Shown here one piece after another: positions 1-64,000 of a stretch of DNA of 64,000 nt. Both the position numbers and the translations under genes were made by a program. Positions within the stretch are counted from its first letter, which is position 1. The number at the start of each line of letters is the position of its first letter. Under the pieces are notes generated by a model that saw only the letters and a program-made list of their open reading frames with translations, was not told the DNA's origin and ran no database searches. This stretch comes from Asticcacaulis machinosus (GTDB lineage: Bacteria; Pseudomonadota; Alphaproteobacteria; Caulobacterales; Caulobacteraceae), in assembly GCF_028550435.1 (NCBI RefSeq), contig NZ_JAQQKV010000002.1, positions 992,001 through 1,056,000 of the forward strand. The letters run 5' to 3'.

Positions 1-1
1 T

Positions 2-1534
2 GATCCGGCGCGGCTGGAGACCATGAGTCTTGAGGTCGCGGGGCTTTATGTCGATGTGTCCAAACAAAGCTGGTCTGACGCTGGTTTCAAATCAGCCCTT
101 AAACTGTTTGAAACGGCGAACCTCAAGGGCGCGCAGGAGCGCATGTGGTCGGGCAAGGCGATTAATGTCTCTGAAAACCGTGCCGTTTTGCATGTGGCCC
201 TGCGCGATTCCGACGCCAACAATCTGGGCCTGCGCGGGCCTGAGATCACTGAGGATGTCGCCTCGGCCCGCAAGGCGATGCAGGCCTATGCCGGGGCGAT
301 CCGGTCAGGCACCATCACCGGTGCCACCGGTAAAAAATTCAAAACTATAGTCCATATTGGGATTGGCGGGTCGGATCTGGGGCCACGTCTGGTCTATCAG
401 GGGCTGGCGGGCCTCAATCCGGACATCGACATCCGGTTTGTGGCCAATGTTGATGGCTCAGAGCTGGCTTTGGCTCTGGCCGGTCTTGATGCGGAAGAGA
501 CCTTGGTGATCGCCGTTTCCAAGACCTTCACCACGCAGGAGACACTGGCGAATTTTCTGGCTGCCCGCGACTGGCTGATCAAACATCTGGGTGAGGATAA
601 GGCCAAGGCCCATATGGCCGCCGTCTCCGCAGCGCCCGATAAGACGGGCGCCTACGGCATTGCCCCCGACCGCGTGTTTGGTTTCAAAGACTGGGTCGGC
701 GGTCGCTATTCGCTGTGGTCGGCGGTGTCGTTGAGTGTCATTATTGCGCTCGGCTATGATGTTTACGAGCGGTTGCTGGCGGGTGCCTATGAGATGGATC
801 AGCATTTCTACCATGCGCCGCTGAATAAGAACGCGCCGGTACTGCTGGCGGCGGCGCAAATCTTCAACCGCATTGGGCTGGATCGTCCGTCGCGCGCGGT
901 GATCCCCTATGTCCATCGTCTGCGCCGTCTGGCGGCCTTCCTGCAACAGCTTGAGATGGAATCGAACGGCAAGCGGACCTCGCCGACCGGTGAGGTTCTG
1001 GCTTCCGCGACCTGTCCGGTGGTGTTTGGCGACGAAGGCACCAATGCCCAGCACGCCTTTTTCCAGATGCTGCACCAGAGCGAGGATGTCGTCCCGCTGG
1101 AACTGATCGCGGTTCAGAAAAATGCCGAGGCGTCCGTTGATATGCAGCAAAAACTGCTGTCGAACGTCATCGCTCAGGGCGAAGCTTTTATGGTCGGTAA
1201 ATCCTACGCGACCGCCGAAGTCGAATGTAAGGCGATGGGGCTGGATGAAGCCCAGACCAAAATCATCGCCCCACAAAAGGTCTGCCCCGGCAACAAGCCG
1301 TCGACCACGGTGCTGCTGAACGAACTGACGCCGGAAAGCTTAGGCGCGCTGCTGGCGCTTTACGAGCACAAGACCTTTGCCGAAGGCATTGTTATGGGGC
1401 TGAACAGCTTTGATCAATGGGGTGTGGAACTGGGTAAGACGCTGGCGACCTCGGTGCTGAAAGACATCACGGGCGACACCATTGCCGCCCATGACACCTC
1501 GACCACGGCCTTGATCCAGCGCGTCAAGGGGTAG
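2..1534 (+). CDS. pgi: Glucose-6-phosphate isomerase, 5' end outside window
   Basis: Cytosolic enzyme interconverting glucose 6-phosphate and fructose 6-phosphate. The signature GIGGSDLGPRL lies near residue 120. The two classical family signatures are also present: VGGRYSLWSAVS, and NSFDQWGVELGK near the C-terminus. An ATG at 23 would give 503 residues, but the frame is open to the left edge. The residues encoded before it (ARLET) continue the family alignment as I recall it for Caulobacter Pgi (RLDALTLDVAGL). I therefore call the gene truncated by the window, with its true start upstream. The next gene follows after a gap of about 75 bases on the same strand. Confidence 0.95.
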   Translation, partial: DPARLETMSLEVAGLYVDVSKQSWSDAGFKSALKLFETANLKGAQERMWSGKAINVSENRAVLHVALRDSDANNLGLRGPEITEDVASARKAMQAYAGAIRSGTITGATGKKFKTIVHIGIGGSDLGPRLVYQGLAGLNPDIDIRFVANVDGSELALALAGLDAEETLVIAVSKTFTTQETLANFLAARDWLIKHLGEDKAKAHMAAVSAAPDKTGAYGIAPDRVFGFKDWVGGRYSLWSAVSLSVIIALGYDVYERLLAGAYEMDQHFYHAPLNKNAPVLLAAAQIFNRIGLDRPSRAVIPYVHRLRRLAAFLQQLEMESNGKRTSPTGEVLASATCPVVFGDEGTNAQHAFFQMLHQSEDVVPLELIAVQKNAEASVDMQQKLLSNVIAQGEAFMVGKSYATAEVECKAMGLDEAQTKIIAPQKVCPGNKPSTTVLLNELTPESLGALLALYEHKTFAEGIVMGLNSFDQWGVELGKTLATSVLKDITGDTIAAHDTSTTALIQRVKG

Positions 1535-1609
1535 CGAACCTAACAGGAAATTCACTTGATTGTAGTGGCCGGTTGTCTGATCCTCCGGCCACACTTCAGG
1601 GGGATATCT

Positions 1610-3031
1610 ATGTCTGTGTCGCGCCGTTTTCACATCAAATCTCTGCTGGCCTCTATCGGTCTGATCAGTTGTTCGGGCGTGTCGAAAGCCGCGGACTCTG
1701 ACCTGATCGGCATATGGTCGGGGACTCTTACGGTGGGCGCTACATCCTTGCGTCTCCGGTTTGTCATAACTGACGCCAAAACGGCGAAGGTCATCAGCCT
1801 TGATCAGGGCAATGCCGAAATTCCGGCCAGTGAGGTCAAACTGGACGGCAACAAGGTGGTGCTCGGCTTTAAGTCGATCAAGGCCCGCTTTGAGGGCGAA
1901 CTGACCGATAAGGACACACTGACGGGCACGTTCACGCAAGGGGCGGCTATTCCGCTGACCTTAAAGCGCGGTGAGACGATTGCCGAAACACCAGCCGCTG
2001 CCGCAGAACCGCTGACCCTGGCCTTGTTGCAAACCCTAAGAACCGGGGCCGGGACGCCGGCTCTGGGGGCTGCCGCTCAAGTTAAGGGCAAAGCTGCGGT
2101 TATTATTGTCAATGGGGCGCGCTCATCTGAGGACGAAATCGCCGTTCAGTCAACCGATCAGTGGCACTGGGGCTCAATCACCAAGTCCATGACGGCCACA
2201 CTTGTTGCGCGTCTGGTCGAGGCGGGTAAGGTCAGTTGGGACACCCGCGTGGGGTCAGTGTTCACAAAAGACATCAACCCCGCCTATCTTGACGCGACGT
2301 TTCGGCATTTGCTTAGTCACCGGGCGGGTTTGCAGCCCAATATCGATATGTTCCATCTCATGGGCTATTCGCGCGATCCGTTGCCCGATGCCCGTGAGGA
2401 GCGCAAACGGTATACTCTGACGGCGCTGAAACAAAAGCCGGTGGGGGCTCTGGCCGAGACAATGGTTTATTCTAATAATGGCTATATAGTTGCCGGGGCC
2501 ATGCTGGAAGACATCACCGGCCAGTCATGGGAAACCCTGATCAAGGCCTATGTTTTTGAACCTCTGGGTCTGACCTCGGCCGGTTTTGGCGCGCCGGGGC
2601 GGGCGGGCATGATCGATCAGCCGCTCGGCCATGCAGTCTTAGGCAAAACACGCAAACCGGCTCCGGTCGGGCCCAGAATTGCCAATGATAATCCCGTGGC
2701 ACTTGGGCCTGCCGGGCGGGTGCATATGTCGCTGACCGACATGCTCACCTATCTGTCCGTCCATCGCGACCAGCCGGAAACATTTCTGAAAACGGCCTCA
2801 TGGCAGACCCTGCACACGCCGCCGTTCGGCGGTGACTATGCTATGGGTTGGGTGGTGCGCAAAGATGGCGTCCTATGGCACAACGGATCGAACACCGTCT
2901 GGTACTGCGAAGTCATGGTAGACCCAAAAGCCGGTGTGGTCTGCGCCAGTGCGGGCAATGACGCCGCGCCGGAAACGCAAAAAGCGGTATCAACGGCTCT
3001 GATGAGTGCGTGCGCCGCTGTCTTGCCCTAG
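1610..3031 (+). CDS. Secreted beta-lactamase-family serine hydrolase
   Basis: 473 residues from ATG 1610, preferred over an in-frame upstream start at 1556 because a purine-rich AGGGGG lies just before it and the protein then begins with a basic/hydrophobic leader ending near SKAADS. Residues about 30-120 form a beta-rich N-terminal domain. Residues about 135-470 are a class C beta-lactamase/penicillin-binding-like domain with SITK (S189, K192), a YSN motif (Y287-N289) and a C-terminal HNGSN. These are the three active-site motifs of the family, so it is probably an active periplasmic esterase, D-aminopeptidase or carboxypeptidase. The substrate cannot be told from sequence. It is not a proven beta-lactamase. 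Confidence 0.8.
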   Translation: MSVSRRFHIKSLLASIGLISCSGVSKAADSDLIGIWSGTLTVGATSLRLRFVITDAKTAKVISLDQGNAEIPASEVKLDGNKVVLGFKSIKARFEGELTDKDTLTGTFTQGAAIPLTLKRGETIAETPAAAAEPLTLALLQTLRTGAGTPALGAAAQVKGKAAVIIVNGARSSEDEIAVQSTDQWHWGSITKSMTATLVARLVEAGKVSWDTRVGSVFTKDINPAYLDATFRHLLSHRAGLQPNIDMFHLMGYSRDPLPDAREERKRYTLTALKQKPVGALAETMVYSNNGYIVAGAMLEDITGQSWETLIKAYVFEPLGLTSAGFGAPGRAGMIDQPLGHAVLGKTRKPAPVGPRIANDNPVALGPAGRVHMSLTDMLTYLSVHRDQPETFLKTASWQTLHTPPFGGDYAMGWVVRKDGVLWHNGSNTVWYCEVMVDPKAGVVCASAGNDAAPETQKAVSTALMSACAAVLP

Positions 3032-3113
3032 CTCAGACTTATCCGCCACCTGATCCCCGCATCATAAGGGCCGTTTAGCCTCAGAAGCTGGTTTTCCAGC
3101 AGAGGCTTAAACT

Positions 3114-3419
3114 ATGCCCTATTCCCGCGATCGCGATCAGTTCCCGTCTTCCATGCCGACGCCGCAGAGTCAGGCGCGGCGCAAACATCCGATTACGCCC
3201 GGTGCGTCCGACCTTGATCCCTATGCCAAGGCCGTAGTGGTCCATGTCACCGGTGGCGGCCGCGCCAGCATCACCTACATCCCGACCGACAATGATGATA
3301 CCCAGACCGTAACGGTCGAAGTGGCTGATGGCTGGGTCTCCGATACCTCGGTGCGCAGGGTATCGGCCCTGTCGGTGGTGGCCAGCGGCACGGCCAGCGT
3401 GTGGGGGCTATATAACTAA
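3114..3419 (+). CDS. Phage/GTA-type spike base protein (Rcc01079-like)
   Basis: 101 residues, no signal peptide. The pattern ARRKHPITPGASDL, then a beta strand rich in V, G and T, then VRRVSALSVVASGTASVWGLY at the C-terminus resembles the small head-spike base protein of the Rhodobacter capsulatus gene transfer agent (Rcc01079 family), as I recall it. Its TAA stop overlaps the ATG of the next gene by one base (TAATG), so the two are probably translated together. No other phage or GTA structural gene is in the window, so this may be a detached GTA locus or a phage remnant. Family assignment is from memory. Confidence 0.55.
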   Translation: MPYSRDRDQFPSSMPTPQSQARRKHPITPGASDLDPYAKAVVVHVTGGGRASITYIPTDNDDTQTVTVEVADGWVSDTSVRRVSALSVVASGTASVWGLYN

Positions 3420-4585
3420 TGCCCTCATTAGGATTAAAGCTGCCGCAGGTATCCGCCTTGCGCAGGCGGCGTGGTGTGAGCGGGCCGGTGGTGCCTGACC
3501 TGCCGATCTGGCGCGCCGCCCGTGCGGCGGTTACGGCGGGTGAGCGCAATGCCCGTATCCTGTGCATCGGCGATTCCACCACGGCGGGGCACGGGGCCTA
3601 TGCGGCCGGCATGGGGGACAATAATAAGGCGGGGGCCTGGCCCACCCAACTGGCCGCTCTTATTAATGCCCGCGGCGGTACAGCGTCGTGGTCTTCGATC
3701 ATAGGCAATAATAACGCCTCTGACACACGGCTTTATGATAACCAGGTGACCTTTCCTTCCGGTCAGGGCTGGAACTTTTCAACCGCTGCCGGTGTCGCCG
3801 GATCGACCCTGGGCGGTTACCATACAACCGCATCCGTCCATAGCCCGCCGTCGAAATACAATTTCGCGCCGATAAATGCCTGCGATACGTTTGAGGTCTA
3901 TAACCCAAAAGCGGGGGGCAATGCGCGGGCGTGGATTTTGAGCGTCAATGATGGCGCTGATCTGGCAACGGTCTCGAATATGCAAACCCCATCGCCGCCG
4001 GGGGCGTTTGAAAAATATACCCTGACTACAGCTATGGGCGCCAATGTGCTCAATATTCGGGCGCAGAACACCGAGACCACCTATCTGGCCGGGATCATCG
4101 CCTATAATTCGGCGGTCAGGGAAATATCGGTGCTCAATGCGGGCTGGTCGGGGGCCAAGGCCTCCGATCTCAACAATGGCTCCGGTTATGCCTATGGCCC
4201 GGTCAATGCCATCAGCGTCTATGATCCTGATCTGGTGATTATCAATATCGGCATCAATGACGCTAATCAGGCCTCGCCCACGGCGACGGCCACGTTTATA
4301 AGCCATGTTCAGGCCGTCATTGCTGCGGCCAAGGCGGCGGGCACTGATGTGGTGTTGATGGCCCCGACCCCAATCGGCAGCAGCTATGCCGCCAATCTCA
4401 ATACGCTGTCGGCTGCGATTTTGGCCCTTGGGGCCACGAACAGTTTGCCGGTCATCGATCTGCGTGCACGGTTTATCGATTATGCTACGGCTAATGGGGC
4501 TGGCTGGATGCGTGATACCCTGCACCCTAATGTCAGCGGTTATGCCCAGATCGCCACGGCGGTTGCTGATCTAATCTATAACTGA
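3419..4585 (+). CDS. SGNH/GDSL hydrolase paired with spike base protein
   Basis: 388 residues. Block I is ILCIGDSTTAGHG with nucleophile S53, block III is NIGINDAN, and block V is DTLHPN (D366, H369): a complete SGNH catalytic set. No export signal is visible. An inserted beta-rich stretch, roughly residues 100-215, sits between blocks I and III, an arrangement seen in phage-associated carbohydrate esterases. Coupled by stop-start overlap to the spike base gene, it may form the enzymatic spike that deacetylates a cell-surface polysaccharide (inference). Its 3' end overlaps the convergent nadE 3' end by 10 bases. Confidence 0.7.
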   Translation: MPSLGLKLPQVSALRRRRGVSGPVVPDLPIWRAARAAVTAGERNARILCIGDSTTAGHGAYAAGMGDNNKAGAWPTQLAALINARGGTASWSSIIGNNNASDTRLYDNQVTFPSGQGWNFSTAAGVAGSTLGGYHTTASVHSPPSKYNFAPINACDTFEVYNPKAGGNARAWILSVNDGADLATVSNMQTPSPPGAFEKYTLTTAMGANVLNIRAQNTETTYLAGIIAYNSAVREISVLNAGWSGAKASDLNNGSGYAYGPVNAISVYDPDLVIINIGINDANQASPTATATFISHVQAVIAAAKAAGTDVVLMAPTPIGSSYAANLNTLSAAILALGATNSLPVIDLRARFIDYATANGAGWMRDTLHPNVSGYAQIATAVADLIYN

Positions 4586-6645
4586 TCGGGTACATTGGTG
4601 CGCAGTTCGTCCAGCCAAATCTTGGCGGTCGCATCGGACGGGGCGCGCCAGTCTCCGCGGGGGCTGAGCGCGCCGCCGGAGATCAGCTTTGGGCCGTTGG
4701 GCACGGCTGAGCGTTTGAACTGCGACGTTGTGAAGAACCGCCACAGGAACACCTCCATCCACTTTTTGATTTCGGCCAGAGTGTAGCTGCGCTTTTTATG
4801 GTCGGGATAATCCTGCGGCCATTGGCCAGCGTCCTTATCGTTCCACGCCTGCCAGGCCAGATAGGCGACCTTTGACGGCTTCAGGCCATAGCGCGTGATG
4901 TAGTACAGGGTAAAGTCCTGAAGCTCATAGGGGCCGACCTTATCTTCGGTCTTTTGCAAGGCCCCGTCGGCCCCGACCGGCACCAGTTCCGGCGAAATCT
5001 CGCGCTCCAGCACTGATTTCAAAATCCGTCCGGTACGGGCGTCGAACTCCTTAGTCGCCGCCCAACGGATCAGGTGCTGGATCAGGGTCTTAGGCGCGCC
5101 GCAATTGACATTGTAATGGCTCATGTGATCGCCGACGCCGTAGGTCGACCACCCAAGCGCCAGTTCGGACAGATCGCCGGTGCCAACCACAAAGCCCTTT
5201 TTCTCACCAGCCAGCCGGAACAGGAAATCGGTGCGCAGGCCTGCCTGCACGTTCTCGAAATTGATATCATAGACCGGCTTGCCTTCACCGTATGGATGGC
5301 CGATGTCCATCAACATGCGCTTGGCGGCCGGGCGGATATCGAGGGTTTCGCCGGTGATGCTCAGCGCCTTCATCAGCTTGAGCGCATCGGTCTTGGAGCC
5401 CAAGGTCGTGCCAAATCCGGGCATGGTGTAGCCGTGGATATTCTCGCGCGGAATTCCCAGCCGGTCGAACGCCTTGCACGCCACGATCAGGGCGTGTGTG
5501 GAATCCAGCCCGCCTGATATGCCGATAACGACATGCTTTGTGCCGGTCGATTCCAGTCGCTGCATCAGGCCATGAACCTGAATATTGAACGCCTCATAGC
5601 AGTCTTCATCAAGGCGGTGTTTGTTAGAGGGTACATAGGGAAAGCGCGGTACGTGGCGATGAAAATCGCTCAGGTCGTGGGGATGGTATTCAAAGAGCGC
5701 CGTCATCCGGCTCCGGTCGCTAAGTGTTTGCCTGGTGTCATTAAAGGTGCCTGTGCGCAGCCGTTCCTGCACGATACGGTCAACATCGACATCAGCAAAG
5801 GTCAGGGTTCCGCTGGCGAACCGTTCGCCTTCGGCCAGCAGGTTACCCATCTCATAAATCAGCGATTGCCCGTCCCACGCCAGATCCGTCGTTGATTCGC
5901 CCGGGCCCGCCGCGCTGTAGGCATAGGCACAGAACAGACGTTCTGATGCCGACGCGCACAGATTTTTACGGGCGCGGGATTTCCCAATGACAACAGGTGA
6001 GGCCGAAAGGTTGACAATGATCGTTGCACCATTGAGCGCTGACTGCGTTGCGGGTGTTTGAGGGGCCCAAAGATCTTCGCAAATTTCAACCCCGAACGTA
6101 AAGGCTTCGAAAGCGCGCGCCTGAAAGGTCTGGTTTGTGGTGACATACGCACTGTCGCCAGCCAGCTCAATCGTCGTTCCGGTCAGGTCGGCACCTGAGG
6201 CAAAGTATCGACGCTCATAATATTCACGATAGTTGGGAAGATAGGTTTTGGGCACGACGCCCAACACACGCCCACGATCAATGACTATCGCACAATTATA
6301 CACGGAGCCGTCAATTTGAAGGGGGGCCCCAACCACCATAACGGCGCGGAGTGCTTGCGTTGCCTGAACCAGATCACTGACGGCTTGTTTGGCTGAGTCC
6401 TGTAACGTCTGCTGTAAAAACAGATCATCCAGCGAATAGCCGGTCAGGCTCAGTTCCGGGAAGACCACCAGGTCAGCGCCGGCCGCATCTGCGCGTTGGG
6501 CCAGCCGCAGATGTTCGGCCAGATTGGCCTGAGGATCGGCCAGATGCACCTTTGGGGTCACGCAGGCAATGCGCACAAAGCCATGAGAGGTGGATATGTC
6601 AAATTTTGGCATTTTTAAGATCTTTTGTGACGCGTGTTCGGCCAT
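4576..6645 (-). CDS. nadE: Glutamine-dependent NAD+ synthetase
   Basis: 689 residues, the long two-domain form. The N-terminal nitrilase-like glutaminase domain has the triad E64 (FPELSLTGY), K133 (VPKTYLPNYREYYE) and C189 (EICEDLW). The C-terminal synthetase domain has the ATP-pyrophosphatase P-loop SGGLDS at 377-382. It makes NAD+ from deamido-NAD+, ATP and glutamine-derived ammonia in the cytosol. The start is uncertain: the ATG at 6645 and another at 6612 both lack a clear Shine-Dalgarno, and the second would begin nearer the conserved HGFVRIA segment. Confidence 0.93.
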   Translation of the reverse strand: MAEHASQKILKMPKFDISTSHGFVRIACVTPKVHLADPQANLAEHLRLAQRADAAGADLVVFPELSLTGYSLDDLFLQQTLQDSAKQAVSDLVQATQALRAVMVVGAPLQIDGSVYNCAIVIDRGRVLGVVPKTYLPNYREYYERRYFASGADLTGTTIELAGDSAYVTTNQTFQARAFEAFTFGVEICEDLWAPQTPATQSALNGATIIVNLSASPVVIGKSRARKNLCASASERLFCAYAYSAAGPGESTTDLAWDGQSLIYEMGNLLAEGERFASGTLTFADVDVDRIVQERLRTGTFNDTRQTLSDRSRMTALFEYHPHDLSDFHRHVPRFPYVPSNKHRLDEDCYEAFNIQVHGLMQRLESTGTKHVVIGISGGLDSTHALIVACKAFDRLGIPRENIHGYTMPGFGTTLGSKTDALKLMKALSITGETLDIRPAAKRMLMDIGHPYGEGKPVYDINFENVQAGLRTDFLFRLAGEKKGFVVGTGDLSELALGWSTYGVGDHMSHYNVNCGAPKTLIQHLIRWAATKEFDARTGRILKSVLEREISPELVPVGADGALQKTEDKVGPYELQDFTLYYITRYGLKPSKVAYLAWQAWNDKDAGQWPQDYPDHKKRSYTLAEIKKWMEVFLWRFFTTSQFKRSAVPNGPKLISGGALSPRGDWRAPSDATAKIWLDELRTNVPDQL

Positions 6646-6895
6646 ATAATGTGAATTTTAGACCAAAATTCATTATCAGGTAGCTATAAAATATGAAAAA
6701 TTGTCAAAAATAATGATTTTATGAAATATGGATTGTAGAATATTGAAATATCATATCATATGAAATTAAAAGCCGTGCTTACGGGGATGTATAAAACTGC
6801 CCCTCAGAACCGTTGGTGCGGCCTTTTTTGTAGATGGAATGTAAAATCCGGTGCTAAGGGAAGGCCTCGTTTGCCCAACCGTAATCGGAATACCC
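6646..6895. promoter_or_regulatory. AT-rich divergent intergenic region nadE/ilvA
   Basis: 250 bases without a gene, markedly AT-rich between about 6650 and 6780 compared with both flanks. It must contain the divergent promoters of nadE and ilvA. I see no convincing riboswitch, terminator or T-box. Confidence 0.4.
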
Positions 6896-8098
6896 ATGAG
6901 TTTGACGTTTGACGATGTAAAGGCCGCCGCCCAGCGCATCGAAGGCCACGTACTAAAGACGCCGTTCGCCTATTCCCAGCGCTTGAGTGCCGTCACCAAG
7001 GTCAGCCTCTGGGTCAAGTACGAAAACCAGCAGATGACCTCCGCGTTCAAGGAGCGTGGCGCACTGAACAAGTTGGCGCAACTGACCGACGAGGAGCGCG
7101 CACGCGGTGTCTATGCGGCGTCAGCCGGCAATCACGCGCAAGGCTTAGCCTATCATGCCACGCGTCTTGGGATTCCGGCGACCATTGTCATGCCGCAGGG
7201 CACGCCGTTCGTGAAAATCCAGAAGACCCAGAGCTTTGGCGCCAAGGTGGTGATTGCCGGCGCCAATTACGACGAATCGTCGGCTCACGCGCAGGATCTG
7301 TGCCGCGAAGCCGGGGCCGTCTATGTTCACCCGTTTGACGACTATGATGTCATGGCGGGGCAGGGCACTCTGGCGATTGAGATGCTGGAGGCTGTGCCGG
7401 ATCTGGATGTCATGCTGGTGCCGGTCGGTGGCGGCGGGCTTATCGCCGGCATGGCGGTCGCGGCCAAGGCGATCAACCCTAAGATCAAGGTCATCGGTGT
7501 CGAGGCGGCCATGTATCCGTCCTTTGCGGCCAAGCGCAACCGTCAGAATGTCGTCTCCGGCGGGGCGACGATTGCCGAAGGCATTGCGGTCAAGGAAGTC
7601 GGCGAACTGACCTTTGAGGTCGCCAATCCCTTGGTAGACGATGTCATCGTGATCGACGAATCCGATATCGAACGCGGCATCGCCATGTTCGTCAATGTCG
7701 AGAAGACCGTCTCCGAGGGCGCAGGGGCTACGGGCCTTGCGGCGGTTCTGCGCCACGCCGAACGGTTTGCAGGCCAGAAAGTCGGTCTCGTGCTTTGTGG
7801 CGGCAATATCGATCTGCGCCTGCTGGCCAGCGTGCTTCAGCGTGAGCTGGTGCGCGAAAAGCGCCTGGTGACCTATCGCATACTGGGCGACGACCGTCCG
7901 GGCATGCTGTCACGCATGGCCGATGTCATATCTGATAAGGGCGGCAATATCGTCGATGTGGCGCACAATCGCCTGGTGCTGGATGTGCCGGCCAAGGGGG
8001 CCGAGTTCGACATCATGGTCGAGACCCAGGACGCCCGCCATGCCTATGAAATCGAAGAAGCTTTGCGGAGAACGGGCTATGCGCTCAGAATGGATTAA
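6896..8098 (+). CDS. ilvA: Threonine ammonia-lyase with C-terminal ACT domain
   Basis: 400 residues from ATG 6896 (MSLTFDDV). An in-frame GTG at 6851 would add 15 residues unlike the family. The PLP lysine is K52 in TSAFKERGA. The glycine loop is VPVGGGGLIAG, followed by GAGATGLAAVL. Residues about 325-400 form an ACT domain (YRILGDDRPGMLSRM). The enzyme deaminates threonine to 2-oxobutyrate, entering isoleucine synthesis or threonine catabolism; the single ACT domain suggests amino-acid feedback. The downstream FKBP gene starts inside its last codons. Confidence 0.9.
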   Translation: MSLTFDDVKAAAQRIEGHVLKTPFAYSQRLSAVTKVSLWVKYENQQMTSAFKERGALNKLAQLTDEERARGVYAASAGNHAQGLAYHATRLGIPATIVMPQGTPFVKIQKTQSFGAKVVIAGANYDESSAHAQDLCREAGAVYVHPFDDYDVMAGQGTLAIEMLEAVPDLDVMLVPVGGGGLIAGMAVAAKAINPKIKVIGVEAAMYPSFAAKRNRQNVVSGGATIAEGIAVKEVGELTFEVANPLVDDVIVIDESDIERGIAMFVNVEKTVSEGAGATGLAAVLRHAERFAGQKVGLVLCGGNIDLRLLASVLQRELVREKRLVTYRILGDDRPGMLSRMADVISDKGGNIVDVAHNRLVLDVPAKGAEFDIMVETQDARHAYEIEEALRRTGYALRMD

Positions 8099-8576
8099 AC
8101 GTGCGATGGCGGCGGTTGCCGCTGTTAGCGTCATGGCGGTCGCGGCCTGCAACAAAGGCCCTGATCCGGTCGCGGTGGCGGCCAATGCCGAAGCCGGTAA
8201 GGCGTTCCTTGAGAAAACCGCCAAGGAAGAGGGCGTTAAGCCGCTCGAAGGCGGCATGTACTATAAGGTCGTGTCGTCACCGGCTCCGACCGCGCCGCAA
8301 CCGGCGGTGACCGATACGGTCAAGGTGCACTATGAGGGCACGCTGATCGACGGCACCAAGTTTGATTCGTCCTATGATCGCGGTGTGCCGGCAGCGTTTC
8401 CGCTCAAAGGGCTGGTTAAGGCCTGGCAGATCGCTATCCCTAAGATGCACAAAGGCGATACCTGGATGCTCTATGTCCCGGCTGAAATGGGTTACGGCGA
8501 TCAGGCGATGGGCCCCATTCCGGCGGGTAGTGTGCTGGTGTTCAAGATCGAACTGATCGACATTCAACCCAAATAG
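8079..8576 (+). CDS. FKBP-type peptidyl-prolyl isomerase lipoprotein
   Basis: 165 residues. The start at 8079 overlaps the end of ilvA by 20 bases, with a GGAG about eight bases upstream. The leader MRSEWIKRAM...AVAAC ends in a lipobox with the lipidated Cys at 24. Residues about 75-165 are a full FKBP domain (VKVHYEGTLIDGTKFDSSYDRG, PAEMGYGD, IPAGSVLVFKIELIDI). It should be an envelope-anchored prolyl isomerase that helps proteins fold in the periplasm. The longer ORF reaching back to 7923 is out-of-frame ilvA and is not used. Confidence 0.88.
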   Translation: MRSEWIKRAMAAVAAVSVMAVAACNKGPDPVAVAANAEAGKAFLEKTAKEEGVKPLEGGMYYKVVSSPAPTAPQPAVTDTVKVHYEGTLIDGTKFDSSYDRGVPAAFPLKGLVKAWQIAIPKMHKGDTWMLYVPAEMGYGDQAMGPIPAGSVLVFKIELIDIQPK

Positions 8577-8589
8577 CTGACCAAGTAAA

Positions 8590-10758
8590 TTAAGCGGCCC
8601 TTATACGCACCGGCGTCGATTTAAACGCCGGTGTGTGGCTGCGCGGATCGACGGCGGTGCCGGTCAGAATATTGGCCTCCGGATAATAGGCCATGACCGA
8701 GCCGCGCGCGATATCAAAGGCGCGCACGGTGACGTTTTCCATGATCCCATGATCGGAGCTAAGGGTTGCCTTACCGCCGTCACTGAGGCCATGTTCCGCC
8801 AGATCCGCCACATTCATCATGACGCTCCAGCGATCGTCCATACCGCGGTAGCTGTCCTTATACTCATAGACGATGGTGTTGAACTGGCCTTCTGAGCGCA
8901 CCGTGGTCAGCAGCAAAGTGTCCCCACGCACCGGCGGCAGAGGCCGGGTAATAAAGCGGGCCTTACCGTCAGGTGTATGAAATTCCGGTGTGTGCATCAG
9001 CCGGCCGCGCACATGAAATTCGCGCTTGGCGACATCGATATCGGCAAGGTCTTCGAGACCGGGAACAATTTTAGCAATGGCTTCACGAATGGTTTTGTGG
9101 GCTTTAAAGGCCTGAAAATCGACGGGTGAGTCCGGCATCAAGCGCGTAGCCAGATCGCACAAAATATCGCTTTCCGGCCGCACAGTTTTCAGGCGCGTAA
9201 TCCCGCCGTCCGACAGGCGCACATAGTTGAACATCGATTCCTGCGTGGTCGGCTGCCATTCTTCGTCGCGGGCCGTGACCGGCAGGATCAGGGCTTCGGA
9301 ATCATCGATACCGTGGATATGGCCCTTGTTGAGCGTGGTGGTCAGATAGAGTTTAAAGCCCACCTGACTGAGCGCCTCCGCCGCCCATGAACTGTCTGGG
9401 TTAGCCTCATAAAGGTTGCCGCCCATTATCAGGGCCGCATCCATCTTACCGTCTGCTGCCGCCTTCATGCAGGCCATTGTATCAAGGCCGGTCTCAACGG
9501 GCAGGGTGAGTCCAAAGGCCGCTTCCATCTTCGCCATAACCTCTTTGGCCAGCACGGGCTTGACGCCAATGGTGCCGATACCCTGGACATTGGAATGGCC
9601 ACGCAGCGGCAAAAGACCCGCGCCCACTCGCCCGATCTGGCCGCGCAGCAGGGCGAGGTTGGCGATATATTCGACATTATCGACGCCGTTCAGGTGATGG
9701 GTAATGCCCATGCCCCAGGCAAACACAGCCGATTTGGCCTTTGAGTAAAGAGCCGCCACCCGCTCAATATCGGCGCGCGTCAATCCCGTCGCGGCTTCGA
9801 TCTCGTCCCAGCCGGTCGCCTCTATGTCGGCGCGGAACGCTGCGAAATCATGGCTATGCTGCGCAATAAAGTCGGTGTCCTCGGCCCCTGCGGCCAGCAC
9901 GGCCTTGGCCAGCCCTTTGAGGACGGCCATGTCCGAGCCGATGCGCGGTTGCAGGTAATCCGAGGCGATAAAGTCTCCGCCCTTGAGCATGGATTTCGGG
10001 CTTTTGGGGATGGCGAATTTGACCAGTCCGGCTTCTTTGGCCGGATTGATGATCACCACTTCGCCGCCGCGTTCCCGGCATTTTTTAAGCTGATGGATAA
10101 AGCGCGGATGGTTCGATGATGGATTGGCCCCGATCACCAGAATGAAATCACACAGGCTTAAGTCTTCCAACTCAACCGTCGAGGTGCCGGTACCGATGGT
10201 GGTGCCAAGCCCTACACCGGTCGCCTGATGGCAATAGTAGGAGCAGTTATTGACATTGTTGGTGCCAAAAGCCCGCGCCAACAGTTGCAGCACAAACCCG
10301 GCCTCATTGGATGACCGGCCTGATGAATAGAAAAACGTCCGCTCAGGTGTTGTGGCCAAAAACCGGCGCGCCGCCAGATCCAGCGCGTCATCCCACGATA
10401 TCGGCTCGAAACGGTCAGCATAACGGGATTTGTAAATAGGCGTCGATAGCCGCCCCAGATGTTCAAGCTCATGGCCATCCAGTTCACGCAGATCGGCCAG
10501 AGAATGGGTTAGAACTTCAACCGGAATGCCCGGCTGAATATCAGTCGACTGGGCCTGAATCGATTTGTTGCAGACGGAGGGGAACTCATCCAGTTCATTG
10601 GTCATGCCGCCGCGCTGCCCGCCCATGCCCAGCCCGCAGGCCTTGCAGGTATTGTGGGCGGTCAAGGCCTTGGCGGTGTTTTCCAAGCCGATGCGGCGGG
10701 CGGTTTTGAGCGCATAGAGCACTTTTTTGGGGCCACCGCCGACAATGGGTTTGTTCAT
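8590..10758 (-). CDS. FdhF/YdeP-family molybdopterin oxidoreductase
   Basis: 722 residues from ATG 10758, preceded by GGAGGAT; the upstream start at 10848 would overlap the small lipoprotein gene. The N-terminus contains NTCKACGLGMGGQRGGM (C38, C41), the pair typical of the YdeP/FdhF-alpha-like branch of the DMSO reductase superfamily. Conserved cofactor-binding segments such as GANPSSNHPRF, FAWGMGITHH and RGHSNVQGIGT follow. No Tat signal, so it is cytosolic. E. coli YdeP is tied to acid resistance, but the substrate of this branch is not settled, and true formate dehydrogenase activity should not be assumed. No fdhD or partner subunit lies nearby. Confidence 0.85.
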   Translation of the reverse strand: MNKPIVGGGPKKVLYALKTARRIGLENTAKALTAHNTCKACGLGMGGQRGGMTNELDEFPSVCNKSIQAQSTDIQPGIPVEVLTHSLADLRELDGHELEHLGRLSTPIYKSRYADRFEPISWDDALDLAARRFLATTPERTFFYSSGRSSNEAGFVLQLLARAFGTNNVNNCSYYCHQATGVGLGTTIGTGTSTVELEDLSLCDFILVIGANPSSNHPRFIHQLKKCRERGGEVVIINPAKEAGLVKFAIPKSPKSMLKGGDFIASDYLQPRIGSDMAVLKGLAKAVLAAGAEDTDFIAQHSHDFAAFRADIEATGWDEIEAATGLTRADIERVAALYSKAKSAVFAWGMGITHHLNGVDNVEYIANLALLRGQIGRVGAGLLPLRGHSNVQGIGTIGVKPVLAKEVMAKMEAAFGLTLPVETGLDTMACMKAAADGKMDAALIMGGNLYEANPDSSWAAEALSQVGFKLYLTTTLNKGHIHGIDDSEALILPVTARDEEWQPTTQESMFNYVRLSDGGITRLKTVRPESDILCDLATRLMPDSPVDFQAFKAHKTIREAIAKIVPGLEDLADIDVAKREFHVRGRLMHTPEFHTPDGKARFITRPLPPVRGDTLLLTTVRSEGQFNTIVYEYKDSYRGMDDRWSVMMNVADLAEHGLSDGGKATLSSDHGIMENVTVRAFDIARGSVMAYYPEANILTGTAVDPRSHTPAFKSTPVRIRAA

Positions 10759-10795
10759 CCTATCCTCCGCCGTGCAACAGACGGTGTACGCAAGG

Positions 10796-10921
10796 TTACT
10801 TGGTGGCTCTGTCCATCGCGTCACCAACCGATTCGATGTCGCGGCCAACGCCTTTGACGGTGTTGCAGGCTGACAGAACCGGCAGGGTAGCGATGAGGGC
10901 GATGATCAGCAGACGTTTCAT
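10796..10921 (-). CDS. Entericidin-like small lipoprotein
   Basis: A 41-residue ORF, short enough to be missed by length cut-offs. It has an N-terminal MKRLL, a hydrophobic stretch, a lipobox LSAC (Cys19) and then a short polar tail (NTVKGVGRDIESVGDAM). This is the layout of the entericidin EcnA/EcnB family, small membrane lipoproteins studied as an antidote/toxin pair linked to stationary-phase lysis. GAGG lies seven bases upstream of the ATG. It sits between the dcp terminator and the YdeP-like gene. Only one copy is present, so an antidote/toxin pair is not visible here. Confidence 0.8.
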   Translation of the reverse strand: MKRLLIIALIATLPVLSACNTVKGVGRDIESVGDAMDRATK

Positions 10922-10937
10922 GGGGCAACCTCTGAAT

Positions 10938-10971
10938 AAAAAAAGGGACTCCATTGGTAAGACGGAGCCCC
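10938..10971 (-). terminator. Rho-independent terminator after dcp
   Basis: On the minus strand an 8-bp stem GGGGCTCC/GGAGTCCC (one G-T wobble) is followed directly by seven T. It lies just after the dcp stop codon and before the small lipoprotein gene. Confidence 0.8.
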
Positions 10972-10996
10972 TGAATTAGCAATATATTTTGGTAGC

Positions 10997-13114
10997 TTAC
11001 GCGACCGGGAAGCCGCGTTTGCGCATCAGGGGCGCAATGCCCGCATCGCGACCGCGGAAGTTACGATAGGCTTCTGCTGGATCGACCGTATTGCCGCGGC
11101 TTAAGACTTGCCGGACCAGCTTATCGGCCACGGTCTTGTCGTAGAAACCGCCTGCCTCGGTGAAGGCTTCGGCGCAGTCAGCGGTTAAGGTGTCTGACCA
11201 CAGGTAGGAGTAATATCCGGCCGAATAGCCATCGCTTGAGAAGACATGGCCAAACTGCGGCGTGCGGTGGCGCATGACGATTTCGGACGGCATGCCGAGC
11301 TTGGTCAGTTCCTCACGCTCGAACTTATCGGCGTCGATATCGGCCCCGCCCGCCAGGTGCAGCTTCATGTCGATCAGGGCCGAAGCCAGATATTCGACCG
11401 TCCCGAAACCCTGATTGAAGGTGTCGGCCTTTTCGATCTTGGCGACCAGATCGGCGGGGATCGGCTTGCCGGTTTCAACATGCAGGGCGAATTTGTTGAG
11501 CACTTCGGGGGTGCCCAGCCAGTGCTCATTGAGCTGTGACGGATATTCGACATAGTCGCGCGCCACCGACGTGCCGGCCAATGACGGATAGGTGACGTTG
11601 GACAACAGGCCGTGGATAGCATGGCCAAATTCATGGAACAGGGTCGAGGCATCGTCCCAGGAAATCAGCACCGGCGAGCCATCGGCGGTTTTGATGAAGT
11701 TCGAGTTGTTGGACACGATGGTCAGGATGTCCTTGCCGTCCATGCGCGACTGCGAGCGGTAGGCGTTCATCCATGCGCCGGAGCGCTTACCCTGACGGGC
11801 ATAGGGGTCGAAATAGAACAGCCCGATGAGTTTACCGGCGCGGTTAACTTTCCAGACGCGGACATCTTCGTGATAGACCGGCACATCGGTGATGGGCTCA
11901 AAGCTGAAGCCGTAAATTTGACCCGACGCCCAGAACATGCCCTCGACCAGCTTGTCAAGCTGCATATAGGGCTTGATGGCGTTTTCATCGAGGTCGTAGC
12001 GGGCTTTACGCACCTTTTCAGCATAGAAGCGGTAATCCCACGGGGCGATTTTGATTTTGGTGCCTTCTGCATCCGCGATCTTTTGCATGTCGGCCACTTC
12101 TTCCTTCACACGGGCAACCGCGGCAGGCCAGACGGCTTCCATCAGCTTAGTGGCATTGTCGGGCGTCTTGGCCATAGCGTTTTCCAGCCGCCAGTGAGCG
12201 TGGGTGGCATAGCCTAGCAATTGCGCGCGCTCAAACCGCAGCTTCAGAATCTTGGAAATCAGGGCGTTGTTATCGTGCGCCCCACCATTATCACCACGAT
12301 TGACGAAGGCCTTCCAGATGATCTCGCGCGCACCACGATCAGTGCCAAAGGTCAGGAACGGATCAGCGGCTGAGCGGGTATTGACGATGCCGTACTGACC
12401 ATCTTTGCCATTCTTTTTGGCAGTGGCGGCAGCACTATCGATATAGGCCTGCGGCATACCGTTTAACTGCGCCTTGGTCAGATAGGTGACCTGTTCTTCG
12501 TCGTGCAGCAGGTTGTCGCTGAACTGGGTAAACAGTCCGGCCAGTTCTTTGTTGATCTCAGCGATACGAGTCTTGGCGGCGGGCGACAGCTTGGCGCCTG
12601 AGCGCACAAAGCCGATATAGGTGACCCACAACAGACGCTTTTGTTCCGGCGTCAGGTTCATCTTGTCCTGATTTTGATAGACGCTCTCGACCCGCTGAAA
12701 CAGGGCTTCATTCTGGCTGATCTCGTCGCTGAAGGCCGCCAGTTTCGGACTGATGACCTTGGACGCGGCCTGAACTTCGGGGGAGGACAGATTGCCGCTC
12801 CAGATACCGTAATAGGTATAGACGCGCTCAACCGCCTGCCCCGATTTTTCGAGGGCGACGATGGTGTTTTCAAACGTCGGCATGGATTTGACGCGGGTAA
12901 TGGCGTCGATTTCCTTGCGCTGCATAGTCATGGCGTCATCAAACGCCGGCTCGAAATCCGAGACCTTGACCTTATCAAACGCCGGGACGCCACCATAGGG
13001 GCCGGTCCATACTGCCGTCAGTGGATTAGCGGCGGGTCCTTGCGCAAAGCCAACGGTGGGGGCTGCGGCAGCGGCGGCCATAAGGCCCAAAGTCGTGCGG
13101 CGGTCGATGGTCAT
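10997..13114 (-). CDS. dcp: M3-family peptidyl-dipeptidase
   Basis: 705 residues. The leader begins MTIDRRTTLGLMAAAAAAP and ends around GFAQ; the twin arginine suggests a Tat signal, so the enzyme is probably periplasmic. The zinc motif HEFGH is at residues 494-498 within STLFHEFGHAIHG, and a downstream Glu-containing helix is present. Length and layout match Dcp, a zinc dipeptidyl carboxypeptidase that removes C-terminal dipeptides from short peptides. OpdA is the closest alternative, but that is normally cytosolic. A strong terminator follows it. Confidence 0.9.
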   Translation of the reverse strand: MTIDRRTTLGLMAAAAAAPTVGFAQGPAANPLTAVWTGPYGGVPAFDKVKVSDFEPAFDDAMTMQRKEIDAITRVKSMPTFENTIVALEKSGQAVERVYTYYGIWSGNLSSPEVQAASKVISPKLAAFSDEISQNEALFQRVESVYQNQDKMNLTPEQKRLLWVTYIGFVRSGAKLSPAAKTRIAEINKELAGLFTQFSDNLLHDEEQVTYLTKAQLNGMPQAYIDSAAATAKKNGKDGQYGIVNTRSAADPFLTFGTDRGAREIIWKAFVNRGDNGGAHDNNALISKILKLRFERAQLLGYATHAHWRLENAMAKTPDNATKLMEAVWPAAVARVKEEVADMQKIADAEGTKIKIAPWDYRFYAEKVRKARYDLDENAIKPYMQLDKLVEGMFWASGQIYGFSFEPITDVPVYHEDVRVWKVNRAGKLIGLFYFDPYARQGKRSGAWMNAYRSQSRMDGKDILTIVSNNSNFIKTADGSPVLISWDDASTLFHEFGHAIHGLLSNVTYPSLAGTSVARDYVEYPSQLNEHWLGTPEVLNKFALHVETGKPIPADLVAKIEKADTFNQGFGTVEYLASALIDMKLHLAGGADIDADKFEREELTKLGMPSEIVMRHRTPQFGHVFSSDGYSAGYYSYLWSDTLTADCAEAFTEAGGFYDKTVADKLVRQVLSRGNTVDPAEAYRNFRGRDAGIAPLMRKRGFPVA

Positions 13115-13258
13115 GAATAATCCTCGTTATTTGTCACAATCGTCACAATAGAAATCATATGGGCGCTAAGCTGGCAAGTCACAAGACATATGGACGCGAA
13201 CCGGGGCTTAGCTTAAGCATGGCCGTACGTGTTTGGCGAATTACGGATAGTTCAGATT

Positions 13259-14125
13259 ATGGCGATTGGCGTTTTTGATTCCGGTGTTGGCGGGCTTACC
13301 ATCCATCGGGCCCTGGTTGAGCGTTTGCCGTCTGCCGATTTTATCTATCTGGCCGATCAGAAACATGCCCCATACGGTGAACGGACGGGTGAAGACATCG
13401 TCAATCTGACCCGTCAAGGCTGTGAAACCCTGTTCGATCAGGGCGCGTCGCTGATTATACTGGCGTGTAATACGGCCTCGGCTGTGGCGCTACGGCGGCT
13501 GCAATCGACCTGGCTTTCCGACTATCGCAAAACCGCCGGACGACCGGTCAATGTGCTGGGCATTATCGTCCCGACCATTGAGGCCGCGACCGGCCTGCCG
13601 TGGGAGCATGAGGCTGAACGGCGTGGGCCGAAGATTGAAAACCTCGATATTCTGGGCCTGTTCTGCACTCGCGCGACGGCCAATTCACGCGTCTATGAGA
13701 TCGAAATCGATAAGCGCCGTCAGGATCTGGCGGTTTTTGCTGAACCCTGTCCGGGGCTGGCCGATATGATCGAGCAGGGGGCGGATCGTGAGGCGTTGAA
13801 AGCCAAGATCGATAGTCATGTGGCGGCCCTCAAGGCCCGCATCGGGCGTGCGCCTGACCGGGCCATCCTGGGCTGCACCCACTATGAAATCGTCGCCGAC
13901 CTGTTCAAAGCGGCTTTACCCGCCACCACTACCCTGATCCATCAACCGTCTTCGGTGGCCGAGGCGATGGGCCGCTACGTTGAACGCCATCCGGAATTTG
14001 ATATCGGATCGTCGGGCAAGCGGGTGTTCCTGACGACGGGTGAGCCGAAAACCCAGTCGGCCCTGATTGAAACCTTTTGGGGCGCGCCTCTGACCTTTTC
14101 AGCAGCACAGGTCGCGGCCGCATAA
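13259..14125 (+). CDS. murI: Glutamate racemase
   Basis: 288 residues from ATG 13259 (MAIGVFDSGVGG); the alternative GTG at 13229 would add ten residues outside the family. The two catalytic cysteines are C70 (ILACNTAS) and C206 (LGCTHYE), flanked by the usual substrate loops. It makes D-glutamate for peptidoglycan in the cytosol. GGA lies a few bases before the start. The segment around residues 75-140 is longer than in E. coli-type MurI, a variant I associate with alphaproteobacteria. Confidence 0.92.
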   Translation: MAIGVFDSGVGGLTIHRALVERLPSADFIYLADQKHAPYGERTGEDIVNLTRQGCETLFDQGASLIILACNTASAVALRRLQSTWLSDYRKTAGRPVNVLGIIVPTIEAATGLPWEHEAERRGPKIENLDILGLFCTRATANSRVYEIEIDKRRQDLAVFAEPCPGLADMIEQGADREALKAKIDSHVAALKARIGRAPDRAILGCTHYEIVADLFKAALPATTTLIHQPSSVAEAMGRYVERHPEFDIGSSGKRVFLTTGEPKTQSALIETFWGAPLTFSAAQVAAA

Positions 14126-14157
14126 AAACGGTCACATATTGGCTTTATGGGGGAATA

Positions 14158-15084
14158 ATGCTCCGTATCGCGCTCTTTTTCACGGTTCTGATGCTCGCCG
14201 CGCCGCAGGTGCAGGCGGCGGACGAAGACTGGAACCACACCGAAGTCGTGGTGGCGGCCAAGCGTCCGCCGGGGCCGGCCCTGTGGCGCGTCAAAAAGGG
14301 TGAGGCCGAGGTGGTGATCGTCGGCATCCTGCCGGTCTTTCCAAAATCGCAAGGCTGGAGCCCAAAACGCCTCGAAAATGCGTTGCGCGGCGCCAAGGTG
14401 CTGATTACCCCGCCCGATGCCAAGACCAGTGCGGGTGATGCGGTGCGGGTTTTGCGCACCAAGGGATTGCCGGGGAAGCAGACACTGAAAGATGTCTTGC
14501 CGCCTGATCTGAATGCCCGTTTTGAAGCGACGGCCAAACGGGCCGGGGTGTCGGCCAAATCCTTCGTGCGTGACAAGCCGGTGTGGGCGGGGGCGCGCTT
14601 GCGGCGTGAGGTGCTGGAAAAGCGCCGCCTGAGCGCCGATGAGCCGACCGATACGATTGTACGCATCGCCCGCAGGCAGGGCGTGCCGGTCAGGCCTGCG
14701 GGTAAGTATAAAACCGGGCCGGTGCTGAAAGACCTGAACCGCCTGAGCGACCAGGATAGCGAGGATTGCCTACGTTATACGCTGGGCGATATTGACTTCA
14801 ATATGGACCGCGCCCCCAAAGCCGCCGCCGCCTGGGCGGTCGGTGATATCCGCACCGTGCGCGCTAACTATCAGGGCGGGGTGATGGCCGCGTGCCTTGA
14901 AGGCTCAGACGTCGGGACGGCCATGCTGGAGCGCAGCGTCGATGACATTGTGGGCGCCATCAATAGCGGTCTGCAAACACCGGGCAAGACGGTGGTGATT
15001 GTGCCGCTGTCGCCCCTGCTGCGCCAAGGCGGCGCGCTGGATCAGCTACAGGCGCGAGGGTTGAAGATCAGCGCACCGGAATAG
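14158..15084 (+). CDS. TraB/GumN-family secreted protein
   Basis: 308 residues from ATG 14158, preceded by GGGGG. The leader MLRIALFFTVLMLAAPQVQA is cleavable. The mature part begins near PALWRVKKGEAEVVIVGILPV, the N-terminal beta-hairpin region of the TraB/GumN (PrgY) family. The GxxH signature usual in this family (as in GTIH) appears here as VGILPVFP, without the histidine, so it may have lost metallopeptidase activity. It follows murI by 32 bases and ends nine bases before a convergent gene. Function unknown. Confidence 0.65.
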   Translation: MLRIALFFTVLMLAAPQVQAADEDWNHTEVVVAAKRPPGPALWRVKKGEAEVVIVGILPVFPKSQGWSPKRLENALRGAKVLITPPDAKTSAGDAVRVLRTKGLPGKQTLKDVLPPDLNARFEATAKRAGVSAKSFVRDKPVWAGARLRREVLEKRRLSADEPTDTIVRIARRQGVPVRPAGKYKTGPVLKDLNRLSDQDSEDCLRYTLGDIDFNMDRAPKAAAAWAVGDIRTVRANYQGGVMAACLEGSDVGTAMLERSVDDIVGAINSGLQTPGKTVVIVPLSPLLRQGGALDQLQARGLKISAPE

Positions 15085-15092
15085 TCGAATAT

Positions 15093-16136
15093 TCAGGGTT
15101 TGGCATCTTTGCGCGCCATTTCGACGACCCGTGTTATGGCATCAATCACGATATCGGGGCGATTGCGCTGAATGAAATGTCCGGCATCGGGGATAAAGAT
15201 AAATTCGCCGCGAGTTGAGCGCTTGGCCAGTTGTTCATGGCCCGCCCGCCAGCCAGTGGTAAATTCAGCGAAACCGGCATCCGAATAAGAGGCATCCCGA
15301 TACATCCGTCCTGCCGACAGGACGACCAAAGGCAGGTCGCCATAATCGCGCCGAGTCAGGCGTTCTTCCCGCCACATCAGGCTTTCGGGATGCTCAGCGG
15401 ATGGGAAATAGTTCAGCGATTGGGACAGTTCGGCTTCATGCCATTTGGGATCGATCAGGGCCTGAACTGTATAGGCCTTCTCGGTCTCAGACATGCCGCC
15501 CGGTAGTTTGAAGCAGCCTTTCAGATCATCGCCGGTGAGTCGTTTCTCCCGCGCCATCTGGGCACATTTGGCTAGTTCGCCATTGCCCTTATCGATATCT
15601 TCCACAAGCTTGCGCCGGTCTTCGGGATTAGCGGGATTGTTCTGACCGGCAAAACCCGGATCGACCAGAACAAGGCCTGCTACATGGTCAGGAAAGCGAT
15701 TAGTGTAGAGGGTGCCGTAGAACCCGCCGATCGAATGGCCGACGATGACAATCGGTTTAGTCTCGCCACGTAATTTCAACAGAGTACGCAGATCATCCGT
15801 GGTCGACGTGCCGGTGATGGGCACCGTTGGCGGATCGCTCAGGCCAAATCCGGCGCGGTCGTACACACAGGTTCGGGTAATTTTGGCGATATAGGGTTGC
15901 ACAAAGCGCCAGTTGGGAATGGCCCCTTCGCCGCCCTGATCAAACACGACCGTCGGAGAGCCTATGCCTTCGCAGGCCATGTGCATCCGCCGCCCCCTGC
16001 CGACATCCGTCAGTTGCGGTGTGAGTAGTTCAGGATTTATGTGGCTGTCGGCGGGCTTATAAGATGCCGGTGTTTGCGCTGTTGCTACACCGGACCAAAT
16101 TGCGGCGAGCATAGCTGCCGTTATAACTCTGAACAT
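15093..16136 (-). CDS. Secreted alpha/beta hydrolase
   Basis: 347 residues with a cleavable leader (MFRVITAAMLAAIWSGVATAQ). The nucleophile elbow GHSIGG holds S135. The oxyanion region is VVFDQGGEG, the acid is probably the Asp in VLVDPGFAG, and the His is in DAGHFIQ. Two ATGs lie six bases apart (16142 and 16136). The second is chosen because the GGGAGG Shine-Dalgarno abuts the first with no spacing but is six bases from the second. Probably a periplasmic esterase or lipase-like enzyme; substrate unknown. Confidence 0.75.
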   Translation of the reverse strand: MFRVITAAMLAAIWSGVATAQTPASYKPADSHINPELLTPQLTDVGRGRRMHMACEGIGSPTVVFDQGGEGAIPNWRFVQPYIAKITRTCVYDRAGFGLSDPPTVPITGTSTTDDLRTLLKLRGETKPIVIVGHSIGGFYGTLYTNRFPDHVAGLVLVDPGFAGQNNPANPEDRRKLVEDIDKGNGELAKCAQMAREKRLTGDDLKGCFKLPGGMSETEKAYTVQALIDPKWHEAELSQSLNYFPSAEHPESLMWREERLTRRDYGDLPLVVLSAGRMYRDASYSDAGFAEFTTGWRAGHEQLAKRSTRGEFIFIPDAGHFIQRNRPDIVIDAITRVVEMARKDAKP

Positions 16137-16142
16137 AATCAT

Positions 16143-16164
16143 CCTCCCGTTTTTAGGCGGGAGG
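16143..16164 (-). promoter_or_regulatory. Hairpin enclosing the Shine-Dalgarno
   Basis: On the minus strand CCTCCCG/CGGGAGG forms a 7-bp stem with an 8-base loop. The right arm contains the GGGAGG ribosome site of the alpha/beta hydrolase gene directly downstream, so translation could be reduced when the stem forms. Confidence 0.45.
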
Positions 16165-16195
16165 GTGAACTATATAGGGTTGTAATTCAAGTTAT

Positions 16196-16237
16196 CGCGC
16201 AAAAGTACACTGAGCGTTAGCGAGGGACTTTTGCGCG
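16196..16237. repeat. Inverted repeat downstream of ahpF
   Basis: Perfect 11-bp arms CGCGCAAAAGT and ACTTTTGCGCG around a 20-base loop. The loop, read on the minus strand, contains TCGCTAACGCTCA, close to TCGCTGACGCTCA in the loop of a hairpin at 35761-35787. No T-run follows, so it is probably a repeat-family hairpin that may also end or protect the ahpF transcript. Confidence 0.6.
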
Positions 16238-16244
16238 AGTTAAA

Positions 16245-17837
16245 TTACTGTGCCGCCATCGTATCCGCCGGGGCTGAGGTGCGGATCAGGTGATCAAAAG
16301 CCGACAGTCCGGCCTTAGAGCCTTCGCCCATAGCAATGATAATCTGCTTATAGGGCACGGTCGTGGCATCGCCCGCGGCAAACACACCTGACACAGACGT
16401 TTCAGCCCGGTCATTGATCTCGATCTCACCACGTGGCGACAAGGCGATGGTGCCTTTAAGCCATTCGGTGTTGGGCAGAAGGCCGATCTGCACGAAGATG
16501 CCTTCCAACTCAATCGTGTGGGCCGTGTCGTGGATGCGATCCTTATAGGCTAGGGAGGTGACCTTGGAACCGTCGCCATGAACCTCGGTCGTCTGGGCGT
16601 TGGTAATGACGGTCACGTTCGGCAGGCTATAGAGCTTGCGTTGCAGCACCGCGTCCGCGCGCAGTTCCGGTGCGAACTCCAGCAGGGTGACGTGAGCGAC
16701 AATGCCCGCCAGATCGATAGCCGCTTCGACGCCGGAATTGCCGCCGCCGATGACCGCCGTGCGCTTACCCTTAAACAGCGGGCCGTCGCAGTGCGGGCAA
16801 TAGGCCACGCCCTTGTTGCGGTACTGGTCTTCGCCGGGCACACCCATCTGACGCCAGCGGGCGCCGGTCGAAATGATGACCGTGCGCGATTTGACCGAGG
16901 CACCGTTTTCGAGTTTGACCTCGATCAAGCCACCGGGGACGCTGGCGGGGACTAAACCGACCGCCCGTTGCAGGTTCATGATATCGACGTCATATTCCTT
17001 GACGTGTTGCTCCAGCGCGCTGGCCAGTTTCGGGCCTTCGGTGTGGGACACGGAAATGAAGTTTTCAATCGCCATAGTGTCCAGCACCTGACCGCCAAAG
17101 CGTTCCGCGACCACACCGGTGCGAATGCCTTTGCGCGCGGCATAGATGGCCGAGGCTGCACCAGCCGGGCCGCCGCCGACGATCAGCACGTCAAATTCCG
17201 ACTTGGCGTTGATCTTTTCGGCTTCACGGGCATGAGCGCCGGTGTCGATCTTGGCCAGAATTTCTTCCAGGCCCATACGGCCCTGACCGAACAGCTCACC
17301 ATTAAGATAGATGCTGGGCACGGCCATGACCTGACGGGTCTCAACCTCCGACTGGAACAAGGCGCCGTCAATGGCAACGTGTTTGATCTTCGGGTTCAGC
17401 ACGCTCATCAAGCTCAGCGCCTGCACCACGTCGGGGCAGTTCTGACACGTCAGAGAGAAATAGGTTTCAAAGCGCAGTTCGCCGTCGATATCGAGTGCCT
17501 TGACCTGCTCGATCACATCGGCTTCGACCTTGGGCGGATGGCCACCGACCCACAACAAGGCCAGCACCAGAGAGGTGAACTCATGGCCCATCGGCAGACC
17601 CGCAAAGGTTGCGGCCACTTCGGGGTTGTCAGCGCGCACGATATCAAAGGACGGCACGCGCTCACCGCCGGATGACACCTTGAGCGTCACCTTATCCGAG
17701 GCCGCCACGATATCTTCGAGCAGGTCAACCAGTTCGCGCGATTTTGCGCCATCATCAACATGCGCCACCAGTTCGATCGGCGTGCGCAGGTTTACCAGAT
17801 AGGCTTTCAGTTGGGTCTTCATACCTGCGTCAAGCAT
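16245..17837 (-). CDS. ahpF: Alkyl hydroperoxide reductase subunit F
   Basis: 530 residues. The N-terminal double-thioredoxin domain has a redox pair C131/C134 (TCQNC). The thioredoxin-reductase part has a FAD loop [10 protein letters not shown] near 221, a redox pair C347/C350 (YCPHCDG) and an NADPH loop [10 protein letters not shown] near 364. It passes electrons from NAD(P)H to AhpC. ATG 17837 has GGAG eight bases upstream and is preferred over ATG 17822. It lies downstream of ahpC on the same strand, separated by 177 bases containing hairpins. Confidence 0.95.
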
Positions 17838-17916
17838 GGCACGGCTCCAGTTTAAAAATCAGGGGAAAATCATTGTCTATATTCAGGCTCCGTAAAGCCT
17901 GGATATGGAAAATGTG

Positions 17917-17964
17917 AAAAGCGCCCGCAGGCCGCCCCAGAAGAACTTTCCAAGGGGCGCTTTT
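17917..17964 (-). terminator. Terminator-like hairpin between ahpC and ahpF
   Basis: Arms AAAAGCGCCC and GGGCGCTTTT (10 bp) enclose about 28 bases. On the minus strand the stem ends in a short T run. It could stop part of the ahpC transcript and keep ahpF expression lower than ahpC. Confidence 0.55.
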
Positions 17965-17983
17965 CTCAACGTCAAAGGGGGCG

Positions 17984-18010
17984 CATGGGGGAAAGATTGT
18001 TTCCCCCATG
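17984..18010. repeat. Strong hairpin directly after ahpC
   Basis: Perfect 11-bp arms CATGGGGGAAA and TTTCCCCCATG with a 5-base loop, four bases beyond the ahpC stop. There is no T tail, so it is more likely a 3'-end stabiliser than an intrinsic terminator. Confidence 0.6.
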
Positions 18011-18014
18011 ACCA

Positions 18015-18578
18015 CTAGATCTTGCCGACGAGGTCGAGCGAAGGTGCTAAGGTCTTTTCGCCTTCTTCCCACTTGGCCGGGCACACTTCGCCGGGGTGAG
18101 ACGCGACGTATTGCGCGGCCTTGACCTTACGCAGCAGTTCAGAAGCGTTACGGCCAACGCCTTCGGAGGTGATTTCCATGAACTGGATGATGCCTTCAGG
18201 GTCAACCAGGAAGGTGGCGCGGTCAGCCAGACCTACGCCCGGACGCATCACGTCAAAATTGTTGGTGATGGTGCCGGATTGATCGCCGACCATGTAGTAG
18301 TTGATCTTGCCGATAGCGGGCGAGGTGTCGTGCCAGGCCTTGTGCGAGAAGTGCGTGTCGGTCGAGACCGAATAGACTTCGACGTTCAGGTCCTTAAGGG
18401 TCGGGTAGATGCCGGCCAGATCTTCGAGTTCAGTCGGGCAGACAAAAGTAAAGTCAGCCGGATAGAAGAAGAAGATCGACCACTTGCCCTTGGTGTCGGT
18501 GTCGGAAATGTCGACGAACTTGCCTTCTTTATAGGCAGTGGCTTTGAACGGCTTGATGGGGGTGTTGATGAGCGCCAT
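18015..18578 (-). CDS. ahpC: Alkyl hydroperoxide reductase C (2-Cys peroxiredoxin)
   Basis: 187 residues, the usual AhpC length. The peroxidatic cysteine is C47 in FTFVCPTE and the resolving cysteine is C166 in EVCPAKWE. It reduces H2O2 and organic peroxides in the cytosol and is recycled by AhpF. It sits between an AhpD-like gene and ahpF on the minus strand, with oxyR divergent nearby, so peroxide induction through OxyR is likely. Confidence 0.96.
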
Positions 18579-18642
18579 TGGTCTTCCTCGTGGTTGTGCA
18601 GTGCAGAAGTCACGGTTATTCCCAAAAGCGCCTCAAAAATCA

Positions 18643-18672
18643 AATCTATTTTATTTTAAATTTGTATAGATT
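18643..18672. promoter_or_regulatory. Inverted repeat upstream of ahpC
   Basis: AATCTAT and ATAGATT arms are 16 bases apart in an AT-rich stretch 65-95 bases upstream of ahpC. The CTAT/ATAG half-sites recall OxyR sites, but the spacing is not the classical 7-base one. Candidate only. Confidence 0.3.
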
Positions 18673-18676
18673 TTTC

Positions 18677-19234
18677 TTATTGAGCCGCCTGCGGAATAAT
18701 TTGAGCAATGCGCCCGTTTTCGGCGCGGATAACGGAAGAAATCGCATTGACCACGGCCGCGATTTTCAAGGCCGCCTGAACCTGCACATTGCTCATGCCG
18801 TGGCCCCGCAGGACTTTTTCGTGGGAATCCAGACACAGGCCACAACCATTGATGGCTGAAACCGCCAGTGACCAAAGCTCGTAATCAAGCTTAGGCACGC
18901 CCGGATTGGCCAGAACGTTCATGCGCAGGCTTGCGCGCAAGGATGCGTATTCCTGATTGTGCATCAGGTGCAGCGACCGGTAATAGACATTGTTCATAGC
19001 CATAATGGCGGCCGCAGAGCGGGCGGCGTCGGCGGCTTCGTCTGATAAAACGGCAGCGCTGGCGGCCTCAATATGCTGGATGACGTCGGCAACGCCTACG
19101 GCATAGGCGCAGGACAGAAATGTACCCCATTTCTGCTGTTCGCTAAGCAGGGTTTCATCAGCCAGATTGGTCAGATTAACCGAAAGGTCACGGGCATAGG
19201 CGGGTAATAAACGCGTAAGAGCTTCGAGCGACAT
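18677..19234 (-). CDS. AhpD-like carboxymuconolactone decarboxylase-family protein
   Basis: 185 residues. The redox motif NGCGLCLDSHEK (C131, C134, H138) matches the active site of alkylhydroperoxidase AhpD, where the CxxC pair and His relay protons. It is probably a cytosolic peroxidase or thiol partner in the same system as ahpC and ahpF. It lies next to ahpC on the same strand and is divergent from oxyR across a 146-base gap. Confidence 0.88.
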   Translation of the reverse strand: MSLEALTRLLPAYARDLSVNLTNLADETLLSEQQKWGTFLSCAYAVGVADVIQHIEAASAAVLSDEAADAARSAAAIMAMNNVYYRSLHLMHNQEYASLRASLRMNVLANPGVPKLDYELWSLAVSAINGCGLCLDSHEKVLRGHGMSNVQVQAALKIAAVVNAISSVIRAENGRIAQIIPQAAQ

Positions 19235-19380
19235 ATCGTTTTCCTCCAGTATTTTCTAAAGGTAATATAGGCCTCTTTTGCGATTTGTGCAGGTGTTTGG
19301 TCTGCGGCAAGAGCGCACAATGTGTTCAAATAATTTTGATTGATTTTGCATGTGCGATAAGTTTCCCTTATATGGAAGCC

Positions 19381-20289
19381 ATGTTACCAACGCTCAGACA
19401 ACTTCAGTATCTCAAACTGCTGGCCCACCACCAAAGCTTCATGGCGGCTTCCGAAGCGGCCCATGTGTCACAACCGGCCCTGTCGTCCGGCATAGCCGAG
19501 CTAGAGAAAATTCTGGGGGCGCGGCTGGTTGACCGGGCGCGCGGACAGGTGATCCTGACCAAGGTCGGCGAAGAAACCCTCAAACGCGCCGAAGATATTC
19601 TGGCGCGGGCCGAAGATCTGGTTGAGGCGGCTCAGGCCGCTAATCATCCGTTATCGGGCCGGTTCCGGCTGGGGGTTATCCCGACGGTGGCGCCCTATCT
19701 GCTGCCCAAGGCCCTGATCAGGCTGCGGCAGGATTTCCCGCATCTGAAGCTGTTCCTGCGCGAAGACCAGACGGCGCGGCTGATTTCGGCGCTGAAAAGC
19801 GGATCGCTCGATGCCGCTATTATTGCGCTGCCCTATGACTTGGGCGGACTGGATCACGCCTTTATCTGTAAGGATGCGATCGTGGCGGCGACGCCGTGCG
19901 ATCATCCATTAGCGCGTGGCAGCAGCATTTCTCCGGATGATCTGAAACATGAGGAACTGATCCTGCTGGAAGATGGCCACTGTCTGCGCGACCATGCGCT
20001 GGGGGCTTGCCAGTGGAGCGGGGCCAGCGTCGATATGACCGGCCCGCAGACCCTGGCGGGTGGGTTTGCGGCGACCTCGCTCAATACGCTGGTGCAGATG
20101 GTCGGGTCTGGCCTTGGGGTGTCGCTGTTGCCGGCTATGGCGGTTGAGGCAGGCCTTGTAGGCAGCAGTGAAGTTTCAATCCGTCCACTGGCGTCCGATA
20201 AGGCGTTCCGCGATATCGTCGTCATCTGGCGCGCCGGGTCATCGCGTGCCGCCGAAGCGCGTCTGCTGGCCAAGACCTTGCAGACGTGA
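19381..20289 (+). CDS. oxyR: LysR-type peroxide sensor OxyR
   Basis: 302 residues from ATG 19381, with GGAAG just upstream; ATG 19372 is also possible. The N-terminal winged helix-turn-helix covers about 1-60 (MAASEAAHVSQPALSSGIAELE). The effector domain contains C201 and C210 (DGHCLRDHALGAC), matching the redox cysteine pair of OxyR. It is divergent from the AhpD-like and ahpC genes, as expected for a peroxide-activated regulator of them. The ORF extension to 19285 is unlikely to be translated. Confidence 0.92.
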   Translation: MLPTLRQLQYLKLLAHHQSFMAASEAAHVSQPALSSGIAELEKILGARLVDRARGQVILTKVGEETLKRAEDILARAEDLVEAAQAANHPLSGRFRLGVIPTVAPYLLPKALIRLRQDFPHLKLFLREDQTARLISALKSGSLDAAIIALPYDLGGLDHAFICKDAIVAATPCDHPLARGSSISPDDLKHEELILLEDGHCLRDHALGACQWSGASVDMTGPQTLAGGFAATSLNTLVQMVGSGLGVSLLPAMAVEAGLVGSSEVSIRPLASDKAFRDIVVIWRAGSSRAAEARLLAKTLQT

Positions 20290-20296
20290 TGGCAAT

Positions 20297-20318
20297 TTGT
20301 TATAACTTTTGTTATAAC
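20297..20318 (+). promoter_or_regulatory. Direct-repeat operator of the AbrB/Doc module
   Basis: TTGTTATAAC occurs twice at a 12-base period. Each copy contains the palindrome GTTATAAC. It lies just upstream of the antitoxin ATG (20329), the usual place for autorepression by an AbrB-type antitoxin alone or with its toxin. Confidence 0.6.
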
Positions 20319-20328
20319 GAGGTGTGTC

Positions 20329-20550
20329 ATGGAACTCAAAATAACGAAAATCGGAAACTCTTTGGGGGTTATACTACCCAAAGAGGTTGCTGGGCACCTT
20401 AAGGTCGATAAGGGCGACAGCCTGTGGTTAAATGAATCTCCGGCAGGTTATACCTTAACGCCTTACGATCCAGAATTTAGCGTCCAAATGGATGCCGCCC
20501 GCGCCATTATGAAAAAGCGCCGTAATGTGCTGCGGGAATTGGCTAAGTGA
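20329..20550 (+). CDS. AbrB/MazE-type antitoxin
   Basis: 73 residues. The N-terminal swapped-hairpin DNA-binding motif reads ITKIGNSLGVILPKEV, the SpoVT/AbrB pattern. A C-terminal tail rich in K and R (MKKRRNVLRELAK) probably wraps the toxin. GAGG lies ten bases before the ATG. It overlaps the doc-like gene (GTGA), so the two are coupled. The pairing of AbrB-type antitoxins with Doc toxins is known. Acts in the cytosol as repressor and toxin neutraliser. Confidence 0.85.
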   Translation: MELKITKIGNSLGVILPKEVAGHLKVDKGDSLWLNESPAGYTLTPYDPEFSVQMDAARAIMKKRRNVLRELAK

Positions 20551-20933
20551 GCGAATATCGCTGGCTCAGGGAAGATACGCTCTTAGCTATTCATGACGAA
20601 CAACTTGCCGAACATGGCGGGCTGGCAGGGATTCGTGATCTGAAGCTTTTGCAGTCGGCGGTGGCGCGTCCGCAGCAGATCAGGCATTATGGGCAGCCCG
20701 ATATTGCTGAATTGGCAGCGGCCTATGGTTATGGCATATCGCGCAATCATCCCTTTATGGATGGTAATAAGCGCACGGCTTTCGTATCAATCGAACTCTT
20801 TCTGCTTTTAAATGGTTTTGAGTTAACGGCGGATGATGCCGCCTGTGTGCTAACGATGCTAAGTGTTGCGAGCGGTGATATTACCGAAGTCACATTTGCA
20901 GACTGGATCAGAACGCATCTAAGCCCAACTTAG
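20547..20933 (+). CDS. doc: Doc-family (Fic fold) toxin
   Basis: 128 residues, starting at a GTG that overlaps the antitoxin stop. The Fic motif HPFMDGNKR occupies residues 68-76. This short form, beginning with WLREDTLLAIHDEQL, is the death-on-curing type. P1 Doc phosphorylates elongation factor EF-Tu and blocks translation. Here the motif has Gly where P1 Doc has Ala (DGNKR rather than NANKR), as in many chromosomal copies. All catalytic positions look intact. Confidence 0.88.
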   Translation: MSEYRWLREDTLLAIHDEQLAEHGGLAGIRDLKLLQSAVARPQQIRHYGQPDIAELAAAYGYGISRNHPFMDGNKRTAFVSIELFLLLNGFELTADDAACVLTMLSVASGDITEVTFADWIRTHLSPT

Positions 20934-20987
20934 GCTTTTTCAACAAACCCCTACAGTTTTGCGCATTTTGCGACTATATAGCCGCCT

Positions 20988-21845
20988 ATGACCCGTCCGT
21001 TTCTGAAGATGCCAATCCCTTTTTTAAAAATGAACGGCCTTGGCAATGATTTCATTGTCATCGATGCCCGCGATACTGGCTTTTCACCGCGCCCGGACGA
21101 TATCCGCGCGTGGGGTGACCGTGCGTCGGGCATTGGCTTTGATCAGTTGATCGCCATCGAAGGGTCTGAGATCGGCGATGCGTTTATGCGGGTATGGAAT
21201 TCCGATGGCGGCACGGTCGAGACCTGCGGCAATGCCCTGCGTTGTGTTGGCTGGGTTCTGGATAAAGATGGCGGTGATCTGACGATTGACACTCTGGGCG
21301 GGACGACGACGGCCAGGGTGCTTGAGGCGGATGCCCGCACCGGCATGGTCAGCGTCGATATGGGTAAGCCACGGCTTAACTGGGAGGAAATCCCGTTAAG
21401 CGAAGAGATGGACACGCTGCGGCTTGAACTACAAATCGGGCCGATTGATGCGCCGCTATATCACACACCGGTGGCGGTCAGCATGGGCAATCCCCATGTG
21501 GTATTTTTTGTCGATGATGTGATGGCGGTCGATGTTGAAAAATCCGGCAGCCTGATCGAGCATCACCCGCTGTTCCCCGAAGGCGTGAATGTCGAATTTG
21601 CACAGGTGATTGACCGCAATACGATCCGCATGCGGGTGTGGGAGCGCGGGTCGGGCATCACTAAGGCCTGCGGCACGGGTGCCTGTGCGACCTTAGTCGC
21701 AGCCGCCCGCCGTGGCCTGACTGAACGCCACGGCAATGTCATCATGGATGGCGGCCCGCTGCATATCCTGTGGCGCGCCGCGGATGATCATGTCATCATG
21801 ACCGGGCCGGTTGAGGTTGAATTTGAGGGCCAGCTTGATGGCTGA
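20988..21845 (+). CDS. dapF: Diaminopimelate epimerase
   Basis: 285 residues. The two active-site cysteines are C80 (VETCGNALRC) and C228 (KACGTGACAT). It converts LL- to meso-diaminopimelate for lysine and peptidoglycan. ATG 20988 and ATG 21009 are both possible; the conserved core begins at FLKMNGLGNDF. It is the first gene of a block dapF-mtaB-ftsY-yciB, with an 8-base overlap into mtaB. Confidence 0.94.
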   Translation: MTRPFLKMPIPFLKMNGLGNDFIVIDARDTGFSPRPDDIRAWGDRASGIGFDQLIAIEGSEIGDAFMRVWNSDGGTVETCGNALRCVGWVLDKDGGDLTIDTLGGTTTARVLEADARTGMVSVDMGKPRLNWEEIPLSEEMDTLRLELQIGPIDAPLYHTPVAVSMGNPHVVFFVDDVMAVDVEKSGSLIEHHPLFPEGVNVEFAQVIDRNTIRMRVWERGSGITKACGTGACATLVAAARRGLTERHGNVIMDGGPLHILWRAADDHVIMTGPVEVEFEGQLDG

Positions 21846-23160
21846 TACCCTGCATCCCCATCATCACGAACATGAGGCGTTGAACGAGACGCCCGACACA
21901 CCGGTTAATGTCGCTACCGGCGTTGAAGTCGTGACGTTCGGATGCCGGCTGAATTCCTATGAATCCGAAGTGATCCGTAAAACCGCTGCCGGAGACGGGC
22001 TGGACGGGGCGATCATCTTCAACACGTGCGCGGTCACTAACGAAGCCGTGCGTCAGGCGCGTCAGGCCATCCGACGGGCGCGCAAAGAAAACCCGGACGC
22101 TAAATTGATCGTTACCGGCTGTGCAGCCCAAACCGATCCGGATACCTTTGCAAATATGCCTGAAGTCGATTTCCTGATCGGCAATGGCGATAAGGCCAAG
22201 GCCGGCTCATACTCCCTGACACCAGATAGTGCGCGCATTGTCGTCAATGATATTTTCTCTGTTAAGGAAACGGCGGGTCATCTGATTGACGGTCTGAAAG
22301 ATCGTGCCCGCGCCTATGTCGAGGTGCAAAATGGCTGTGATCATCGCTGCACATTCTGCATCATCCCCTATGGCCGCGGTAATTCGCGCTCGGCGGCCGC
22401 CGGTGATGTGGTAGGCCAAATTCAACGGCTGGTCGGCGAAGGCTATAACGAAGTCGTCCTCACCGGGGTCGATATGACCTCATGGGGGGCTGACTTGCCC
22501 GGTACGCCGCAACTGGGGCATCTGGTGGCGCGTATCCTGAAACATGTTCCGGAGCTTAAGCGTCTTCGGTTGTCGTCCATAGATGCAGCGGAGATTGACG
22601 ATACCTTGCTGCGCGCCTTTGCCGAGCAAGAGCGTCTGGCGCCTTATCTGCATCTGTCGCTGCAACACGGCGACGATATGATTTTAAAGCGCATGAAGCG
22701 CCGCCATAGTCGCGCGGACAGCATAGCTCTGGTCGAAAAAATCCGGGCGGTGCGTCCGGATATTGCTTTTGGGGCAGATATGATCGCGGGCTTCCCGACT
22801 GAGACCGATGAGCATTTTGCGGGTGCCCTGTCGCTGGTCGATGACTGCGATTTAAGCTTTCTGCATGTGTTTCCGTTCAGTCCGCGCCCGCAAACGCCAG
22901 CCGCGAAAATGCCGCAGCACCCGCGCCCGCTGATCAAGGCCCGCGCCGAGCAATTACGCGCCAAGGGGGCGCAGGCCCTGATCCGTCACCTTGATAGGCA
23001 AACGGATCGTGAGGTCATGGCTGTGGTCGAAAAGTCCGGTTTTGCGCGTGCGCCTGATTTTACCGAAGTGACCTTTGCGGGCGAGGCGGCCGTCGGTGGG
23101 CTTGCGCGGATGCGCATAACCGGCCATGACGGTAAACGCGCGATGGCTGAGCTTATTTAA
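21838..23160 (+). CDS. mtaB: tRNA t6A37 methylthiotransferase
   Basis: 440 residues from ATG 21838, which overlaps the dapF stop; the ORF extension to 21811 is within dapF. The N-terminal UPF0004 domain holds cysteines C36 (FGCRLN), C64 (NTCAVTN) and C95 (VTGCAAQ). The radical-SAM cluster is C167, C171 and C174 (CDHRCTFC). It adds a methylthio group to N6-threonylcarbamoyladenosine at position 37 of tRNAs. Residues 6-12 are His-rich (HPHHHEH), which is unusual. MiaB is less likely given the GCRLN motif and the dapF/ftsY neighbours. Confidence 0.92.
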   Translation: MADTLHPHHHEHEALNETPDTPVNVATGVEVVTFGCRLNSYESEVIRKTAAGDGLDGAIIFNTCAVTNEAVRQARQAIRRARKENPDAKLIVTGCAAQTDPDTFANMPEVDFLIGNGDKAKAGSYSLTPDSARIVVNDIFSVKETAGHLIDGLKDRARAYVEVQNGCDHRCTFCIIPYGRGNSRSAAAGDVVGQIQRLVGEGYNEVVLTGVDMTSWGADLPGTPQLGHLVARILKHVPELKRLRLSSIDAAEIDDTLLRAFAEQERLAPYLHLSLQHGDDMILKRMKRRHSRADSIALVEKIRAVRPDIAFGADMIAGFPTETDEHFAGALSLVDDCDLSFLHVFPFSPRPQTPAAKMPQHPRPLIKARAEQLRAKGAQALIRHLDRQTDREVMAVVEKSGFARAPDFTEVTFAGEAAVGGLARMRITGHDGKRAMAELI

Positions 23161-23172
23161 GTCTGGATATTT

Positions 23173-24117
23173 ATGAGCGACGATAAGAAAAAAGGCGGAT
23201 GGCTGTCGCGATTGACGCAAGGCCTGACCAAGACCTCGACTGAGATCGGCCAGCAAATCACTTCGGTTTTCACGCAAAAACCTCTGGATGAAAAGGCGCT
23301 CGAAGACCTTGAAGACCTATTGATCGAAAGCGATTTCGGGCCGCAGATTGCTGCCGATATTGCTCAAAAACTGTCGCAGCAGAAGTTCAACGATCCTAAG
23401 GACACCAACGCCATCAAGGCTGCGCTGGCCGATGCCATTGCCGATGAGTTAAGCGGGCGCGAAGACACATTTGACGCCCTGTCGGGCCCCAAGCCCTATA
23501 TCGTTCTGTTTGTCGGGGTGAACGGGTCGGGCAAGACAACGACCCTGGGTAAAATTGCCGCTGATCTGACCTCGAAAGGGGCGCGGGTTCTGATCGTGGC
23601 GGGCGATACCTTCCGGGCAGCGGCCGTTGAGCAGCTTAAGGTCTGGGCGCAACGGGCGGGTGCCGATTTCATGGGCCGCAAAACTGGCGCCGATGCCGCG
23701 GGTCTGGCCTATGATGCTTGCGTGCGCGCCAAAGAAGAGAACTATGATGTGGTCCTGATCGACACCGCCGGGCGTTTGCAAAACAAACAGCAACTGATGG
23801 ATGAACTGCTCAAAATTGTGCGGGTGATTAAAAAGGTCATCGACGGCGCGCCCCATGAAACCCTTTTGGTCTTGGACGCGACGGTCGGTCGCAATGCCTT
23901 GGCGCAGGAACAGATTTTTGGCCGTCAGGCTTTTGTGTCGGGCCTGGTTATGACCAAGCTCGACGGTACGGCGCGCGGCGGCATTCTGGTGCCGATCGCC
24001 AAGGCGTCTGACGCGCCCATTAAGCTGATTGGCGTGGGCGAAGATATCGATGATTTACAGCCGTTTAAGGCACGGGAATTTGCCCGTTCTATGGTCGGCC
24101 TTGAGCCATTAGGTTAA
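23173..24117 (+). CDS. ftsY: Signal recognition particle receptor FtsY
   Basis: 314 residues: a short charged N-terminus (KKKGGWLSRLTQGLTKTS), the N domain to about 100, and the G domain with G1 GVNGSGKTTT (115-124), DTAGR and TKLDGTARGG. It is the membrane GTPase that receives SRP-ribosome complexes for co-translational insertion. The acidic A domain of E. coli is absent, as is usual in alphaproteobacteria. It follows mtaB by 12 bases. Confidence 0.95.
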   Translation: MSDDKKKGGWLSRLTQGLTKTSTEIGQQITSVFTQKPLDEKALEDLEDLLIESDFGPQIAADIAQKLSQQKFNDPKDTNAIKAALADAIADELSGREDTFDALSGPKPYIVLFVGVNGSGKTTTLGKIAADLTSKGARVLIVAGDTFRAAAVEQLKVWAQRAGADFMGRKTGADAAGLAYDACVRAKEENYDVVLIDTAGRLQNKQQLMDELLKIVRVIKKVIDGAPHETLLVLDATVGRNALAQEQIFGRQAFVSGLVMTKLDGTARGGILVPIAKASDAPIKLIGVGEDIDDLQPFKAREFARSMVGLEPLG

Positions 24118-24121
24118 TTCT

Positions 24122-24242
24122 TTCTCCCCGTATTGACGGGGAGAAGGTGGCGTTCGATTTGTCGAATGCCGGATGAGGGGCATTGCAGCCTCTTGATAAG
24201 TTGCCCCTCACCCTAACCCTCTCCCCGCGAGCAGGGAGAGGG
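24122..24242. repeat. GC-rich palindromic intergenic repeat (ftsY/yciB)
   Basis: Three perfect stems in tandem: TTCTCCCCG/CGGGGAGAA (24122-24145), TGAGGGGCA/TGCCCCTCA (24174-24210) and CCCTCTCCC/GGGAGAGGG (24217-24242). Its composition resembles the elements near 30.5, 32.7, 35.7 and 63.1 kb. It may end or attenuate the ftsY transcript before yciB. Confidence 0.7.
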
Positions 24243-24263
24243 AAATTATCGCAGGATTTGTTT

Positions 24264-24896
24264 ATGTCTGAACCGCTGAAGAAAAACGAAACGACCGAAC
24301 CTGAGCCGGTCATCGCACCGGTCGATGCTGACGCACCGGCGCCCGTGGCCACCAACTGGGTCAAGATGGCGATCGATTTTGGGGCGCCGTTGATTTTTGC
24401 GCTGGTGTTTTTCACCACCAAAAACTTCATCTGGGCGACCGCTGTATTGGTCGCCGGATCGGCGATTGCGCTGATCGCAGGATTTGTGCTGGAAAAGCGG
24501 CTGGCGATCATGCCGCTGATTGCGGGTGTGGCGGCGATCATTTTCGGTGGGCTGACGATCTATCTTAAGGACGAAAGCTTTATCAAGATCAAGCTGACCA
24601 TCCTCAATGCCCTGTTCGGCGCCGTGCTGATCGGCGGGCTGGTGATGAAAAAGCAACCGCTAAAAGCCTTGCTGGGGGAGACGTTGAAACTGAAAGAGGA
24701 CGCTTGGGGCAAGCTTACGCTCTATTATGCCCTGTTCTTTTTTGTGGTCGCCATTGCCAATGAGATTATCTGGCGTACCCAATCCAATGATTTTTGGGTG
24801 GTGTGGAAAGCGTCGCTGTTTTTCGTCACCATTGGCTTTTCATTGGCGCTGACGCCATTTCTGATGAAAAATATGGTGGGCATGGATAAGGAATAG
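24264..24896 (+). CDS. yciB: Septation protein A / YciB family membrane protein
   Basis: 210 residues from ATG 24264; the longer ORF reads back through the repeat element. An acidic/proline-rich N-terminus of about 35 residues precedes five or six membrane helices. Family signatures include INDFGAPLIFALVFF-like text (here MAIDFGAPLIFALVFF), TILNALFG and NEIIWR. YciB/IspA-type proteins affect cell envelope integrity and division. Last gene of the dapF block; after it the carbohydrate island begins. Confidence 0.88.
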   Translation: MSEPLKKNETTEPEPVIAPVDADAPAPVATNWVKMAIDFGAPLIFALVFFTTKNFIWATAVLVAGSAIALIAGFVLEKRLAIMPLIAGVAAIIFGGLTIYLKDESFIKIKLTILNALFGAVLIGGLVMKKQPLKALLGETLKLKEDAWGKLTLYYALFFFVVAIANEIIWRTQSNDFWVVWKASLFFVTIGFSLALTPFLMKNMVGMDKE

Positions 24897-24989
24897 GCAA
24901 GGGTTGTCCGTGTGCGGATGGAAATGTCGTAATTCTGATATATAATGGTGCTTAGATGCCGCCACGATTGGTTTCGAGGTGGGGAATCT

Positions 24990-25655
24990 ATGAAAAAGCA
25001 TAAGGTTAAGCGCGTTATGTCCGCGAAAAGCGTTCTCGAAGATTCACCCTCCCATTTGCTGCATCGGGTTTTGCAAATCGCCCTTGATATCTATGGTTCG
25101 GAAACGGGCGGTACGGCTCTGACCCAACGTCAGTATGCGCTGCTGAAGGCGCTGGAAGGTTCGGATGGCCTGACCCAGACCGATCTGGTGCGCTCAACAG
25201 GCATTGATCGCTCGACGCTTGCCGATATGGTCGCGCGTATGACGACCAAAGGGCTTCTGGCGCGCGAGAAGTCCGCCCTTGATGCCCGTGCCAATCTGGT
25301 GCGGCTGGCTGAGGATGGGGTGGCGGCCCTTGCCGATATGACGCCCAAGGTTCTGGCGGCCGATGAGAAAATTCTGTCGCTGCTGGCCCCGCCCAAGCGC
25401 GACAGCTTTGTCAAATTGCTGCGTAAAATCACGTCTGCCCGTGAGGCGGAACTAAGTGCGCCTGCCCCCTTGAGCGATGAAGAAAAGCAGGCGCTGAAAG
25501 CCGCGAAAAAGGCCGCCAAGGCGACCAAACCTAAAAAAGATAAGAAGCCGAAAAAGGCGAAAAAGGCTGAGAAATTGCCGTTCCCGCCGCTCAGCGAAGG
25601 GGCGGATCTCAGTCAGGTCGATGCACCTGAACTGGTCAAAGAGCCCGAAGTTTAG
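24990..25655 (+). CDS. MarR-family regulator with lysine-rich tail
   Basis: 221 residues from ATG 24990, preceded by GGTGGGGA. Residues about 15-140 form a MarR winged helix (TQRQYALLKALEG, TQTDLVRSTGIDRSTLADMVARM, ALDARANLVRL). After residue about 155 comes a low-complexity tail dense in Lys and Ala (KKAAKATKPKKDKKPKKAKK), then an acidic end. The tail resembles histone H1-like C-termini and may add non-specific DNA binding. The last four bases overlap a convergent small gene. Target genes unknown. Confidence 0.8.
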   Translation: MKKHKVKRVMSAKSVLEDSPSHLLHRVLQIALDIYGSETGGTALTQRQYALLKALEGSDGLTQTDLVRSTGIDRSTLADMVARMTTKGLLAREKSALDARANLVRLAEDGVAALADMTPKVLAADEKILSLLAPPKRDSFVKLLRKITSAREAELSAPAPLSDEEKQALKAAKKAAKATKPKKDKKPKKAKKAEKLPFPPLSEGADLSQVDAPELVKEPEV

Positions 25656-25963
25656 ACGATAATATTCAATAATGAGCCGGGGCGCAGGGGCGTCAGGTTT
25701 TCCGCGCCTGTATTGCTGGCGACATCGGCGGCTTTGAAGTTGGCTGGCGTCACGGCAGGCTGCACCTGCGTGCGGGCGGGGGCTATAGTTGCAGGCGTAT
25801 TGGCCGTGGGTTGGGATGATGTATTGCCCAGAGCTTTCTGGAAAAAAGCCCGCTGAGCATCAAGGCGCGCGGTCTCTGCATTAGCAGGTGCCGCAGGCGC
25901 AGGGCCTACGTTTGGGCGGGCGCGCAGGGCATCAGCAAGGGACGGGCGAATCGGAGTGGCCAT
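25652..25963 (-). CDS. Small Ala/Pro-rich hypothetical protein
   Basis: 103 residues, rich in Ala, Pro, Thr and Asn, with no signal peptide or membrane segment, so probably mostly disordered. It begins MATPIRPSLADALRARP and ends LRPGSLLNIIV. An AT-rich stretch (25970-26020) upstream could be its promoter. It converges with the MarR gene with a 4-base overlap. No family recognised; coding status is plausible but unproven. Confidence 0.5.
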   Translation of the reverse strand: MATPIRPSLADALRARPNVGPAPAAPANAETARLDAQRAFFQKALGNTSSQPTANTPATIAPARTQVQPAVTPANFKAADVASNTGAENLTPLRPGSLLNIIV

Positions 25964-26012
25964 AACCGTAAACCTACATGAAAATCAGTGGTTATATGGT
26001 TAATATATCTTC

Positions 26013-26051
26013 ACAAAAAACTTTGCCACCCGAAACAACTTCGGGTGGCAA
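26013..26051 (-). terminator. Terminator after rhamnose dehydrogenase
   Basis: TTGCCACCCGAA/TTCGGGTGGCAA, a perfect 12-bp stem with a 5-base loop. On the minus strand it is followed by AG and six T. It lies 28 bases past the dehydrogenase stop. Confidence 0.85.
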
Positions 26052-26078
26052 CAGAAACTCAAAAATGTACGTGAAGGT

Positions 26079-26840
26079 CTATTGCAGGTTCACGAACAAA
26101 CCACCGTCCACCAGCAAGGACGCGCCGGTGACATAACCGGCCAGATCGGACGCGAGGAATACAGCCGGTCCCGCCATATCTTCGGGCTGACCCAAACGAC
26201 CAAGGCAGGTGCGGCTCTCCATATATTGACGCTTGGCATCGTCAGCCAGATCGTCCTTATTGATGTCGGTCAATATGGTGCCGGGCAGCAGCGCGTTGCA
26301 GCGAATGCCGTGCTTGCCCAGCGCAATGGCGGTCGATTGCATCAGCGACAGGACACCGGCCTTGGTTGGGGTGTAATGGGTCTGATATTCACCGCCGACG
26401 AGGGCCGAGATTGAAGATACGGCGATCAGGGTACCCCCATGCCCCTGTTTGACCATCTGGTTGGCGGCGGCCTGAGACATATACCAGGCGCCGTGCAGAT
26501 TGACGCGCAGGGTGCGTTCCAGCACCTCCTGCGGCATATCAAGGAAAGCGTGGAACGGGCAGATGCCCGCGTTCGACACAAAGCTGTCGATCTTGCCAAA
26601 GTGGTCTACGCCGGCCTGAATGAAGTCCTTGGCCGATTGCGGATCAGAAACATCGCCCTTAAGCGCGAAAGCTTCGCCGCCGGCAGCCTTGATTTCAGCC
26701 ACAGTGGCCGAGGCTGCAGCATCGTCACCGGCATAGTTGATGCCGATTTTGGCACCATGTTTTGCGGCACCTACGGCTATGCCGCGACCGATCCCTTTTG
26801 AAGCACCGGTGATCAGCATGACTTTGTTTTCAAGCAGCAT
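26079..26840 (-). CDS. L-rhamnose 1-dehydrogenase (SDR family)
   Basis: 253 residues. The Rossmann loop TGASKGIG is at 11-18, and the catalytic Ser near 142 goes with Y156 and K160 (YTPTK). The segments NAGICPFHAFLDMP, YTPTKAGVLSLMQS and VTGASLLVDGGLFVNLQ match, as I recall, L-rhamnose 1-dehydrogenases of Azotobacter and Sphingomonas. It oxidises L-rhamnose to L-rhamnono-lactone with NAD(P)+, the first step of the non-phosphorylating pathway. The other steps are encoded just to the right on the opposite strand. Confidence 0.85.
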   Translation of the reverse strand: MLLENKVMLITGASKGIGRGIAVGAAKHGAKIGINYAGDDAAASATVAEIKAAGGEAFALKGDVSDPQSAKDFIQAGVDHFGKIDSFVSNAGICPFHAFLDMPQEVLERTLRVNLHGAWYMSQAAANQMVKQGHGGTLIAVSSISALVGGEYQTHYTPTKAGVLSLMQSTAIALGKHGIRCNALLPGTILTDINKDDLADDAKRQYMESRTCLGRLGQPEDMAGPAVFLASDLAGYVTGASLLVDGGLFVNLQ

Positions 26841-26943
26841 TTTTTCTCTCTTCGTTGTCTCAACCGTCCCAGGCTCTGAAACGTCCTGTTGTCCCTGTTT
26901 TGTTTGGCGTCGGGGTTTGGGCCCCTAAGCTCTCACTCTTTAG

Positions 26944-27357
26944 TCAGTCATCCTGAGCCAGTCGATCGCCTATGGTCTTTGCACATAGACGCACCGCCTC
27001 ACTCAAAACCTCCATCCGTGCCGCACTGACCGGCATAGCGAACTTGCACAGTTCAAGTGTCGCCACCTGAACCCCTCCGGACATGACCGCGGCACTCAGA
27101 CCCGGCTCTAACCGTAAGGCTTGCAGGCGCGGGCCAAGGGCATAACCGCCACGTGGCACAGTCACCAGATAGTCCCGTTCCACCAGTGCCGACGCCAGCC
27201 GGTAAGTGGTTGAGCGCGTCAGTCCCAGATCATTTGACAGTGCATTCAGAGACGAGGCGCCCCGGCTCACGGCTTCGATAATGTTCAGGCCCCGGATAAG
27301 AGTCTGACTGCCCGTGATTGGTTTTGCGTCGCCCTTGTCCTCACTGCGCATTATCAT
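26944..27357 (-). CDS. Short IclR-type regulator, effector domain largely missing
   Basis: 137 residues from ATG 27357 (ATG 27351 and 27444 are alternatives; none has a good Shine-Dalgarno). The HTH domain is intact: QTLIRGLNIIEAVSRG, LNALSNDLGLTRSTTYRLASALVERDYL, GGYALGPRLQAL. Ordinary IclR proteins then have about 170 residues of effector domain. Here only about 50 follow, ending in what looks like the final helix (LSEAVRLCAKTIGDRLA). This suggests an in-frame internal deletion. It may still bind DNA as a constitutive repressor. It is divergent from rhamnonate dehydratase, a normal position for a rhamnose-pathway regulator. Confidence 0.6.
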   Translation of the reverse strand: MIMRSEDKGDAKPITGSQTLIRGLNIIEAVSRGASSLNALSNDLGLTRSTTYRLASALVERDYLVTVPRGGYALGPRLQALRLEPGLSAAVMSGGVQVATLELCKFAMPVSAARMEVLSEAVRLCAKTIGDRLAQDD

Positions 27358-27437
27358 TTTCGAGATTGACGTTTTTTGCTCTGTAATATAGTCATTCAAG
27401 TCATATATTGGAACTAAAAGATTGACAAGCGTGGAAA

Positions 27438-27453
27438 TGAGCATAATTGCTCA
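27438..27453. promoter_or_regulatory. Palindromic operator between iclR-like and rhamnonate dehydratase
   Basis: TGAGCA-TAAT-TGCTCA, 6-bp perfect arms around 4 bases, in the divergent intergenic region. A TTGACA box at 27422-27427 could be a -35 element for the rightward operon, which would place the palindrome over the -10 region. Candidate binding site for the adjacent regulator. Confidence 0.5.
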
Positions 27454-27499
27454 AATTTACGAATTTTCGATCATCCAAAGCAGGCCAAGGACTACACTC

Positions 27500-28696
27500 A
27501 TGACATTCCCGAAGATTAAGCAGGTTCGCGCCTATGTGATTAAAGGCGGCGAAGGCGGCGGGGGCGCGGATTATCACGATCAGGGCGAAGGCCACTGGAT
27601 CGACAATCACATTGCCACGTCGATGGGGCGTTATCCGGAATATCGCCAGTCACGCAAATCGTTTGGTATTAACGTGCTGGGCACTCTGGTCGTTGAGATT
27701 GAGGCCGATGACGGCACCATCGGTTTTGCCGTGACGACCGGTGGTGAGCCCGCCTGTTATATGGTCGAAAAGCACTTCGCGCGCTTCCTCGAAGGCCGCA
27801 ACCCGTTTGAGTATGAGCGCATCTGGGATCAGATGTATTTCGGCTCTCAGTACTATGGCCGTAAGGGCATTGTGGTGAACGCCATCTCCGGCGTCGATCT
27901 GGCGCTGTGGGATTTGATGGGCAAGCTGCGCGGCGAGCCGGTCTATCACATGCTGGGCGGTGCGGTGCGCGATGAGCTGCAATTCTATGCCACCGGCGCG
28001 CGTCCGGATCTGGCCAAGGAAATGGGCTTTATCGGCGGTAAGATGCCGCTGTATCATGGCCCTATCGAAGGTGATGAGGGTCTGAAGAAAAACGTCGAAC
28101 TGGTCGCGGATATGCGCTCAAAAGTCGGCGAAGATTTCTGGCTGATGTATGACTGCTGGATGGCGCTCGATGTCAACTATGCCACCCGTCTGGCCCATAA
28201 GTGTCATGAGTACGGTCTGAAGTGGATCGAAGAAGCCATCAACCCTGACGACTATTGGGGCTATGCCCAGCTCAAGAAAAACGTGCCGCAAGGTATGCTG
28301 GTCACGACCGGTGAGCACGAGTCGACCCGCTGGGGCTTCAAGATGCTGATGGACATGGGCTGCTGCGATATCATTCAGCCGGATGTGGGTTGGTGTGGCG
28401 GCGTAACCGAGCTGCTCAAGATTTCGGCTCTGGCTGACGCCAATGGCACTTTGGTCGTGCCGCATGGTTCATCCGTATACAGCTACCACTTCGTCATTAC
28501 CCGCCATAACTCACCGTTCGCTGAGTTCCTGATGATGGCCCCAAAGGCCGATCATGTAGCACCCATGTTCCACCCGCAATTGCTGGGTGAGCCGGTGCCG
28601 GAAAATGGCCGCCTGAAAGTTACGGCGCTGGATAAGCCGGGCTTTGGGGTTGAACTGAACCCCGAAGTGAAGCTTTATCGCCCTTATGAGCACTGA
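27500..28696 (+). CDS. rhmD: L-rhamnonate dehydratase
   Basis: 398 residues from ATG 27500 ([13 protein letters not shown]); the ORF extension to TTG 27422 runs through the operator. It is an enolase-superfamily protein with metal-binding acids in YDCWMALD and [12 protein letters not shown], then TTGEHEST. The segments [25 protein letters not shown] and [12 protein letters not shown] are typical of rhamnonate dehydratase. It dehydrates L-rhamnonate to 2-keto-3-deoxy-L-rhamnonate. First gene of the rightward catabolic operon. Confidence 0.9.
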
Positions 28697-28703
28697 CTGC
28701 CTC

Positions 28704-28731
28704 ACCCCAAAATGCTTTAGCGTTTTGGGGT
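28704..28731. repeat. Strong hairpin between rhmD and the diketo-acid hydrolase
   Basis: A 12-bp stem (one wobble) ACCCCAAAATGC/GCGTTTTGGGGT with a TTTA loop, just after the rhmD stop. T-rich but interrupted sequence follows. It could stabilise the upstream message or attenuate transcription. Confidence 0.65.
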
Positions 28732-28756
28732 GGATTATTATTTTAAGGATAACTCT

Positions 28757-29629
28757 ATGAAACTCGTCCGTTTTGGCCCCAAGGGCCAGGAAAAGCCCGG
28801 TGTCGTTGATGCCGACGGAAACTTACGCGATCTGTCGTCGGTTGTGGCCGACATCACCGCCGAAGAGGTGCGCCTGTCGAAACTGGCCGGCCTGAAAGCC
28901 GCTGATGTCGCCGCCCTGCCGGTGGTTGAAGGTGATGTGCGCTACGGCGTGCCGGTCAAGAATATCGGTAAGATCATCGCCGTCGGCCTGAACTATGCTG
29001 ACCATGCCGCGGAATCCAATCTGCCGGTGCCACCGGAGCCGATCTTCTTCACCAAGGCGATCACCTCGCTGTGCGGTGCCAACGATGACGTCATGAAGCC
29101 GCGCGATGCGACCAAGATGGACTGGGAAGTCGAACTGGGCATCATCATCGGTAAGACCTGCCGCTATGTCGAAGAATCCGAAGCCCTGAATCACGTCGCC
29201 GGTTATGTGCTGGTCAACGATGTCTCCGAGCGCGCCTTCCAGAAAGAACGCGGCACCCAGTGGGTTAAAGGTAAGGGCTGTGATACGTTTTGTCCGACCG
29301 GCCCGTGGCTGGTGACCGCTGATGAAGTCGGCAACCCGCAGGAACTGGATATGTTCCTCGACGTCAACGGCGTGCGTATGCAAACCGGCAATACCCGCAC
29401 CATGATCTTCCCGGTCGCGGAAGCCATTGCCTATATCTCGCGCTTTATCACCCTGCAACCGGGCGATCTGGTCATCACCGGCACCCCTCCGGGCGTGGGC
29501 GAAGGCAAGAAGCCTGATCCGATCTACCTCAATGTCGGCGACAAGATGCACCTTGGTGTCTCAAAGCTGGGTGAGCAGCGCCAGACAGTTGTGGCGTTCA
29601 GCTTAGAAGGTCAGGAGATCATCGGTTAA
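28757..29629 (+). CDS. 2,4-diketo-3-deoxy-L-rhamnonate hydrolase (FAH family)
   Basis: 290 residues from ATG 28757 with AAGGAT upstream. Fumarylacetoacetate hydrolase fold: IIAVGLNYADHAAE, the metal acids in MDWEVELGIIIGK, YVLVNDVSERAFQ, GTPPGVGEGKKP. In the Sphingomonas rhamnose pathway the homologous enzyme cleaves 2,4-diketo-3-deoxy-L-rhamnonate to pyruvate and L-lactate. The neighbours (rhmD, SDR, lldD) support that role. FAH enzymes have varied substrates, so the assignment rests on context. Confidence 0.82.
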   Translation: MKLVRFGPKGQEKPGVVDADGNLRDLSSVVADITAEEVRLSKLAGLKAADVAALPVVEGDVRYGVPVKNIGKIIAVGLNYADHAAESNLPVPPEPIFFTKAITSLCGANDDVMKPRDATKMDWEVELGIIIGKTCRYVEESEALNHVAGYVLVNDVSERAFQKERGTQWVKGKGCDTFCPTGPWLVTADEVGNPQELDMFLDVNGVRMQTGNTRTMIFPVAEAIAYISRFITLQPGDLVITGTPPGVGEGKKPDPIYLNVGDKMHLGVSKLGEQRQTVVAFSLEGQEIIG

Positions 29630-30375
29630 TGGCATACGCTAATCGTTACGACGGCCGTTGCGCGGTTATCACCGGAGCTGCCGGTGGTCTGGGTAAGGCC
29701 GCCGCTATCCGCATCATCGCCGAAGGCGGCAAGGTCGTCCTGTGGGATCTGAACGCTGAAATGCTGGAAGCCACGGCAACTGAAATCGGCGCGGCCGGTT
29801 TTGTGGCGCTGGATGTCTCAAAGCTTGAGGAAGTCTCGGCCGCGGCGAAAAAGTCAGCGGAAATCCTGGGCAAGATCGATATCCTGATCGCGTCGGCGGG
29901 CATCACGGGTGCTACGGTGCCGGTATGGGAATTCCCGGTCGATAGCTGGCTCAAGGTCATGGATATCAACCTCAATGGCCTGTTCTACTGCAACCGTGAG
30001 ATCATCCCCTACATGCTGCAAAACGGCTATGGCCGGATCGTCAATGTGGCGTCGGTCGCGGGCAAGGAAGGCAATCCGAACGCTTCGGCCTATTCGGCTT
30101 CTAAGGCAGGCGTGATTGGCTTTACCAAGTCGTTGGGTAAGGAACTGGCGGGCAAGGGCGTGATCGTTAATGCCCTGACGCCAGCCACGTTTGAATCACC
30201 GATCCTGGCGCAATTGCCGCAGTCTCAGGTCGATTATATGCGCTCAAAGATCCCGATGGGGCGTCTGGGCATTGTCGATGAATCGGCAGCGATGGTGACG
30301 TTCATGGCGTCCGAAGAGTGCTCTTTCACCACGGCGTCGGTATTCGATACGTCGGGAGGTAGAACGACCTACTAG
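29629..30375 (+). CDS. 2-keto-3-deoxy-L-rhamnonate dehydrogenase (SDR family)
   Basis: 248 residues, starting by a one-base overlap (TAATG) with the upstream hydrolase. The Rossmann loop is TGAAGGLG (15-22), with catalytic S142, Y155 and K159 (YSASK). It is placed between the FAH hydrolase and the lactonase, so the likely reaction is NAD+-dependent oxidation of 2-keto-3-deoxy-L-rhamnonate to the 2,4-diketo acid. Family alone does not prove the substrate. Confidence 0.8.
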   Translation: MAYANRYDGRCAVITGAAGGLGKAAAIRIIAEGGKVVLWDLNAEMLEATATEIGAAGFVALDVSKLEEVSAAAKKSAEILGKIDILIASAGITGATVPVWEFPVDSWLKVMDINLNGLFYCNREIIPYMLQNGYGRIVNVASVAGKEGNPNASAYSASKAGVIGFTKSLGKELAGKGVIVNALTPATFESPILAQLPQSQVDYMRSKIPMGRLGIVDESAAMVTFMASEECSFTTASVFDTSGGRTTY

Positions 30376-30445
30376 GTCGTTCCTCTCCCTCCGTTTCTTG
30401 GTTGCCCTACCGCTTCGCTGTTTGAGGGCATGGGCAGCAGCATTA

Positions 30446-30612
30446 TTAATCCTCCTCCCTTGCGCAAGCGGGGGAGGTGGCATCTAAAAGCCCGTTAGGG
30501 CGCATAGATGACGGAGGGGGCATTCTGGCTTCGGTTGCCCCCTCCGTCGCGGTTTTCGCCCTTGGCGAGTCCCGCGCCACCTCCCCCGTACGCTTGGCTA
30601 CAGGGGAGGAGA
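30446..30612. repeat. Mosaic of GC-rich palindromes upstream of lactonase
   Basis: Contains CCTCCTCCC...GCGGGGGAGG, then a perfect 12-bp stem ACGGAGGGGGCA/TGCCCCCTCCGT (30511-30547), then CCTCCCC...GGGGAGG (30580-30609). The last right arm doubles as the Shine-Dalgarno (GGGGAGGAG) of the lactonase gene. Similar elements occur at 24.1, 32.7, 35.7 and 63.1 kb. Confidence 0.7.
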
Positions 30613-30620
30613 TAAGAAAA

Positions 30621-31538
30621 ATGGGGACGCGCATGAAACTGCCATTCGTAGATGCTCATATCCATCTCTGGGATTTGGAAAAGCTGCGTTACGACTGGCT
30701 GTCGGCGCCGTTTGACGATACCGGCGTCAATGGCTCGACCGAAGCGATCGCCAAAACCTATCTTCCGTCTCACTACCGTGCCGATGCCACCGGTTTTGAT
30801 GTGCGAGGCACAGTTCATGTCGATGCTGGCGCGCGTGCCGATCAGGCGTTGAACGAGACCGAATGGTTGCAGGGTTTGTCTGATTCTGAGGGCCTGCCGA
30901 CCGCGCTGGTCGCGTTTGCGGGTTTGAATGACCCCAATGTTGACGCCTTGTTGGAGGCCCACGCTCAGCACAAAGCCGTGCGCGGTATCCGCCATATCCT
31001 CAACTGGCATCCGGACAGTTATTTCAGCTACACCCCCGCTAATCTGCTCGATGATCCGCAGTGGCAGGCCGGTTATGCCCAATTGGCAAAGCATGATCTG
31101 TCATTTGATCTGCAAATCTATTCCAACCAGATGGCGCAGGCCGCAGAGCTTGCGGCGAAACACCCGAATATTCCGGTCATGCTCAACCACGCCGGCATGC
31201 CGGTGAAGGATGGTGCTGACCACATGGCGCGCTGGGAAGCGGGCATGAAGGCATTGGCGGCGCAGCCCCACGTCTGGGCCAAGATTTCCGGCATGGGCTT
31301 TGTCGAGCGTAACTGGACGACGGCGTCCATTCGCCCGCTGGTGCTTAAAGCCATTGAGATATTCGGCACGGATCGCGTCATGTTCGCCTCCGATGTGCCG
31401 ACCGATAAACTGTTTTCTGACTACGCCACGATCATCAATGCCTTTGATGAGATTACCAAAGAATTTTCCGACGATGAGCGCCGCGACATGTTTGGCCGTA
31501 ACGCCAATCGCGCTTACCGTCTGAATCTGGATATTTAA
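30621..31538 (+). CDS. L-rhamnono-lactonase candidate (amidohydrolase, COG3618)
   Basis: 305 residues from ATG 30621, nine bases after GGGGAGGAG; the longer ORF reads back through the repeat. TIM-barrel amidohydrolase: DAHIHLWDL (H13, H15), a conserved barrel His in MLNHAGMP, and a C-terminal metal Asp in MFASDVPTDKLF. COG3618 includes fucono- and rhamnono-lactonases. In this operon it should open L-rhamnono-lactone to L-rhamnonate, closing the only gap between dehydrogenase and dehydratase. Confidence 0.82.
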   Translation: MGTRMKLPFVDAHIHLWDLEKLRYDWLSAPFDDTGVNGSTEAIAKTYLPSHYRADATGFDVRGTVHVDAGARADQALNETEWLQGLSDSEGLPTALVAFAGLNDPNVDALLEAHAQHKAVRGIRHILNWHPDSYFSYTPANLLDDPQWQAGYAQLAKHDLSFDLQIYSNQMAQAAELAAKHPNIPVMLNHAGMPVKDGADHMARWEAGMKALAAQPHVWAKISGMGFVERNWTTASIRPLVLKAIEIFGTDRVMFASDVPTDKLFSDYATIINAFDEITKEFSDDERRDMFGRNANRAYRLNLDI

Positions 31539-31606
31539 GAGCCCACACAAAGCGGGCCAAATGACCACCGGGAGTTAACGCAAATGTTTTTAAGGGAGAC
31601 TTTTCG

Positions 31607-32683
31607 GTGCCAAATCCGATTTTAGGCGTGCTTTTTCACTGGATCGGCGGCTTTGCCTCGGCCAGTTTTTATGTTCCGTACCGGCGCGTGCGCGGCTGGT
31701 CGTGGGAAATCTATTGGCTGATCGGCGGCCTGTTTAGCTGGGTGTTCGCCCCGTGGATATTCGCGTCGTTACAAACCAAGGACCTTTTGGGCGTGCTGTC
31801 GGCGGCACCGGCGGATGTCTGGGGCCTGTGCGTGATGTTTGGCCTGTTGTGGGGGCTTGGTGGCTTAACCTACGGCCTGACTATGCGCTATCTAGGTCTG
31901 GGTCTGGGGACGGCGATTGCCCTGTCGCTATGTGCGTTTTTCGGCACCCTGATGCCGCCGATTGTCGATGGCAGCTTCTTCACTGAAATCCTGCCTACTA
32001 CCCACGGCCAGATCGTGCTGTTTGGCCTGTTCCTGTGTCTGGCCGGTATCTGCGTCATCGGCATGGGCGGGGCCAGCAAGAACAACGACCTGCCCGAAGA
32101 CAAGCGCCGTGAGGTGCTGAAAGAATTCGACCTGAAAAAAGGTATCTGGGTTGCCGTATTCTGTGGCCTGATGTCGTCATGCTTTGCCTATGGGCTGGCC
32201 TCAGGGGCACCGGTTCAGAAACTGTCGGCGGCGGCGGGGACTGATCCTCTGTTTGTCGGTCTGCCGGTGCTGTGCATGGTGCTGCTGGGCGGGGCGCTGA
32301 CCAATATCCTCTGGTGCGGCTATCTGATCCTTAAGAATAAAACCGGTGCAGAAGTCACCCGCACTCACGCCCGTCAGGACGGCTCGCGCCCGTCGATCGG
32401 TATGAACTACATATTGTGTGCGCTGGCCGGTGTGACCTGGTATTTCCAGTTCTTCTTCTACACCATGGGCGAAAGCCAGATGGGCGAATATGGCTTCTCA
32501 AGCTGGACCTTGCACATGGCCTCGATCATCATCTTCTCATCCCTGTGGGGCTTTGCCCTTAAGGAATGGAAGGGTTCAAGCCGTAAGACCCTGACCTATG
32601 TGTTTGCGGGCCTGCTGTTGCTGATCGCCTCGACCGTCGTTATCGGTTATGGCAACTATATCGGCGGGGCGGGCGGCCACTAA
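31607..32683 (+). CDS. rhaT: L-rhamnose-proton symporter family transporter
   Basis: 358 residues, GTG start with AAGGGAGA seven bases upstream. About ten hydrophobic helices. The N-terminus (LGVLFHWIGGFASASFYVPYRRVRGWSWEIYW) and the ending helices match the RhaT family. It imports L-rhamnose across the inner membrane with protons. Placed between the lactonase and lldD in the rhamnose operon. Confidence 0.92.
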   Translation: MPNPILGVLFHWIGGFASASFYVPYRRVRGWSWEIYWLIGGLFSWVFAPWIFASLQTKDLLGVLSAAPADVWGLCVMFGLLWGLGGLTYGLTMRYLGLGLGTAIALSLCAFFGTLMPPIVDGSFFTEILPTTHGQIVLFGLFLCLAGICVIGMGGASKNNDLPEDKRREVLKEFDLKKGIWVAVFCGLMSSCFAYGLASGAPVQKLSAAAGTDPLFVGLPVLCMVLLGGALTNILWCGYLILKNKTGAEVTRTHARQDGSRPSIGMNYILCALAGVTWYFQFFFYTMGESQMGEYGFSSWTLHMASIIIFSSLWGFALKEWKGSSRKTLTYVFAGLLLLIASTVVIGYGNYIGGAGGH

Positions 32684-32688
32684 TCTGA

Positions 32689-32750
32689 CTGACGCAAGTT
32701 CTGGCGTCAGCTTCAACTCTCTGTTTTGCCCTCACCCGAAAAGGTGAGGG
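32689..32750 (+). terminator. Tandem hairpins after rhaT
   Basis: CTGACGC/GCGTCAG (32689-32710), then CCCTCACC/GGTGAGGG (32729-32750), the second followed within a few bases by a short T run. Probably ends or processes the rhaT transcript before lldD. The second stem belongs to the GC-rich palindrome family. Confidence 0.5.
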
Positions 32751-32765
32751 TAAGGTATTTTTAAC

Positions 32766-32809
32766 GCGCATCTTTTCCCAAAAACCGCTTCACACTTTTT
32801 GGGATGCGC
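32766..32809. repeat. 44-bp palindromic repeat, copy A
   Basis: Imperfect inverted repeat with arms GCGCATC/GATGCGC and inner CCCAAAAA/TTTTTGGG. It resembles a palindrome family common between alphaproteobacterial genes. A second copy, same length with a few substitutions, lies inside the GH43-like/GH35 gene at 37428-37471. Confidence 0.8.
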
Positions 32810-32831
32810 TCTGCCTGTTTGGAATAGATCT

Positions 32832-33968
32832 ATGATTATCTCTGCCTCGACCGATTATCGTGAAGCCGCCCGGCGCAAGCTGCCTGCGTTTCTGTTCCAC
32901 TATATCGACGGCGGGGCCTATGCCGAACATACCCTGAAACGCAATGTCTCGGATCTGTCCGACATTGCCCTGCGTCAGCGGGTGTTGCGCGATATGTCGG
33001 CGCTGGATCTGACGACCAGGCTGTTTGATGAAACTCTGTCGATGCCGGTTGTTCTGGCACCGGTGGGTTTGACCGGAATGTATGCCCGCCGTGGCGAGGT
33101 TCAGGCCGCCAGAGCTGCGGCAAAAAAAGGTATTCCCTTTACGATGTCGACGGTTTCGGTCTGCCCGATCGAAGAGGTCGCCCCCAAGATTGACCGGCCA
33201 ATGTGGTTTCAGCTTTATGTGCTGAAAGATCGAGGCTTTATGAAAAACGCACTGGAGCGTGCTCAGGCCGCCGGTGTGAAAACTCTGGTCTTTACGGTCG
33301 ATATGCCGACCCCAGGTGCGCGTTATCGTGACGCCCATTCGGGGATGAGCGGCCCTAATGCTGAAATCCGTCGTATGGTGCAGGCTGTGCTTCATCCGTC
33401 ATGGGCATACGATGTCGGGCTTATGGGGACACCCCATGATCTGGGCAATATCTCGGCCTATATGGGTAAGCCGACGGGGCTGGCTGACTATATCGGCTGG
33501 CTGGCCAACAACTTTGATCAGAGCATTTCATGGAAAGATCTGGAGTGGATCAGAGATTTCTGGAAAGGCCCGATGATCATCAAGGGCATCCTCGACCCCG
33601 AAGATGCCAGAGACGCCGTCAAATTCGGCGCGGACGGCATTGTGGTATCGAACCACGGCGGGCGTCAGCTTGATGGCGTGCTGTCGTCGGCGCGCGCGCT
33701 TCCGGCCATAGCGGACGCGGTTAAGGGCGACCTGACCATACTGGCGGACTCTGGCATTCGCACCGGTCTTGATGTCGTGCGCATGATCGCTCTGGGGGCT
33801 GATAGTGTGTTGCTGGGGCGGGCGTTTATCTACGCTCTGGCTGCGAAAGGTGAGGCAGGGGTGTCGAACCTGCTTGATCTGTTCGAGAAAGAAATGCGGG
33901 TCGCGATGGTGCTGACGGGGGCCAAGACGATTGCCGACATCACGCCGGAGATGTTGGTCAGGGCTTAA
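32832..33968 (+). CDS. lldD: L-lactate dehydrogenase (FMN, membrane-linked)
   Basis: 378 residues from ATG 32832 ([18 protein letters not shown]), matching E. coli LldD over its whole length. FMN/active-site segments include [16 protein letters not shown] and [11 protein letters not shown] (catalytic His). It oxidises L-lactate to pyruvate and feeds electrons to quinone. Its place after the rhamnose genes fits consumption of the L-lactate released by the diketo-acid hydrolase. It ends 16-ish bases before the AAAA arm of a strong bidirectional terminator. Confidence 0.95.
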
Positions 33969-34002
33969 AAGCCACCGCCCGGCGAGGCCACAAAACGCAC
34001 AA

Positions 34003-34031
34003 TAAAAAAGGGCCGGTTTCCCGGCCCTTTT
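34003..34031. terminator. Bidirectional terminator lldD / GPH symporter
   Basis: GGGCCGG-TTTC-CCGGCCC (34010-34027), preceded by a run of A and followed by TTTT. It serves both converging genes. Confidence 0.88.
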
Positions 34032-34043
34032 CGTGTCTGTCAT

Positions 34044-35666
34044 TTACCGGCCCCGGCCCCACAGGGTGGAATATTTCCAGCCGGTCAGGTCTTCGACGAT
34101 CTTGCCGCTTTCGGGTGTTTCCGGCTCGGTCGCTCCGGCGCGCAGACGCTCAACCTCATGAACCAGAACGGCGTGGGTCTTGGCATTGAGTTTAAACGTC
34201 CAGGACAGCCACGCCCCGATAAGCATCATCAAGGCGGGCCCACCAATCATCACCGCCACGATGGTATGCACGGCATCGGCGCTTTGCGGGATAAATTCGG
34301 TCGCTTCTTTGGGCGTAGGCACATAACCGCCGGCGTCGATCAGCCAGCCGGTGGCCACCAGCGCCAGAGACTGAGCCGCCTTACGGGTAAAGGTCATGAC
34401 CCCGGCAAAGATGCCTTCGCGGCGCAGACCGGTTACGGCCTCGTCAACATCGGGCAGGTAGTTGTAAACTGACCACGGCACAAAGTTGAGTGTACCGCGC
34501 CCCAGACCGGCCAGAATGATCGGTACGAACAGCCAGAACGCCACACCGAAGTTCGACTGGCTAAAGGTCATGAACAGGTCACCATTCAGTGCCGCAAGGC
34601 CATCGGCAAAGTTTGCTGGCTGCGTCAGATAGAAGGCAAGGAACAGCAGCAGCGAGGCGATGACAAAGCTGATGGCGATGCGATAGGCCATGGTCGGGCC
34701 GGTCTTGATGACCACCTGAATGGCGACCATGACCGATACCAACTGGGCAATATACATCACCGTCATCATGGCCGAAATCATGGTAGTGGTATCGCCCTTG
34801 GACATCATGGCGCCGGCCGCCAGAACGGTGGCAACAAAGATCGGGAAGGCGGTGTTGAAGATGTCCTGAGACAGATAGCCGCCCAGATAGATGCTGATAT
34901 GCTGACGAAACGCCTTCAGACGCAGGGTCGAGAACAGGTCGCCAAACATCTTGACTGGGATCATGGCGGCGGTTTTCAGAGACGGCGGTTCCGGCTGGTG
35001 GGCCAGTTCGTCCGCCGTATAGGGCCGCTCCCACGAAAAGACGACCACCAGAATGACTACGAGCGAGAACAGCACGCCAAAGATGGCGGCCATGATCAGG
35101 AAGGTGTTAGGGGAATCTGCTCCGCCGAAGTTGTCGATGATGAATTTCGGCAGGTAAGAGGCCAATATGGCCGAGGTCTGCGCAATGATCATGCGCGCAC
35201 CGGCAAATTTGGCTTTTTCCTTATAGTCTTTGGTCATTTCCGCGGCGAGGGTTTCCCACGGGATCAGGAACATGGTGTAGACAAATTCAAAGAAGATGAA
35301 CACCAGCAGGTAATACCAGAAGTTCTGGCCGGTGACGAATAGCAGAACGAACGATGGTAAAAGCGGGATGGTGATCATCAGAAAGATCTTGCGCCGCCCG
35401 ATTTTGCGCCCGATCCAGGTATGGCGCAGATTATCGGAGATGTACCCGATCAGCGGGCAGGTAATGGCTTCCAGCAGACGCGGCAGGCCAAGGATCATAC
35501 CGGCTTCGACGGCGCTAAGGTCGCAGAAGGTCGTGAAGAAGTAAAACAGCCAGCCGGTGATGACGGCCTGAGCGCCCGCGCCCAGCATGTCGCCGGAACC
35601 CCAGCCCCAGTAATTGTACCACTTCGGTTTACGATAGGCGGTTTCGCCCGTCGGCACATTGGCCAT
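34044..35666 (-). CDS. GPH-family (MFS) sugar symporter
   Basis: 540 residues, about twelve membrane helices. The N-terminal segment YWGWGSGDMLGAGAQAVITGWLFYFFTTFCDLS and the loop RHTWIGRKIGRRK match the glycoside-pentoside-hexuronide cation symporter family. It is downstream of GH105 on the same strand, so the likely cargo is an unsaturated galacturonyl-rhamnose disaccharide or another pectic oligosaccharide (inference). It is separated from GH105 by a palindromic repeat element. Confidence 0.82.
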   Translation of the reverse strand: MANVPTGETAYRKPKWYNYWGWGSGDMLGAGAQAVITGWLFYFFTTFCDLSAVEAGMILGLPRLLEAITCPLIGYISDNLRHTWIGRKIGRRKIFLMITIPLLPSFVLLFVTGQNFWYYLLVFIFFEFVYTMFLIPWETLAAEMTKDYKEKAKFAGARMIIAQTSAILASYLPKFIIDNFGGADSPNTFLIMAAIFGVLFSLVVILVVVFSWERPYTADELAHQPEPPSLKTAAMIPVKMFGDLFSTLRLKAFRQHISIYLGGYLSQDIFNTAFPIFVATVLAAGAMMSKGDTTTMISAMMTVMYIAQLVSVMVAIQVVIKTGPTMAYRIAISFVIASLLLFLAFYLTQPANFADGLAALNGDLFMTFSQSNFGVAFWLFVPIILAGLGRGTLNFVPWSVYNYLPDVDEAVTGLRREGIFAGVMTFTRKAAQSLALVATGWLIDAGGYVPTPKEATEFIPQSADAVHTIVAVMIGGPALMMLIGAWLSWTFKLNAKTHAVLVHEVERLRAGATEPETPESGKIVEDLTGWKYSTLWGRGR

Positions 35667-35690
35667 GTTTTAGCTCCAATCCCTATAGAA

Positions 35691-35810
35691 CCTCCCCTGT
35701 TGCAGGGGAGGGTGGCCTGAAAGGCCGGGTGGGGTAACTACCGTTCGTATTTACCCCCTCTGACATTTTCGCTGACGCTCAAAAGTCAGCTCCCCCTGCG
35801 ACAGGGGGAG
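35691..35810. repeat. Palindromic repeat element between MFS and GH105
   Basis: Stems CCTCCCCTG/CAGGGGAGG (35691-35711), CTGACATTTT/AAAAGTCAG-type (35760-35789) and CTCCCCCTG/CAGGGGGAG (35790-35810). The second half, running from ACCCCCTCTGA to the last stem, has the same layout as the element at 63167-63232. Confidence 0.7.
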
Positions 35811-35820
35811 TTCTTTACGC

Positions 35821-36996
35821 TTATATAAACCGATACATGAACTCGCCCATGGTCAGCAGGGCCATAGCCTGCCCGAACGGCATGGAGGTGAGCGGGATGT
35901 CTTTGTACTCCTGAATAGAATTGAACACCGGCGTACCAAACGATACCTGGGTCAGTTCACCCTCAGCATTGATGTGGGCGCGCACAGCCTTGGCGCCGCG
36001 GATGCCCATGGCTTCATATTCTTTGGAAATGTAACCCTTACGCACCGACTTCAGGATGCCGTAAGCGAAACCAGCCGAGGCGGCGGCTTCTTCATACGAA
36101 GTCTCATCATCAAGTATGGTGCGCCACAGACCCGACGGCGCCTGATATTGCGCGAGAGCTTTAACCTGCGCCTCAAGGGTCTCGATCAGGAACATGCGGA
36201 AGGCATCATCCTTGGGCAGGTTCAGCAGTTCGATAAATTCCGGGATGACGATGGTGACCCATGAATTGCCGCGACCCCACAGGGCATTGGCAAAGTTGTG
36301 GCGGCCTTCGAACGTCCAGCCGTGGAACCACAGGCCGGTCTTGCGGTCGGTCAGGTACTTGATATGCACCATGAACTGGCGCTTGGCTTCCTCCACGTAA
36401 TGCGGACGGTTGAGCAACAGGCCGATCTTGGCCAGCGGCAGCACCGACATCATCAGGGTGTCGTCCCAAAGCTGCTGGTTGTTGACCGAGTTATAAACGA
36501 TGTGCTGAAAGCCGCCCTCTTCGGTGCGCGGCAGTTCGTTATAGACCCACTCGGCCCAGACATCGAGATAGGGCAGATAGCGGCGGTCACCCGTGCGCTC
36601 AAACAGGTAGGCCAGGGTGATGAACGGGGCGACGGTATTGATATTGCGTGACGGCGAGCCTTCGGCAAAGCGGTCCTCGAACCAGTTGATCATGATGTCC
36701 CAGGCGCGCTTGTCGCCGGTCATTTCCCAGATCTTATACATGCCGTAAAGACCGACACCTTGCGTCCACTCAAAGCCGTGCCAGGCCTTGGTGTCGATGA
36801 CGCGGCCATCGGTCAGGCGCAACAGAAACTCGCCCGACGTATCTTCGATATTGACCAGATTATTGATCAACAGATCGATGGCGTGGCGGTAATCGTCACG
36901 GTCGGCATCCAGAGCTGCCGACTGATGTTGCAGCAGCGGGTGGATGTTGAACGGGTCGGTTGGCTTCAGGATCTGGTTTTTTGTATTTACAGGCAT
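35821..36996 (-). CDS. Unsaturated rhamnogalacturonyl hydrolase (GH105)
   Basis: 391 residues from ATG 36996; no signal peptide, so cytosolic. The (alpha/alpha)6-barrel motifs are WHGFEWTQGVGLYGMYKI, LWDDTLMMSVLPLAK (the catalytic Asp is one of D178/D179) and WGRGNSWV. GH105 enzymes hydrate the unsaturated uronic acid left by RG lyases and release rhamnose. It starts 22 bases after the GH43-like/GH35 gene and is probably in one operon with it. The ORF extension to 37113 lies inside that gene and is rejected. Confidence 0.92.
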   Translation of the reverse strand: MPVNTKNQILKPTDPFNIHPLLQHQSAALDADRDDYRHAIDLLINNLVNIEDTSGEFLLRLTDGRVIDTKAWHGFEWTQGVGLYGMYKIWEMTGDKRAWDIMINWFEDRFAEGSPSRNINTVAPFITLAYLFERTGDRRYLPYLDVWAEWVYNELPRTEEGGFQHIVYNSVNNQQLWDDTLMMSVLPLAKIGLLLNRPHYVEEAKRQFMVHIKYLTDRKTGLWFHGWTFEGRHNFANALWGRGNSWVTIVIPEFIELLNLPKDDAFRMFLIETLEAQVKALAQYQAPSGLWRTILDDETSYEEAAASAGFAYGILKSVRKGYISKEYEAMGIRGAKAVRAHINAEGELTQVSFGTPVFNSIQEYKDIPLTSMPFGQAMALLTMGEFMYRFI

Positions 36997-37018
36997 GGGA
37001 GACACTTTACGGGGAGGG

Positions 37019-40000
37019 TTAGCGTTGCAGATTTTTCGGTGCGGGCATGACCTCAAGCGGCACCCCGCCACGGACGGTACGCAGATTGACCAGCTTGACC
37101 GGTTCGAGAGCATTCTCAGCTTTTCCGTCGGTTGTCACGGCAAAGCTGATGGTGTTTTCGCCGTTGGGGTTCAAAATCCCCGCCGGAATAACAAACGTGC
37201 GCTGCGGGCCGATATTGGCGATGAATTGACCCATGTTCCAGCCGTTGACAAAGATCAGGGCGCGGTTGGTGCGGTCAGAGCGCGGCTTTGAGGTATCACC
37301 GAATGCCAGCCCCATCTGCACATCATGATCCTTGGGCAGGTCAAGCTTGAACGTCGTGCTCAGCCAGTAGGTACCGGCGGCCGGTGGTGCGGCAGTAGGG
37401 CTTGCCTTATCCCAATCATTTTCTGTCGCGCAGCTTTTTCCCAAAACCGCGTCACACTTTTGGGGCTGCGCGAGTTTTTTACCGGGCAGATACCAGCCTT
37501 CACGCTCACCATAAAGGCCGCCATTGTTCATCGGGCCGCGCACCAGATCAGCGATCTTTTCGCCGCCCTTATTGCCCTGAATGCGCCAGTCGATCGGTAC
37601 GGCAAAGCGGTTGCCACCTTTGGAGGTCAGGGACGCCGAAATCAGGCCGCGCGCTTCGCGGTGATAGTCGTCGGCCATCAGGTTCCAGTTATGCGAATTG
37701 TTGCGCACCATAACCGAGATGACATGCTTGCCCGGCGTCATGTCGGGCAGGGTGAATTTCACGCTGTCGGTGGTTTCCGGGAAGGAGCGGCCGGTATCCA
37801 TTTCATCCTGACCGACAAACTTGCCGTCGATCCAAACCTGAATCATGCCAGCGCCGCCGCCGCCGTAGAACAGCTCAAGCTGATCGTTTTTGGCGTCGGT
37901 AATGTCGATGTGGCCGCGATACCAGACATCGCCGTGGTGGAAGCCGTAATCACTCATGCTGAGTGTTGGTTGACCGCGCTCCGGCGTCGTCCAGGTCTGG
38001 GCGGCGGAGGGGCGGGTGTCGGCCTTGACCCAGGCGCTGTCGTCAAAACCGGGTTGGGCTTCGGGCGAGTCCATGCGGCGGGCCCATTCGACGTTCGCCA
38101 GATCGGGCAGTGTGATGGCTTCTGGGCCGCGTGCTGATGATGTTTTGAAGCTGCCGTCGGATTGGGTGGTCAGGGTAAGCGCCTCGCCATTAAAGGTAGC
38201 GGCTTTGACAGTGGGGCCCCAAATCTCAAACGCGCTGTCCGCCGCCGTATCGCCGGTCAGGTTGAGCGTGCTGCCGTCGATCTTGGCGGTGCGCACAAGG
38301 GCAGGTGTCAGTTGCAGAACGGTGCCCTTTTCGGTGTCCTGACGCCACATATTAAAGCTGGTGGTCTCATCGGCGATCAGCAGCAGCATGGGGGTGCGAC
38401 CGCCGCCGGAAATGCGCACACGGGTCAGGCCATTGTGCTGATAGGTCAGTTTCAGATCGCCTTTTTTGGCATCGAATTTCGAGGTGACCTTACCGGACAG
38501 AACCTCGACCTTGGGCGCGGAGGTATAGCGCAGAACCGTTTCGCCGTCCTCAAGGTTACGGCCATGCAGCAGGGCGATGTCCTGCTCACTGTTCTGGAAA
38601 TGGGTCTGGATTTCCGAATTGGAATAGACCAGATGCTGACGCTCCATCGCGTAAGAGGCCAGTAGCATCTTGGCATCCTGACCATTGACGCGCACCGGGA
38701 TCTTATAGGTGCCGTCTTTGGTGGTCAGGTCAAACGTGCCGCGATCATCGGTGATGGCATCCGACGGATTATGAACCGCCAACAGAATATGGGTTTTCAG
38801 CGTCGGGTTAAAATTATGATAGACCTTAAGCTTATCATTGGAGACCTTAAGCACCGGCCCCTTATCCATTTCGGCCAGCGCCTGTTCAGCGGCCTGAACG
38901 AACATACCCTGCTGCTTCAGGGCATAGGCTTTCTCACGCAATCCGCGGTCTTCGGAAATGGCGGCGCCATAGTCATAAGAGGTATAGACCACCGGCCCCG
39001 CCAGCCAGCCCCACGACGTGCCGCCGAACGTCATATAGACGTTGTGGATCGAAATACCGTTGATCAGGTTGGTGCCGTAAAACACCCGTTGATAGCCCTT
39101 GCCCTGACGCTTCGACGTACAGTCATAGGTGCCGTTGGAGCCCCAGTAATCGAACCAGCCGCCGCCCAGTTCTGCCGCAAAGCCCGGTGTTTTGGGCGAG
39201 GACAGGGCGCCGATCTTGGGCGCCGTTGTGCCATACATGCCCCAGTCAGGCGCCTTGTTCGGGCCGGAAGCATCAGCAAACACGTTGCAGGTGCCGCCGG
39301 GATAACCATCGAACGCATAGATATCGGTCGGGCCGGTATTGGCCCACGGTGCGGTCGAATCCTTTGGAGTCCAGTCCGGTAAGCGGCCGGCCGAATTGTG
39401 GAAGAACGGCACGGTGATGCCATCAGCGCGTGCCTTTTTGGCCAGATGGTTCATCTGGCGGACATGCTTGGGCTCAACCTTGCCCAGTTCGTTTTCCAGT
39501 TGGTAGGCGATGACCGTGCCGCCGCCATTGGTGACCTGATAGCGGGCGATAATGGCGTTGATCTGGGTCATCCACTCATCGGTAGCGGCCAGATAGAGCG
39601 GATCATCGGTGCGGGCTTCGGCGCGTTGGCGGAACATCCAGCCGGGATAGCCGCCGCCGGTCAGTTCGGCATTCACATAGGGGCCGGTGCGGGCAATGAC
39701 ATACATGCCCTCTTCCTTGGCGATTTGCAGGGCGCGCTCGACATTGCGGATGCCGGAGAAATCGTAAACGCCCGGTGACGGCGAGTGATAGCCCCAGTCA
39801 AAATAAAAGGCGACGCCATTGAAACCTGAGGCCTTCATCTTTTGGATGACATCGCGCCACAGGGACGGATTGGGCAGGCGGAACGGATGGATTTCGCCCG
39901 ACCACACCATGATCCGTTCGCCATCGATCATCAGGGAGTTTTTATCCCAGGTGATTTTTTTGCCGACGTCTTGGGGTTTTGTGGCCTCAGTGAAGGCTTT

Positions 40001-40969
40001 GGGGTCTTCCGACAGGACGGTAAAGTGACGCACGACGCCGGACACACCGCCGATTTCCTTTTTCGGTGTCCAGGTCTTGAAGCCGTCAAGGCTGTCTGAA
40101 TACCAGTAGTGCTTGGTCATGTAGTCGTCGAAATAGATGCGGTAACCACCATTTGGCAGTTTCACCAGCGCCTGACCTTCGCGCCAGCTACCCCAGCCGG
40201 CCCAGTCGCCGGTCTTTTCCAGCTTCCACGGTCCCAGCAGGGATTTGGACGTAGCCAGTTCGATAAACTTGGTCGTCTCGTTCTTGACAAAGGCGGTATA
40301 GCCTCCGTCGGTCGAGACCACAAACGTATCGATAAAATTGCCCTGCAGGCCCTGCATCGGCTTAGGGTCGGACCACTGCGAAAAATCAGCGTTCGGCTCA
40401 ATCACATAGGCGCCGAACGGGCCCTTGGTGCCGCCTTTCGACAGGGATACCACGACCTTAAGCGAGCCGTCCGTATCGCGGAACCATTCCGGTGCCCAAA
40501 CATTCGTCACGTCAGGCAAGGTCACCTTGACTTCGCGCACCAGTTCCCAGGTTTTCAGATCTTTAGCGCGGGCAATGCCGAAATCAGAGCCGTTCCAGTC
40601 GGTCGTATAGACAATATAATAATAGCCGTCCGAATGGCGGATAATCGACGGGTCGCGTAGCAGGCGCTTATCGGGCGTATAGACCTCGGACGCCAGCGTA
40701 TTAAAGGTGATGCCGTCGGGTGAGGTAAACAGGCTGAGCGTGTTCTGCGATGTCGCCATAAAGGATGACATAATGAACACAGGTGCATTGTTTTCGGCGG
40801 CCTGTGCCGAGTTTGAGGTGACCGGTTTATTGGCGTCAGACGCCTGTGGGATGCCCAGTTCCTGCGCAAACGACCCAAAGGCCAGCGAGCCCATCAGGGC
40901 GGTCAGAAGTCCGATTTGCGAAACACGGCAAAGGGCTGCACGTTTGCGCAGCGATTTGGGGTAGGGCAT
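37019..40969 (-). CDS. GH43-like / GH35 beta-galactosidase fusion, secreted
   Basis: 1316 residues with a Sec-type leader ending near SFAQ (about 36). Residues about 62-330 form a five-bladed-propeller domain like GH43. Possible catalytic acids are D106 (LLRDPSII), D214 (FIDTF) and E264 (REGQALV). From about 338 comes a GH35 barrel: SGEIHPFRLP, then acid/base E494 (QLENELG) and nucleophile E600 (FAAELGGGW), followed by beta-sandwich domains to the end. It should remove galactose (and perhaps arabinose or galactan) from RG-I side chains in the periplasm or outside. A palindromic repeat is inserted in frame near residues 1167-1181. Divergent from the acetylesterase gene. Confidence 0.9.
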   Translation of the reverse strand: MPYPKSLRKRAALCRVSQIGLLTALMGSLAFGSFAQELGIPQASDANKPVTSNSAQAAENNAPVFIMSSFMATSQNTLSLFTSPDGITFNTLASEVYTPDKRLLRDPSIIRHSDGYYYIVYTTDWNGSDFGIARAKDLKTWELVREVKVTLPDVTNVWAPEWFRDTDGSLKVVVSLSKGGTKGPFGAYVIEPNADFSQWSDPKPMQGLQGNFIDTFVVSTDGGYTAFVKNETTKFIELATSKSLLGPWKLEKTGDWAGWGSWREGQALVKLPNGGYRIYFDDYMTKHYWYSDSLDGFKTWTPKKEIGGVSGVVRHFTVLSEDPKAFTEATKPQDVGKKITWDKNSLMIDGERIMVWSGEIHPFRLPNPSLWRDVIQKMKASGFNGVAFYFDWGYHSPSPGVYDFSGIRNVERALQIAKEEGMYVIARTGPYVNAELTGGGYPGWMFRQRAEARTDDPLYLAATDEWMTQINAIIARYQVTNGGGTVIAYQLENELGKVEPKHVRQMNHLAKKARADGITVPFFHNSAGRLPDWTPKDSTAPWANTGPTDIYAFDGYPGGTCNVFADASGPNKAPDWGMYGTTAPKIGALSSPKTPGFAAELGGGWFDYWGSNGTYDCTSKRQGKGYQRVFYGTNLINGISIHNVYMTFGGTSWGWLAGPVVYTSYDYGAAISEDRGLREKAYALKQQGMFVQAAEQALAEMDKGPVLKVSNDKLKVYHNFNPTLKTHILLAVHNPSDAITDDRGTFDLTTKDGTYKIPVRVNGQDAKMLLASYAMERQHLVYSNSEIQTHFQNSEQDIALLHGRNLEDGETVLRYTSAPKVEVLSGKVTSKFDAKKGDLKLTYQHNGLTRVRISGGGRTPMLLLIADETTSFNMWRQDTEKGTVLQLTPALVRTAKIDGSTLNLTGDTAADSAFEIWGPTVKAATFNGEALTLTTQSDGSFKTSSARGPEAITLPDLANVEWARRMDSPEAQPGFDDSAWVKADTRPSAAQTWTTPERGQPTLSMSDYGFHHGDVWYRGHIDITDAKNDQLELFYGGGGAGMIQVWIDGKFVGQDEMDTGRSFPETTDSVKFTLPDMTPGKHVISVMVRNNSHNWNLMADDYHREARGLISASLTSKGGNRFAVPIDWRIQGNKGGEKIADLVRGPMNNGGLYGEREGWYLPGKKLAQPQKCDAVLGKSCATENDWDKASPTAAPPAAGTYWLSTTFKLDLPKDHDVQMGLAFGDTSKPRSDRTNRALIFVNGWNMGQFIANIGPQRTFVIPAGILNPNGENTISFAVTTDGKAENALEPVKLVNLRTVRGGVPLEVMPAPKNLQR
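37428..37471. repeat. 44-bp palindromic repeat, copy B, inside a coding sequence
   Basis: Inverted repeat GCGCAGC...GCTGCGC with inner CCCAAAA/TTTTGGGG, aligning with copy A (32766-32809). On the minus strand it is read in frame as AQPQKCDAVLGKSCA within the GH43-like/GH35 protein, without a stop codon. Confidence 0.8.
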
Positions 40970-41160
40970 CTAAAGTCCTCTGTACTTAAGTTTCCTCAAC
41001 CAAAGTCCGGCGACGGTAAAACCGCTGGGTCTTAAACGCCCATACCCATCCGGCCGGTCATCAATCATCCATTAAGATGACATTGACTAATGCTCATATC
41101 AATGAAAAAATATCATAAACGAGCATCTTGGTGCTGAAATAAGGGCGGAATTTCATAATT
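40970..41160. promoter_or_regulatory. Divergent promoter region, GH43-like/GH35 and acetylesterase
   Basis: 191 bases, AT-rich on the right half. It contains ATGCTC (41090-41095) and GAGCAT (41121-41126), arms of a 37-base inverted repeat. The half-site is shared with the palindrome at 27438. Likely holds operators for a pathway regulator. Confidence 0.4.
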
Positions 41161-42486
41161 ATGATCAAAAATAATCAAAAAAATGGGACTAAGGCCCTCT
41201 TCGCGGCTCTGATGGTGAGCAGCGGAATGTTCGCCATTTCATCTGGTGCGGTGCTGGCTCAGGCTGCGGGCGCTACCGCAGTCAGCTATAAATTCACCCT
41301 TGATCCGGCATTTAAAGGTAGTGCTGACGCTATCAATCTGACCCCGGTACAAGCCTATGATGAGGCTAAGGGGTACGGCTTCACCAGCACCAAAGATGGC
41401 AATGAGCAAGCGCTGGCGGTGAAGGTCGCCCCCGGTGATTACCGTGTGCGCGTGACCTTGGGCAATAAAAAAGCCGCCAGCCGCACCTCCGTTTGGGCCG
41501 AAGACCGCCGCCTGATGATGGCACCTGTCACTCTGAAAAAAGGCGAGACCAAAACTGTAGAATTTATTGTCAATGTTCGTAATGCGTCACTGGCGACCTC
41601 GGAACAGGACGCGGCTAAGGCCCCGCGCGTTGGTCTGCGCGGCGATGAAGCCACTGAGAGCCGTACCTGGGACGATAAACTGACGGTCGCGTTTTCAGGC
41701 GAAGCCCCTGCCGTGCAGTCGGTCGAGATTGCACCCGTGACCGCACGTCGTGTCTTTATGGCGGGCGATTCTACCGTGACCGATCAGGGCGGCACGGACT
41801 ATGCGTCATGGGGACAGATGCTGCCGCGGTTTTTGCAAGGTGATGTGTCGGTGGCCAACCATGCCCGATCGGGCGAGACGATGAAATCGTTCGTCACTTC
41901 CCTGCGCTGGGACAAGCTGCTGAGTGAGGCGCGGGCGGGGGATGTGCTGCTGATCCAGTTTGGTCATAATGACCAGAAGAAGCAGTGGCCGCGCACCTAT
42001 GTCAGCGCGGAACAATCCTATCCGGCCTGGCTGAAAACCTTTGCCGCCGATGCGCAGGCCCACGGTATGAAAGTCGTGCTGATCTCACCGGTCTCGCGCC
42101 GCAGTTTTAAGGACGGTAAAATCAATAATACGCTGGCCGGTTATGATGACGCCGTGCGCAAAGTCGCGGGCGAACTGAATGTGCCGTTTATTGATCTGAC
42201 CGCCAAGACGGCAACGCTTTATGAGGCGCTGGGCCCTCAGGTCAGCCCGAAGGCCTTCGGTAATGGCGGCAAGGACGGTACGCACCACAACGCTTACGGG
42301 GCATTTGTGATCGCAAACTATGTGGCGCAGACGATCACCGATCCGCAGAGCGGACTTGATCTGAGGGCCGCACCGGACTTCATCGCGTTTGATCCGGCCA
42401 AACCGGCTGATCCGCAAAATTTTGAACTCAAACCCACCGACTGGCCCATCATGCGCGAAGTCGTCACTAAAATCTCAGGGAACTAA
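41161..42486 (+). CDS. Rhamnogalacturonan acetylesterase (CE12, SGNH)
   Basis: 441 residues with a signal peptide ending near AVLAQA. Residues about 40-185 form a beta-rich domain like a carbohydrate-binding module. The SGNH domain follows: FMAGDSTVTD (S204), FGHND (N270) and DGTHHN (D372, H375). CE12 enzymes remove acetyl groups from galacturonic acid of RG-I and open it to lyases. rhaM follows after three bases, so they are co-transcribed. The ATG at 41161 has a weak ribosome site (GGGCGGAA about 14 bases upstream). Confidence 0.9.
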   Translation: MIKNNQKNGTKALFAALMVSSGMFAISSGAVLAQAAGATAVSYKFTLDPAFKGSADAINLTPVQAYDEAKGYGFTSTKDGNEQALAVKVAPGDYRVRVTLGNKKAASRTSVWAEDRRLMMAPVTLKKGETKTVEFIVNVRNASLATSEQDAAKAPRVGLRGDEATESRTWDDKLTVAFSGEAPAVQSVEIAPVTARRVFMAGDSTVTDQGGTDYASWGQMLPRFLQGDVSVANHARSGETMKSFVTSLRWDKLLSEARAGDVLLIQFGHNDQKKQWPRTYVSAEQSYPAWLKTFAADAQAHGMKVVLISPVSRRSFKDGKINNTLAGYDDAVRKVAGELNVPFIDLTAKTATLYEALGPQVSPKAFGNGGKDGTHHNAYGAFVIANYVAQTITDPQSGLDLRAAPDFIAFDPAKPADPQNFELKPTDWPIMREVVTKISGN

Positions 42487-42489
42487 ATC

Positions 42490-42807
42490 ATGACCCAAAT
42501 TCATGGCTTTAAAATGCAGCTTAAACCCGGCTTTGAGGCCGAGTACCAAAAGCGCCACGACGAAATCTGGCCGGAACTGTCGGAACTGCTGCATGAAGCG
42601 GGGGTATCGGACTATTCGATCTTTCTCGACCCTGAGACCCTGACCCTGTTCGGGGTTTTAAAGCGCACCGATGACCATAAAATGGATGATCTGCCCAGCC
42701 TGCCGATCATGAAAAAATGGTGGGCCTATATGGCCGATATTATGGACAGCAATCCGGATAATTCGCCGGTGGCCAAGGATTTGAAGCACGTCTTCCACAT
42801 GGCATAG
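42490..42807 (+). CDS. rhaM: L-rhamnose mutarotase
   Basis: 105 residues, the standard size. [26 protein letters not shown] contains the catalytic His, and [12 protein letters not shown] is the conserved tryptophan segment. It interconverts alpha and beta L-rhamnose so that isomerase or dehydrogenase is fully supplied. Cytosolic. Followed by a bidirectional terminator. Confidence 0.95.
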
Positions 42808-42812
42808 GCTAT

Positions 42813-42842
42813 AAAAAACCCCGGCTTTCACCGGGGTTTTTT
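42813..42842. terminator. Bidirectional terminator rhaM / DeoR-type gene
   Basis: AAAAAA, CCCCGG, a 6-base loop, CCGGGG, TTTTTT. It ends rhaM on the plus strand and the regulator on the minus strand. Confidence 0.88.
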
Positions 42843-42843
42843 C

Positions 42844-43665
42844 TTATTGATCTTCGGCTAGGATATCGACGACGCGGACGTCGATGCCTGCATCCTCAAG
42901 CCACAGCTTATCGCGGGTGCTGAGACCGGAATCGGTGATCAGAATATCGATCTCGGTCAGCGGGCAAACTGACAATGACGCGGGCGCATTGATCTTGGAC
43001 GAGTCGGCCAGCACCACAACCTGTTGGGCGCGCTCGATAAGGCGGCGCTCGGATTGCACCAGCAGGGTATCGGTCTGCATCAGGCCATTGGGTGTGATCG
43101 CCTGCGCGCCGATGAACATGCGCTGGGCCGCAAAATTCTGCAGCATGCCATCCTCATACGGATTGAGGATGATGCGCTGCTCACGGAACAGTTCGCCGCC
43201 CGGCAAGGTCACCCGAATGCGGGTGCGATCAAGCAGGCTTTGCAGGATCGGGATCGAGGTCGTCAGCACATTATAGCTGTCGTTCGGCATGATCGAGGCC
43301 AGCATATAGGTGGTCGTGCCGCCGTCGATGATCATCGACATGCCAGGCTTCAACAGGTCAAGCGCGGCACGGGCAATGGCTTTTTTGGCGGGGGCGTAGT
43401 GAATAACGCTCTCGAAAAACGGCGCCTGACCGGTCAGGCTGTTGCGGCGGTCGTCGCTGGTGGCCTTAAGGCCGATATGGGCACCTTCGATGCGCATGGC
43501 ACCGCCACGGACGCGCAGCAAATGACCCAGTTCATGCAATTCGTTCAGATCGCGGCGGATGGTAGCGGGGGAGGCCCCAAGTTTAGCCGTCAACTCATCG
43601 ACCGATGTGACGCGATCCGGATTAAGCTCATCAATGATCAGTTTCCAGCGATCCTGAAAGTGCAT
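42844..43665 (-). CDS. DeoR/GlpR-family sugar regulator
   Basis: 273 residues from ATG 43665, preceded by GGGGACGG; an upstream ATG at 43743 would add 26 residues of unlikely sequence. The N-terminal HTH is VTSVDELTAKLGASPATIRRDLNELHELG. The DeoR sensor domain contains IDGGTTTYMLA and the LADSSK motif, the usual phosphosugar-binding signatures. Likely represses the rhamnose kinase/isomerase genes until a phosphorylated intermediate appears (inference from family and position). Confidence 0.88.
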   Translation of the reverse strand: MHFQDRWKLIIDELNPDRVTSVDELTAKLGASPATIRRDLNELHELGHLLRVRGGAMRIEGAHIGLKATSDDRRNSLTGQAPFFESVIHYAPAKKAIARAALDLLKPGMSMIIDGGTTTYMLASIMPNDSYNVLTTSIPILQSLLDRTRIRVTLPGGELFREQRIILNPYEDGMLQNFAAQRMFIGAQAITPNGLMQTDTLLVQSERRLIERAQQVVVLADSSKINAPASLSVCPLTEIDILITDSGLSTRDKLWLEDAGIDVRVVDILAEDQ

Positions 43666-43823
43666 GTACGGTCCGTCCCCTTGGTTTTTATTGTCCCGAA
43701 CGGCGACGCAAAGCCTGTGTGTCCAAACGCGGACGGGAATCATGATTAAAGATGATTGAATATATTAAACAGGTTTTTCGCGCTTGTCGAATTTATGTTC
43801 ACAATATGAAACTAAAGACTGTT

Positions 43824-45242
43824 TCACGCGGCTTGACCGGTCTCCAGCAGGGCTTGCGACCAGATCGAGCGGTATTGCACAACCTCGTCTTTCAGCAGCG
43901 GGTCAATGCGCCGGTAATTGGGCGCGGGCGGTGTCGCCTCATGATAATAGGCGATGGCTCCGGCCCCCAGGGTAACCCCATTTGAGGTGTCATTGACATA
44001 GACTGGCGTGTTTCTGACCGAGGCGATCAGGGCGCACAGGTGAGGGTGGCGGGCCGCTACGCCTTCGATCAGCAGCGGGCCATCGGCATGAATGAGGTTA
44101 AGGCAGGTATCGCTGACCATAGCCAGATAGAGCTGACCTAAAGCGGCGCGGTGGGCCGGGGTATCGACCTTAAGGCCGCGAATTTCGCCGCGTCGGCCTT
44201 GGTACGGCCCGCCGGCATCATCGAAACTGGGCAGGGCCATAGCGCCGTCCCGCATAACGGCCTGAGTGATCGCCGGATCGACATCGGTTGAGGTCATGCC
44301 GTGGGTAATCAGGTCATAGGCCCGTCCGCCCATGAAGCGTGAGCAGGCAACCGGATTGCCGAACACATCGACCTTGGCCAGACAGTCGCGGTCGGCCTTA
44401 AGGTTATCGACCGGCGTTTCAGGGGCTAGCGCAATGAACCATGTTCCGGTCGACAGCATGGCGGGGGGAGTGAAGGACGGGTCGCGATGCTGGCGCACAA
44501 TGACCGACGCCAAAGCGGCATTGGTATCGTGTAATCCGACCAGCACCTTGCAATCACGGCTTAACCCCGTGGCATCGGCAATGTCGGGGCGCAGAGAGCC
44601 CGCTTCGTCCCAGGCGTTTTTAAGCTCAGGGAAGCGCTCAACCCAGCCCTGACGAATAGCCATGGACGAATAGGTTTTTTGCAGCGGTGCCCACAGGTCG
44701 GTGTGGCACCCCATTGAGGTGACTTCGGTAGTCAGGGCTCCGCTTAAGCGCCAGGTCCAGTATTGTGGATAGCTTAAGATCCAGCGCACCCGCTCGAAAA
44801 ATTTCGGGTCTCTGCGCGCGTGCCAATAGATCTGGCAGCCCATGTTCAAACCGTTGGGCAGGCTGGGCGACAGAGTATGCGAAAAATGCGGCCGGATGGC
44901 ATTATAGGCTTCGCGGTAAAGCTGCGGGATAGCGGCTTCGTAGTCCTGAATTGGTTGCAGCAGCAGACCGTCTTCGCTCAGGAAGGCGCAGGTAGCACCA
45001 TGAGTGACCGGGATAATGCGGTCAATATCATAGCGGATCGAGAGTTCACGCAACTGGCCCAGAAACCAGCTATGGAGGCGATCAACATCATAGGCGGCAT
45101 AAAGGTGCGCATGCAGGCGTGGCGTTACCACCCGGCGCTCATTAAGAATCTGGCCTTCGTGGTTTATTATGCTGACCTTGGCAAAGCTTTTGCCGATGTC
45201 CAACACGACGCAAACCGTGTCTTTTTGCCGGATGTCTCCCAA
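43824..45242 (-). CDS. FGGY-family sugar kinase (probable rhamnulokinase)
   Basis: 472 residues. FGGY kinase fold: LDIGKSFAKVSIIN (phosphate 1), GLHDTNAAL (the catalytic Asp region), STGTWFIAL, and NDTSNGVTLGAGAIAYY at the C-terminus. Placed divergent to rhaI, so L-rhamnulose is the likely substrate. L-fuculose is the main alternative given family similarity. The phosphorylated product would need an aldolase not found here. Confidence 0.82.
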   Translation of the reverse strand: MGDIRQKDTVCVVLDIGKSFAKVSIINHEGQILNERRVVTPRLHAHLYAAYDVDRLHSWFLGQLRELSIRYDIDRIIPVTHGATCAFLSEDGLLLQPIQDYEAAIPQLYREAYNAIRPHFSHTLSPSLPNGLNMGCQIYWHARRDPKFFERVRWILSYPQYWTWRLSGALTTEVTSMGCHTDLWAPLQKTYSSMAIRQGWVERFPELKNAWDEAGSLRPDIADATGLSRDCKVLVGLHDTNAALASVIVRQHRDPSFTPPAMLSTGTWFIALAPETPVDNLKADRDCLAKVDVFGNPVACSRFMGGRAYDLITHGMTSTDVDPAITQAVMRDGAMALPSFDDAGGPYQGRRGEIRGLKVDTPAHRAALGQLYLAMVSDTCLNLIHADGPLLIEGVAARHPHLCALIASVRNTPVYVNDTSNGVTLGAGAIAYYHEATPPAPNYRRIDPLLKDEVVQYRSIWSQALLETGQAA

Positions 45243-45499
45243 CCTGTGGCCTCTTGTCGTTTCCCGATTACCATCTTTGCTGCCGCTCTGTGGCGGCTTA
45301 AGCCATCCAGACTATAACATTGCCGCAAACGGTGCAATCAACGCTGCGTGTTTATGACGCAGAGGTGTCAATAAGCCACCCAATGTCATATAAATACCAT
45401 AGACATGAAAAAAGACTGACAAACCGACCAGTTACCGCCATAAAGCGCGTGTGAATGTGTACCCGTTCGTGATGCGGGACTTAAGAACGAGGCCAGATC
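45243..45499. promoter_or_regulatory. Divergent promoter region, kinase / rhaI
   Basis: 257 bases between start codons, AT-rich around 45360-45415. GAGG lies eight bases before the rhaI ATG. No palindrome as clear as those at 27438 or 56934 was seen. Confidence 0.35.
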
Positions 45500-46807
45500 A
45501 TGAGGCACGTGGTGGCGACGCCAGTCATTACCCCGGATCAGATAGACGCAAGTAATGCCCGTCTGGAGGCTGAGGCCGTGCGCGATTACGCGCATCTTGG
45601 GGAACAACTGGCGCGCCGCGGTGTAGATATCGAAGATATTCTGGCCGACATCATGGCGTTCAAGGTCGCGGTGCCAAGCTGGGGGATGGGCACTGGCGGC
45701 ACGCGATTTGGGCGTTATCCAATTGCCGGCGGACCCAATAACCTGTTTGAAAAACTAGAAGATTGCGCCGTCATTCAACAGCTGACGAAGGCCACACCGC
45801 GGGTGTCGCTGCATTTTCCGTGGGACAAGGTCAAGGATTACGACGAACTGAAAGGCTTTGCGGCATCGCTGGACTTAGGGTTTGATGCGGTCAATTCCAA
45901 TACCTTTCAAGATCAGGCAGGGCAGAGTTTGTCCTATAAGTTCGGCTCCCTGACCCATGCCGATGCTCCCACCCGTCAGCAGGCGATTGAGCATAATCTG
46001 GAATGTATCGAGATCGGGCAAAAATTAGACGCCAAGGCCCTGACGGTCTGGCTGGGCGATGGCTCCAACTTTGCGGGGCAGAGCGATTTTACCCGCGCGC
46101 TGGAGCGTTATCTCGATAGCATGGCGGTGGTCTATGCCGGTTTGCCCGATGACTGGCGGGTGTTTATGGAGCATAAGCTTTATGAGCCGGCCTTTTATTC
46201 GACGGTGATTCAGGACTGGGGCACGTCAATTTTGTGCGCCCAAAAACTGGGGCCCAAGGCACAGTGTCTGGTCGATCTGGGTCATCATGCGCCCAATGTG
46301 AATATCGAAATGATCGTGGCGCGTCTGGCGCAGTTTGGTAAGCTGGGCGGGTTCCACTTCAACGATTCCAAATATGGTGACGATGATCTGGATGCCGGGT
46401 CGGTCAATCCGTTCCAGTTGTTTCTGGTGTTCAATGAGTTGGTGGAAGCTAAAGGCCGCGATCCGCAATGTTTCGATCCGGCCTACATGCTGGATCAGTC
46501 GCACAATATTACTGATCCGATCGAGAGCCTGATGATGTCGGTGAACTCGATCCTGCAAGCCTTCACCAAGGCGCTGCTGATTGATCGTGTGGCTTTGCGC
46601 GGCCATCAGGATGGCAATGATCCGCTGATGGCTCATGCCACGTTGAAAGAGGCCTATGACACCGATGTGCGGCCGATTCTGAAAATCGCACGCCTGAGAA
46701 CCGGTGCGGCGATCGATCCGCTTGGCGTCTACAGGGCATCAGGTTATCGCGCACAAAAAGCTGCCATTCGTGTCACTCAGGGCGCGACCGGCGGCGGTAT
46801 TGTTTAG
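45500..46807 (+). CDS. rhaI: L-rhamnose isomerase (RhaI type)
   Basis: 435 residues, the Pseudomonas/Rhizobium-type isomerase, distinct from E. coli RhaA. Metal/catalytic segments: MEHKLYEPAFYST, DLGHHAPNVNIE, GGFHFNDSKYGDDDLDAG. It converts L-rhamnose to L-rhamnulose. First gene of a rightward operon with a DUF1961 protein, a lyase and an unknown secreted protein. Confidence 0.92.
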   Translation: MRHVVATPVITPDQIDASNARLEAEAVRDYAHLGEQLARRGVDIEDILADIMAFKVAVPSWGMGTGGTRFGRYPIAGGPNNLFEKLEDCAVIQQLTKATPRVSLHFPWDKVKDYDELKGFAASLDLGFDAVNSNTFQDQAGQSLSYKFGSLTHADAPTRQQAIEHNLECIEIGQKLDAKALTVWLGDGSNFAGQSDFTRALERYLDSMAVVYAGLPDDWRVFMEHKLYEPAFYSTVIQDWGTSILCAQKLGPKAQCLVDLGHHAPNVNIEMIVARLAQFGKLGGFHFNDSKYGDDDLDAGSVNPFQLFLVFNELVEAKGRDPQCFDPAYMLDQSHNITDPIESLMMSVNSILQAFTKALLIDRVALRGHQDGNDPLMAHATLKEAYDTDVRPILKIARLRTGAAIDPLGVYRASGYRAQKAAIRVTQGATGGGIV

Positions 46808-46816
46808 GAGTAAGCT

Positions 46817-47572
46817 ATGATTTCGCGGCGGCAATTGGCAGGCGGTTTAAGCGCAATGGGCCTGATCGGTGCCACTCAGGGGGCCTCGGCCTCAGACAGT
46901 CAATGGCCGCAGGCCGGTGAAATCATCTATCACAACCCCTTGGCTAAACCCGAAGATGTGGCGGGCTTTAAGCTTGAGGGCGAGGCGAAAATAAGCTTTG
47001 AGCGCGGCCGTATGACTCTGCAAAACGCGCGCGATCCGGGCGAAGGACAGGCCTCCAATTTCGTCTTCTGGTGCCCTGAAGTCTTTCTCGACAATATCGA
47101 AATTAGCTGGAAATTCTGGCCGGTGGCGGAACCGGGCCTGTGTATCCTGTTTTTTGCGGCGGGCGGTATGCTGAACGGTAAGCGCGTCCATGTGCTGGAT
47201 AAGGGGCTGAAACCACGCGCCGGTATCTATGATCAATATACCCAAAGTGATGTCGACGCCTTGCAGATCTCCTATTTCCGCCGTCGATGGCCGGAGGAGC
47301 GAGCCTTCCATCTGGCCAATCTGCGTCGTGCGCCGGGGTTTATTATGCTGGCTCAGGGCGCAGATCCTCTGCCGGATGTTGAGGATGCCACCCCGCCTTA
47401 CACTATCAAAATCCGTAAGACTCCTAAGGCCGTCGATTTCCTGATAAATGACCTGCCGGTGGTGCATTGGGATGTCACCCCCGGCAGCCCGTCCTCAGGG
47501 TCGATCGGGTTCCGGCAAATGGCGCCGCTGATTGCCGACTATGCCGATCTGACGGTGCGTAATCTGGCCTAG
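46817..47572 (+). CDS. DUF1961 protein, YesU-like, exported
   Basis: 251 residues. The leader MISRRQLAGGLSAMGLIGA has twin arginines (Tat-like). The rest is a concanavalin-like beta-sandwich (FVFWCPEVFLDNIEISWKF, RRAPGFIML, SGSIGFRQM) matching DUF1961. Bacillus subtilis YesU, in the rhamnogalacturonan yes cluster, is in this family. A carbohydrate-binding or lyase-type role on RG fragments is likely but unproven. It follows rhaI by nine bases. Confidence 0.8.
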   Translation: MISRRQLAGGLSAMGLIGATQGASASDSQWPQAGEIIYHNPLAKPEDVAGFKLEGEAKISFERGRMTLQNARDPGEGQASNFVFWCPEVFLDNIEISWKFWPVAEPGLCILFFAAGGMLNGKRVHVLDKGLKPRAGIYDQYTQSDVDALQISYFRRRWPEERAFHLANLRRAPGFIMLAQGADPLPDVEDATPPYTIKIRKTPKAVDFLINDLPVVHWDVTPGSPSSGSIGFRQMAPLIADYADLTVRNLA

Positions 47573-47654
47573 CGTGCGCAAATTTGCGTGATTATGATTG
47601 ATTGCTGCCGATTTCGCGCTACTGTCCCAACAAAATTGTTTACAGGGATATATC

Positions 47655-48980
47655 ATGCGTAAACGCACGTTTCTGACCGGCATGGCCGCTGTGGCCGCCA
47701 TGCCTGCTCTTTCCACTCAGGCGCAAACAGTAACCAAAGACATCCCCGTCGAATGGGTCGATGCTGACACCGGCCACCGCGTGCGCCGTGTCTCGACCGA
47801 GGATAATTCCAAGTTCCTCTATTTCCACGACAACGCCTTTACCGGCGATGGCAAGTGGATGGTGTTTAACGGCCCGAACGGCGTCATGAAGGCTGAGATC
47901 GGCACCTGGAAGGTCTCGCCTCTCACCAAGGTCAAAAACGCCCACCTGTTTGAAGTGATCATGGTGTCGCGCAACTTACCCGTAGTCTATGTCCGTCAGG
48001 CCAAGGTGCAGGGCAATGGTAAGGGCGCGGACGGGCTCGATTATTTTGCCGTCGATATCAATACGGGCAAGGTGACGCTGGTCGCCAAAAATGTCGGCGG
48101 CTGGATCGGGTCGGTCAATGCCGATGACACCCTGCTTTTGGGGGTATGGGCCGAGCGTCATTATGAACTGCAACCGGGGCCGAAAGTAGCCAATACCGAC
48201 GGCGGCTACAATGCCGTAGGGCCAGACGGCAAGCCGCTATCGTTTGCCGCCGCTAAGGAAGTGCGCATGGCTGACCGGCTGGCGCAAAATATTCCGATGG
48301 AAATCTTTACGCTCAACATCAAGACTGGTGAGCGCAAGGTTGTGACGGCCTCGACCGACTGGCTGAACCATATTCAGTTCTCGCCGACTGATCCGCAACA
48401 AATCATGTATTGCCACGAAGGGCCGTGGCACATGGTTGACCGCATCTGGACCATCCGCACTAATGGCTCAGATAAGCGCGATATCCACAAGCGCACCATG
48501 AATATGGAAATCGCCGGCCATGAGTTCTTCTCCTTCGATGGTGAGCAGATCCTCTATGACCTGCAAACCCCGCGCGGTGAGGATTTCTGGCTGGCCTCTT
48601 ACAATCTCAAGACCGGAAAGCGCATCTGGTATCATATGGAGCGCAACGAATGGTCGGTACACTTCCAGATATCGCGGGATGGCAAGCTGTTTGCCGGTGA
48701 CGGCGGCGATGAGGAAATGGTCGCCAAGGCTAAGGACGGTAAATGGATTTATCTGTTTGAACCGGAGATCATCGAGGATTTAGGTGTGTCTGCGCCCAAC
48801 GCGGCTGAGCTGGTGCGGCCGGGTAAGCTGAAATCGACCAAAATCCTCAACATGGCCAAGCACGATTATCGCGTCGAGCCGAACCTGCAATTCACGCCCG
48901 ATGGCAAGTGGCTGTTGTTCCGTTCCAGCATGCACGGCCCGATTCATACCTATGCGGTAGAAGTGACCAAAAGCGCTTAA
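47655..48980 (+). CDS. Oligogalacturonate lyase-like protein (PL22), exported
   Basis: 441 residues from ATG 47655; the ORF upstream is in the gap. The leader MRKRTFLTGMAAVAAMPALSTQA resembles a Tat or Sec signal. The body is a seven-bladed propeller: HIQFSPTDPQQIMYCHEGPWH, MNMEIAGHEFFSFDG, EWSVHFQIS. These match oligogalacturonate lyase, including its metal-binding His residues. Classical Ogl is cytosolic; here it appears exported. The likely substrate is short unsaturated galacturonides or RG oligomers. Confidence 0.8.
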   Translation: MRKRTFLTGMAAVAAMPALSTQAQTVTKDIPVEWVDADTGHRVRRVSTEDNSKFLYFHDNAFTGDGKWMVFNGPNGVMKAEIGTWKVSPLTKVKNAHLFEVIMVSRNLPVVYVRQAKVQGNGKGADGLDYFAVDINTGKVTLVAKNVGGWIGSVNADDTLLLGVWAERHYELQPGPKVANTDGGYNAVGPDGKPLSFAAAKEVRMADRLAQNIPMEIFTLNIKTGERKVVTASTDWLNHIQFSPTDPQQIMYCHEGPWHMVDRIWTIRTNGSDKRDIHKRTMNMEIAGHEFFSFDGEQILYDLQTPRGEDFWLASYNLKTGKRIWYHMERNEWSVHFQISRDGKLFAGDGGDEEMVAKAKDGKWIYLFEPEIIEDLGVSAPNAAELVRPGKLKSTKILNMAKHDYRVEPNLQFTPDGKWLLFRSSMHGPIHTYAVEVTKSA

Positions 48981-48996
48981 AGCATAAGGAGGGGGG

Positions 48997-50064
48997 ATGC
49001 GTAGTTTAATGGCAGCGGCGGTCATGGTCATGACTGCCGCGTTTGGGGCCGTCGCGTCCGGTGGTGTGGTTCAGGCGGCTGAGGACACCTATAAGGGCAA
49101 TGATGGCACCATTGACCAAGCGGTCTGGGCTGACGGACGGGTGTGGCTGCGGTCAGCCGCCGGGCGTCTGAGCTATATCGAACCTGACCGCGACGAAAGG
49201 GTTCAGGTCAATGTCGCCGATGAGCGGGTGATCAGTCTGTGCCGTGACGAGAGTGATCTTGTGGCGCTGACGGCGGAATCGCGCGGGCAATATCCGCGCA
49301 CCCTGCGTCGCCTTGAGGGCAATCAGTGGCGGGTTATGGCGGCGTTCAACGATGATGGTCAGCATGTTAGGGGCATGATCTGCGACCGTGGCCGCATCAC
49401 TATTGTCACCTCCAGTCATGTGATTGATGTGCGCGAAAAGACGGTGCGTCTTACTAAGCTTAAACAGCCCTTGCGCTTTTCACATGAGGCTCATGTGCTG
49501 GCTAACGGCGGCTATGTCTATGTGGGTATGGATGCCGGTGAATGGGGCGGCGGCCTACACCGCATTGACCGGCGCACGTCCGAGATTGTGACGATAGGCT
49601 CTGAAAACGGCCAGTGCGGTGATGTGCTCTACCCGGAATGTGAGCCGGTAACTGGTATTGTACACATTCCGTGGAAGCCGGACTGTGTGGCGGTGACCAC
49701 GGGATTGGCGCATTTGTCGACAATGCGTGGTGCGCTGATTGAGGTTTGCGGCACTGAGTACCGTGTTGTGCTGCAAAAAGACTATCAGCCGGCTCCGCCC
49801 ATAAAGCCGGATGCGCAATATCCCGTTGGTCATGTGCCGTTTCTTGGGGTTTACGCGAAAAACGGCGTGTTAACGGCCCTGACCGCCAGCCATGCCTATG
49901 AATTCCGTAACGGCAAGCTGGTGCGTGAGCGCAAACTGCCGCCGCGTGAGATTTTGGGCGGTGTTGGCGCAAGCTTTGGTGATGCGGATATCGTGCGGGT
50001 GCAGCCCTATGTGCAAACCAAGGATCATAAGGCTTATGGTTATCCGCTTCTGGTCGTGAAATAG
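48997..50064 (+). CDS. Uncharacterised secreted repeat-like protein
   Basis: 355 residues. A signal peptide (MRSLMAAAVMVMTAAFGAVASGGVVQAAE), then short beta-strand-rich segments with regularly spaced Trp/Leu/Gly (DGRVWLRSAAGRLSYIEPD, LRRLEGNQWRVMAAF, GGLHRIDRRTSEIVTIG), which look like propeller blades. Three to four cysteines (CRDES, CDRG, CGDVLYPEC, CGTE) may form disulfides. No family recognised. AAGGAGG precedes the ATG, 16 bases after the PL22-like gene, so it is the last gene of the rhaI operon. Confidence 0.7.
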   Translation: MRSLMAAAVMVMTAAFGAVASGGVVQAAEDTYKGNDGTIDQAVWADGRVWLRSAAGRLSYIEPDRDERVQVNVADERVISLCRDESDLVALTAESRGQYPRTLRRLEGNQWRVMAAFNDDGQHVRGMICDRGRITIVTSSHVIDVREKTVRLTKLKQPLRFSHEAHVLANGGYVYVGMDAGEWGGGLHRIDRRTSEIVTIGSENGQCGDVLYPECEPVTGIVHIPWKPDCVAVTTGLAHLSTMRGALIEVCGTEYRVVLQKDYQPAPPIKPDAQYPVGHVPFLGVYAKNGVLTALTASHAYEFRNGKLVRERKLPPREILGGVGASFGDADIVRVQPYVQTKDHKAYGYPLLVVK

Positions 50065-50105
50065 ACGCAGCCTGCGTCCGGCAATATGGCGGCAGTGTTA
50101 CGCAT

Positions 50106-50142
50106 AAAAACACACCCTGAGGCCATGTGGCGCTCAGGGTGT
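50106..50142 (-). terminator. Terminator for the PL11 gene
   Basis: Perfect 10-bp stem ACACCCTGAG/CTCAGGGTGT with an 11-base loop. Reading leftward it is followed by GTTTTT, so it best serves the minus-strand lyase; it may also stop rightward transcription weakly. Confidence 0.8.
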
Positions 50143-50165
50143 TTAAAGAGAATGGTGTGTCTGTC

Positions 50166-52133
50166 TTACTTGCCGACCTTGATATTGGCTTTGGGCGGGG
50201 TTTTCATGCCTTCACCCAGATAATAGCTGACATGTGGCGGCTGATTATAGGCGGTGTTCTGCCAGGCGATACCGGCGCGATAAACCGGATCGTGCATAAG
50301 CGTGGTGAACCGGTATGTCGTCGGGATATTGGTCGAATAGATGCGCAGAGCCGTGTTGTCGGTCGTCCGCATAATGACCTCTTCGCGCCAGTCACCCAGA
50401 ATGTCGGCCTGAAGCGCCGGGTTGGACTTGGTGCCGTTATTCGACGTCGTATCTGCCATTTCAAAAATGACGGGCGAGTCGTTGGTCTTCCAGTCCCACT
50501 TGAAGATCTTATTGCTATCCAGCAGTTCGCGCGTCAGATCGCCGTCCCACCAGATCGCAAAATTCATGGAGCGTGGGCGTTTGTCCGAGATGATTTCGCC
50601 CTTAGCGTTATAGAGATTGGAGGAATTGGAGGCCCATGATTCTGTTCCCAGATGGCGCGGGTCGATGTCGGCTGAGACGCCGCGTCCGGTATCCTTATCC
50701 GCCGGCGTCGACCACAACATTTCGCCAGTTCTGGCATCCAGCATGGCCGAGCCGCGGTTGCCTGAGTCGCGCATGCTTTCATGGACGCCAAATTTCTCAA
50801 GGCCCGGACGGGTTGGGTCAAGATCGGAGACGTGCATGGCGTCACCATGCCCCAGCCTGGCGGTCCAGAGCGGCTTGCCGTCGGAACTCAGGGCCATAGA
50901 CCCATAAATGATTTCGTCCTTACCGTCTGAGTTTACATCGGCGACCGACAATTGGTGATTGCCCTGACTTGAATATCCGTCCGGTACGCCATCAGCCTTG
51001 GAATCGAAATACCAGCGCAAGGACAGTTTGCCATTTTTGAAATCGTAGGCTGACACCGTCGTGCGGGCATAATAGCCGCGCGCCATGATGGCCGATGGGT
51101 GAACGCCGTCGAGCCAGGCTGTCCCTGCCAGATAGCGATCCGATCGGTTGGCATAGGCATCACCCCAGCGCTCTTTCATTTCATCGCCGGTCGCCTCAAA
51201 GCCCTTGCTGCCGCGGGTATTGGCGAAATCAACCGTGTCGAGCACGCGACCGGTCGAGCCCTCAAAAACGCTCAAATATTCCGGGCCCTTGAGGATGCGC
51301 CCCTTAAGCTGGGCCATCAGTCTGCCGTCAGGTGCGACCACCGATCCCGTGCGGTCATTTTGCGCCAGTTCGCCGCCGGATTCCACCCAGTTGGCATTGG
51401 CATCGCCGATGACTTTGCCTTGCGCGTCTTTGCTGCCGTCAGCCGTTTTGACAATCAGTTCGGCCTTGCCGTCACCATCATAGTCCGCGACCTGAAACTG
51501 AGTATAATGAGCGCCGGCGCGGATATTGTGCCCCAGATCTATACGCCAGAGTTGTTTGCCCTCAAGTGTGTAGGCATCAATCAGCACATTGCCGGTATAA
51601 CCGCTGTGGGCGTTATCCTTGGCGTTGGTCGGATCCCACTTAAGGATGATCTCATAGCGGCCATCGCCGTCCAAATCACCGACCGAAGCATCATTGGCGG
51701 TGTAGCTGTAGGCCTGACCATCCGGCGTTGTGCCGTCAGCGGGCTTGTTTAGCGGAATATTGAGATAGCCTGCGCTCCAGACCTTGGCTTCAGGGCTGGT
51801 AGCTATTTCTTTGCCTTTAACAACGGCCGCCACTTTGTAGACCGAAGCCGGTGTTCCTTTTTTATCGACGAAGTTGGTGGATTTTAGCGCCTTAGGTGTG
51901 ATTTTCTGGCCATCGCGGTAGAGCGCATAAGTAGTGCCCTTAGCATCATCACCGAGTTGGCGCCAACTTACGAAAATACCATCCTGGGCGCTGACCGCTA
52001 CGACGCCGCGATCAAGTCTTTCCATCTGACGCGGTGAGGTTTGAGCATGGGCAGATGTAAAGCTAAGGGTTAGCGCTCCTAATATTGGTAAGATGGCGCC
52101 GCTGTGCTTAAGATGACGTTTCAGATCAAACAT
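50166..52133 (-). CDS. Rhamnogalacturonan lyase (PL11)
   Basis: 655 residues with a signal peptide ending near SAHAQ. After a fibronectin-like N-terminal region comes an eight-bladed propeller with repeated calcium-binding blades: VGDLDGDGRYEIILKW, VADYDGDGKAELIVKT and VADVNSDGKDEIIYGS. C-terminal GDWREEVIMRTTDNTALRIY is a PL11 signature. It cuts the RG-I backbone by beta-elimination like B. subtilis YesW/YesX. It is transcribed leftward from the large intergenic region it shares with the TonB receptor. Confidence 0.93.
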   Translation of the reverse strand: MFDLKRHLKHSGAILPILGALTLSFTSAHAQTSPRQMERLDRGVVAVSAQDGIFVSWRQLGDDAKGTTYALYRDGQKITPKALKSTNFVDKKGTPASVYKVAAVVKGKEIATSPEAKVWSAGYLNIPLNKPADGTTPDGQAYSYTANDASVGDLDGDGRYEIILKWDPTNAKDNAHSGYTGNVLIDAYTLEGKQLWRIDLGHNIRAGAHYTQFQVADYDGDGKAELIVKTADGSKDAQGKVIGDANANWVESGGELAQNDRTGSVVAPDGRLMAQLKGRILKGPEYLSVFEGSTGRVLDTVDFANTRGSKGFEATGDEMKERWGDAYANRSDRYLAGTAWLDGVHPSAIMARGYYARTTVSAYDFKNGKLSLRWYFDSKADGVPDGYSSQGNHQLSVADVNSDGKDEIIYGSMALSSDGKPLWTARLGHGDAMHVSDLDPTRPGLEKFGVHESMRDSGNRGSAMLDARTGEMLWSTPADKDTGRGVSADIDPRHLGTESWASNSSNLYNAKGEIISDKRPRSMNFAIWWDGDLTRELLDSNKIFKWDWKTNDSPVIFEMADTTSNNGTKSNPALQADILGDWREEVIMRTTDNTALRIYSTNIPTTYRFTTLMHDPVYRAGIAWQNTAYNQPPHVSYYLGEGMKTPPKANIKVGK

Positions 52134-53128
52134 CTGATATCTATCCTTAAATTCTGTGGTTTCCCCGGTGTTAAAGGCTGGCCCTGACGGGTCGAGTATA
52201 TCCGTGGTGCCTTTTATTTTGTCAGACAGGCTACGCGCTTGCGACGCAGTTCACAAGTTCATTTTGATCGATTGTGCGCGATATTTATCAAGTGCATGAA
52301 TAAGCAAAAAAAACGGTGAGAGCCAAGGGACTGGCTGTCACCGCTGTCAGTGGTAGCTTTCGGACGCGCCAAAAGCCACTTCGGGAAGGTTATCTCGATG
52401 ACTAAGGCAAGAAAAATATGCCTATGAAATCAGTGAGATGAGGCCGGCAAAACGCTTGAAATGAATTGCAAGAGTTATGCTGTGTTGAAATAGTAATATA
52501 ATAATCGAAAATGAGCAAGATTAATCATCGGTAATCTTCACTTTAATTTCTCACAGGAAGAGCATAAATAAGCATAAAGGCATATAAATACCGCATTTGG
52601 CTTAGTCGATATTTGAATAACTGATTGTTATTTATGAATATTTAAGTGGCGCTGTGAGGCCGTATATTCTGGTATGGCATTCCCCAGCGATAAAACTGTA
52701 TCGAAATGTGGCAGCAAGATTGAAAAATTGTGTTCTTTTTGTAACGCAGATCAACTTATCTGACCAATTTGACAGACAATATGGCGGAAATGATCAAAAT
52801 GTATCTTGACTTGCCATATTCAATCAACAAAGGTTGTGGCATCCCATCGGGTTGATAAAGCGAGGCCGACTAACGGTCCGAACAAAAGGGAGATGACACC
52901 GGAAACCATCCGTTCGCGGAAGGGCTTGCGAATGCAATCGGGCGACTAAGTCTCGTCACGATGCGTTCAGGGCCTCGATGCGTCGGAGCCATTGTTTCCG
53001 GTCATTGTAATGAATGTGCAGGCGGGGAATTCAGACCTGTACGGATTACGTTCTCCTTCAACCCGCGGGGCAGGTGCCTACACATGGCGCCGGGCTTTGA
53101 AAAAGCCAGCACCAGGAGGACTATTTTG
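52134..53128. promoter_or_regulatory. Large divergent regulatory region and receptor leader
   Basis: 995 bases without a convincing gene. 52250-52830 is strongly AT-rich. TTGACA (52769) and TTGACT (52806) could be -35 boxes for the receptor. A two-part hairpin TGCCA...CAAC/GTTG...TGGCA lies at 52812-52841, and GAGCAT occurs at 52560. The last 250 bases are GC-richer and look like a transcribed leader with a GGCTTT/AAAGCC hairpin (about 53092-53106) just before the GGAGGA ribosome site. Confidence 0.4.
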
Positions 53129-53129
53129 A
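53010..53129 (+). other. Possible upstream ORF coupled to the receptor start
   Basis: 39 codons from ATG 53010 ending in TGA that overlaps the receptor ATG (TGATG). No good ribosome site precedes it and the product (rich in R, G, S, P) matches nothing I know. It may be a leader whose translation opens the receptor start, or chance. Confidence 0.25.
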
Positions 53130-56100
53130 TGTTTACTAACCGTAACCGGTCATTCGCCAAGGCCTTGCAGCAAGGCACGGCCATGACCCTTGTTTCCATG
53201 ATGGCGCTGTCGGGCGTGGCTGTGGCTCAGGACGCGATTGTATCGTCCAGCCAGGCTGGCGCTCCGGTCGCCGCCGCCGCCGAAGAAGACGTCCAGGAAG
53301 TGGTCGTCGTCGGTACCCGCGCTGCTCAGCAATCGGCGATCGACCGAAAGAAGCGTGCAAGGACGGCTACAGATTCGATCGTAGCCGATGATGTTGGCTC
53401 GTTCCCGGATCGCAATCTTAACGAAGCTATTTCACGCGTTGCTGGTATGGGCATTACACGCGGCGAAACGGGTGAAGGTGAAGGGCTTACCTTGCGGGGT
53501 AACGGGGCCGATCTTACACGGGTCGAAATGGACGGCATGTCCGTGGCGTCGTCAGGCTTTGACCTTGCGGTCGGTGGAACATCAGGACGGGCGTCCGATC
53601 TGCGCGAACTGCCTGCCGATTTGATCAAAAGCGTCGATGTGGTCAAAGGTAATACTGCGGACATGACAGAAGGCGGGCTTGGCGGTTCGGTTCAGATCAA
53701 AACGCGGTCAGGCCTTGACTTTAAGAAGCCTTATTTCTTAATGCGTGTTGCTGCTGACCGTAACTCGCTCAGCGAGCGTTGGTCGCCTGACATCAATATT
53801 CTGGCTTCACGCAAGTTCTTAGATAATCGACTGGGTGTTATATTCAATATGACATCTACGCGCCGTCTGAATGACAGCCATCAATTGAATGCGGCGGGCG
53901 CTAATAATGCGGCCGGTTATAACCGTTTCTTTGATTTCGATAATTCTGCTGAAAAGACGTTTGAGTTCAATCCGTCTTTAGTCACGGGTGTTGGGGCTAA
54001 CGATCCGGCGGCAACATGGGCGCTGGCTTCAGGTTCCGGCACATTTAATGCTCTGACTCCGGTCGAAATCGTTACGCGCTCGGCCAATGCCAACTCCAAG
54101 GCAGATTGTATGGCTGCGTTTCCGCTCTATACAACTGCGGAACTAAATACTATTACTCCGGGCTCAAACAATGCCAACCGTGCCGCTGCGCAAGCGCAAC
54201 GTGTTAGTGAGCAAGTCACCTGCTTAAACCAGTGGAACGATTATTCGCCGAGTCTTGTTCGTGACACTAACCTTACCCAATACGAAGACCGTATGGCCTG
54301 GGATGTTCGTTTCGACTATAAGGTTACCGATAATCTTTCTGTTTACTTAAAGTACGCAGTTGCAGACCGCACCCAGGAAGATATTCGCCGCAACCGCACG
54401 CGCGGGGAAATTGGCCGAACGACAACAGATACTCGCTTCGTAACGCCTTCTCTGGTAACGAATACAAATATCCCATATGGCAGCGTTAATACTATTTCTG
54501 CCGTCCCCAACAGTGGTTATTATATATATAATGCCGGCTCGCCAACGGGTTCAATTACGCTGGACAGTACTCTGGGTGGCTCTAATGTTGGCCATGCTTT
54601 CCAGAACTATGGTATCGGTGTAAACGTTGTGCCGGGTAGTGTTGTGGTTGATGAAAATCACTACCTGACAGAGTTTGATATTACGAATGCTTCGGTGAAC
54701 TACGATAATATCCGGAATGACCAGATCTGGGATAATGATTATCTGCTCGTCGGTGGTGAGTATCGCAAGAATAACCTGTACGTCGAATTTCAGGCCAGCC
54801 GCAGTGAATCCAGCTACACGCGATATGATAAGCGTTTTCGTCGAAGTGCTGCCTATGGCACGGGAACTATGAAAGTCCTGCCGAGCGGGTTATGGACGTT
54901 TGAGTTCCCCGACGGCTTCAATCCCGACAATATGGTCAATTCTGTCGTTCTGAACGCGCCTGTAGGCACCACGCAGGCTGCCCGCGATGCGGCTGCCCGT
55001 TATACGAATACGGTTGGTTTCGATTATTCACCACGACTGGTCGAAAGCTCCGAAGATGCGGCTAAGTTTGATGTAACCTATCGCATGCCGGATTTCCCAG
55101 TACTCAAGCGCTTTAAGGCGGGGGGCAGTTATCGCAAAATCCTTAACGATTCCTGGGGTGGGGGCGGTTTCTCGCCATCAGCGGGCGTGTTTGTGCCGAC
55201 CAATAACCTTCGTGGTGTCTTAAGGGCTTGTGAAAATCAGGCAACGACCACAGCGGCGAATGCGTGCGTGTACGGATACGTACCTAATGTAACCACGGGC
55301 ACCACTTTCCGTCATGGGACGCAAACCATGACCGTGGCCCAAATGGTCGCAATGTATGAGAACAGCATTGAATACAATGACGGTGCGTTCATGCCTGATT
55401 ATGAAGGCGTTAGCGGTCTTAACCTCTGGAATACAATTGATGTTGATAAGGCATTCGAACAAATAGCGGGTACTGTTAACTATAACTTTGACTGCCTGAA
55501 AGTTTGCACGGGTAGCGACGGAAAAGAGTATGCTCAACCGGTCGGTATTTCCAACGAAGAGATCACCGCCGCTTATTACATGTTCGATTTCGAGCAAGAA
55601 TTACCTTTTGATATGCTGTTCGATGGTAATTTCGGTGTGCGTATGGTGCAGTCGAAAGTGGCGGCTTCTGGCTCGGTGGTACTTGCCTCAACTCGTAAGA
55701 ATTTTACGGATGACAACAACCCGGCAAATGACTGGAATCTGACGGACGGCTTTAGCCGCGTTACGACCACCAATATAAATAAACCTGTTGCTATTGAGCG
55801 TGAGTACACGGATTGGTTGCCAAGCTATAATGCCAATCTATGGCTTGTTCCCGATAGGGTTGTGATGCGCTATGCGTGGTCTAAAACTGTTGCGCGTCCG
55901 CCGATTGCGCGCCTATTTCCAGGTGGCACCTGTACTGTTGATGAACGTATCGAAGATCTCATTGATGCCGGAGATCCTGATCTTGACATGAACTGCACAA
56001 CTTTTGGCAATCCAGACCTGAAGCCTTACACGGCAACTAAAAACAATACCTCTCTGGAGTGGTATGTTAACAGAGATACCTTCCTCGGCCTGTCTTATTA

Positions 56101-56809
56101 CCGCCAAAAAGTAAAGATTGGCGGGCCGATTCTTCTCAGAGTTACCGATCAGCCCGTGTTTTCCGGGACTGATGAAGTTGACCCTGTGACCGGGCGTCCG
56201 TTATCGGACTTCCTGTTTACTTATAACACCTACATCAACGGCCCTGGATATACTCAGTCAGGTTGGGAGTTCACCTCCAAAACGGCTCTGACGTTCTTGC
56301 CTTGGAAACTTCGCCATACGGGTGTTGATTTCAACATTTCCACCAATAAGTCTGCAGGAGCCGCGGGCTACATCGATCCAATTACGGGAGAAAACGTAGG
56401 TATTCCGGGCCGTCCTGATTACTTTGCAAACCTGGTTGTATGGTATGATGATGGCAAGACAAATGCCCGCATCGCCTATCAGGCACGGTCGCAAGTACTA
56501 AGCTGCGTCTCGGCTTGTGGTAATAATGCTGACAATGCTTATGCCTTCCCTAACCAGAACCCGCTGAACTTTGTCCGTCTGCCCTATAACCCCGGAGAGC
56601 CTTACTATACTCGGGAATACGGTTATCTCGACGCCAAGGTCACGCATAAGCTTCGTCCAAACATTGAGCTTTACTGGGAAGGCCGTAACCTTCTTCGTGA
56701 GGCCAGTGTAAGCGAAGGGTCTCGCGGTTTTGCAAACTCTGAATACGCCTGGTCTACTACATATGGCGGTCGCCGCTTTATGGTCGGTCTGACGTACAGA
56801 ATGGAATAG
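53129..56809 (+). CDS. TonB-dependent receptor, Xanthomonas/Caulobacter type
   Basis: 1226 residues from ATG 53129, with AGGAGGA eight bases upstream; the ORF extension to 52961 is leader. Signal peptide to about VAVAQ (34). A TonB box-like segment EEDVQEVVVVGTR is near 52-64. The plug covers about 70-190 (DSIVADDVGSFPDRNLNEAISRVAGM, LTLRGNGADLTRVEMDGM, KGNTADMTEGGLGG). The barrel follows with long extracellular loops and several Cys pairs. It should take RG-derived oligosaccharides across the outer membrane with energy from TonB/ExbBD. AT content appears higher than in neighbouring genes. A strong terminator follows. Confidence 0.93.
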   Translation: MFTNRNRSFAKALQQGTAMTLVSMMALSGVAVAQDAIVSSSQAGAPVAAAAEEDVQEVVVVGTRAAQQSAIDRKKRARTATDSIVADDVGSFPDRNLNEAISRVAGMGITRGETGEGEGLTLRGNGADLTRVEMDGMSVASSGFDLAVGGTSGRASDLRELPADLIKSVDVVKGNTADMTEGGLGGSVQIKTRSGLDFKKPYFLMRVAADRNSLSERWSPDINILASRKFLDNRLGVIFNMTSTRRLNDSHQLNAAGANNAAGYNRFFDFDNSAEKTFEFNPSLVTGVGANDPAATWALASGSGTFNALTPVEIVTRSANANSKADCMAAFPLYTTAELNTITPGSNNANRAAAQAQRVSEQVTCLNQWNDYSPSLVRDTNLTQYEDRMAWDVRFDYKVTDNLSVYLKYAVADRTQEDIRRNRTRGEIGRTTTDTRFVTPSLVTNTNIPYGSVNTISAVPNSGYYIYNAGSPTGSITLDSTLGGSNVGHAFQNYGIGVNVVPGSVVVDENHYLTEFDITNASVNYDNIRNDQIWDNDYLLVGGEYRKNNLYVEFQASRSESSYTRYDKRFRRSAAYGTGTMKVLPSGLWTFEFPDGFNPDNMVNSVVLNAPVGTTQAARDAAARYTNTVGFDYSPRLVESSEDAAKFDVTYRMPDFPVLKRFKAGGSYRKILNDSWGGGGFSPSAGVFVPTNNLRGVLRACENQATTTAANACVYGYVPNVTTGTTFRHGTQTMTVAQMVAMYENSIEYNDGAFMPDYEGVSGLNLWNTIDVDKAFEQIAGTVNYNFDCLKVCTGSDGKEYAQPVGISNEEITAAYYMFDFEQELPFDMLFDGNFGVRMVQSKVAASGSVVLASTRKNFTDDNNPANDWNLTDGFSRVTTTNINKPVAIEREYTDWLPSYNANLWLVPDRVVMRYAWSKTVARPPIARLFPGGTCTVDERIEDLIDAGDPDLDMNCTTFGNPDLKPYTATKNNTSLEWYVNRDTFLGLSYYRQKVKIGGPILLRVTDQPVFSGTDEVDPVTGRPLSDFLFTYNTYINGPGYTQSGWEFTSKTALTFLPWKLRHTGVDFNISTNKSAGAAGYIDPITGENVGIPGRPDYFANLVVWYDDGKTNARIAYQARSQVLSCVSACGNNADNAYAFPNQNPLNFVRLPYNPGEPYYTREYGYLDAKVTHKLRPNIELYWEGRNLLREASVSEGSRGFANSEYAWSTTYGGRRFMVGLTYRME

Positions 56810-56845
56810 TTCGAGTTGAGTAAGCGTACATCGTAACCCGTACTG

Positions 56846-56877
56846 CCGCCGCCTGAGTAATCAGGCGGCGGTTTTTT
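56846..56877 (+). terminator. Terminator of the TonB receptor gene
   Basis: CCGCCGCCTGA-GTAA-TCAGGCGGCGG, a perfect 11-bp stem with a tetraloop, then six T. Confidence 0.92.
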
Positions 56878-56933
56878 GTTGATTGATGTTGACATAAGTT
56901 GCGTAATGGCGTCTGGTTTAATCAAGATCGGCC

Positions 56934-56948
56934 ATTGGTATGACCAAT
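56934..56948. promoter_or_regulatory. Palindromic operator upstream of PL26
   Basis: ATTGGT-ATG-ACCAAT, perfect 6-bp arms, 66 bases before the PL26 ATG. It resembles sites of the GntR/UxuR-ExuR group (TTGGT...ACCAA). A TTGACA box is at 56889-56894. No GntR gene is in the window. Confidence 0.5.
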
Positions 56949-57013
56949 TCTTGCGCCGGATAAGCGCCAATGCTGCGTATAAGCCGTAGATCACGGAAAC
57001 AAGGGTAGGGCAG

Positions 57014-59770
57014 ATGTTGTCTCATATAATCTCACGTCGCCACATGTTGCAGTCGGCGGCCGCCTTGGGTGCTGTAGCGTTTGCGGCCGGTAGTGGCGTT
57101 GCGCAGGCCGCCACGGGGCAGGTGGCTGGCAAAGGCAAGCCGGTGTCTGCCACGCAACTGTCATGGCTGGATAAGGTTACGCCGTTGCAGTTTGACGGTG
57201 CGACCCTTGGGGTGCCGTGGCCGCGTGGTACGGTCAAGGCCACTCAGGCGCTGAAACTTACCGGAGTTGATGGGCGCGAAGTGGCGTCGCAGTCATGGCC
57301 GCTGGCCTACTGGCCGGATGGATCGCTGAAATGGTCGGCCCATGCGGTCGCAGGTGCTGAGGGCCTGACGGGGGCCTCTGTCGTTATGGGCAAGCCCGCC
57401 GTGCCGGCCAATGCCGTGCGGGTGACCCAGGCCGCAGCCATGATCACGGTCAAATCCGGCGACTTAAGCTGGCAGGTGCCGACATCGGGTGAGGCCCTGA
57501 TTGCCTCGGCCACCAAGGGCGGGCGCACGACCCTGCGTGACCTGAAACTGGTGGCGCGTTCGCAGGATCAGGCTGATCTGGAGGTCACCGGCAGCGTCAC
57601 CCAATCTCAGTTCACCTCAAAAGTCACCAAGGTCACGGTTGAACAGACCGGGCCGGTGCGGGCGGTGCTTAAGGTTGAGGGGACGCATTCGGGTAATGGC
57701 CGCGACTGGCTGCCGTTCTCCGTGCGCCTCTATTTCTATGCGGGTACGGAAAGTGTGCGTATCGTCCATAGCTTCATCTTTGACGGCGACCCGTTCAAGG
57801 ACTTTATCCGCGGGCTGGGGGTGACGGCCAAGGTTGCTATGTCCGATGAGACCTATAACCGACACATCCGCCTGTCGGGCGAAGGTGTCGGTGTATGGGG
57901 CGAAGCCGTGAAGCCGCTGACCGGCCTGCGCCGTGATCCGGGTAAGGCATTCCGTGATGCGCAGGTGGCCGGTAAGGCGATCCCACCGATCGCGGGTATG
58001 GCTAAGGCCGTTCAGGACGGCTTGAAATGGATACCGGAATGGGGTGATTTTTCGCTGTCGCAACTGACGCCCGATGGCTTTACGGTGAAAAAACGCACCG
58101 AAAAAGGTCACGCCTGGATCGATTCCAACGCCGGGACGCGCACCAAGGGGCTGGGTTATGTCGGTGGGGCTGCGGGCGGCGTGGCGCTGGGCTTCAAGGA
58201 TTTCTGGCAAAGATCACCGACCGCCATCGATATCCGCAACGCGCACACCGATCTGGCGGACATTACGGCCTGGCTGTGGTCGCCGGACGCCCCGGCCATG
58301 GACGTGCGCCCCTATCGCTCGGCCGGTGAGATGGATACCCACCCGGAAGAGATCGAAGGGCTGAACATCACCTATGAGGATTACGAAAAAGGCTGGGATA
58401 CGGCCACGGGTGTGGCGCGTACCTCTGAGCTTAATCTGTGGGTGCTGAACACCACACCCAGCCACGAAGTCTTTTCCGGCATGGCCGAACGTGTCGCCAA
58501 TCCGCCGCGCCTGATGGCGTCGCCGGAGCGCATTCATGCCGCCGGGGTGTTTGGTGACTGGGATGTGGTCAACGCCACGACGCCGGCCCGCAAAATCCTC
58601 GAAGACCGTCTGACCTATCAGATCGAGTATTATATGCAGCAGGTCGAAGCCCACCGCTGGTACGGGTTCTGGACTTACGGCGATGTCATGCACACCTATG
58701 ATGCCGACCGGCACATGTGGCGTTATGATATCGGCGGCTATGCGTGGGACAACTCGGAACTCTCGACCGATCTGTGGATCTGGTACACGTATCTAAGAAC
58801 CGGTCGGGCTGATGTGTTCAAGTTCGGTGAGGCCATGACGCGCCAGACCGGCGAGGTCGATGTCTATCATCTGGGGCGCTTCAAGGGCTTTGGCACCCGT
58901 CATGGTGTGCAGCCGTGGTCGGATTCGTCCAAGCAGCCGCGCGTCTCCAATGCCGCCTACCGCCGCATCTATTATTACCTGACCGCCGATGAGCGGGTCG
59001 GTGATCTGATGCGCGACCTCAACGAGTCTGATTTCTCGCTCAAGAATGTCGATATTTCGCGTAAACTACCGCCGTCGCCGGAGCGTGAAACCCCCGATGG
59101 CATCGTCAATTCGTCGTTCGGCACGTCTTGGGGATCGTTCATTTCGGCTTGGCTGACCGAGTGGGAGCGTACGGGTGATACCAAATGGCGTGACCGGATC
59201 ATCAACGGCATGGTCACGATTGGCGGCCTCAAGCGCCGCTGGTTTGCCTCGTCGGCGCCCTATGATCTCAAGACCGGTAAATTCCTGGGCGAAGGTGACT
59301 ATATCGCCATTTCGCACCTCAACGGTGTATTCGGGGTGGTTGAGATGAGTTCCGAACTGCTGTCGCTGATCGATGAGCCACTGTACCGTAAGGCCTGGCT
59401 GGAATATTGCCGCTATTATAATGCGCCGAATAATGAGCTTCAGGCCTTGCTCGGTACTGTGCCGCGCGGGCGTAACCTGCGCGATTCCCATTCGCGCCTG
59501 ACGGCCTATGCGGCCTTCCATGAAAAGGATCGGGCCTTGGGTCTGCGGGCGTGGAGCGAGTTCTTTGGCAATGAGGGGCGGGAATCCGATGGCGGCTTAG
59601 GCCGCCGCACCACCCGCATCGACGGGGTAAAAACCCTGCGGCCACTGGATGAGGATAACAGCCTGTCGACCAATGGCACCGCGCAGTGGGGACTGGCCGC
59701 GATCCAGAACATGGCTCTGATCGGCGACAGCCTTGATGAAGCCGCCAAGATCGCCGGTGTTGTGCAATGA
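57014..59770 (+). CDS. Exo-rhamnogalacturonan lyase family protein (PL26, YetA-like)
   Basis: 918 residues. A Tat leader (SRRHMLQSAAALGAVAFAAG) with Arg7-Arg8. N-terminal beta-sandwich regions (to about 330) precede an (alpha/alpha)6 domain: EAHRWYGFWTYGDVMHTYD, WRYDIGGYAWDNSELSTDLWIW, HLGRFKGFGTRHGVQPWSDSSKQPR, EGDYIAISHLNGVFG. These match the PcRGLX/YetA family, founded on a Penicillium RG exolyase. It should release unsaturated galacturonyl-rhamnose from RG-I ends in the periplasm. Its stop overlaps the GH2 start by four bases (ATGA). Confidence 0.85.
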   Translation: MLSHIISRRHMLQSAAALGAVAFAAGSGVAQAATGQVAGKGKPVSATQLSWLDKVTPLQFDGATLGVPWPRGTVKATQALKLTGVDGREVASQSWPLAYWPDGSLKWSAHAVAGAEGLTGASVVMGKPAVPANAVRVTQAAAMITVKSGDLSWQVPTSGEALIASATKGGRTTLRDLKLVARSQDQADLEVTGSVTQSQFTSKVTKVTVEQTGPVRAVLKVEGTHSGNGRDWLPFSVRLYFYAGTESVRIVHSFIFDGDPFKDFIRGLGVTAKVAMSDETYNRHIRLSGEGVGVWGEAVKPLTGLRRDPGKAFRDAQVAGKAIPPIAGMAKAVQDGLKWIPEWGDFSLSQLTPDGFTVKKRTEKGHAWIDSNAGTRTKGLGYVGGAAGGVALGFKDFWQRSPTAIDIRNAHTDLADITAWLWSPDAPAMDVRPYRSAGEMDTHPEEIEGLNITYEDYEKGWDTATGVARTSELNLWVLNTTPSHEVFSGMAERVANPPRLMASPERIHAAGVFGDWDVVNATTPARKILEDRLTYQIEYYMQQVEAHRWYGFWTYGDVMHTYDADRHMWRYDIGGYAWDNSELSTDLWIWYTYLRTGRADVFKFGEAMTRQTGEVDVYHLGRFKGFGTRHGVQPWSDSSKQPRVSNAAYRRIYYYLTADERVGDLMRDLNESDFSLKNVDISRKLPPSPERETPDGIVNSSFGTSWGSFISAWLTEWERTGDTKWRDRIINGMVTIGGLKRRWFASSAPYDLKTGKFLGEGDYIAISHLNGVFGVVEMSSELLSLIDEPLYRKAWLEYCRYYNAPNNELQALLGTVPRGRNLRDSHSRLTAYAAFHEKDRALGLRAWSEFFGNEGRESDGGLGRRTTRIDGVKTLRPLDEDNSLSTNGTAQWGLAAIQNMALIGDSLDEAAKIAGVVQ

Positions 59771-61638
59771 ACCGGCGTGATCTGATGAAGGGCGTGGCTA
59801 CGAGTGTGGCTGCTGCGGCGTTTCTGCCGGCGGTTGCGGCGCGCGCTCAAACCATAGCTAAACCCGCTATCGTGATGGCCAATGCCTCGGCGCGCACAAA
59901 AATCGATCTGTCCGGTGAATGGCATGTGTCGATTGATCCGTACCGAGCAGGCCTTGTCGATGCGGTTGGTGATCCGTCAAAGCCGCGGCACTGGCGCTAT
60001 GCCGATGTCAATGTGCAGGAGGCCGAGGTCAAAAACCCCGGCACCTTCTTTGAGCAGGATATGCGCCGCTCAGGCACGGTGACCCTGCCGGGTTCGTGGA
60101 ACGCGCAAAAGCCGGAGTGGCGTTATTATGACGGGCTGATGTGGTATCAGCGCGTTCTGGAGGCCAAACCCGAAGCGGGTCGGCGGGCGTTTCTTTATTT
60201 CGAGGCATCCAACTACACCACCCATGTTTATCTGAATGGTAAGAAACTGGGCGTCCATGTCGGCGGGTTTACCCCGTTTGCCTTTGAGGTCACGGATGTA
60301 CTGCGCGATGGCGAAAACCGGGTGACCCTGGGCGTTGATTCTGAGCATGACGCCAATGCCGTGCCGCCGGTGATTACCGACTGGGATATATACGGTGGCG
60401 TGACCCGCCCGATCCGCTTTCTTACCACGCCTCTGACCTATATTGATGACGCCTTTGTGCGGTTGGGGCGGGACGGGATTATCCGCGCGTCGGTAGCGCT
60501 TAACGGGGCCTCGGCGGCGGGGCAGAAGGTGGTGCTGACCATTAAGGGCCAAAAGGCGCTTGCGGCCACAACGGATGCCAATGGCAAGGCTGAACTCAGC
60601 GTCAAGGCGCCGAAATCGCTTAAGCTGTGGACGCCGGAAACCCCCACCCTGCATGAGGTGCGGATTGAGGCCGCCGGTGATGTGTTCACCGACCGGATCG
60701 GTTTCAGGACGGTCGAAGTCAAGGGCGAGGATATTCTTCTCAATGGTAAGCCGATCTTCCTGCGCGGGATTTCGCACCATGAGGAAGAGATCGGCACCAA
60801 CCCTGCGCGTGTGATTACCGAAGACGCCGCCCGTAAGCTTCTGACCGAGATCAAGACGGGACTGAACGGCAACTATGTCCGTCTGTCGCACTATCCGCAC
60901 TCGGAAGTGACTGTGCGCTTGTGCGATGAGATGGGCCTTCTGGTGTGGAGCGAAATTCCGGTCTATTGGGCGGTCAATTTCGGCAATCCCGATACGCTGA
61001 AAATCGCGCAAACCATGCTGACCGAAAACATCCTGCGCGACCGTAACCGCGCGTCGGTTATCATCTGGTCGATCGCCAATGAGACGCCGCAGACCGAGGT
61101 GCGCAATCAGTTTTTGCGCACACTGGCGCAAACGGCACGCGATCTGGATGAAACCCGTCTGGTCAGTGCGGCCCTGCTGGTTGAGCGCAAAATCGTCGAT
61201 GGCCATATCGATATGCACATCGATGATCCGTTGATACCTGCACTCGATATCATGTCGGTCAATACCTATAATGGCTGGTACGGCGATGATAAGCTGGAAG
61301 CCCTGCCGGCGACGGTATGGCGTGCCGATGTCAAAAGACCGCTCATCCTGTCCGAGTTCGGGGCCGATTCCAAAGCCGGTTTCCACGATCCGCAGCTAAA
61401 GCGCAAATATTCGGAAGAGTATCAGGCCGATTATTATCGCAACACGCTGGCGATGGCCGATAAGATTCCGTATCTGCGCGGCTTATCGCCGTGGATTTTG
61501 AAGGACTTTCAGGCTCCGCGCCGTCAGCACCCGATCTATCAGCAGGGCTGGAACCGCAAGGGTGTGATTTCGGAAACCGGTGAGCGCAAGCTGGCGTTCA
61601 ATGTCCTGTCCGATTTCTATAAGTCTAAAATGAATTAA
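59767..61638 (+). CDS. GH2 glycoside hydrolase, beta-glucuronidase-like, exported
   Basis: 623 residues. A Tat leader (NRRDLMKGVATSVAAAAFLPAVAARAQ). Sandwich, Ig-like and TIM-barrel domains of GH2. Acid/base E439 (WSIANETPQ) and nucleophile E530 (LILSEFGAD). N596 and K598 in GWNRKG form the NxK motif that separates beta-glucuronidases from beta-galactosidases. The likely substrate is glucuronic acid on RG-I or arabinogalactan side chains. Translationally coupled to PL26. Its 3' end overlaps convergent ccmG by 14 bases. Confidence 0.87.
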   Translation: MNRRDLMKGVATSVAAAAFLPAVAARAQTIAKPAIVMANASARTKIDLSGEWHVSIDPYRAGLVDAVGDPSKPRHWRYADVNVQEAEVKNPGTFFEQDMRRSGTVTLPGSWNAQKPEWRYYDGLMWYQRVLEAKPEAGRRAFLYFEASNYTTHVYLNGKKLGVHVGGFTPFAFEVTDVLRDGENRVTLGVDSEHDANAVPPVITDWDIYGGVTRPIRFLTTPLTYIDDAFVRLGRDGIIRASVALNGASAAGQKVVLTIKGQKALAATTDANGKAELSVKAPKSLKLWTPETPTLHEVRIEAAGDVFTDRIGFRTVEVKGEDILLNGKPIFLRGISHHEEEIGTNPARVITEDAARKLLTEIKTGLNGNYVRLSHYPHSEVTVRLCDEMGLLVWSEIPVYWAVNFGNPDTLKIAQTMLTENILRDRNRASVIIWSIANETPQTEVRNQFLRTLAQTARDLDETRLVSAALLVERKIVDGHIDMHIDDPLIPALDIMSVNTYNGWYGDDKLEALPATVWRADVKRPLILSEFGADSKAGFHDPQLKRKYSEEYQADYYRNTLAMADKIPYLRGLSPWILKDFQAPRRQHPIYQQGWNRKGVISETGERKLAFNVLSDFYKSKMN

Positions 61639-62152
61639 TTTTTGCCATCAACTCATCGGCCTGTTGCTGATCCAGCGGGCCGGTGATTTTATCAATAATC
61701 ACCCCATTGGGGCGCACCAGATAGGTTTCCGGTACGCCGGAGATACCCAGATCAAGACCCATATCGCCGGGTTCATCGCTGATGACGACGGCGTAAGGGT
61801 CGCGGTGTTTGACGAGGTAGTTCAGACTATTGACCGGTGTGTCTTTGTAGGCAATGCCGATGATAACCGCGCCTTTGGATTTCATATCGAGCAGAAACGG
61901 GTGTTCGGCCAGACATGGCGTACACCAGGACGCAAAGATATTGACCACGACCGGTTTATCGTAAGTCGCGGCTATGGTTTTCAAATCGCGCAGCTCAGCG
62001 GTTTTCAGGTCGGGCAGGGCGCGTACGGGCACCGGCTGTCCTACCAGCTCACGCGGCTGATATTCGGTTTTTTTGTGGAAATTGAAATAGCCGAATACGC
62101 CCACCAGAGCGGCCAGCACGATCAGCGGAATGAAAGCGAACAGCCGTTTCAT
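61625..62152 (-). CDS. ccmG: Thiol:disulfide interchange protein CcmG/DsbE
   Basis: 175 residues. A single N-terminal membrane anchor, then a periplasmic thioredoxin domain with C77-x-x-C80 (FASWCTPC) and the GVPETYLV cis-Pro segment. It keeps apocytochrome c cysteines reduced for haem attachment. Its ATG overlaps the ccmD stop (ATGA). Confidence 0.93.
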   Translation of the reverse strand: MKRLFAFIPLIVLAALVGVFGYFNFHKKTEYQPRELVGQPVPVRALPDLKTAELRDLKTIAATYDKPVVVNIFASWCTPCLAEHPFLLDMKSKGAVIIGIAYKDTPVNSLNYLVKHRDPYAVVISDEPGDMGLDLGISGVPETYLVRPNGVIIDKITGPLDQQQADELMAKINSF

Positions 62153-62316
62153 ATGTCGGATTTAACGTCTTTCAGGGCATCCTGAAGCGCGTCGAGTTTT
62201 GTCTTTTGCAAGCTTCGGGCGCGCACGGAGGCGATCACCAGCGCGCTCAGAGCCACAAAGGTCGCCCCATAGCAACCCCAGACGTAAAACCCGTACTTGC
62301 CCATGTCTAAGTCCAT
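62149..62316 (-). CDS. ccmD: Haem exporter protein CcmD
   Basis: 55 residues, easily missed because of length. MDLDMGKYGFYVWGCYGAT is followed by one membrane helix (FVALSALVIASV) and a charged, cytosolic tail (RARSLQKTKLDALQDALKD), the standard CcmD layout. It helps release holo-CcmE from the CcmABC complex. It lies between ccmC (7-base gap) and ccmG (4-base overlap). Confidence 0.9.
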   Translation of the reverse strand: MDLDMGKYGFYVWGCYGATFVALSALVIASVRARSLQKTKLDALQDALKDVKSDI

Positions 62317-62323
62317 CACACCC

Positions 62324-63043
62324 TCACTGGAAACTTAAGCGCGCCCGCAGGGTGCGGTAGCGGCGGGTGATGATCTCAGCATCTATGCGCACCAGCCACA
62401 GCCAGACGAACAGGGCATGAAAGGCCGCGGTCATGACCAGCAGGGGCCATAACATTTCCGGCGCAATGGTCGGGCCATCCATGCGTACAACCGAGGCACC
62501 CTGATGCAGGGTGTTCCACCAGTCGACGGAAAACTTGATAACCGGCAAATTGACTAATCCTACCAACGCCAGAATGGCCGTGGATTTGGCGGCGCGCACT
62601 TCATCGTCAATGGAGGCATGAAGCGCAATATACCCGATATAAAACAGAAATAGCACTAAAACCGACGTCATGCGGCCGTCCCATTCCCACCATGTCCCCC
62701 ACATCGGCTTACCCCACAGAGAGCCGGTGATCAGGGCCAGAGCGGTGAAGACCGCACCGATGGGGGCAGCGGCTTTGGCGGCGGCATCGGCCAAAGCATG
62801 ACGGAAAATCAGGCCGAAAAATGAGGCGATCCCCATGATCAGATAGACCATCATCGCCATCCACGCCGCAGGCACATGCAGGTACATGATGCGCACGGTA
62901 TCGCCCTGCTGATAATCTTCGGGTGAGGCAAAGCAGAGATAGAGGCCCCACGCAAACAGCACCGCCGCCAGCCCGCCAATATAGGGGCGGATTGGGGCAA
63001 AGACGCGCGTAAATCGCTCAGGGTTAGCCAGCCAGGTGATCAT
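62324..63043 (-). CDS. ccmC: Haem exporter/lyase CcmC
   Basis: 239 residues, six membrane helices. The tryptophan-rich haem-handling motif WGTWWEWDGRMTS is at about 115-127, flanked by the His residues in YLHVPAAW and NTLHQGAS that are thought to ligate haem. It transfers haem to CcmE in the periplasm. Confidence 0.95.
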   Translation of the reverse strand: MITWLANPERFTRVFAPIRPYIGGLAAVLFAWGLYLCFASPEDYQQGDTVRIMYLHVPAAWMAMMVYLIMGIASFFGLIFRHALADAAAKAAAPIGAVFTALALITGSLWGKPMWGTWWEWDGRMTSVLVLFLFYIGYIALHASIDDEVRAAKSTAILALVGLVNLPVIKFSVDWWNTLHQGASVVRMDGPTIAPEMLWPLLVMTAAFHALFVWLWLVRIDAEIITRRYRTLRARLSFQ

Positions 63044-63085
63044 GGTTTCGACATAGGGCTTTTGCGGCGTTCGGACAAGTCTCTT

Positions 63086-63232
63086 AAGGACTCTCCTTCT
63101 TGGAGGGGGAGCTGCATTTTAGTGCTCGCATTAAAATGCAGAGGGGGTAAATCTTACTTGTGAAAATCACCCCCTCTGAAATTAAATCATAACTGACTTA
63201 ATTTCAGCTCCCCCTGCATCAGGGAGAGTTCT
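63086..63232. repeat. Palindromic repeat element between ccmB and ccmC
   Basis: Stems CTGCATTTT/AAAATGCAG (63112-63141), CTGAAATTA/TAATTTCAG (63176-63207) and CTCCCCCTG...CAGGGAGAG (63208-63228). The 187-base gap 63044-63230 holds no gene. Layout resembles 35760-35810. It splits an otherwise tightly packed ccm operon. Confidence 0.7.
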
Positions 63233-63920
63233 AAGACAGTGCACTTTTGAGCGCAGCGCCCATCGCAATCGGCCCTAGAGCCAGCGCAAACAGGGCGTAG
63301 GCGCAGAGCAGGCTCAGGGCTTGGGTAATGGGGGCGCCGGTAAGATAGGCCTGCATCAGCCCGGCCCCGAAAATGACCGGCGGCACATAGAACGGCAGCA
63401 CCAAAAGGGCGATCAGAACACCGCCCTTGCGGGTGCCGAGGCTCAAAGACGCGCCAATACCGCCGATGATGGCAAAGCTTAAACTGCCAAGGATGGCGCC
63501 GATCAGGCTGATAAACGCCGCATCCACAGGCGCGCCCAGAATGATCATGACAAAAGGTGTGAGCACCGCCAGCATCAGTCCCGTCCCCAGCCACTGCGCC
63601 AGACATTTCAGCAGGGCGATGACTTCCATAGGCAGAGGCCCAAGGCGCAATATATCAAACAGGCCATCCTCGTAGTCGCGCTCAAACAGCCGCTCCAGCG
63701 ACAATAGCGAGGCCAATGCCAGACTGAGCCAGGTCAGGCCGGGCGCGACCCGCGACAAGGTGGTGCTGTCGGAGCCCAGGCTTAACGGGATCATGGCCAT
63801 CAGGGTCAGATAAAATCCGACCGCCAGTAACGGCCCGCCACCACGGGTCAGGGACAGGCTAAGGTCACGCTTAAGCAGGGACAGGGCCGCATGGGGGGCC
63901 ACGTTGATCTTAGTCGACAA
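63231..63920 (-). CDS. ccmB: Haem ABC exporter permease CcmB
   Basis: 229 residues, six membrane helices: LLAVGFYLTLMAMIPLSLG, LSLERLFERDYEDGLFDIL, LPFYVPPVIFGAG. The start is TTG 63920, with AGGAGG seven bases upstream inside ccmA; no ATG is available and the GTG at 63902 has no ribosome site. It overlaps the ccmA stop by 11 bases. Membrane subunit of the CcmAB transporter. Confidence 0.93.
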   Translation of the reverse strand: MSTKINVAPHAALSLLKRDLSLSLTRGGGPLLAVGFYLTLMAMIPLSLGSDSTTLSRVAPGLTWLSLALASLLSLERLFERDYEDGLFDILRLGPLPMEVIALLKCLAQWLGTGLMLAVLTPFVMIILGAPVDAAFISLIGAILGSLSFAIIGGIGASLSLGTRKGGVLIALLVLPFYVPPVIFGAGLMQAYLTGAPITQALSLLCAYALFALALGPIAMGAALKSALS

Positions 63921-64000
63921 GGGCCGCCTCCTGTGCCTTCAGGTCAGGCCGTGTCAGGTGGACGATGCGCGTCTCAAACGGCAGCGGATCATGGACGGCG
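63910..64000 (-). CDS. ccmA: CcmA ATPase, C-terminal end only
   Basis: About 30 codons to the TAA at 63910-63912, ending VHDPLPFETRIVHL...LVD. Only the tail is in the window, so no ABC motifs are visible. The call rests on position before ccmB and the overlapping arrangement usual for ccmAB. Confidence 0.7.
   Translation of the reverse strand, partial: AVHDPLPFETRIVHLTRPDLKAQEAALVD

What the first reader, a model, noticed from the sequence alone, without database searches (positions are those of the whole stretch)
24897..61624. A 37-kb pectin/rhamnose island splits a conserved housekeeping neighbourhood
The left flank is dapF-mtaB-ftsY-yciB reading right. The right flank is ccmA-B-C-D-G reading left. 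In other alphaproteobacteria (I recall Sinorhizobium meliloti, acnA-ccmABCD-cycY next to ispZ-ftsY-mtaB-dapF) these two convergent blocks are adjacent. Here everything between yciB and ccmG is carbohydrate use plus a MarR gene and a small ORF. The GH2 gene abuts and overlaps the 3' end of ccmG by 14 bases. This suggests insertion of a whole utilisation locus at one site, with no integrase visible.
Basis: partly seen in the sequence, partly recalled or inferred. Interest (0 to 1): 0.75.

Follow-up and report, generated by a model that had tools for sequence, protein, structure and literature searches.

The report
Old pectin locus, swapped receptor gene
The 36-kb stretch is an old, inherited set of pectin and rhamnose digestion genes in an Asticcacaulis bacterium rather than a recent foreign insert, and its surprising feature is that the gene for its outer-membrane gate has been exchanged between species while the neighbouring genes stayed put.

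Summary
Sugar-use genes lie between yciB and ccmG, and GH2 overlaps ccmG by 14 bases. The old convergent neighbourhood is real: ftsY and ccmC lie 1.6-3.3 kb apart in 45 of 79 countable non-genus family genomes. The left edge is wrong: marR follows yciB in 24 of 24 genus relatives and in 10 of 10 outgroup loci fetched.

The reading as one inserted locus is only partly supported. All 4 sister species carry the locus, about as diverged at 4-fold sites as the flanks (receptor left out). Its rhamnogalacturonan core lies between yciB and the ccm genes, in the same order, in four more species; its rhamnose module lies elsewhere in those four. No integrase, tRNA or junction repeat was found.

The unexpected result is the TonB-dependent receptor. 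Among three sisters the flanking DNA and the receptor's N-terminus are 93-100% identical, then the body falls to about 57-74%, silent sites included, and its tree contradicts its neighbours'. In one species pair 5 of 20 other syntenic receptor genes show the same jump at silent sites.

The parts
24321..24896 (+). yciB/ispZ (left flank; the TTG ORF starts further upstream)
   Evidence: Pfam IspA
24945..25655 (+). marR regulator: part of the ancestral flank, not of the island
   Evidence: after yciB in 24/24 genus relatives and 10/10 outgroup loci fetched
25652..25963 (-). small ORF (103 aa), genus-level flank gene
   Evidence: no Pfam hit, no NCBIfam hit; after marR in 4/4 sisters and 10/20 other genus loci
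26079..26840 (-). L-rhamnose 1-dehydrogenase (Lra1)
   Evidence: NCBIfam NF053807 444.7 bits, cut-off 400
26944..27444 (-). IclR-type helix-turn-helix regulator
27422..28696 (+). L-rhamnonate dehydratase
   Evidence: NF011968 758 bits, cut-off 393
28730..29629 (+). 2,4-didehydro-3-deoxy-L-rhamnonate hydrolase
   Evidence: NF053535 538 bits, cut-off 500
29629..30375 (+). SDR, probable 2-keto-3-deoxy-L-rhamnonate 4-dehydrogenase
   Evidence: Pfam adh_short; role inferred from position
30477..31538 (+). amidohydrolase, probable L-rhamnonolactonase
   Evidence: Pfam Amidohydro_2; below the L-fuconolactonase cut-off; role inferred
31607..32683 (+). RhaT L-rhamnose:H+ symporter
   Evidence: Pfam RhaT
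32799..33968 (+). L-lactate dehydrogenase LldD
   Evidence: NF033901 789 bits, cut-off 550
34044..35666 (-). GPH-type sugar:cation symporter (MFS_2)
   Evidence: below the TIGR00792 cut-off; three diverged versions among the five species
35821..37113 (-). GH88/GH105-type unsaturated glycuronyl hydrolase
   Evidence: Pfam Glyco_hydro_88; GH105 assignment inferred
37019..40969 (-). GH43-GH35 fusion, beta-galactosidase type
41161..42486 (+). GDSL esterase, possibly a rhamnogalacturonan acetylesterase
   Evidence: role inferred
42490..42807 (+). RhaM L-rhamnose mutarotase
42844..43743 (-). DeoR-type regulator
43824..45242 (-). FGGY sugar kinase (RhaB-like by position)
45500..46807 (+). L-rhamnose isomerase RhaI
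   Evidence: TIGR02629 699.9 bits, cut-off 646.75
46817..47572 (+). DUF1961 protein
47598..48980 (+). PL22-like lyase
   Evidence: same place in the core of G004, G006, G007, G015
48997..50064 (+). unknown 355-aa protein, found only in window and G020 among the five
   Evidence: no Pfam/NCBIfam hit
50166..52133 (-). PL11 rhamnogalacturonan lyase
   Evidence: 19/25 genus genomes, own included
52961..56809 (+). TonB-dependent receptor (probable start 53129, inferred from the alignment); constant N-terminus and exchanged body from about the plug domain on
   Evidence: TIGR01782 398 bits, cut-off 310, Pfam Plug
57014..59770 (+). PcRGLX-like exo-rhamnogalacturonan lyase
59767..61638 (+). GH2 glycosidase (beta-glucuronidase/galactosidase type), not found in G017
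61625..62152 (-). ccmG/dsbE (right flank)

Best explanation
This is a vertically inherited rhamnogalacturonan-I/rhamnose utilisation locus of Asticcacaulis. It lies in the gap between yciB-marR-orf103 and the ccm genes, a gap that is closed in about half of the countable family genomes outside the genus and open in the genus. The rhamnogalacturonan core (PL22-like, PL11, receptor, PcRGLX) was probably already in this gap in the common ancestor of the window's 5-species clade and an 8-species clade. The rhamnose module is native to the genus and is joined to the core at this site only in the window's clade; the other lineages either scattered it or never had it here. Function, by family inference: the receptor imports oligomers, lyases and glycosidases trim them, RhaT and MFS_2 carry products into the cytoplasm, and the non-phosphorylated rhamnose route ends in pyruvate plus L-lactate, which LldD oxidises. 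On this stable frame the receptor gene is repeatedly replaced in place by homologous recombination: the N-terminus stays and the plug-and-barrel body is exchanged with other Asticcacaulis lineages, up to near the stop codon. Shown: synteny, divergence, breakpoints, silent-site jump, discordant trees. Inferred: enzyme roles, recombination as the route, direction of transfer, selective cause.
For: Synteny in 4/4 sisters. Island divergence similar to flank divergence. Core in the same order and orientation relative to yciB in G004, G006, G007 and G015. rhamD in 23/25 genus genomes, own included; module order kept elsewhere in six genomes. Ancestral closed site in outgroups. Receptor among G005, G013 and G020: 4-fold divergence N-terminus 0.00-0.02, body 0.65-0.66, neighbours PL11 0.12-0.16 and PcRGLX 0.21-0.23; G005-G017 body 0.18 although PL11 is 0.44 and PcRGLX 0.27. 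AU test rejects the five receptors as one clade, p 2e-47, and rejects G005+G013+G020, p 1e-54; the neighbours' tree rejects window+G007, p 4e-60, and G005+G017, p 0.004. Control slots fall in two groups at silent sites: 15 of 20 bodies 0.00-0.33, 5 of 20 bodies 0.53-0.55.
Against: The placing of the opening of the gap rests on a quick tree of seven flank proteins in which the order of G024, the 5-species and the 8-species clade is not resolved. Only 4 of the 8 could be read from yciB to ccm; in G001 and G012 the two lie on different contigs and G014 and G018 are fragmented. No genome seen has the core alone, tight between marR and ccmG. PL11, DUF1961 and MFS_2 diverge more than the median and the hydrolase (fahA) less, so the island is not uniform. 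The 3' return to high identity is clear at the island slot and at two of the five exchanged control slots (94-96%), weaker at three (64, 77, 87%). Some unexchanged control slots have poor flanks too (slot 8 upstream 43%, slot 20 downstream 47%). Enzyme roles are profile-based only.
Confidence: 0.82

Rival explanations
1. One horizontal insertion of the finished 36-kb locus into the marR-ccmG gap in the ancestor of the five-species clade.
For: Tight ancestral neighbourhood in outgroups; only this clade was seen to have the complete block there.
Against: The core is syntenic at the same site in four species outside the clade; the rhamnose module is genus-native with a similar internal order; no integrase among the annotated genes, no tRNA, no shared 11-mer at the junctions, only one shared 10-mer; GC like the flanks apart from the receptor.
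Confidence: 0.08
2. Ancestral full locus (a stronger form of the best explanation): the whole order yciB, module, core, ccmG existed in the common ancestor of the 5- and 8-species clades and was broken up by rearrangement in the other lineages.
For: Other lineages keep different subsets of the window's linkages: core between yciB and ccm in G004, G006, G007, G015; module about 4 kb from ccm in G012 and about 17 kb in G001, with the core about 20 kb beyond the module in G012.
Against: In G003, G008, G016 and G024 the rhamnonate dehydratase is on another contig than ftsY and ccmC; direction of change cannot be read from the tree; G012 and G001 place the module on opposite sides of ccm.
Confidence: 0.4
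3. The receptor is not exchanged but simply evolves very fast under diversifying selection.
For: Surface receptors often show fast loops (general knowledge).
Against: Silent 4-fold sites jump as well, 0.65 against 0.12-0.23 in the neighbours; G005 and G017 receptors are 97% identical although their PL11 is 87%; two separate groups of control slots at silent sites.
Confidence: 0.03
4. Receptor differences are assembly or binning artefacts.
Against: G020 and G017 are single-contig genomes; the same pattern appears between G005 and G020 at the island slot and at other slots.
Confidence: 0.03

Closest known systems
Polysaccharide utilisation loci of Gram-negative bacteria (TonB-dependent receptor type; recalled)
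   Same: One receptor of the TonB-Xanth-Caul family with lyases, glycosidases, esterase, transporters and regulators that fit one polymer.
   Different: No SusD-like partner among the annotated genes; receptor body exchanged between species.
Non-phosphorylated L-rhamnose pathway, diketo-hydrolase branch (recalled from Sphingomonas; the aldolase branch is described in passages of PMC3870299)
   Same: Rhamnose dehydrogenase, rhamnonate dehydratase and diketo-hydrolase above curated cut-offs.
   Different: An L-lactate dehydrogenase, an L-rhamnose isomerase and an FGGY kinase are in the same locus; the fused RhaD profile TIGR02632 is not above cut-off in this genome (8 of 25 genus genomes have it); unfused aldolases were not searched.
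In-place allelic exchange of surface proteins (for example pyoverdine receptor loci; recalled)
   Same: Diverged alleles in one fixed slot between conserved flanks.
   Different: Here a receptor of a carbohydrate locus in Asticcacaulis, with a constant N-terminus and an edge near the plug domain, in several slots of one genome pair.
Integrative genomic islands
   Same: Extra block inside an ancestral housekeeping neighbourhood.
   Different: No integrase, tRNA or junction repeat found; shared by all 4 sisters; divergence similar to the flanks.

Membership tests
Integrative genomic island | Integrase or transposase within or at the edge | tested here: not met
   None among the Pfam hits of the ORFs scanned; small ORFs in gaps were not scanned
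Integrative genomic island | tRNA or direct repeats at the junctions | tested here: not met
   No tRNA in the window; no shared word of 11 or more bases between 25401-26200 and 61401-62300, one direct 10-mer
Integrative genomic island | Patchy presence among close relatives or divergence unlike the flanks | tested here: not met
   4/4 sisters carry it, medians similar to the flanks, receptor left out
Integrative genomic island | Empty site in relatives | tested here: inconclusive
   Tight site in 45/79 countable family genomes and 11/51 class genomes within 10 kb, but seen in none of the 25 genus genomes (G021 limited by contig ends)
TonB-dependent polysaccharide utilisation locus for rhamnogalacturonan I | Receptor plus polymer-specific lyases and glycosidases in one conserved cluster | tested here: met
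   TIGR01782, PL11, PcRGLX, GH88, GH35/43, GH2; order conserved in sisters
TonB-dependent polysaccharide utilisation locus for rhamnogalacturonan I | Growth on or induction by the polymer | not testable with these tools
   Needs culture
Non-phosphorylated L-rhamnose pathway (diketo-hydrolase branch) | Dehydrogenase, dehydratase and diketo-hydrolase above curated cut-offs | tested here: met
   NF053807, NF011968 and NF053535
Non-phosphorylated L-rhamnose pathway (diketo-hydrolase branch) | Lactonase and 4-dehydrogenase identity | tested here: inconclusive
   Right superfamilies only
Allelic exchange of a surface receptor | Sharp identity break inside conserved flanks, silent sites included | tested here: met
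   for the island slot; for silent sites at 5 of 20 control slots, where the 3' edge is clear in 2 of 5
Allelic exchange of a surface receptor | Gene tree contradicts neighbours' tree | tested here: met
   AU tests (island slot only)

The most novel reading that the evidence does not exclude
Asticcacaulis carries a set of receptor slots in which the address end of the TonB-dependent receptor gene (upstream region and N-terminus) is fixed with its locus, while the plug-and-barrel body is a cassette traded between species, so that catabolic loci are vertical and their outer-membrane gates are a shared gene pool, perhaps kept diverse by phages or by variable pectin side chains. In one species pair 6 of 21 syntenic slots show the silent-site jump (5 of 20 controls, plus the island slot).
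Probability: 0.5. Interest if true: 0.7.

Novelty: new variant of a known kind. Interest (0 to 1): 0.5.

Why it matters
The locus itself is an ordinary inherited pectin-use cluster, which corrects a reading as a mobile island. The receptor result matters because it separates two evolutionary modes inside one locus: stable catabolism and exchanged gates. If general, it would explain why receptor specificity is poorly predicted from orthology, and it makes the question of what selects for receptor diversity (phage, substrate or bacteriocin) directly testable in a bacterium not known to me as a pathogen.

Tried and rejected
Considered and rejected: mobile island (no integrase, tRNA or junction repeat); recent foreign origin from composition (only the receptor is low in GC, 0.51, and the receptors in the same slot of the other genomes compared are lower than PcRGLX too, 0.51-0.60 against 0.60-0.65); fast evolution of the receptor (silent sites). 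Tried without much gain: the genome-contig scan with the receptor returned 21 loci, all Asticcacaulis, so no donor outside the genus was seen; Rfam found nothing; the left-flank stretches of the four sisters were fetched to serve as receptor controls but not used, because no TonB-dependent receptor turned up among the eight window ORFs scanned. Paper searches (open-licence PubMed Central only) listed no title or abstract start that reports this locus or receptor-body exchange in Caulobacteraceae; two searches listed 12 of 16 and 10 of 21 papers. I read only passages of PMC11732741, PMC3870299 and PMC3782348; the other papers I saw as listings.

Limits of counts: the family tables were cut, so 79 non-genus genomes with both genes listed were counted of 224 searched. 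The class count uses 51 genomes with both genes of 75 searched beside the own one. The control slots were chosen by position and strand from the table, on one contig of G005; 20 were used, three further pairs that I had recognised were dropped for the fetch limit, and three of the twenty (those of L170/L179, L178/L181, L174/L173) had been compared before. In one search at most 26 candidates per genome were scored (of up to 112), so paralogue counts are lower bounds.
Full report
What is there. The window most likely belongs to an Asticcacaulis genome: all 21 loci of the receptor scan carry that name. Equal contig lengths suggest names for some genus handles (G005 = A. endophyticus KCTC 32296, G004 = A. 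currens, G001 = A. aquaticus, G012 = strain YBE204, G013 = metagenome assembly UBA2476, less surely G014 = W46); this is my inference. Left flank dapF-mtaB-ftsY-yciB and right flank ccmG-ccmC-ccmB are confirmed. Between them lie marR, a 103-aa ORF and 23 genes that fit use of rhamnogalacturonan I and rhamnose.

The neighbourhood. In the family outside the genus, ftsY and ccmC converge with 1.6-3.3 kb between them in 45 of 79 genomes with both genes listed; in 16 they share a contig but are not such neighbours, and in 18 they are on different contigs. In the class, 11 of 51 genomes have the two convergent within 10 kb. In all 10 adjacent outgroup loci fetched the order is ftsY-yciB-marR facing ccmG, and marR follows yciB in 24 of 24 genus relatives. 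MarR, and within the genus the small ORF (4 of 4 sisters, 10 of 20 others), are flank. The added block starts near 25964-26079.

Not a recent insertion. Four sister species (ftsY 98-99% identical; tree) carry the block in the same order between the same flanks. In G017 no GH2 was found, only G020 shares the unknown 355-aa gene, and G005, G013 and G020 have an extra gene between receptor and PcRGLX, identified in G005 as GH95. At 4-fold sites the block is about as diverged as the flanks (medians 0.31-0.36 against 0.33-0.39, receptor left out). In the 20 other genus genomes yciB-marR and ccmG were not seen as neighbours (contig ends limit G021; G024 has ccm on the dapF side).

In G004, G006, G007 and G015, the four genomes of the 8-species clade in which ftsY and ccm share a contig, ftsY and ccmC are 77-160 kb apart. 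The interval contains the core PL22-PL11-receptor-PcRGLX in the window's order and orientation relative to yciB; the ccm block itself is turned round in G004 and G015. In G007 the nine interval ORFs scanned include ordinary chromosomal genes (a pilus-type secretin, ribonucleotide reductase, AMP nucleosidase). In G022 the interval read has no core, and that genome has no PL11 match. In G010 ccm lies on the dapF side, so the stretch read there says nothing about the yciB side.

The rhamnose module is genus-wide: rhamnonate dehydratase in 23 of 25 genomes, own included (relatives 88-98%, split in two frames in G017). Its internal order is kept in the six genomes G001, G004, G006, G007, G012 and G015; in G003, G008, G016 and G024 a shorter set around the dehydratase was seen, in G008 with other neighbours. 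It is far from yciB and ccm in G004, G006, G007 and G015, about 17 kb from ccmG in G001 and about 4 kb from ccmB in G012. The block is thus made of old genus parts; whether the window's clade joined them or the others broke them apart is open.

Mechanism of the locus (inferred from families). The receptor and the lyases PL11 and PcRGLX take in and open the polymer; GH88/105, GH35/43, GH2 and the esterase trim it; RhaT and the GPH symporter import products. Rhamnose goes through dehydrogenase, lactonase, dehydratase, 4-dehydrogenase and hydrolase to pyruvate and L-lactate, which LldD oxidises. An isomerase and a kinase of the phosphorylated route are also there, without a fused RhaD above cut-off in this genome (unfused aldolases not searched).

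The receptor. Between window and sisters the receptor is 48-52% identical while PL11 and PcRGLX are 84-93%. G005, G013 and G020 have PL11 97-98% identical but receptors 66-68%; G005 and G017 have receptors 97% identical but PL11 87%. Among G005, G013 and G020, DNA identity is 93-100% through PL11, the intergenic region and the first part of the receptor, falls near the plug start to about 57-74%, and returns to 95-100% downstream; for G005/G013 the return begins within about 60 bases before the stop. At 4-fold sites the N-terminus differs by 0.00-0.02, the body by 0.65-0.66, PL11 by 0.12-0.16 and PcRGLX by 0.21-0.23. The receptor tree joins window with G007 and rejects the five-species clade; the neighbours' tree rejects window+G007. 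This is exchange, not drift.

Is it only this gene? In G020 against G005, 20 other receptor slots matched by position and strand were compared. Fifteen have bodies 92-100% identical; five have 50, 59, 61, 73 and 78% under upstream DNA 94-97% identical and N-termini 84-97% identical. At silent sites the two groups separate cleanly: bodies 0.00-0.33 in the fifteen, 0.53-0.55 in the five, whose N-termini are at 0.05-0.27. Against a perfect cassette picture, downstream DNA is 94-96% identical in only two of the five and 64, 77 and 87% in the others, two of the five fall off gradually along the protein (slots 1 and 10), and a few unexchanged slots also have poor flanks or N-termini (slots 8, 9, 20). 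With the island slot, 6 of 21 slots in this pair show the jump.

Verdict. The given finding is an ordinary inherited locus with a mis-set left edge; the exchanged receptor body is the part worth following.

Noticed in passing
24201-24244: A 44-base stretch upstream of yciB with an inverted repeat has 27 further full or partial matches across the genome and none elsewhere in the window.
   Followed up: partly
L017:9267-9926 (G005 yciB): yciB of G005 is 55-57% identical to its sisters' yciB (97-98% among themselves) and 77% to that of G024: a second single-gene replacement, in a core gene.
   Followed up: partly
L018:8699-9947 (G017): The rhamnonate dehydratase of G017 is split over two frames.
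   Followed up: no
L012-L013 (G020 receptor): The G020 receptor ORF ends about 60 residues before its relatives' C-terminus.
   Followed up: no
43824-46807: An isomerase and an FGGY kinase of the phosphorylated rhamnose route sit in the locus although the fused RhaD profile is above cut-off in only 8 of 25 genus genomes, not in this one.
   Followed up: partly
G001 and G012 genomes: Relatives of the window's receptor are multiplied there (14 and 10 matches, pieces included, at E below 1e-100, against one in the window's genome, not all candidates scored).
   Followed up: no
L024:5183-12164 (G024): In G024 the ccm genes lie directly upstream of dapF on the same strand, a different arrangement of the same two blocks.
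   Followed up: no
34044-35666: The GPH symporter also exists in three diverged versions (76-81%) among the five species, against 99% within G005/G013/G020.
   Followed up: no
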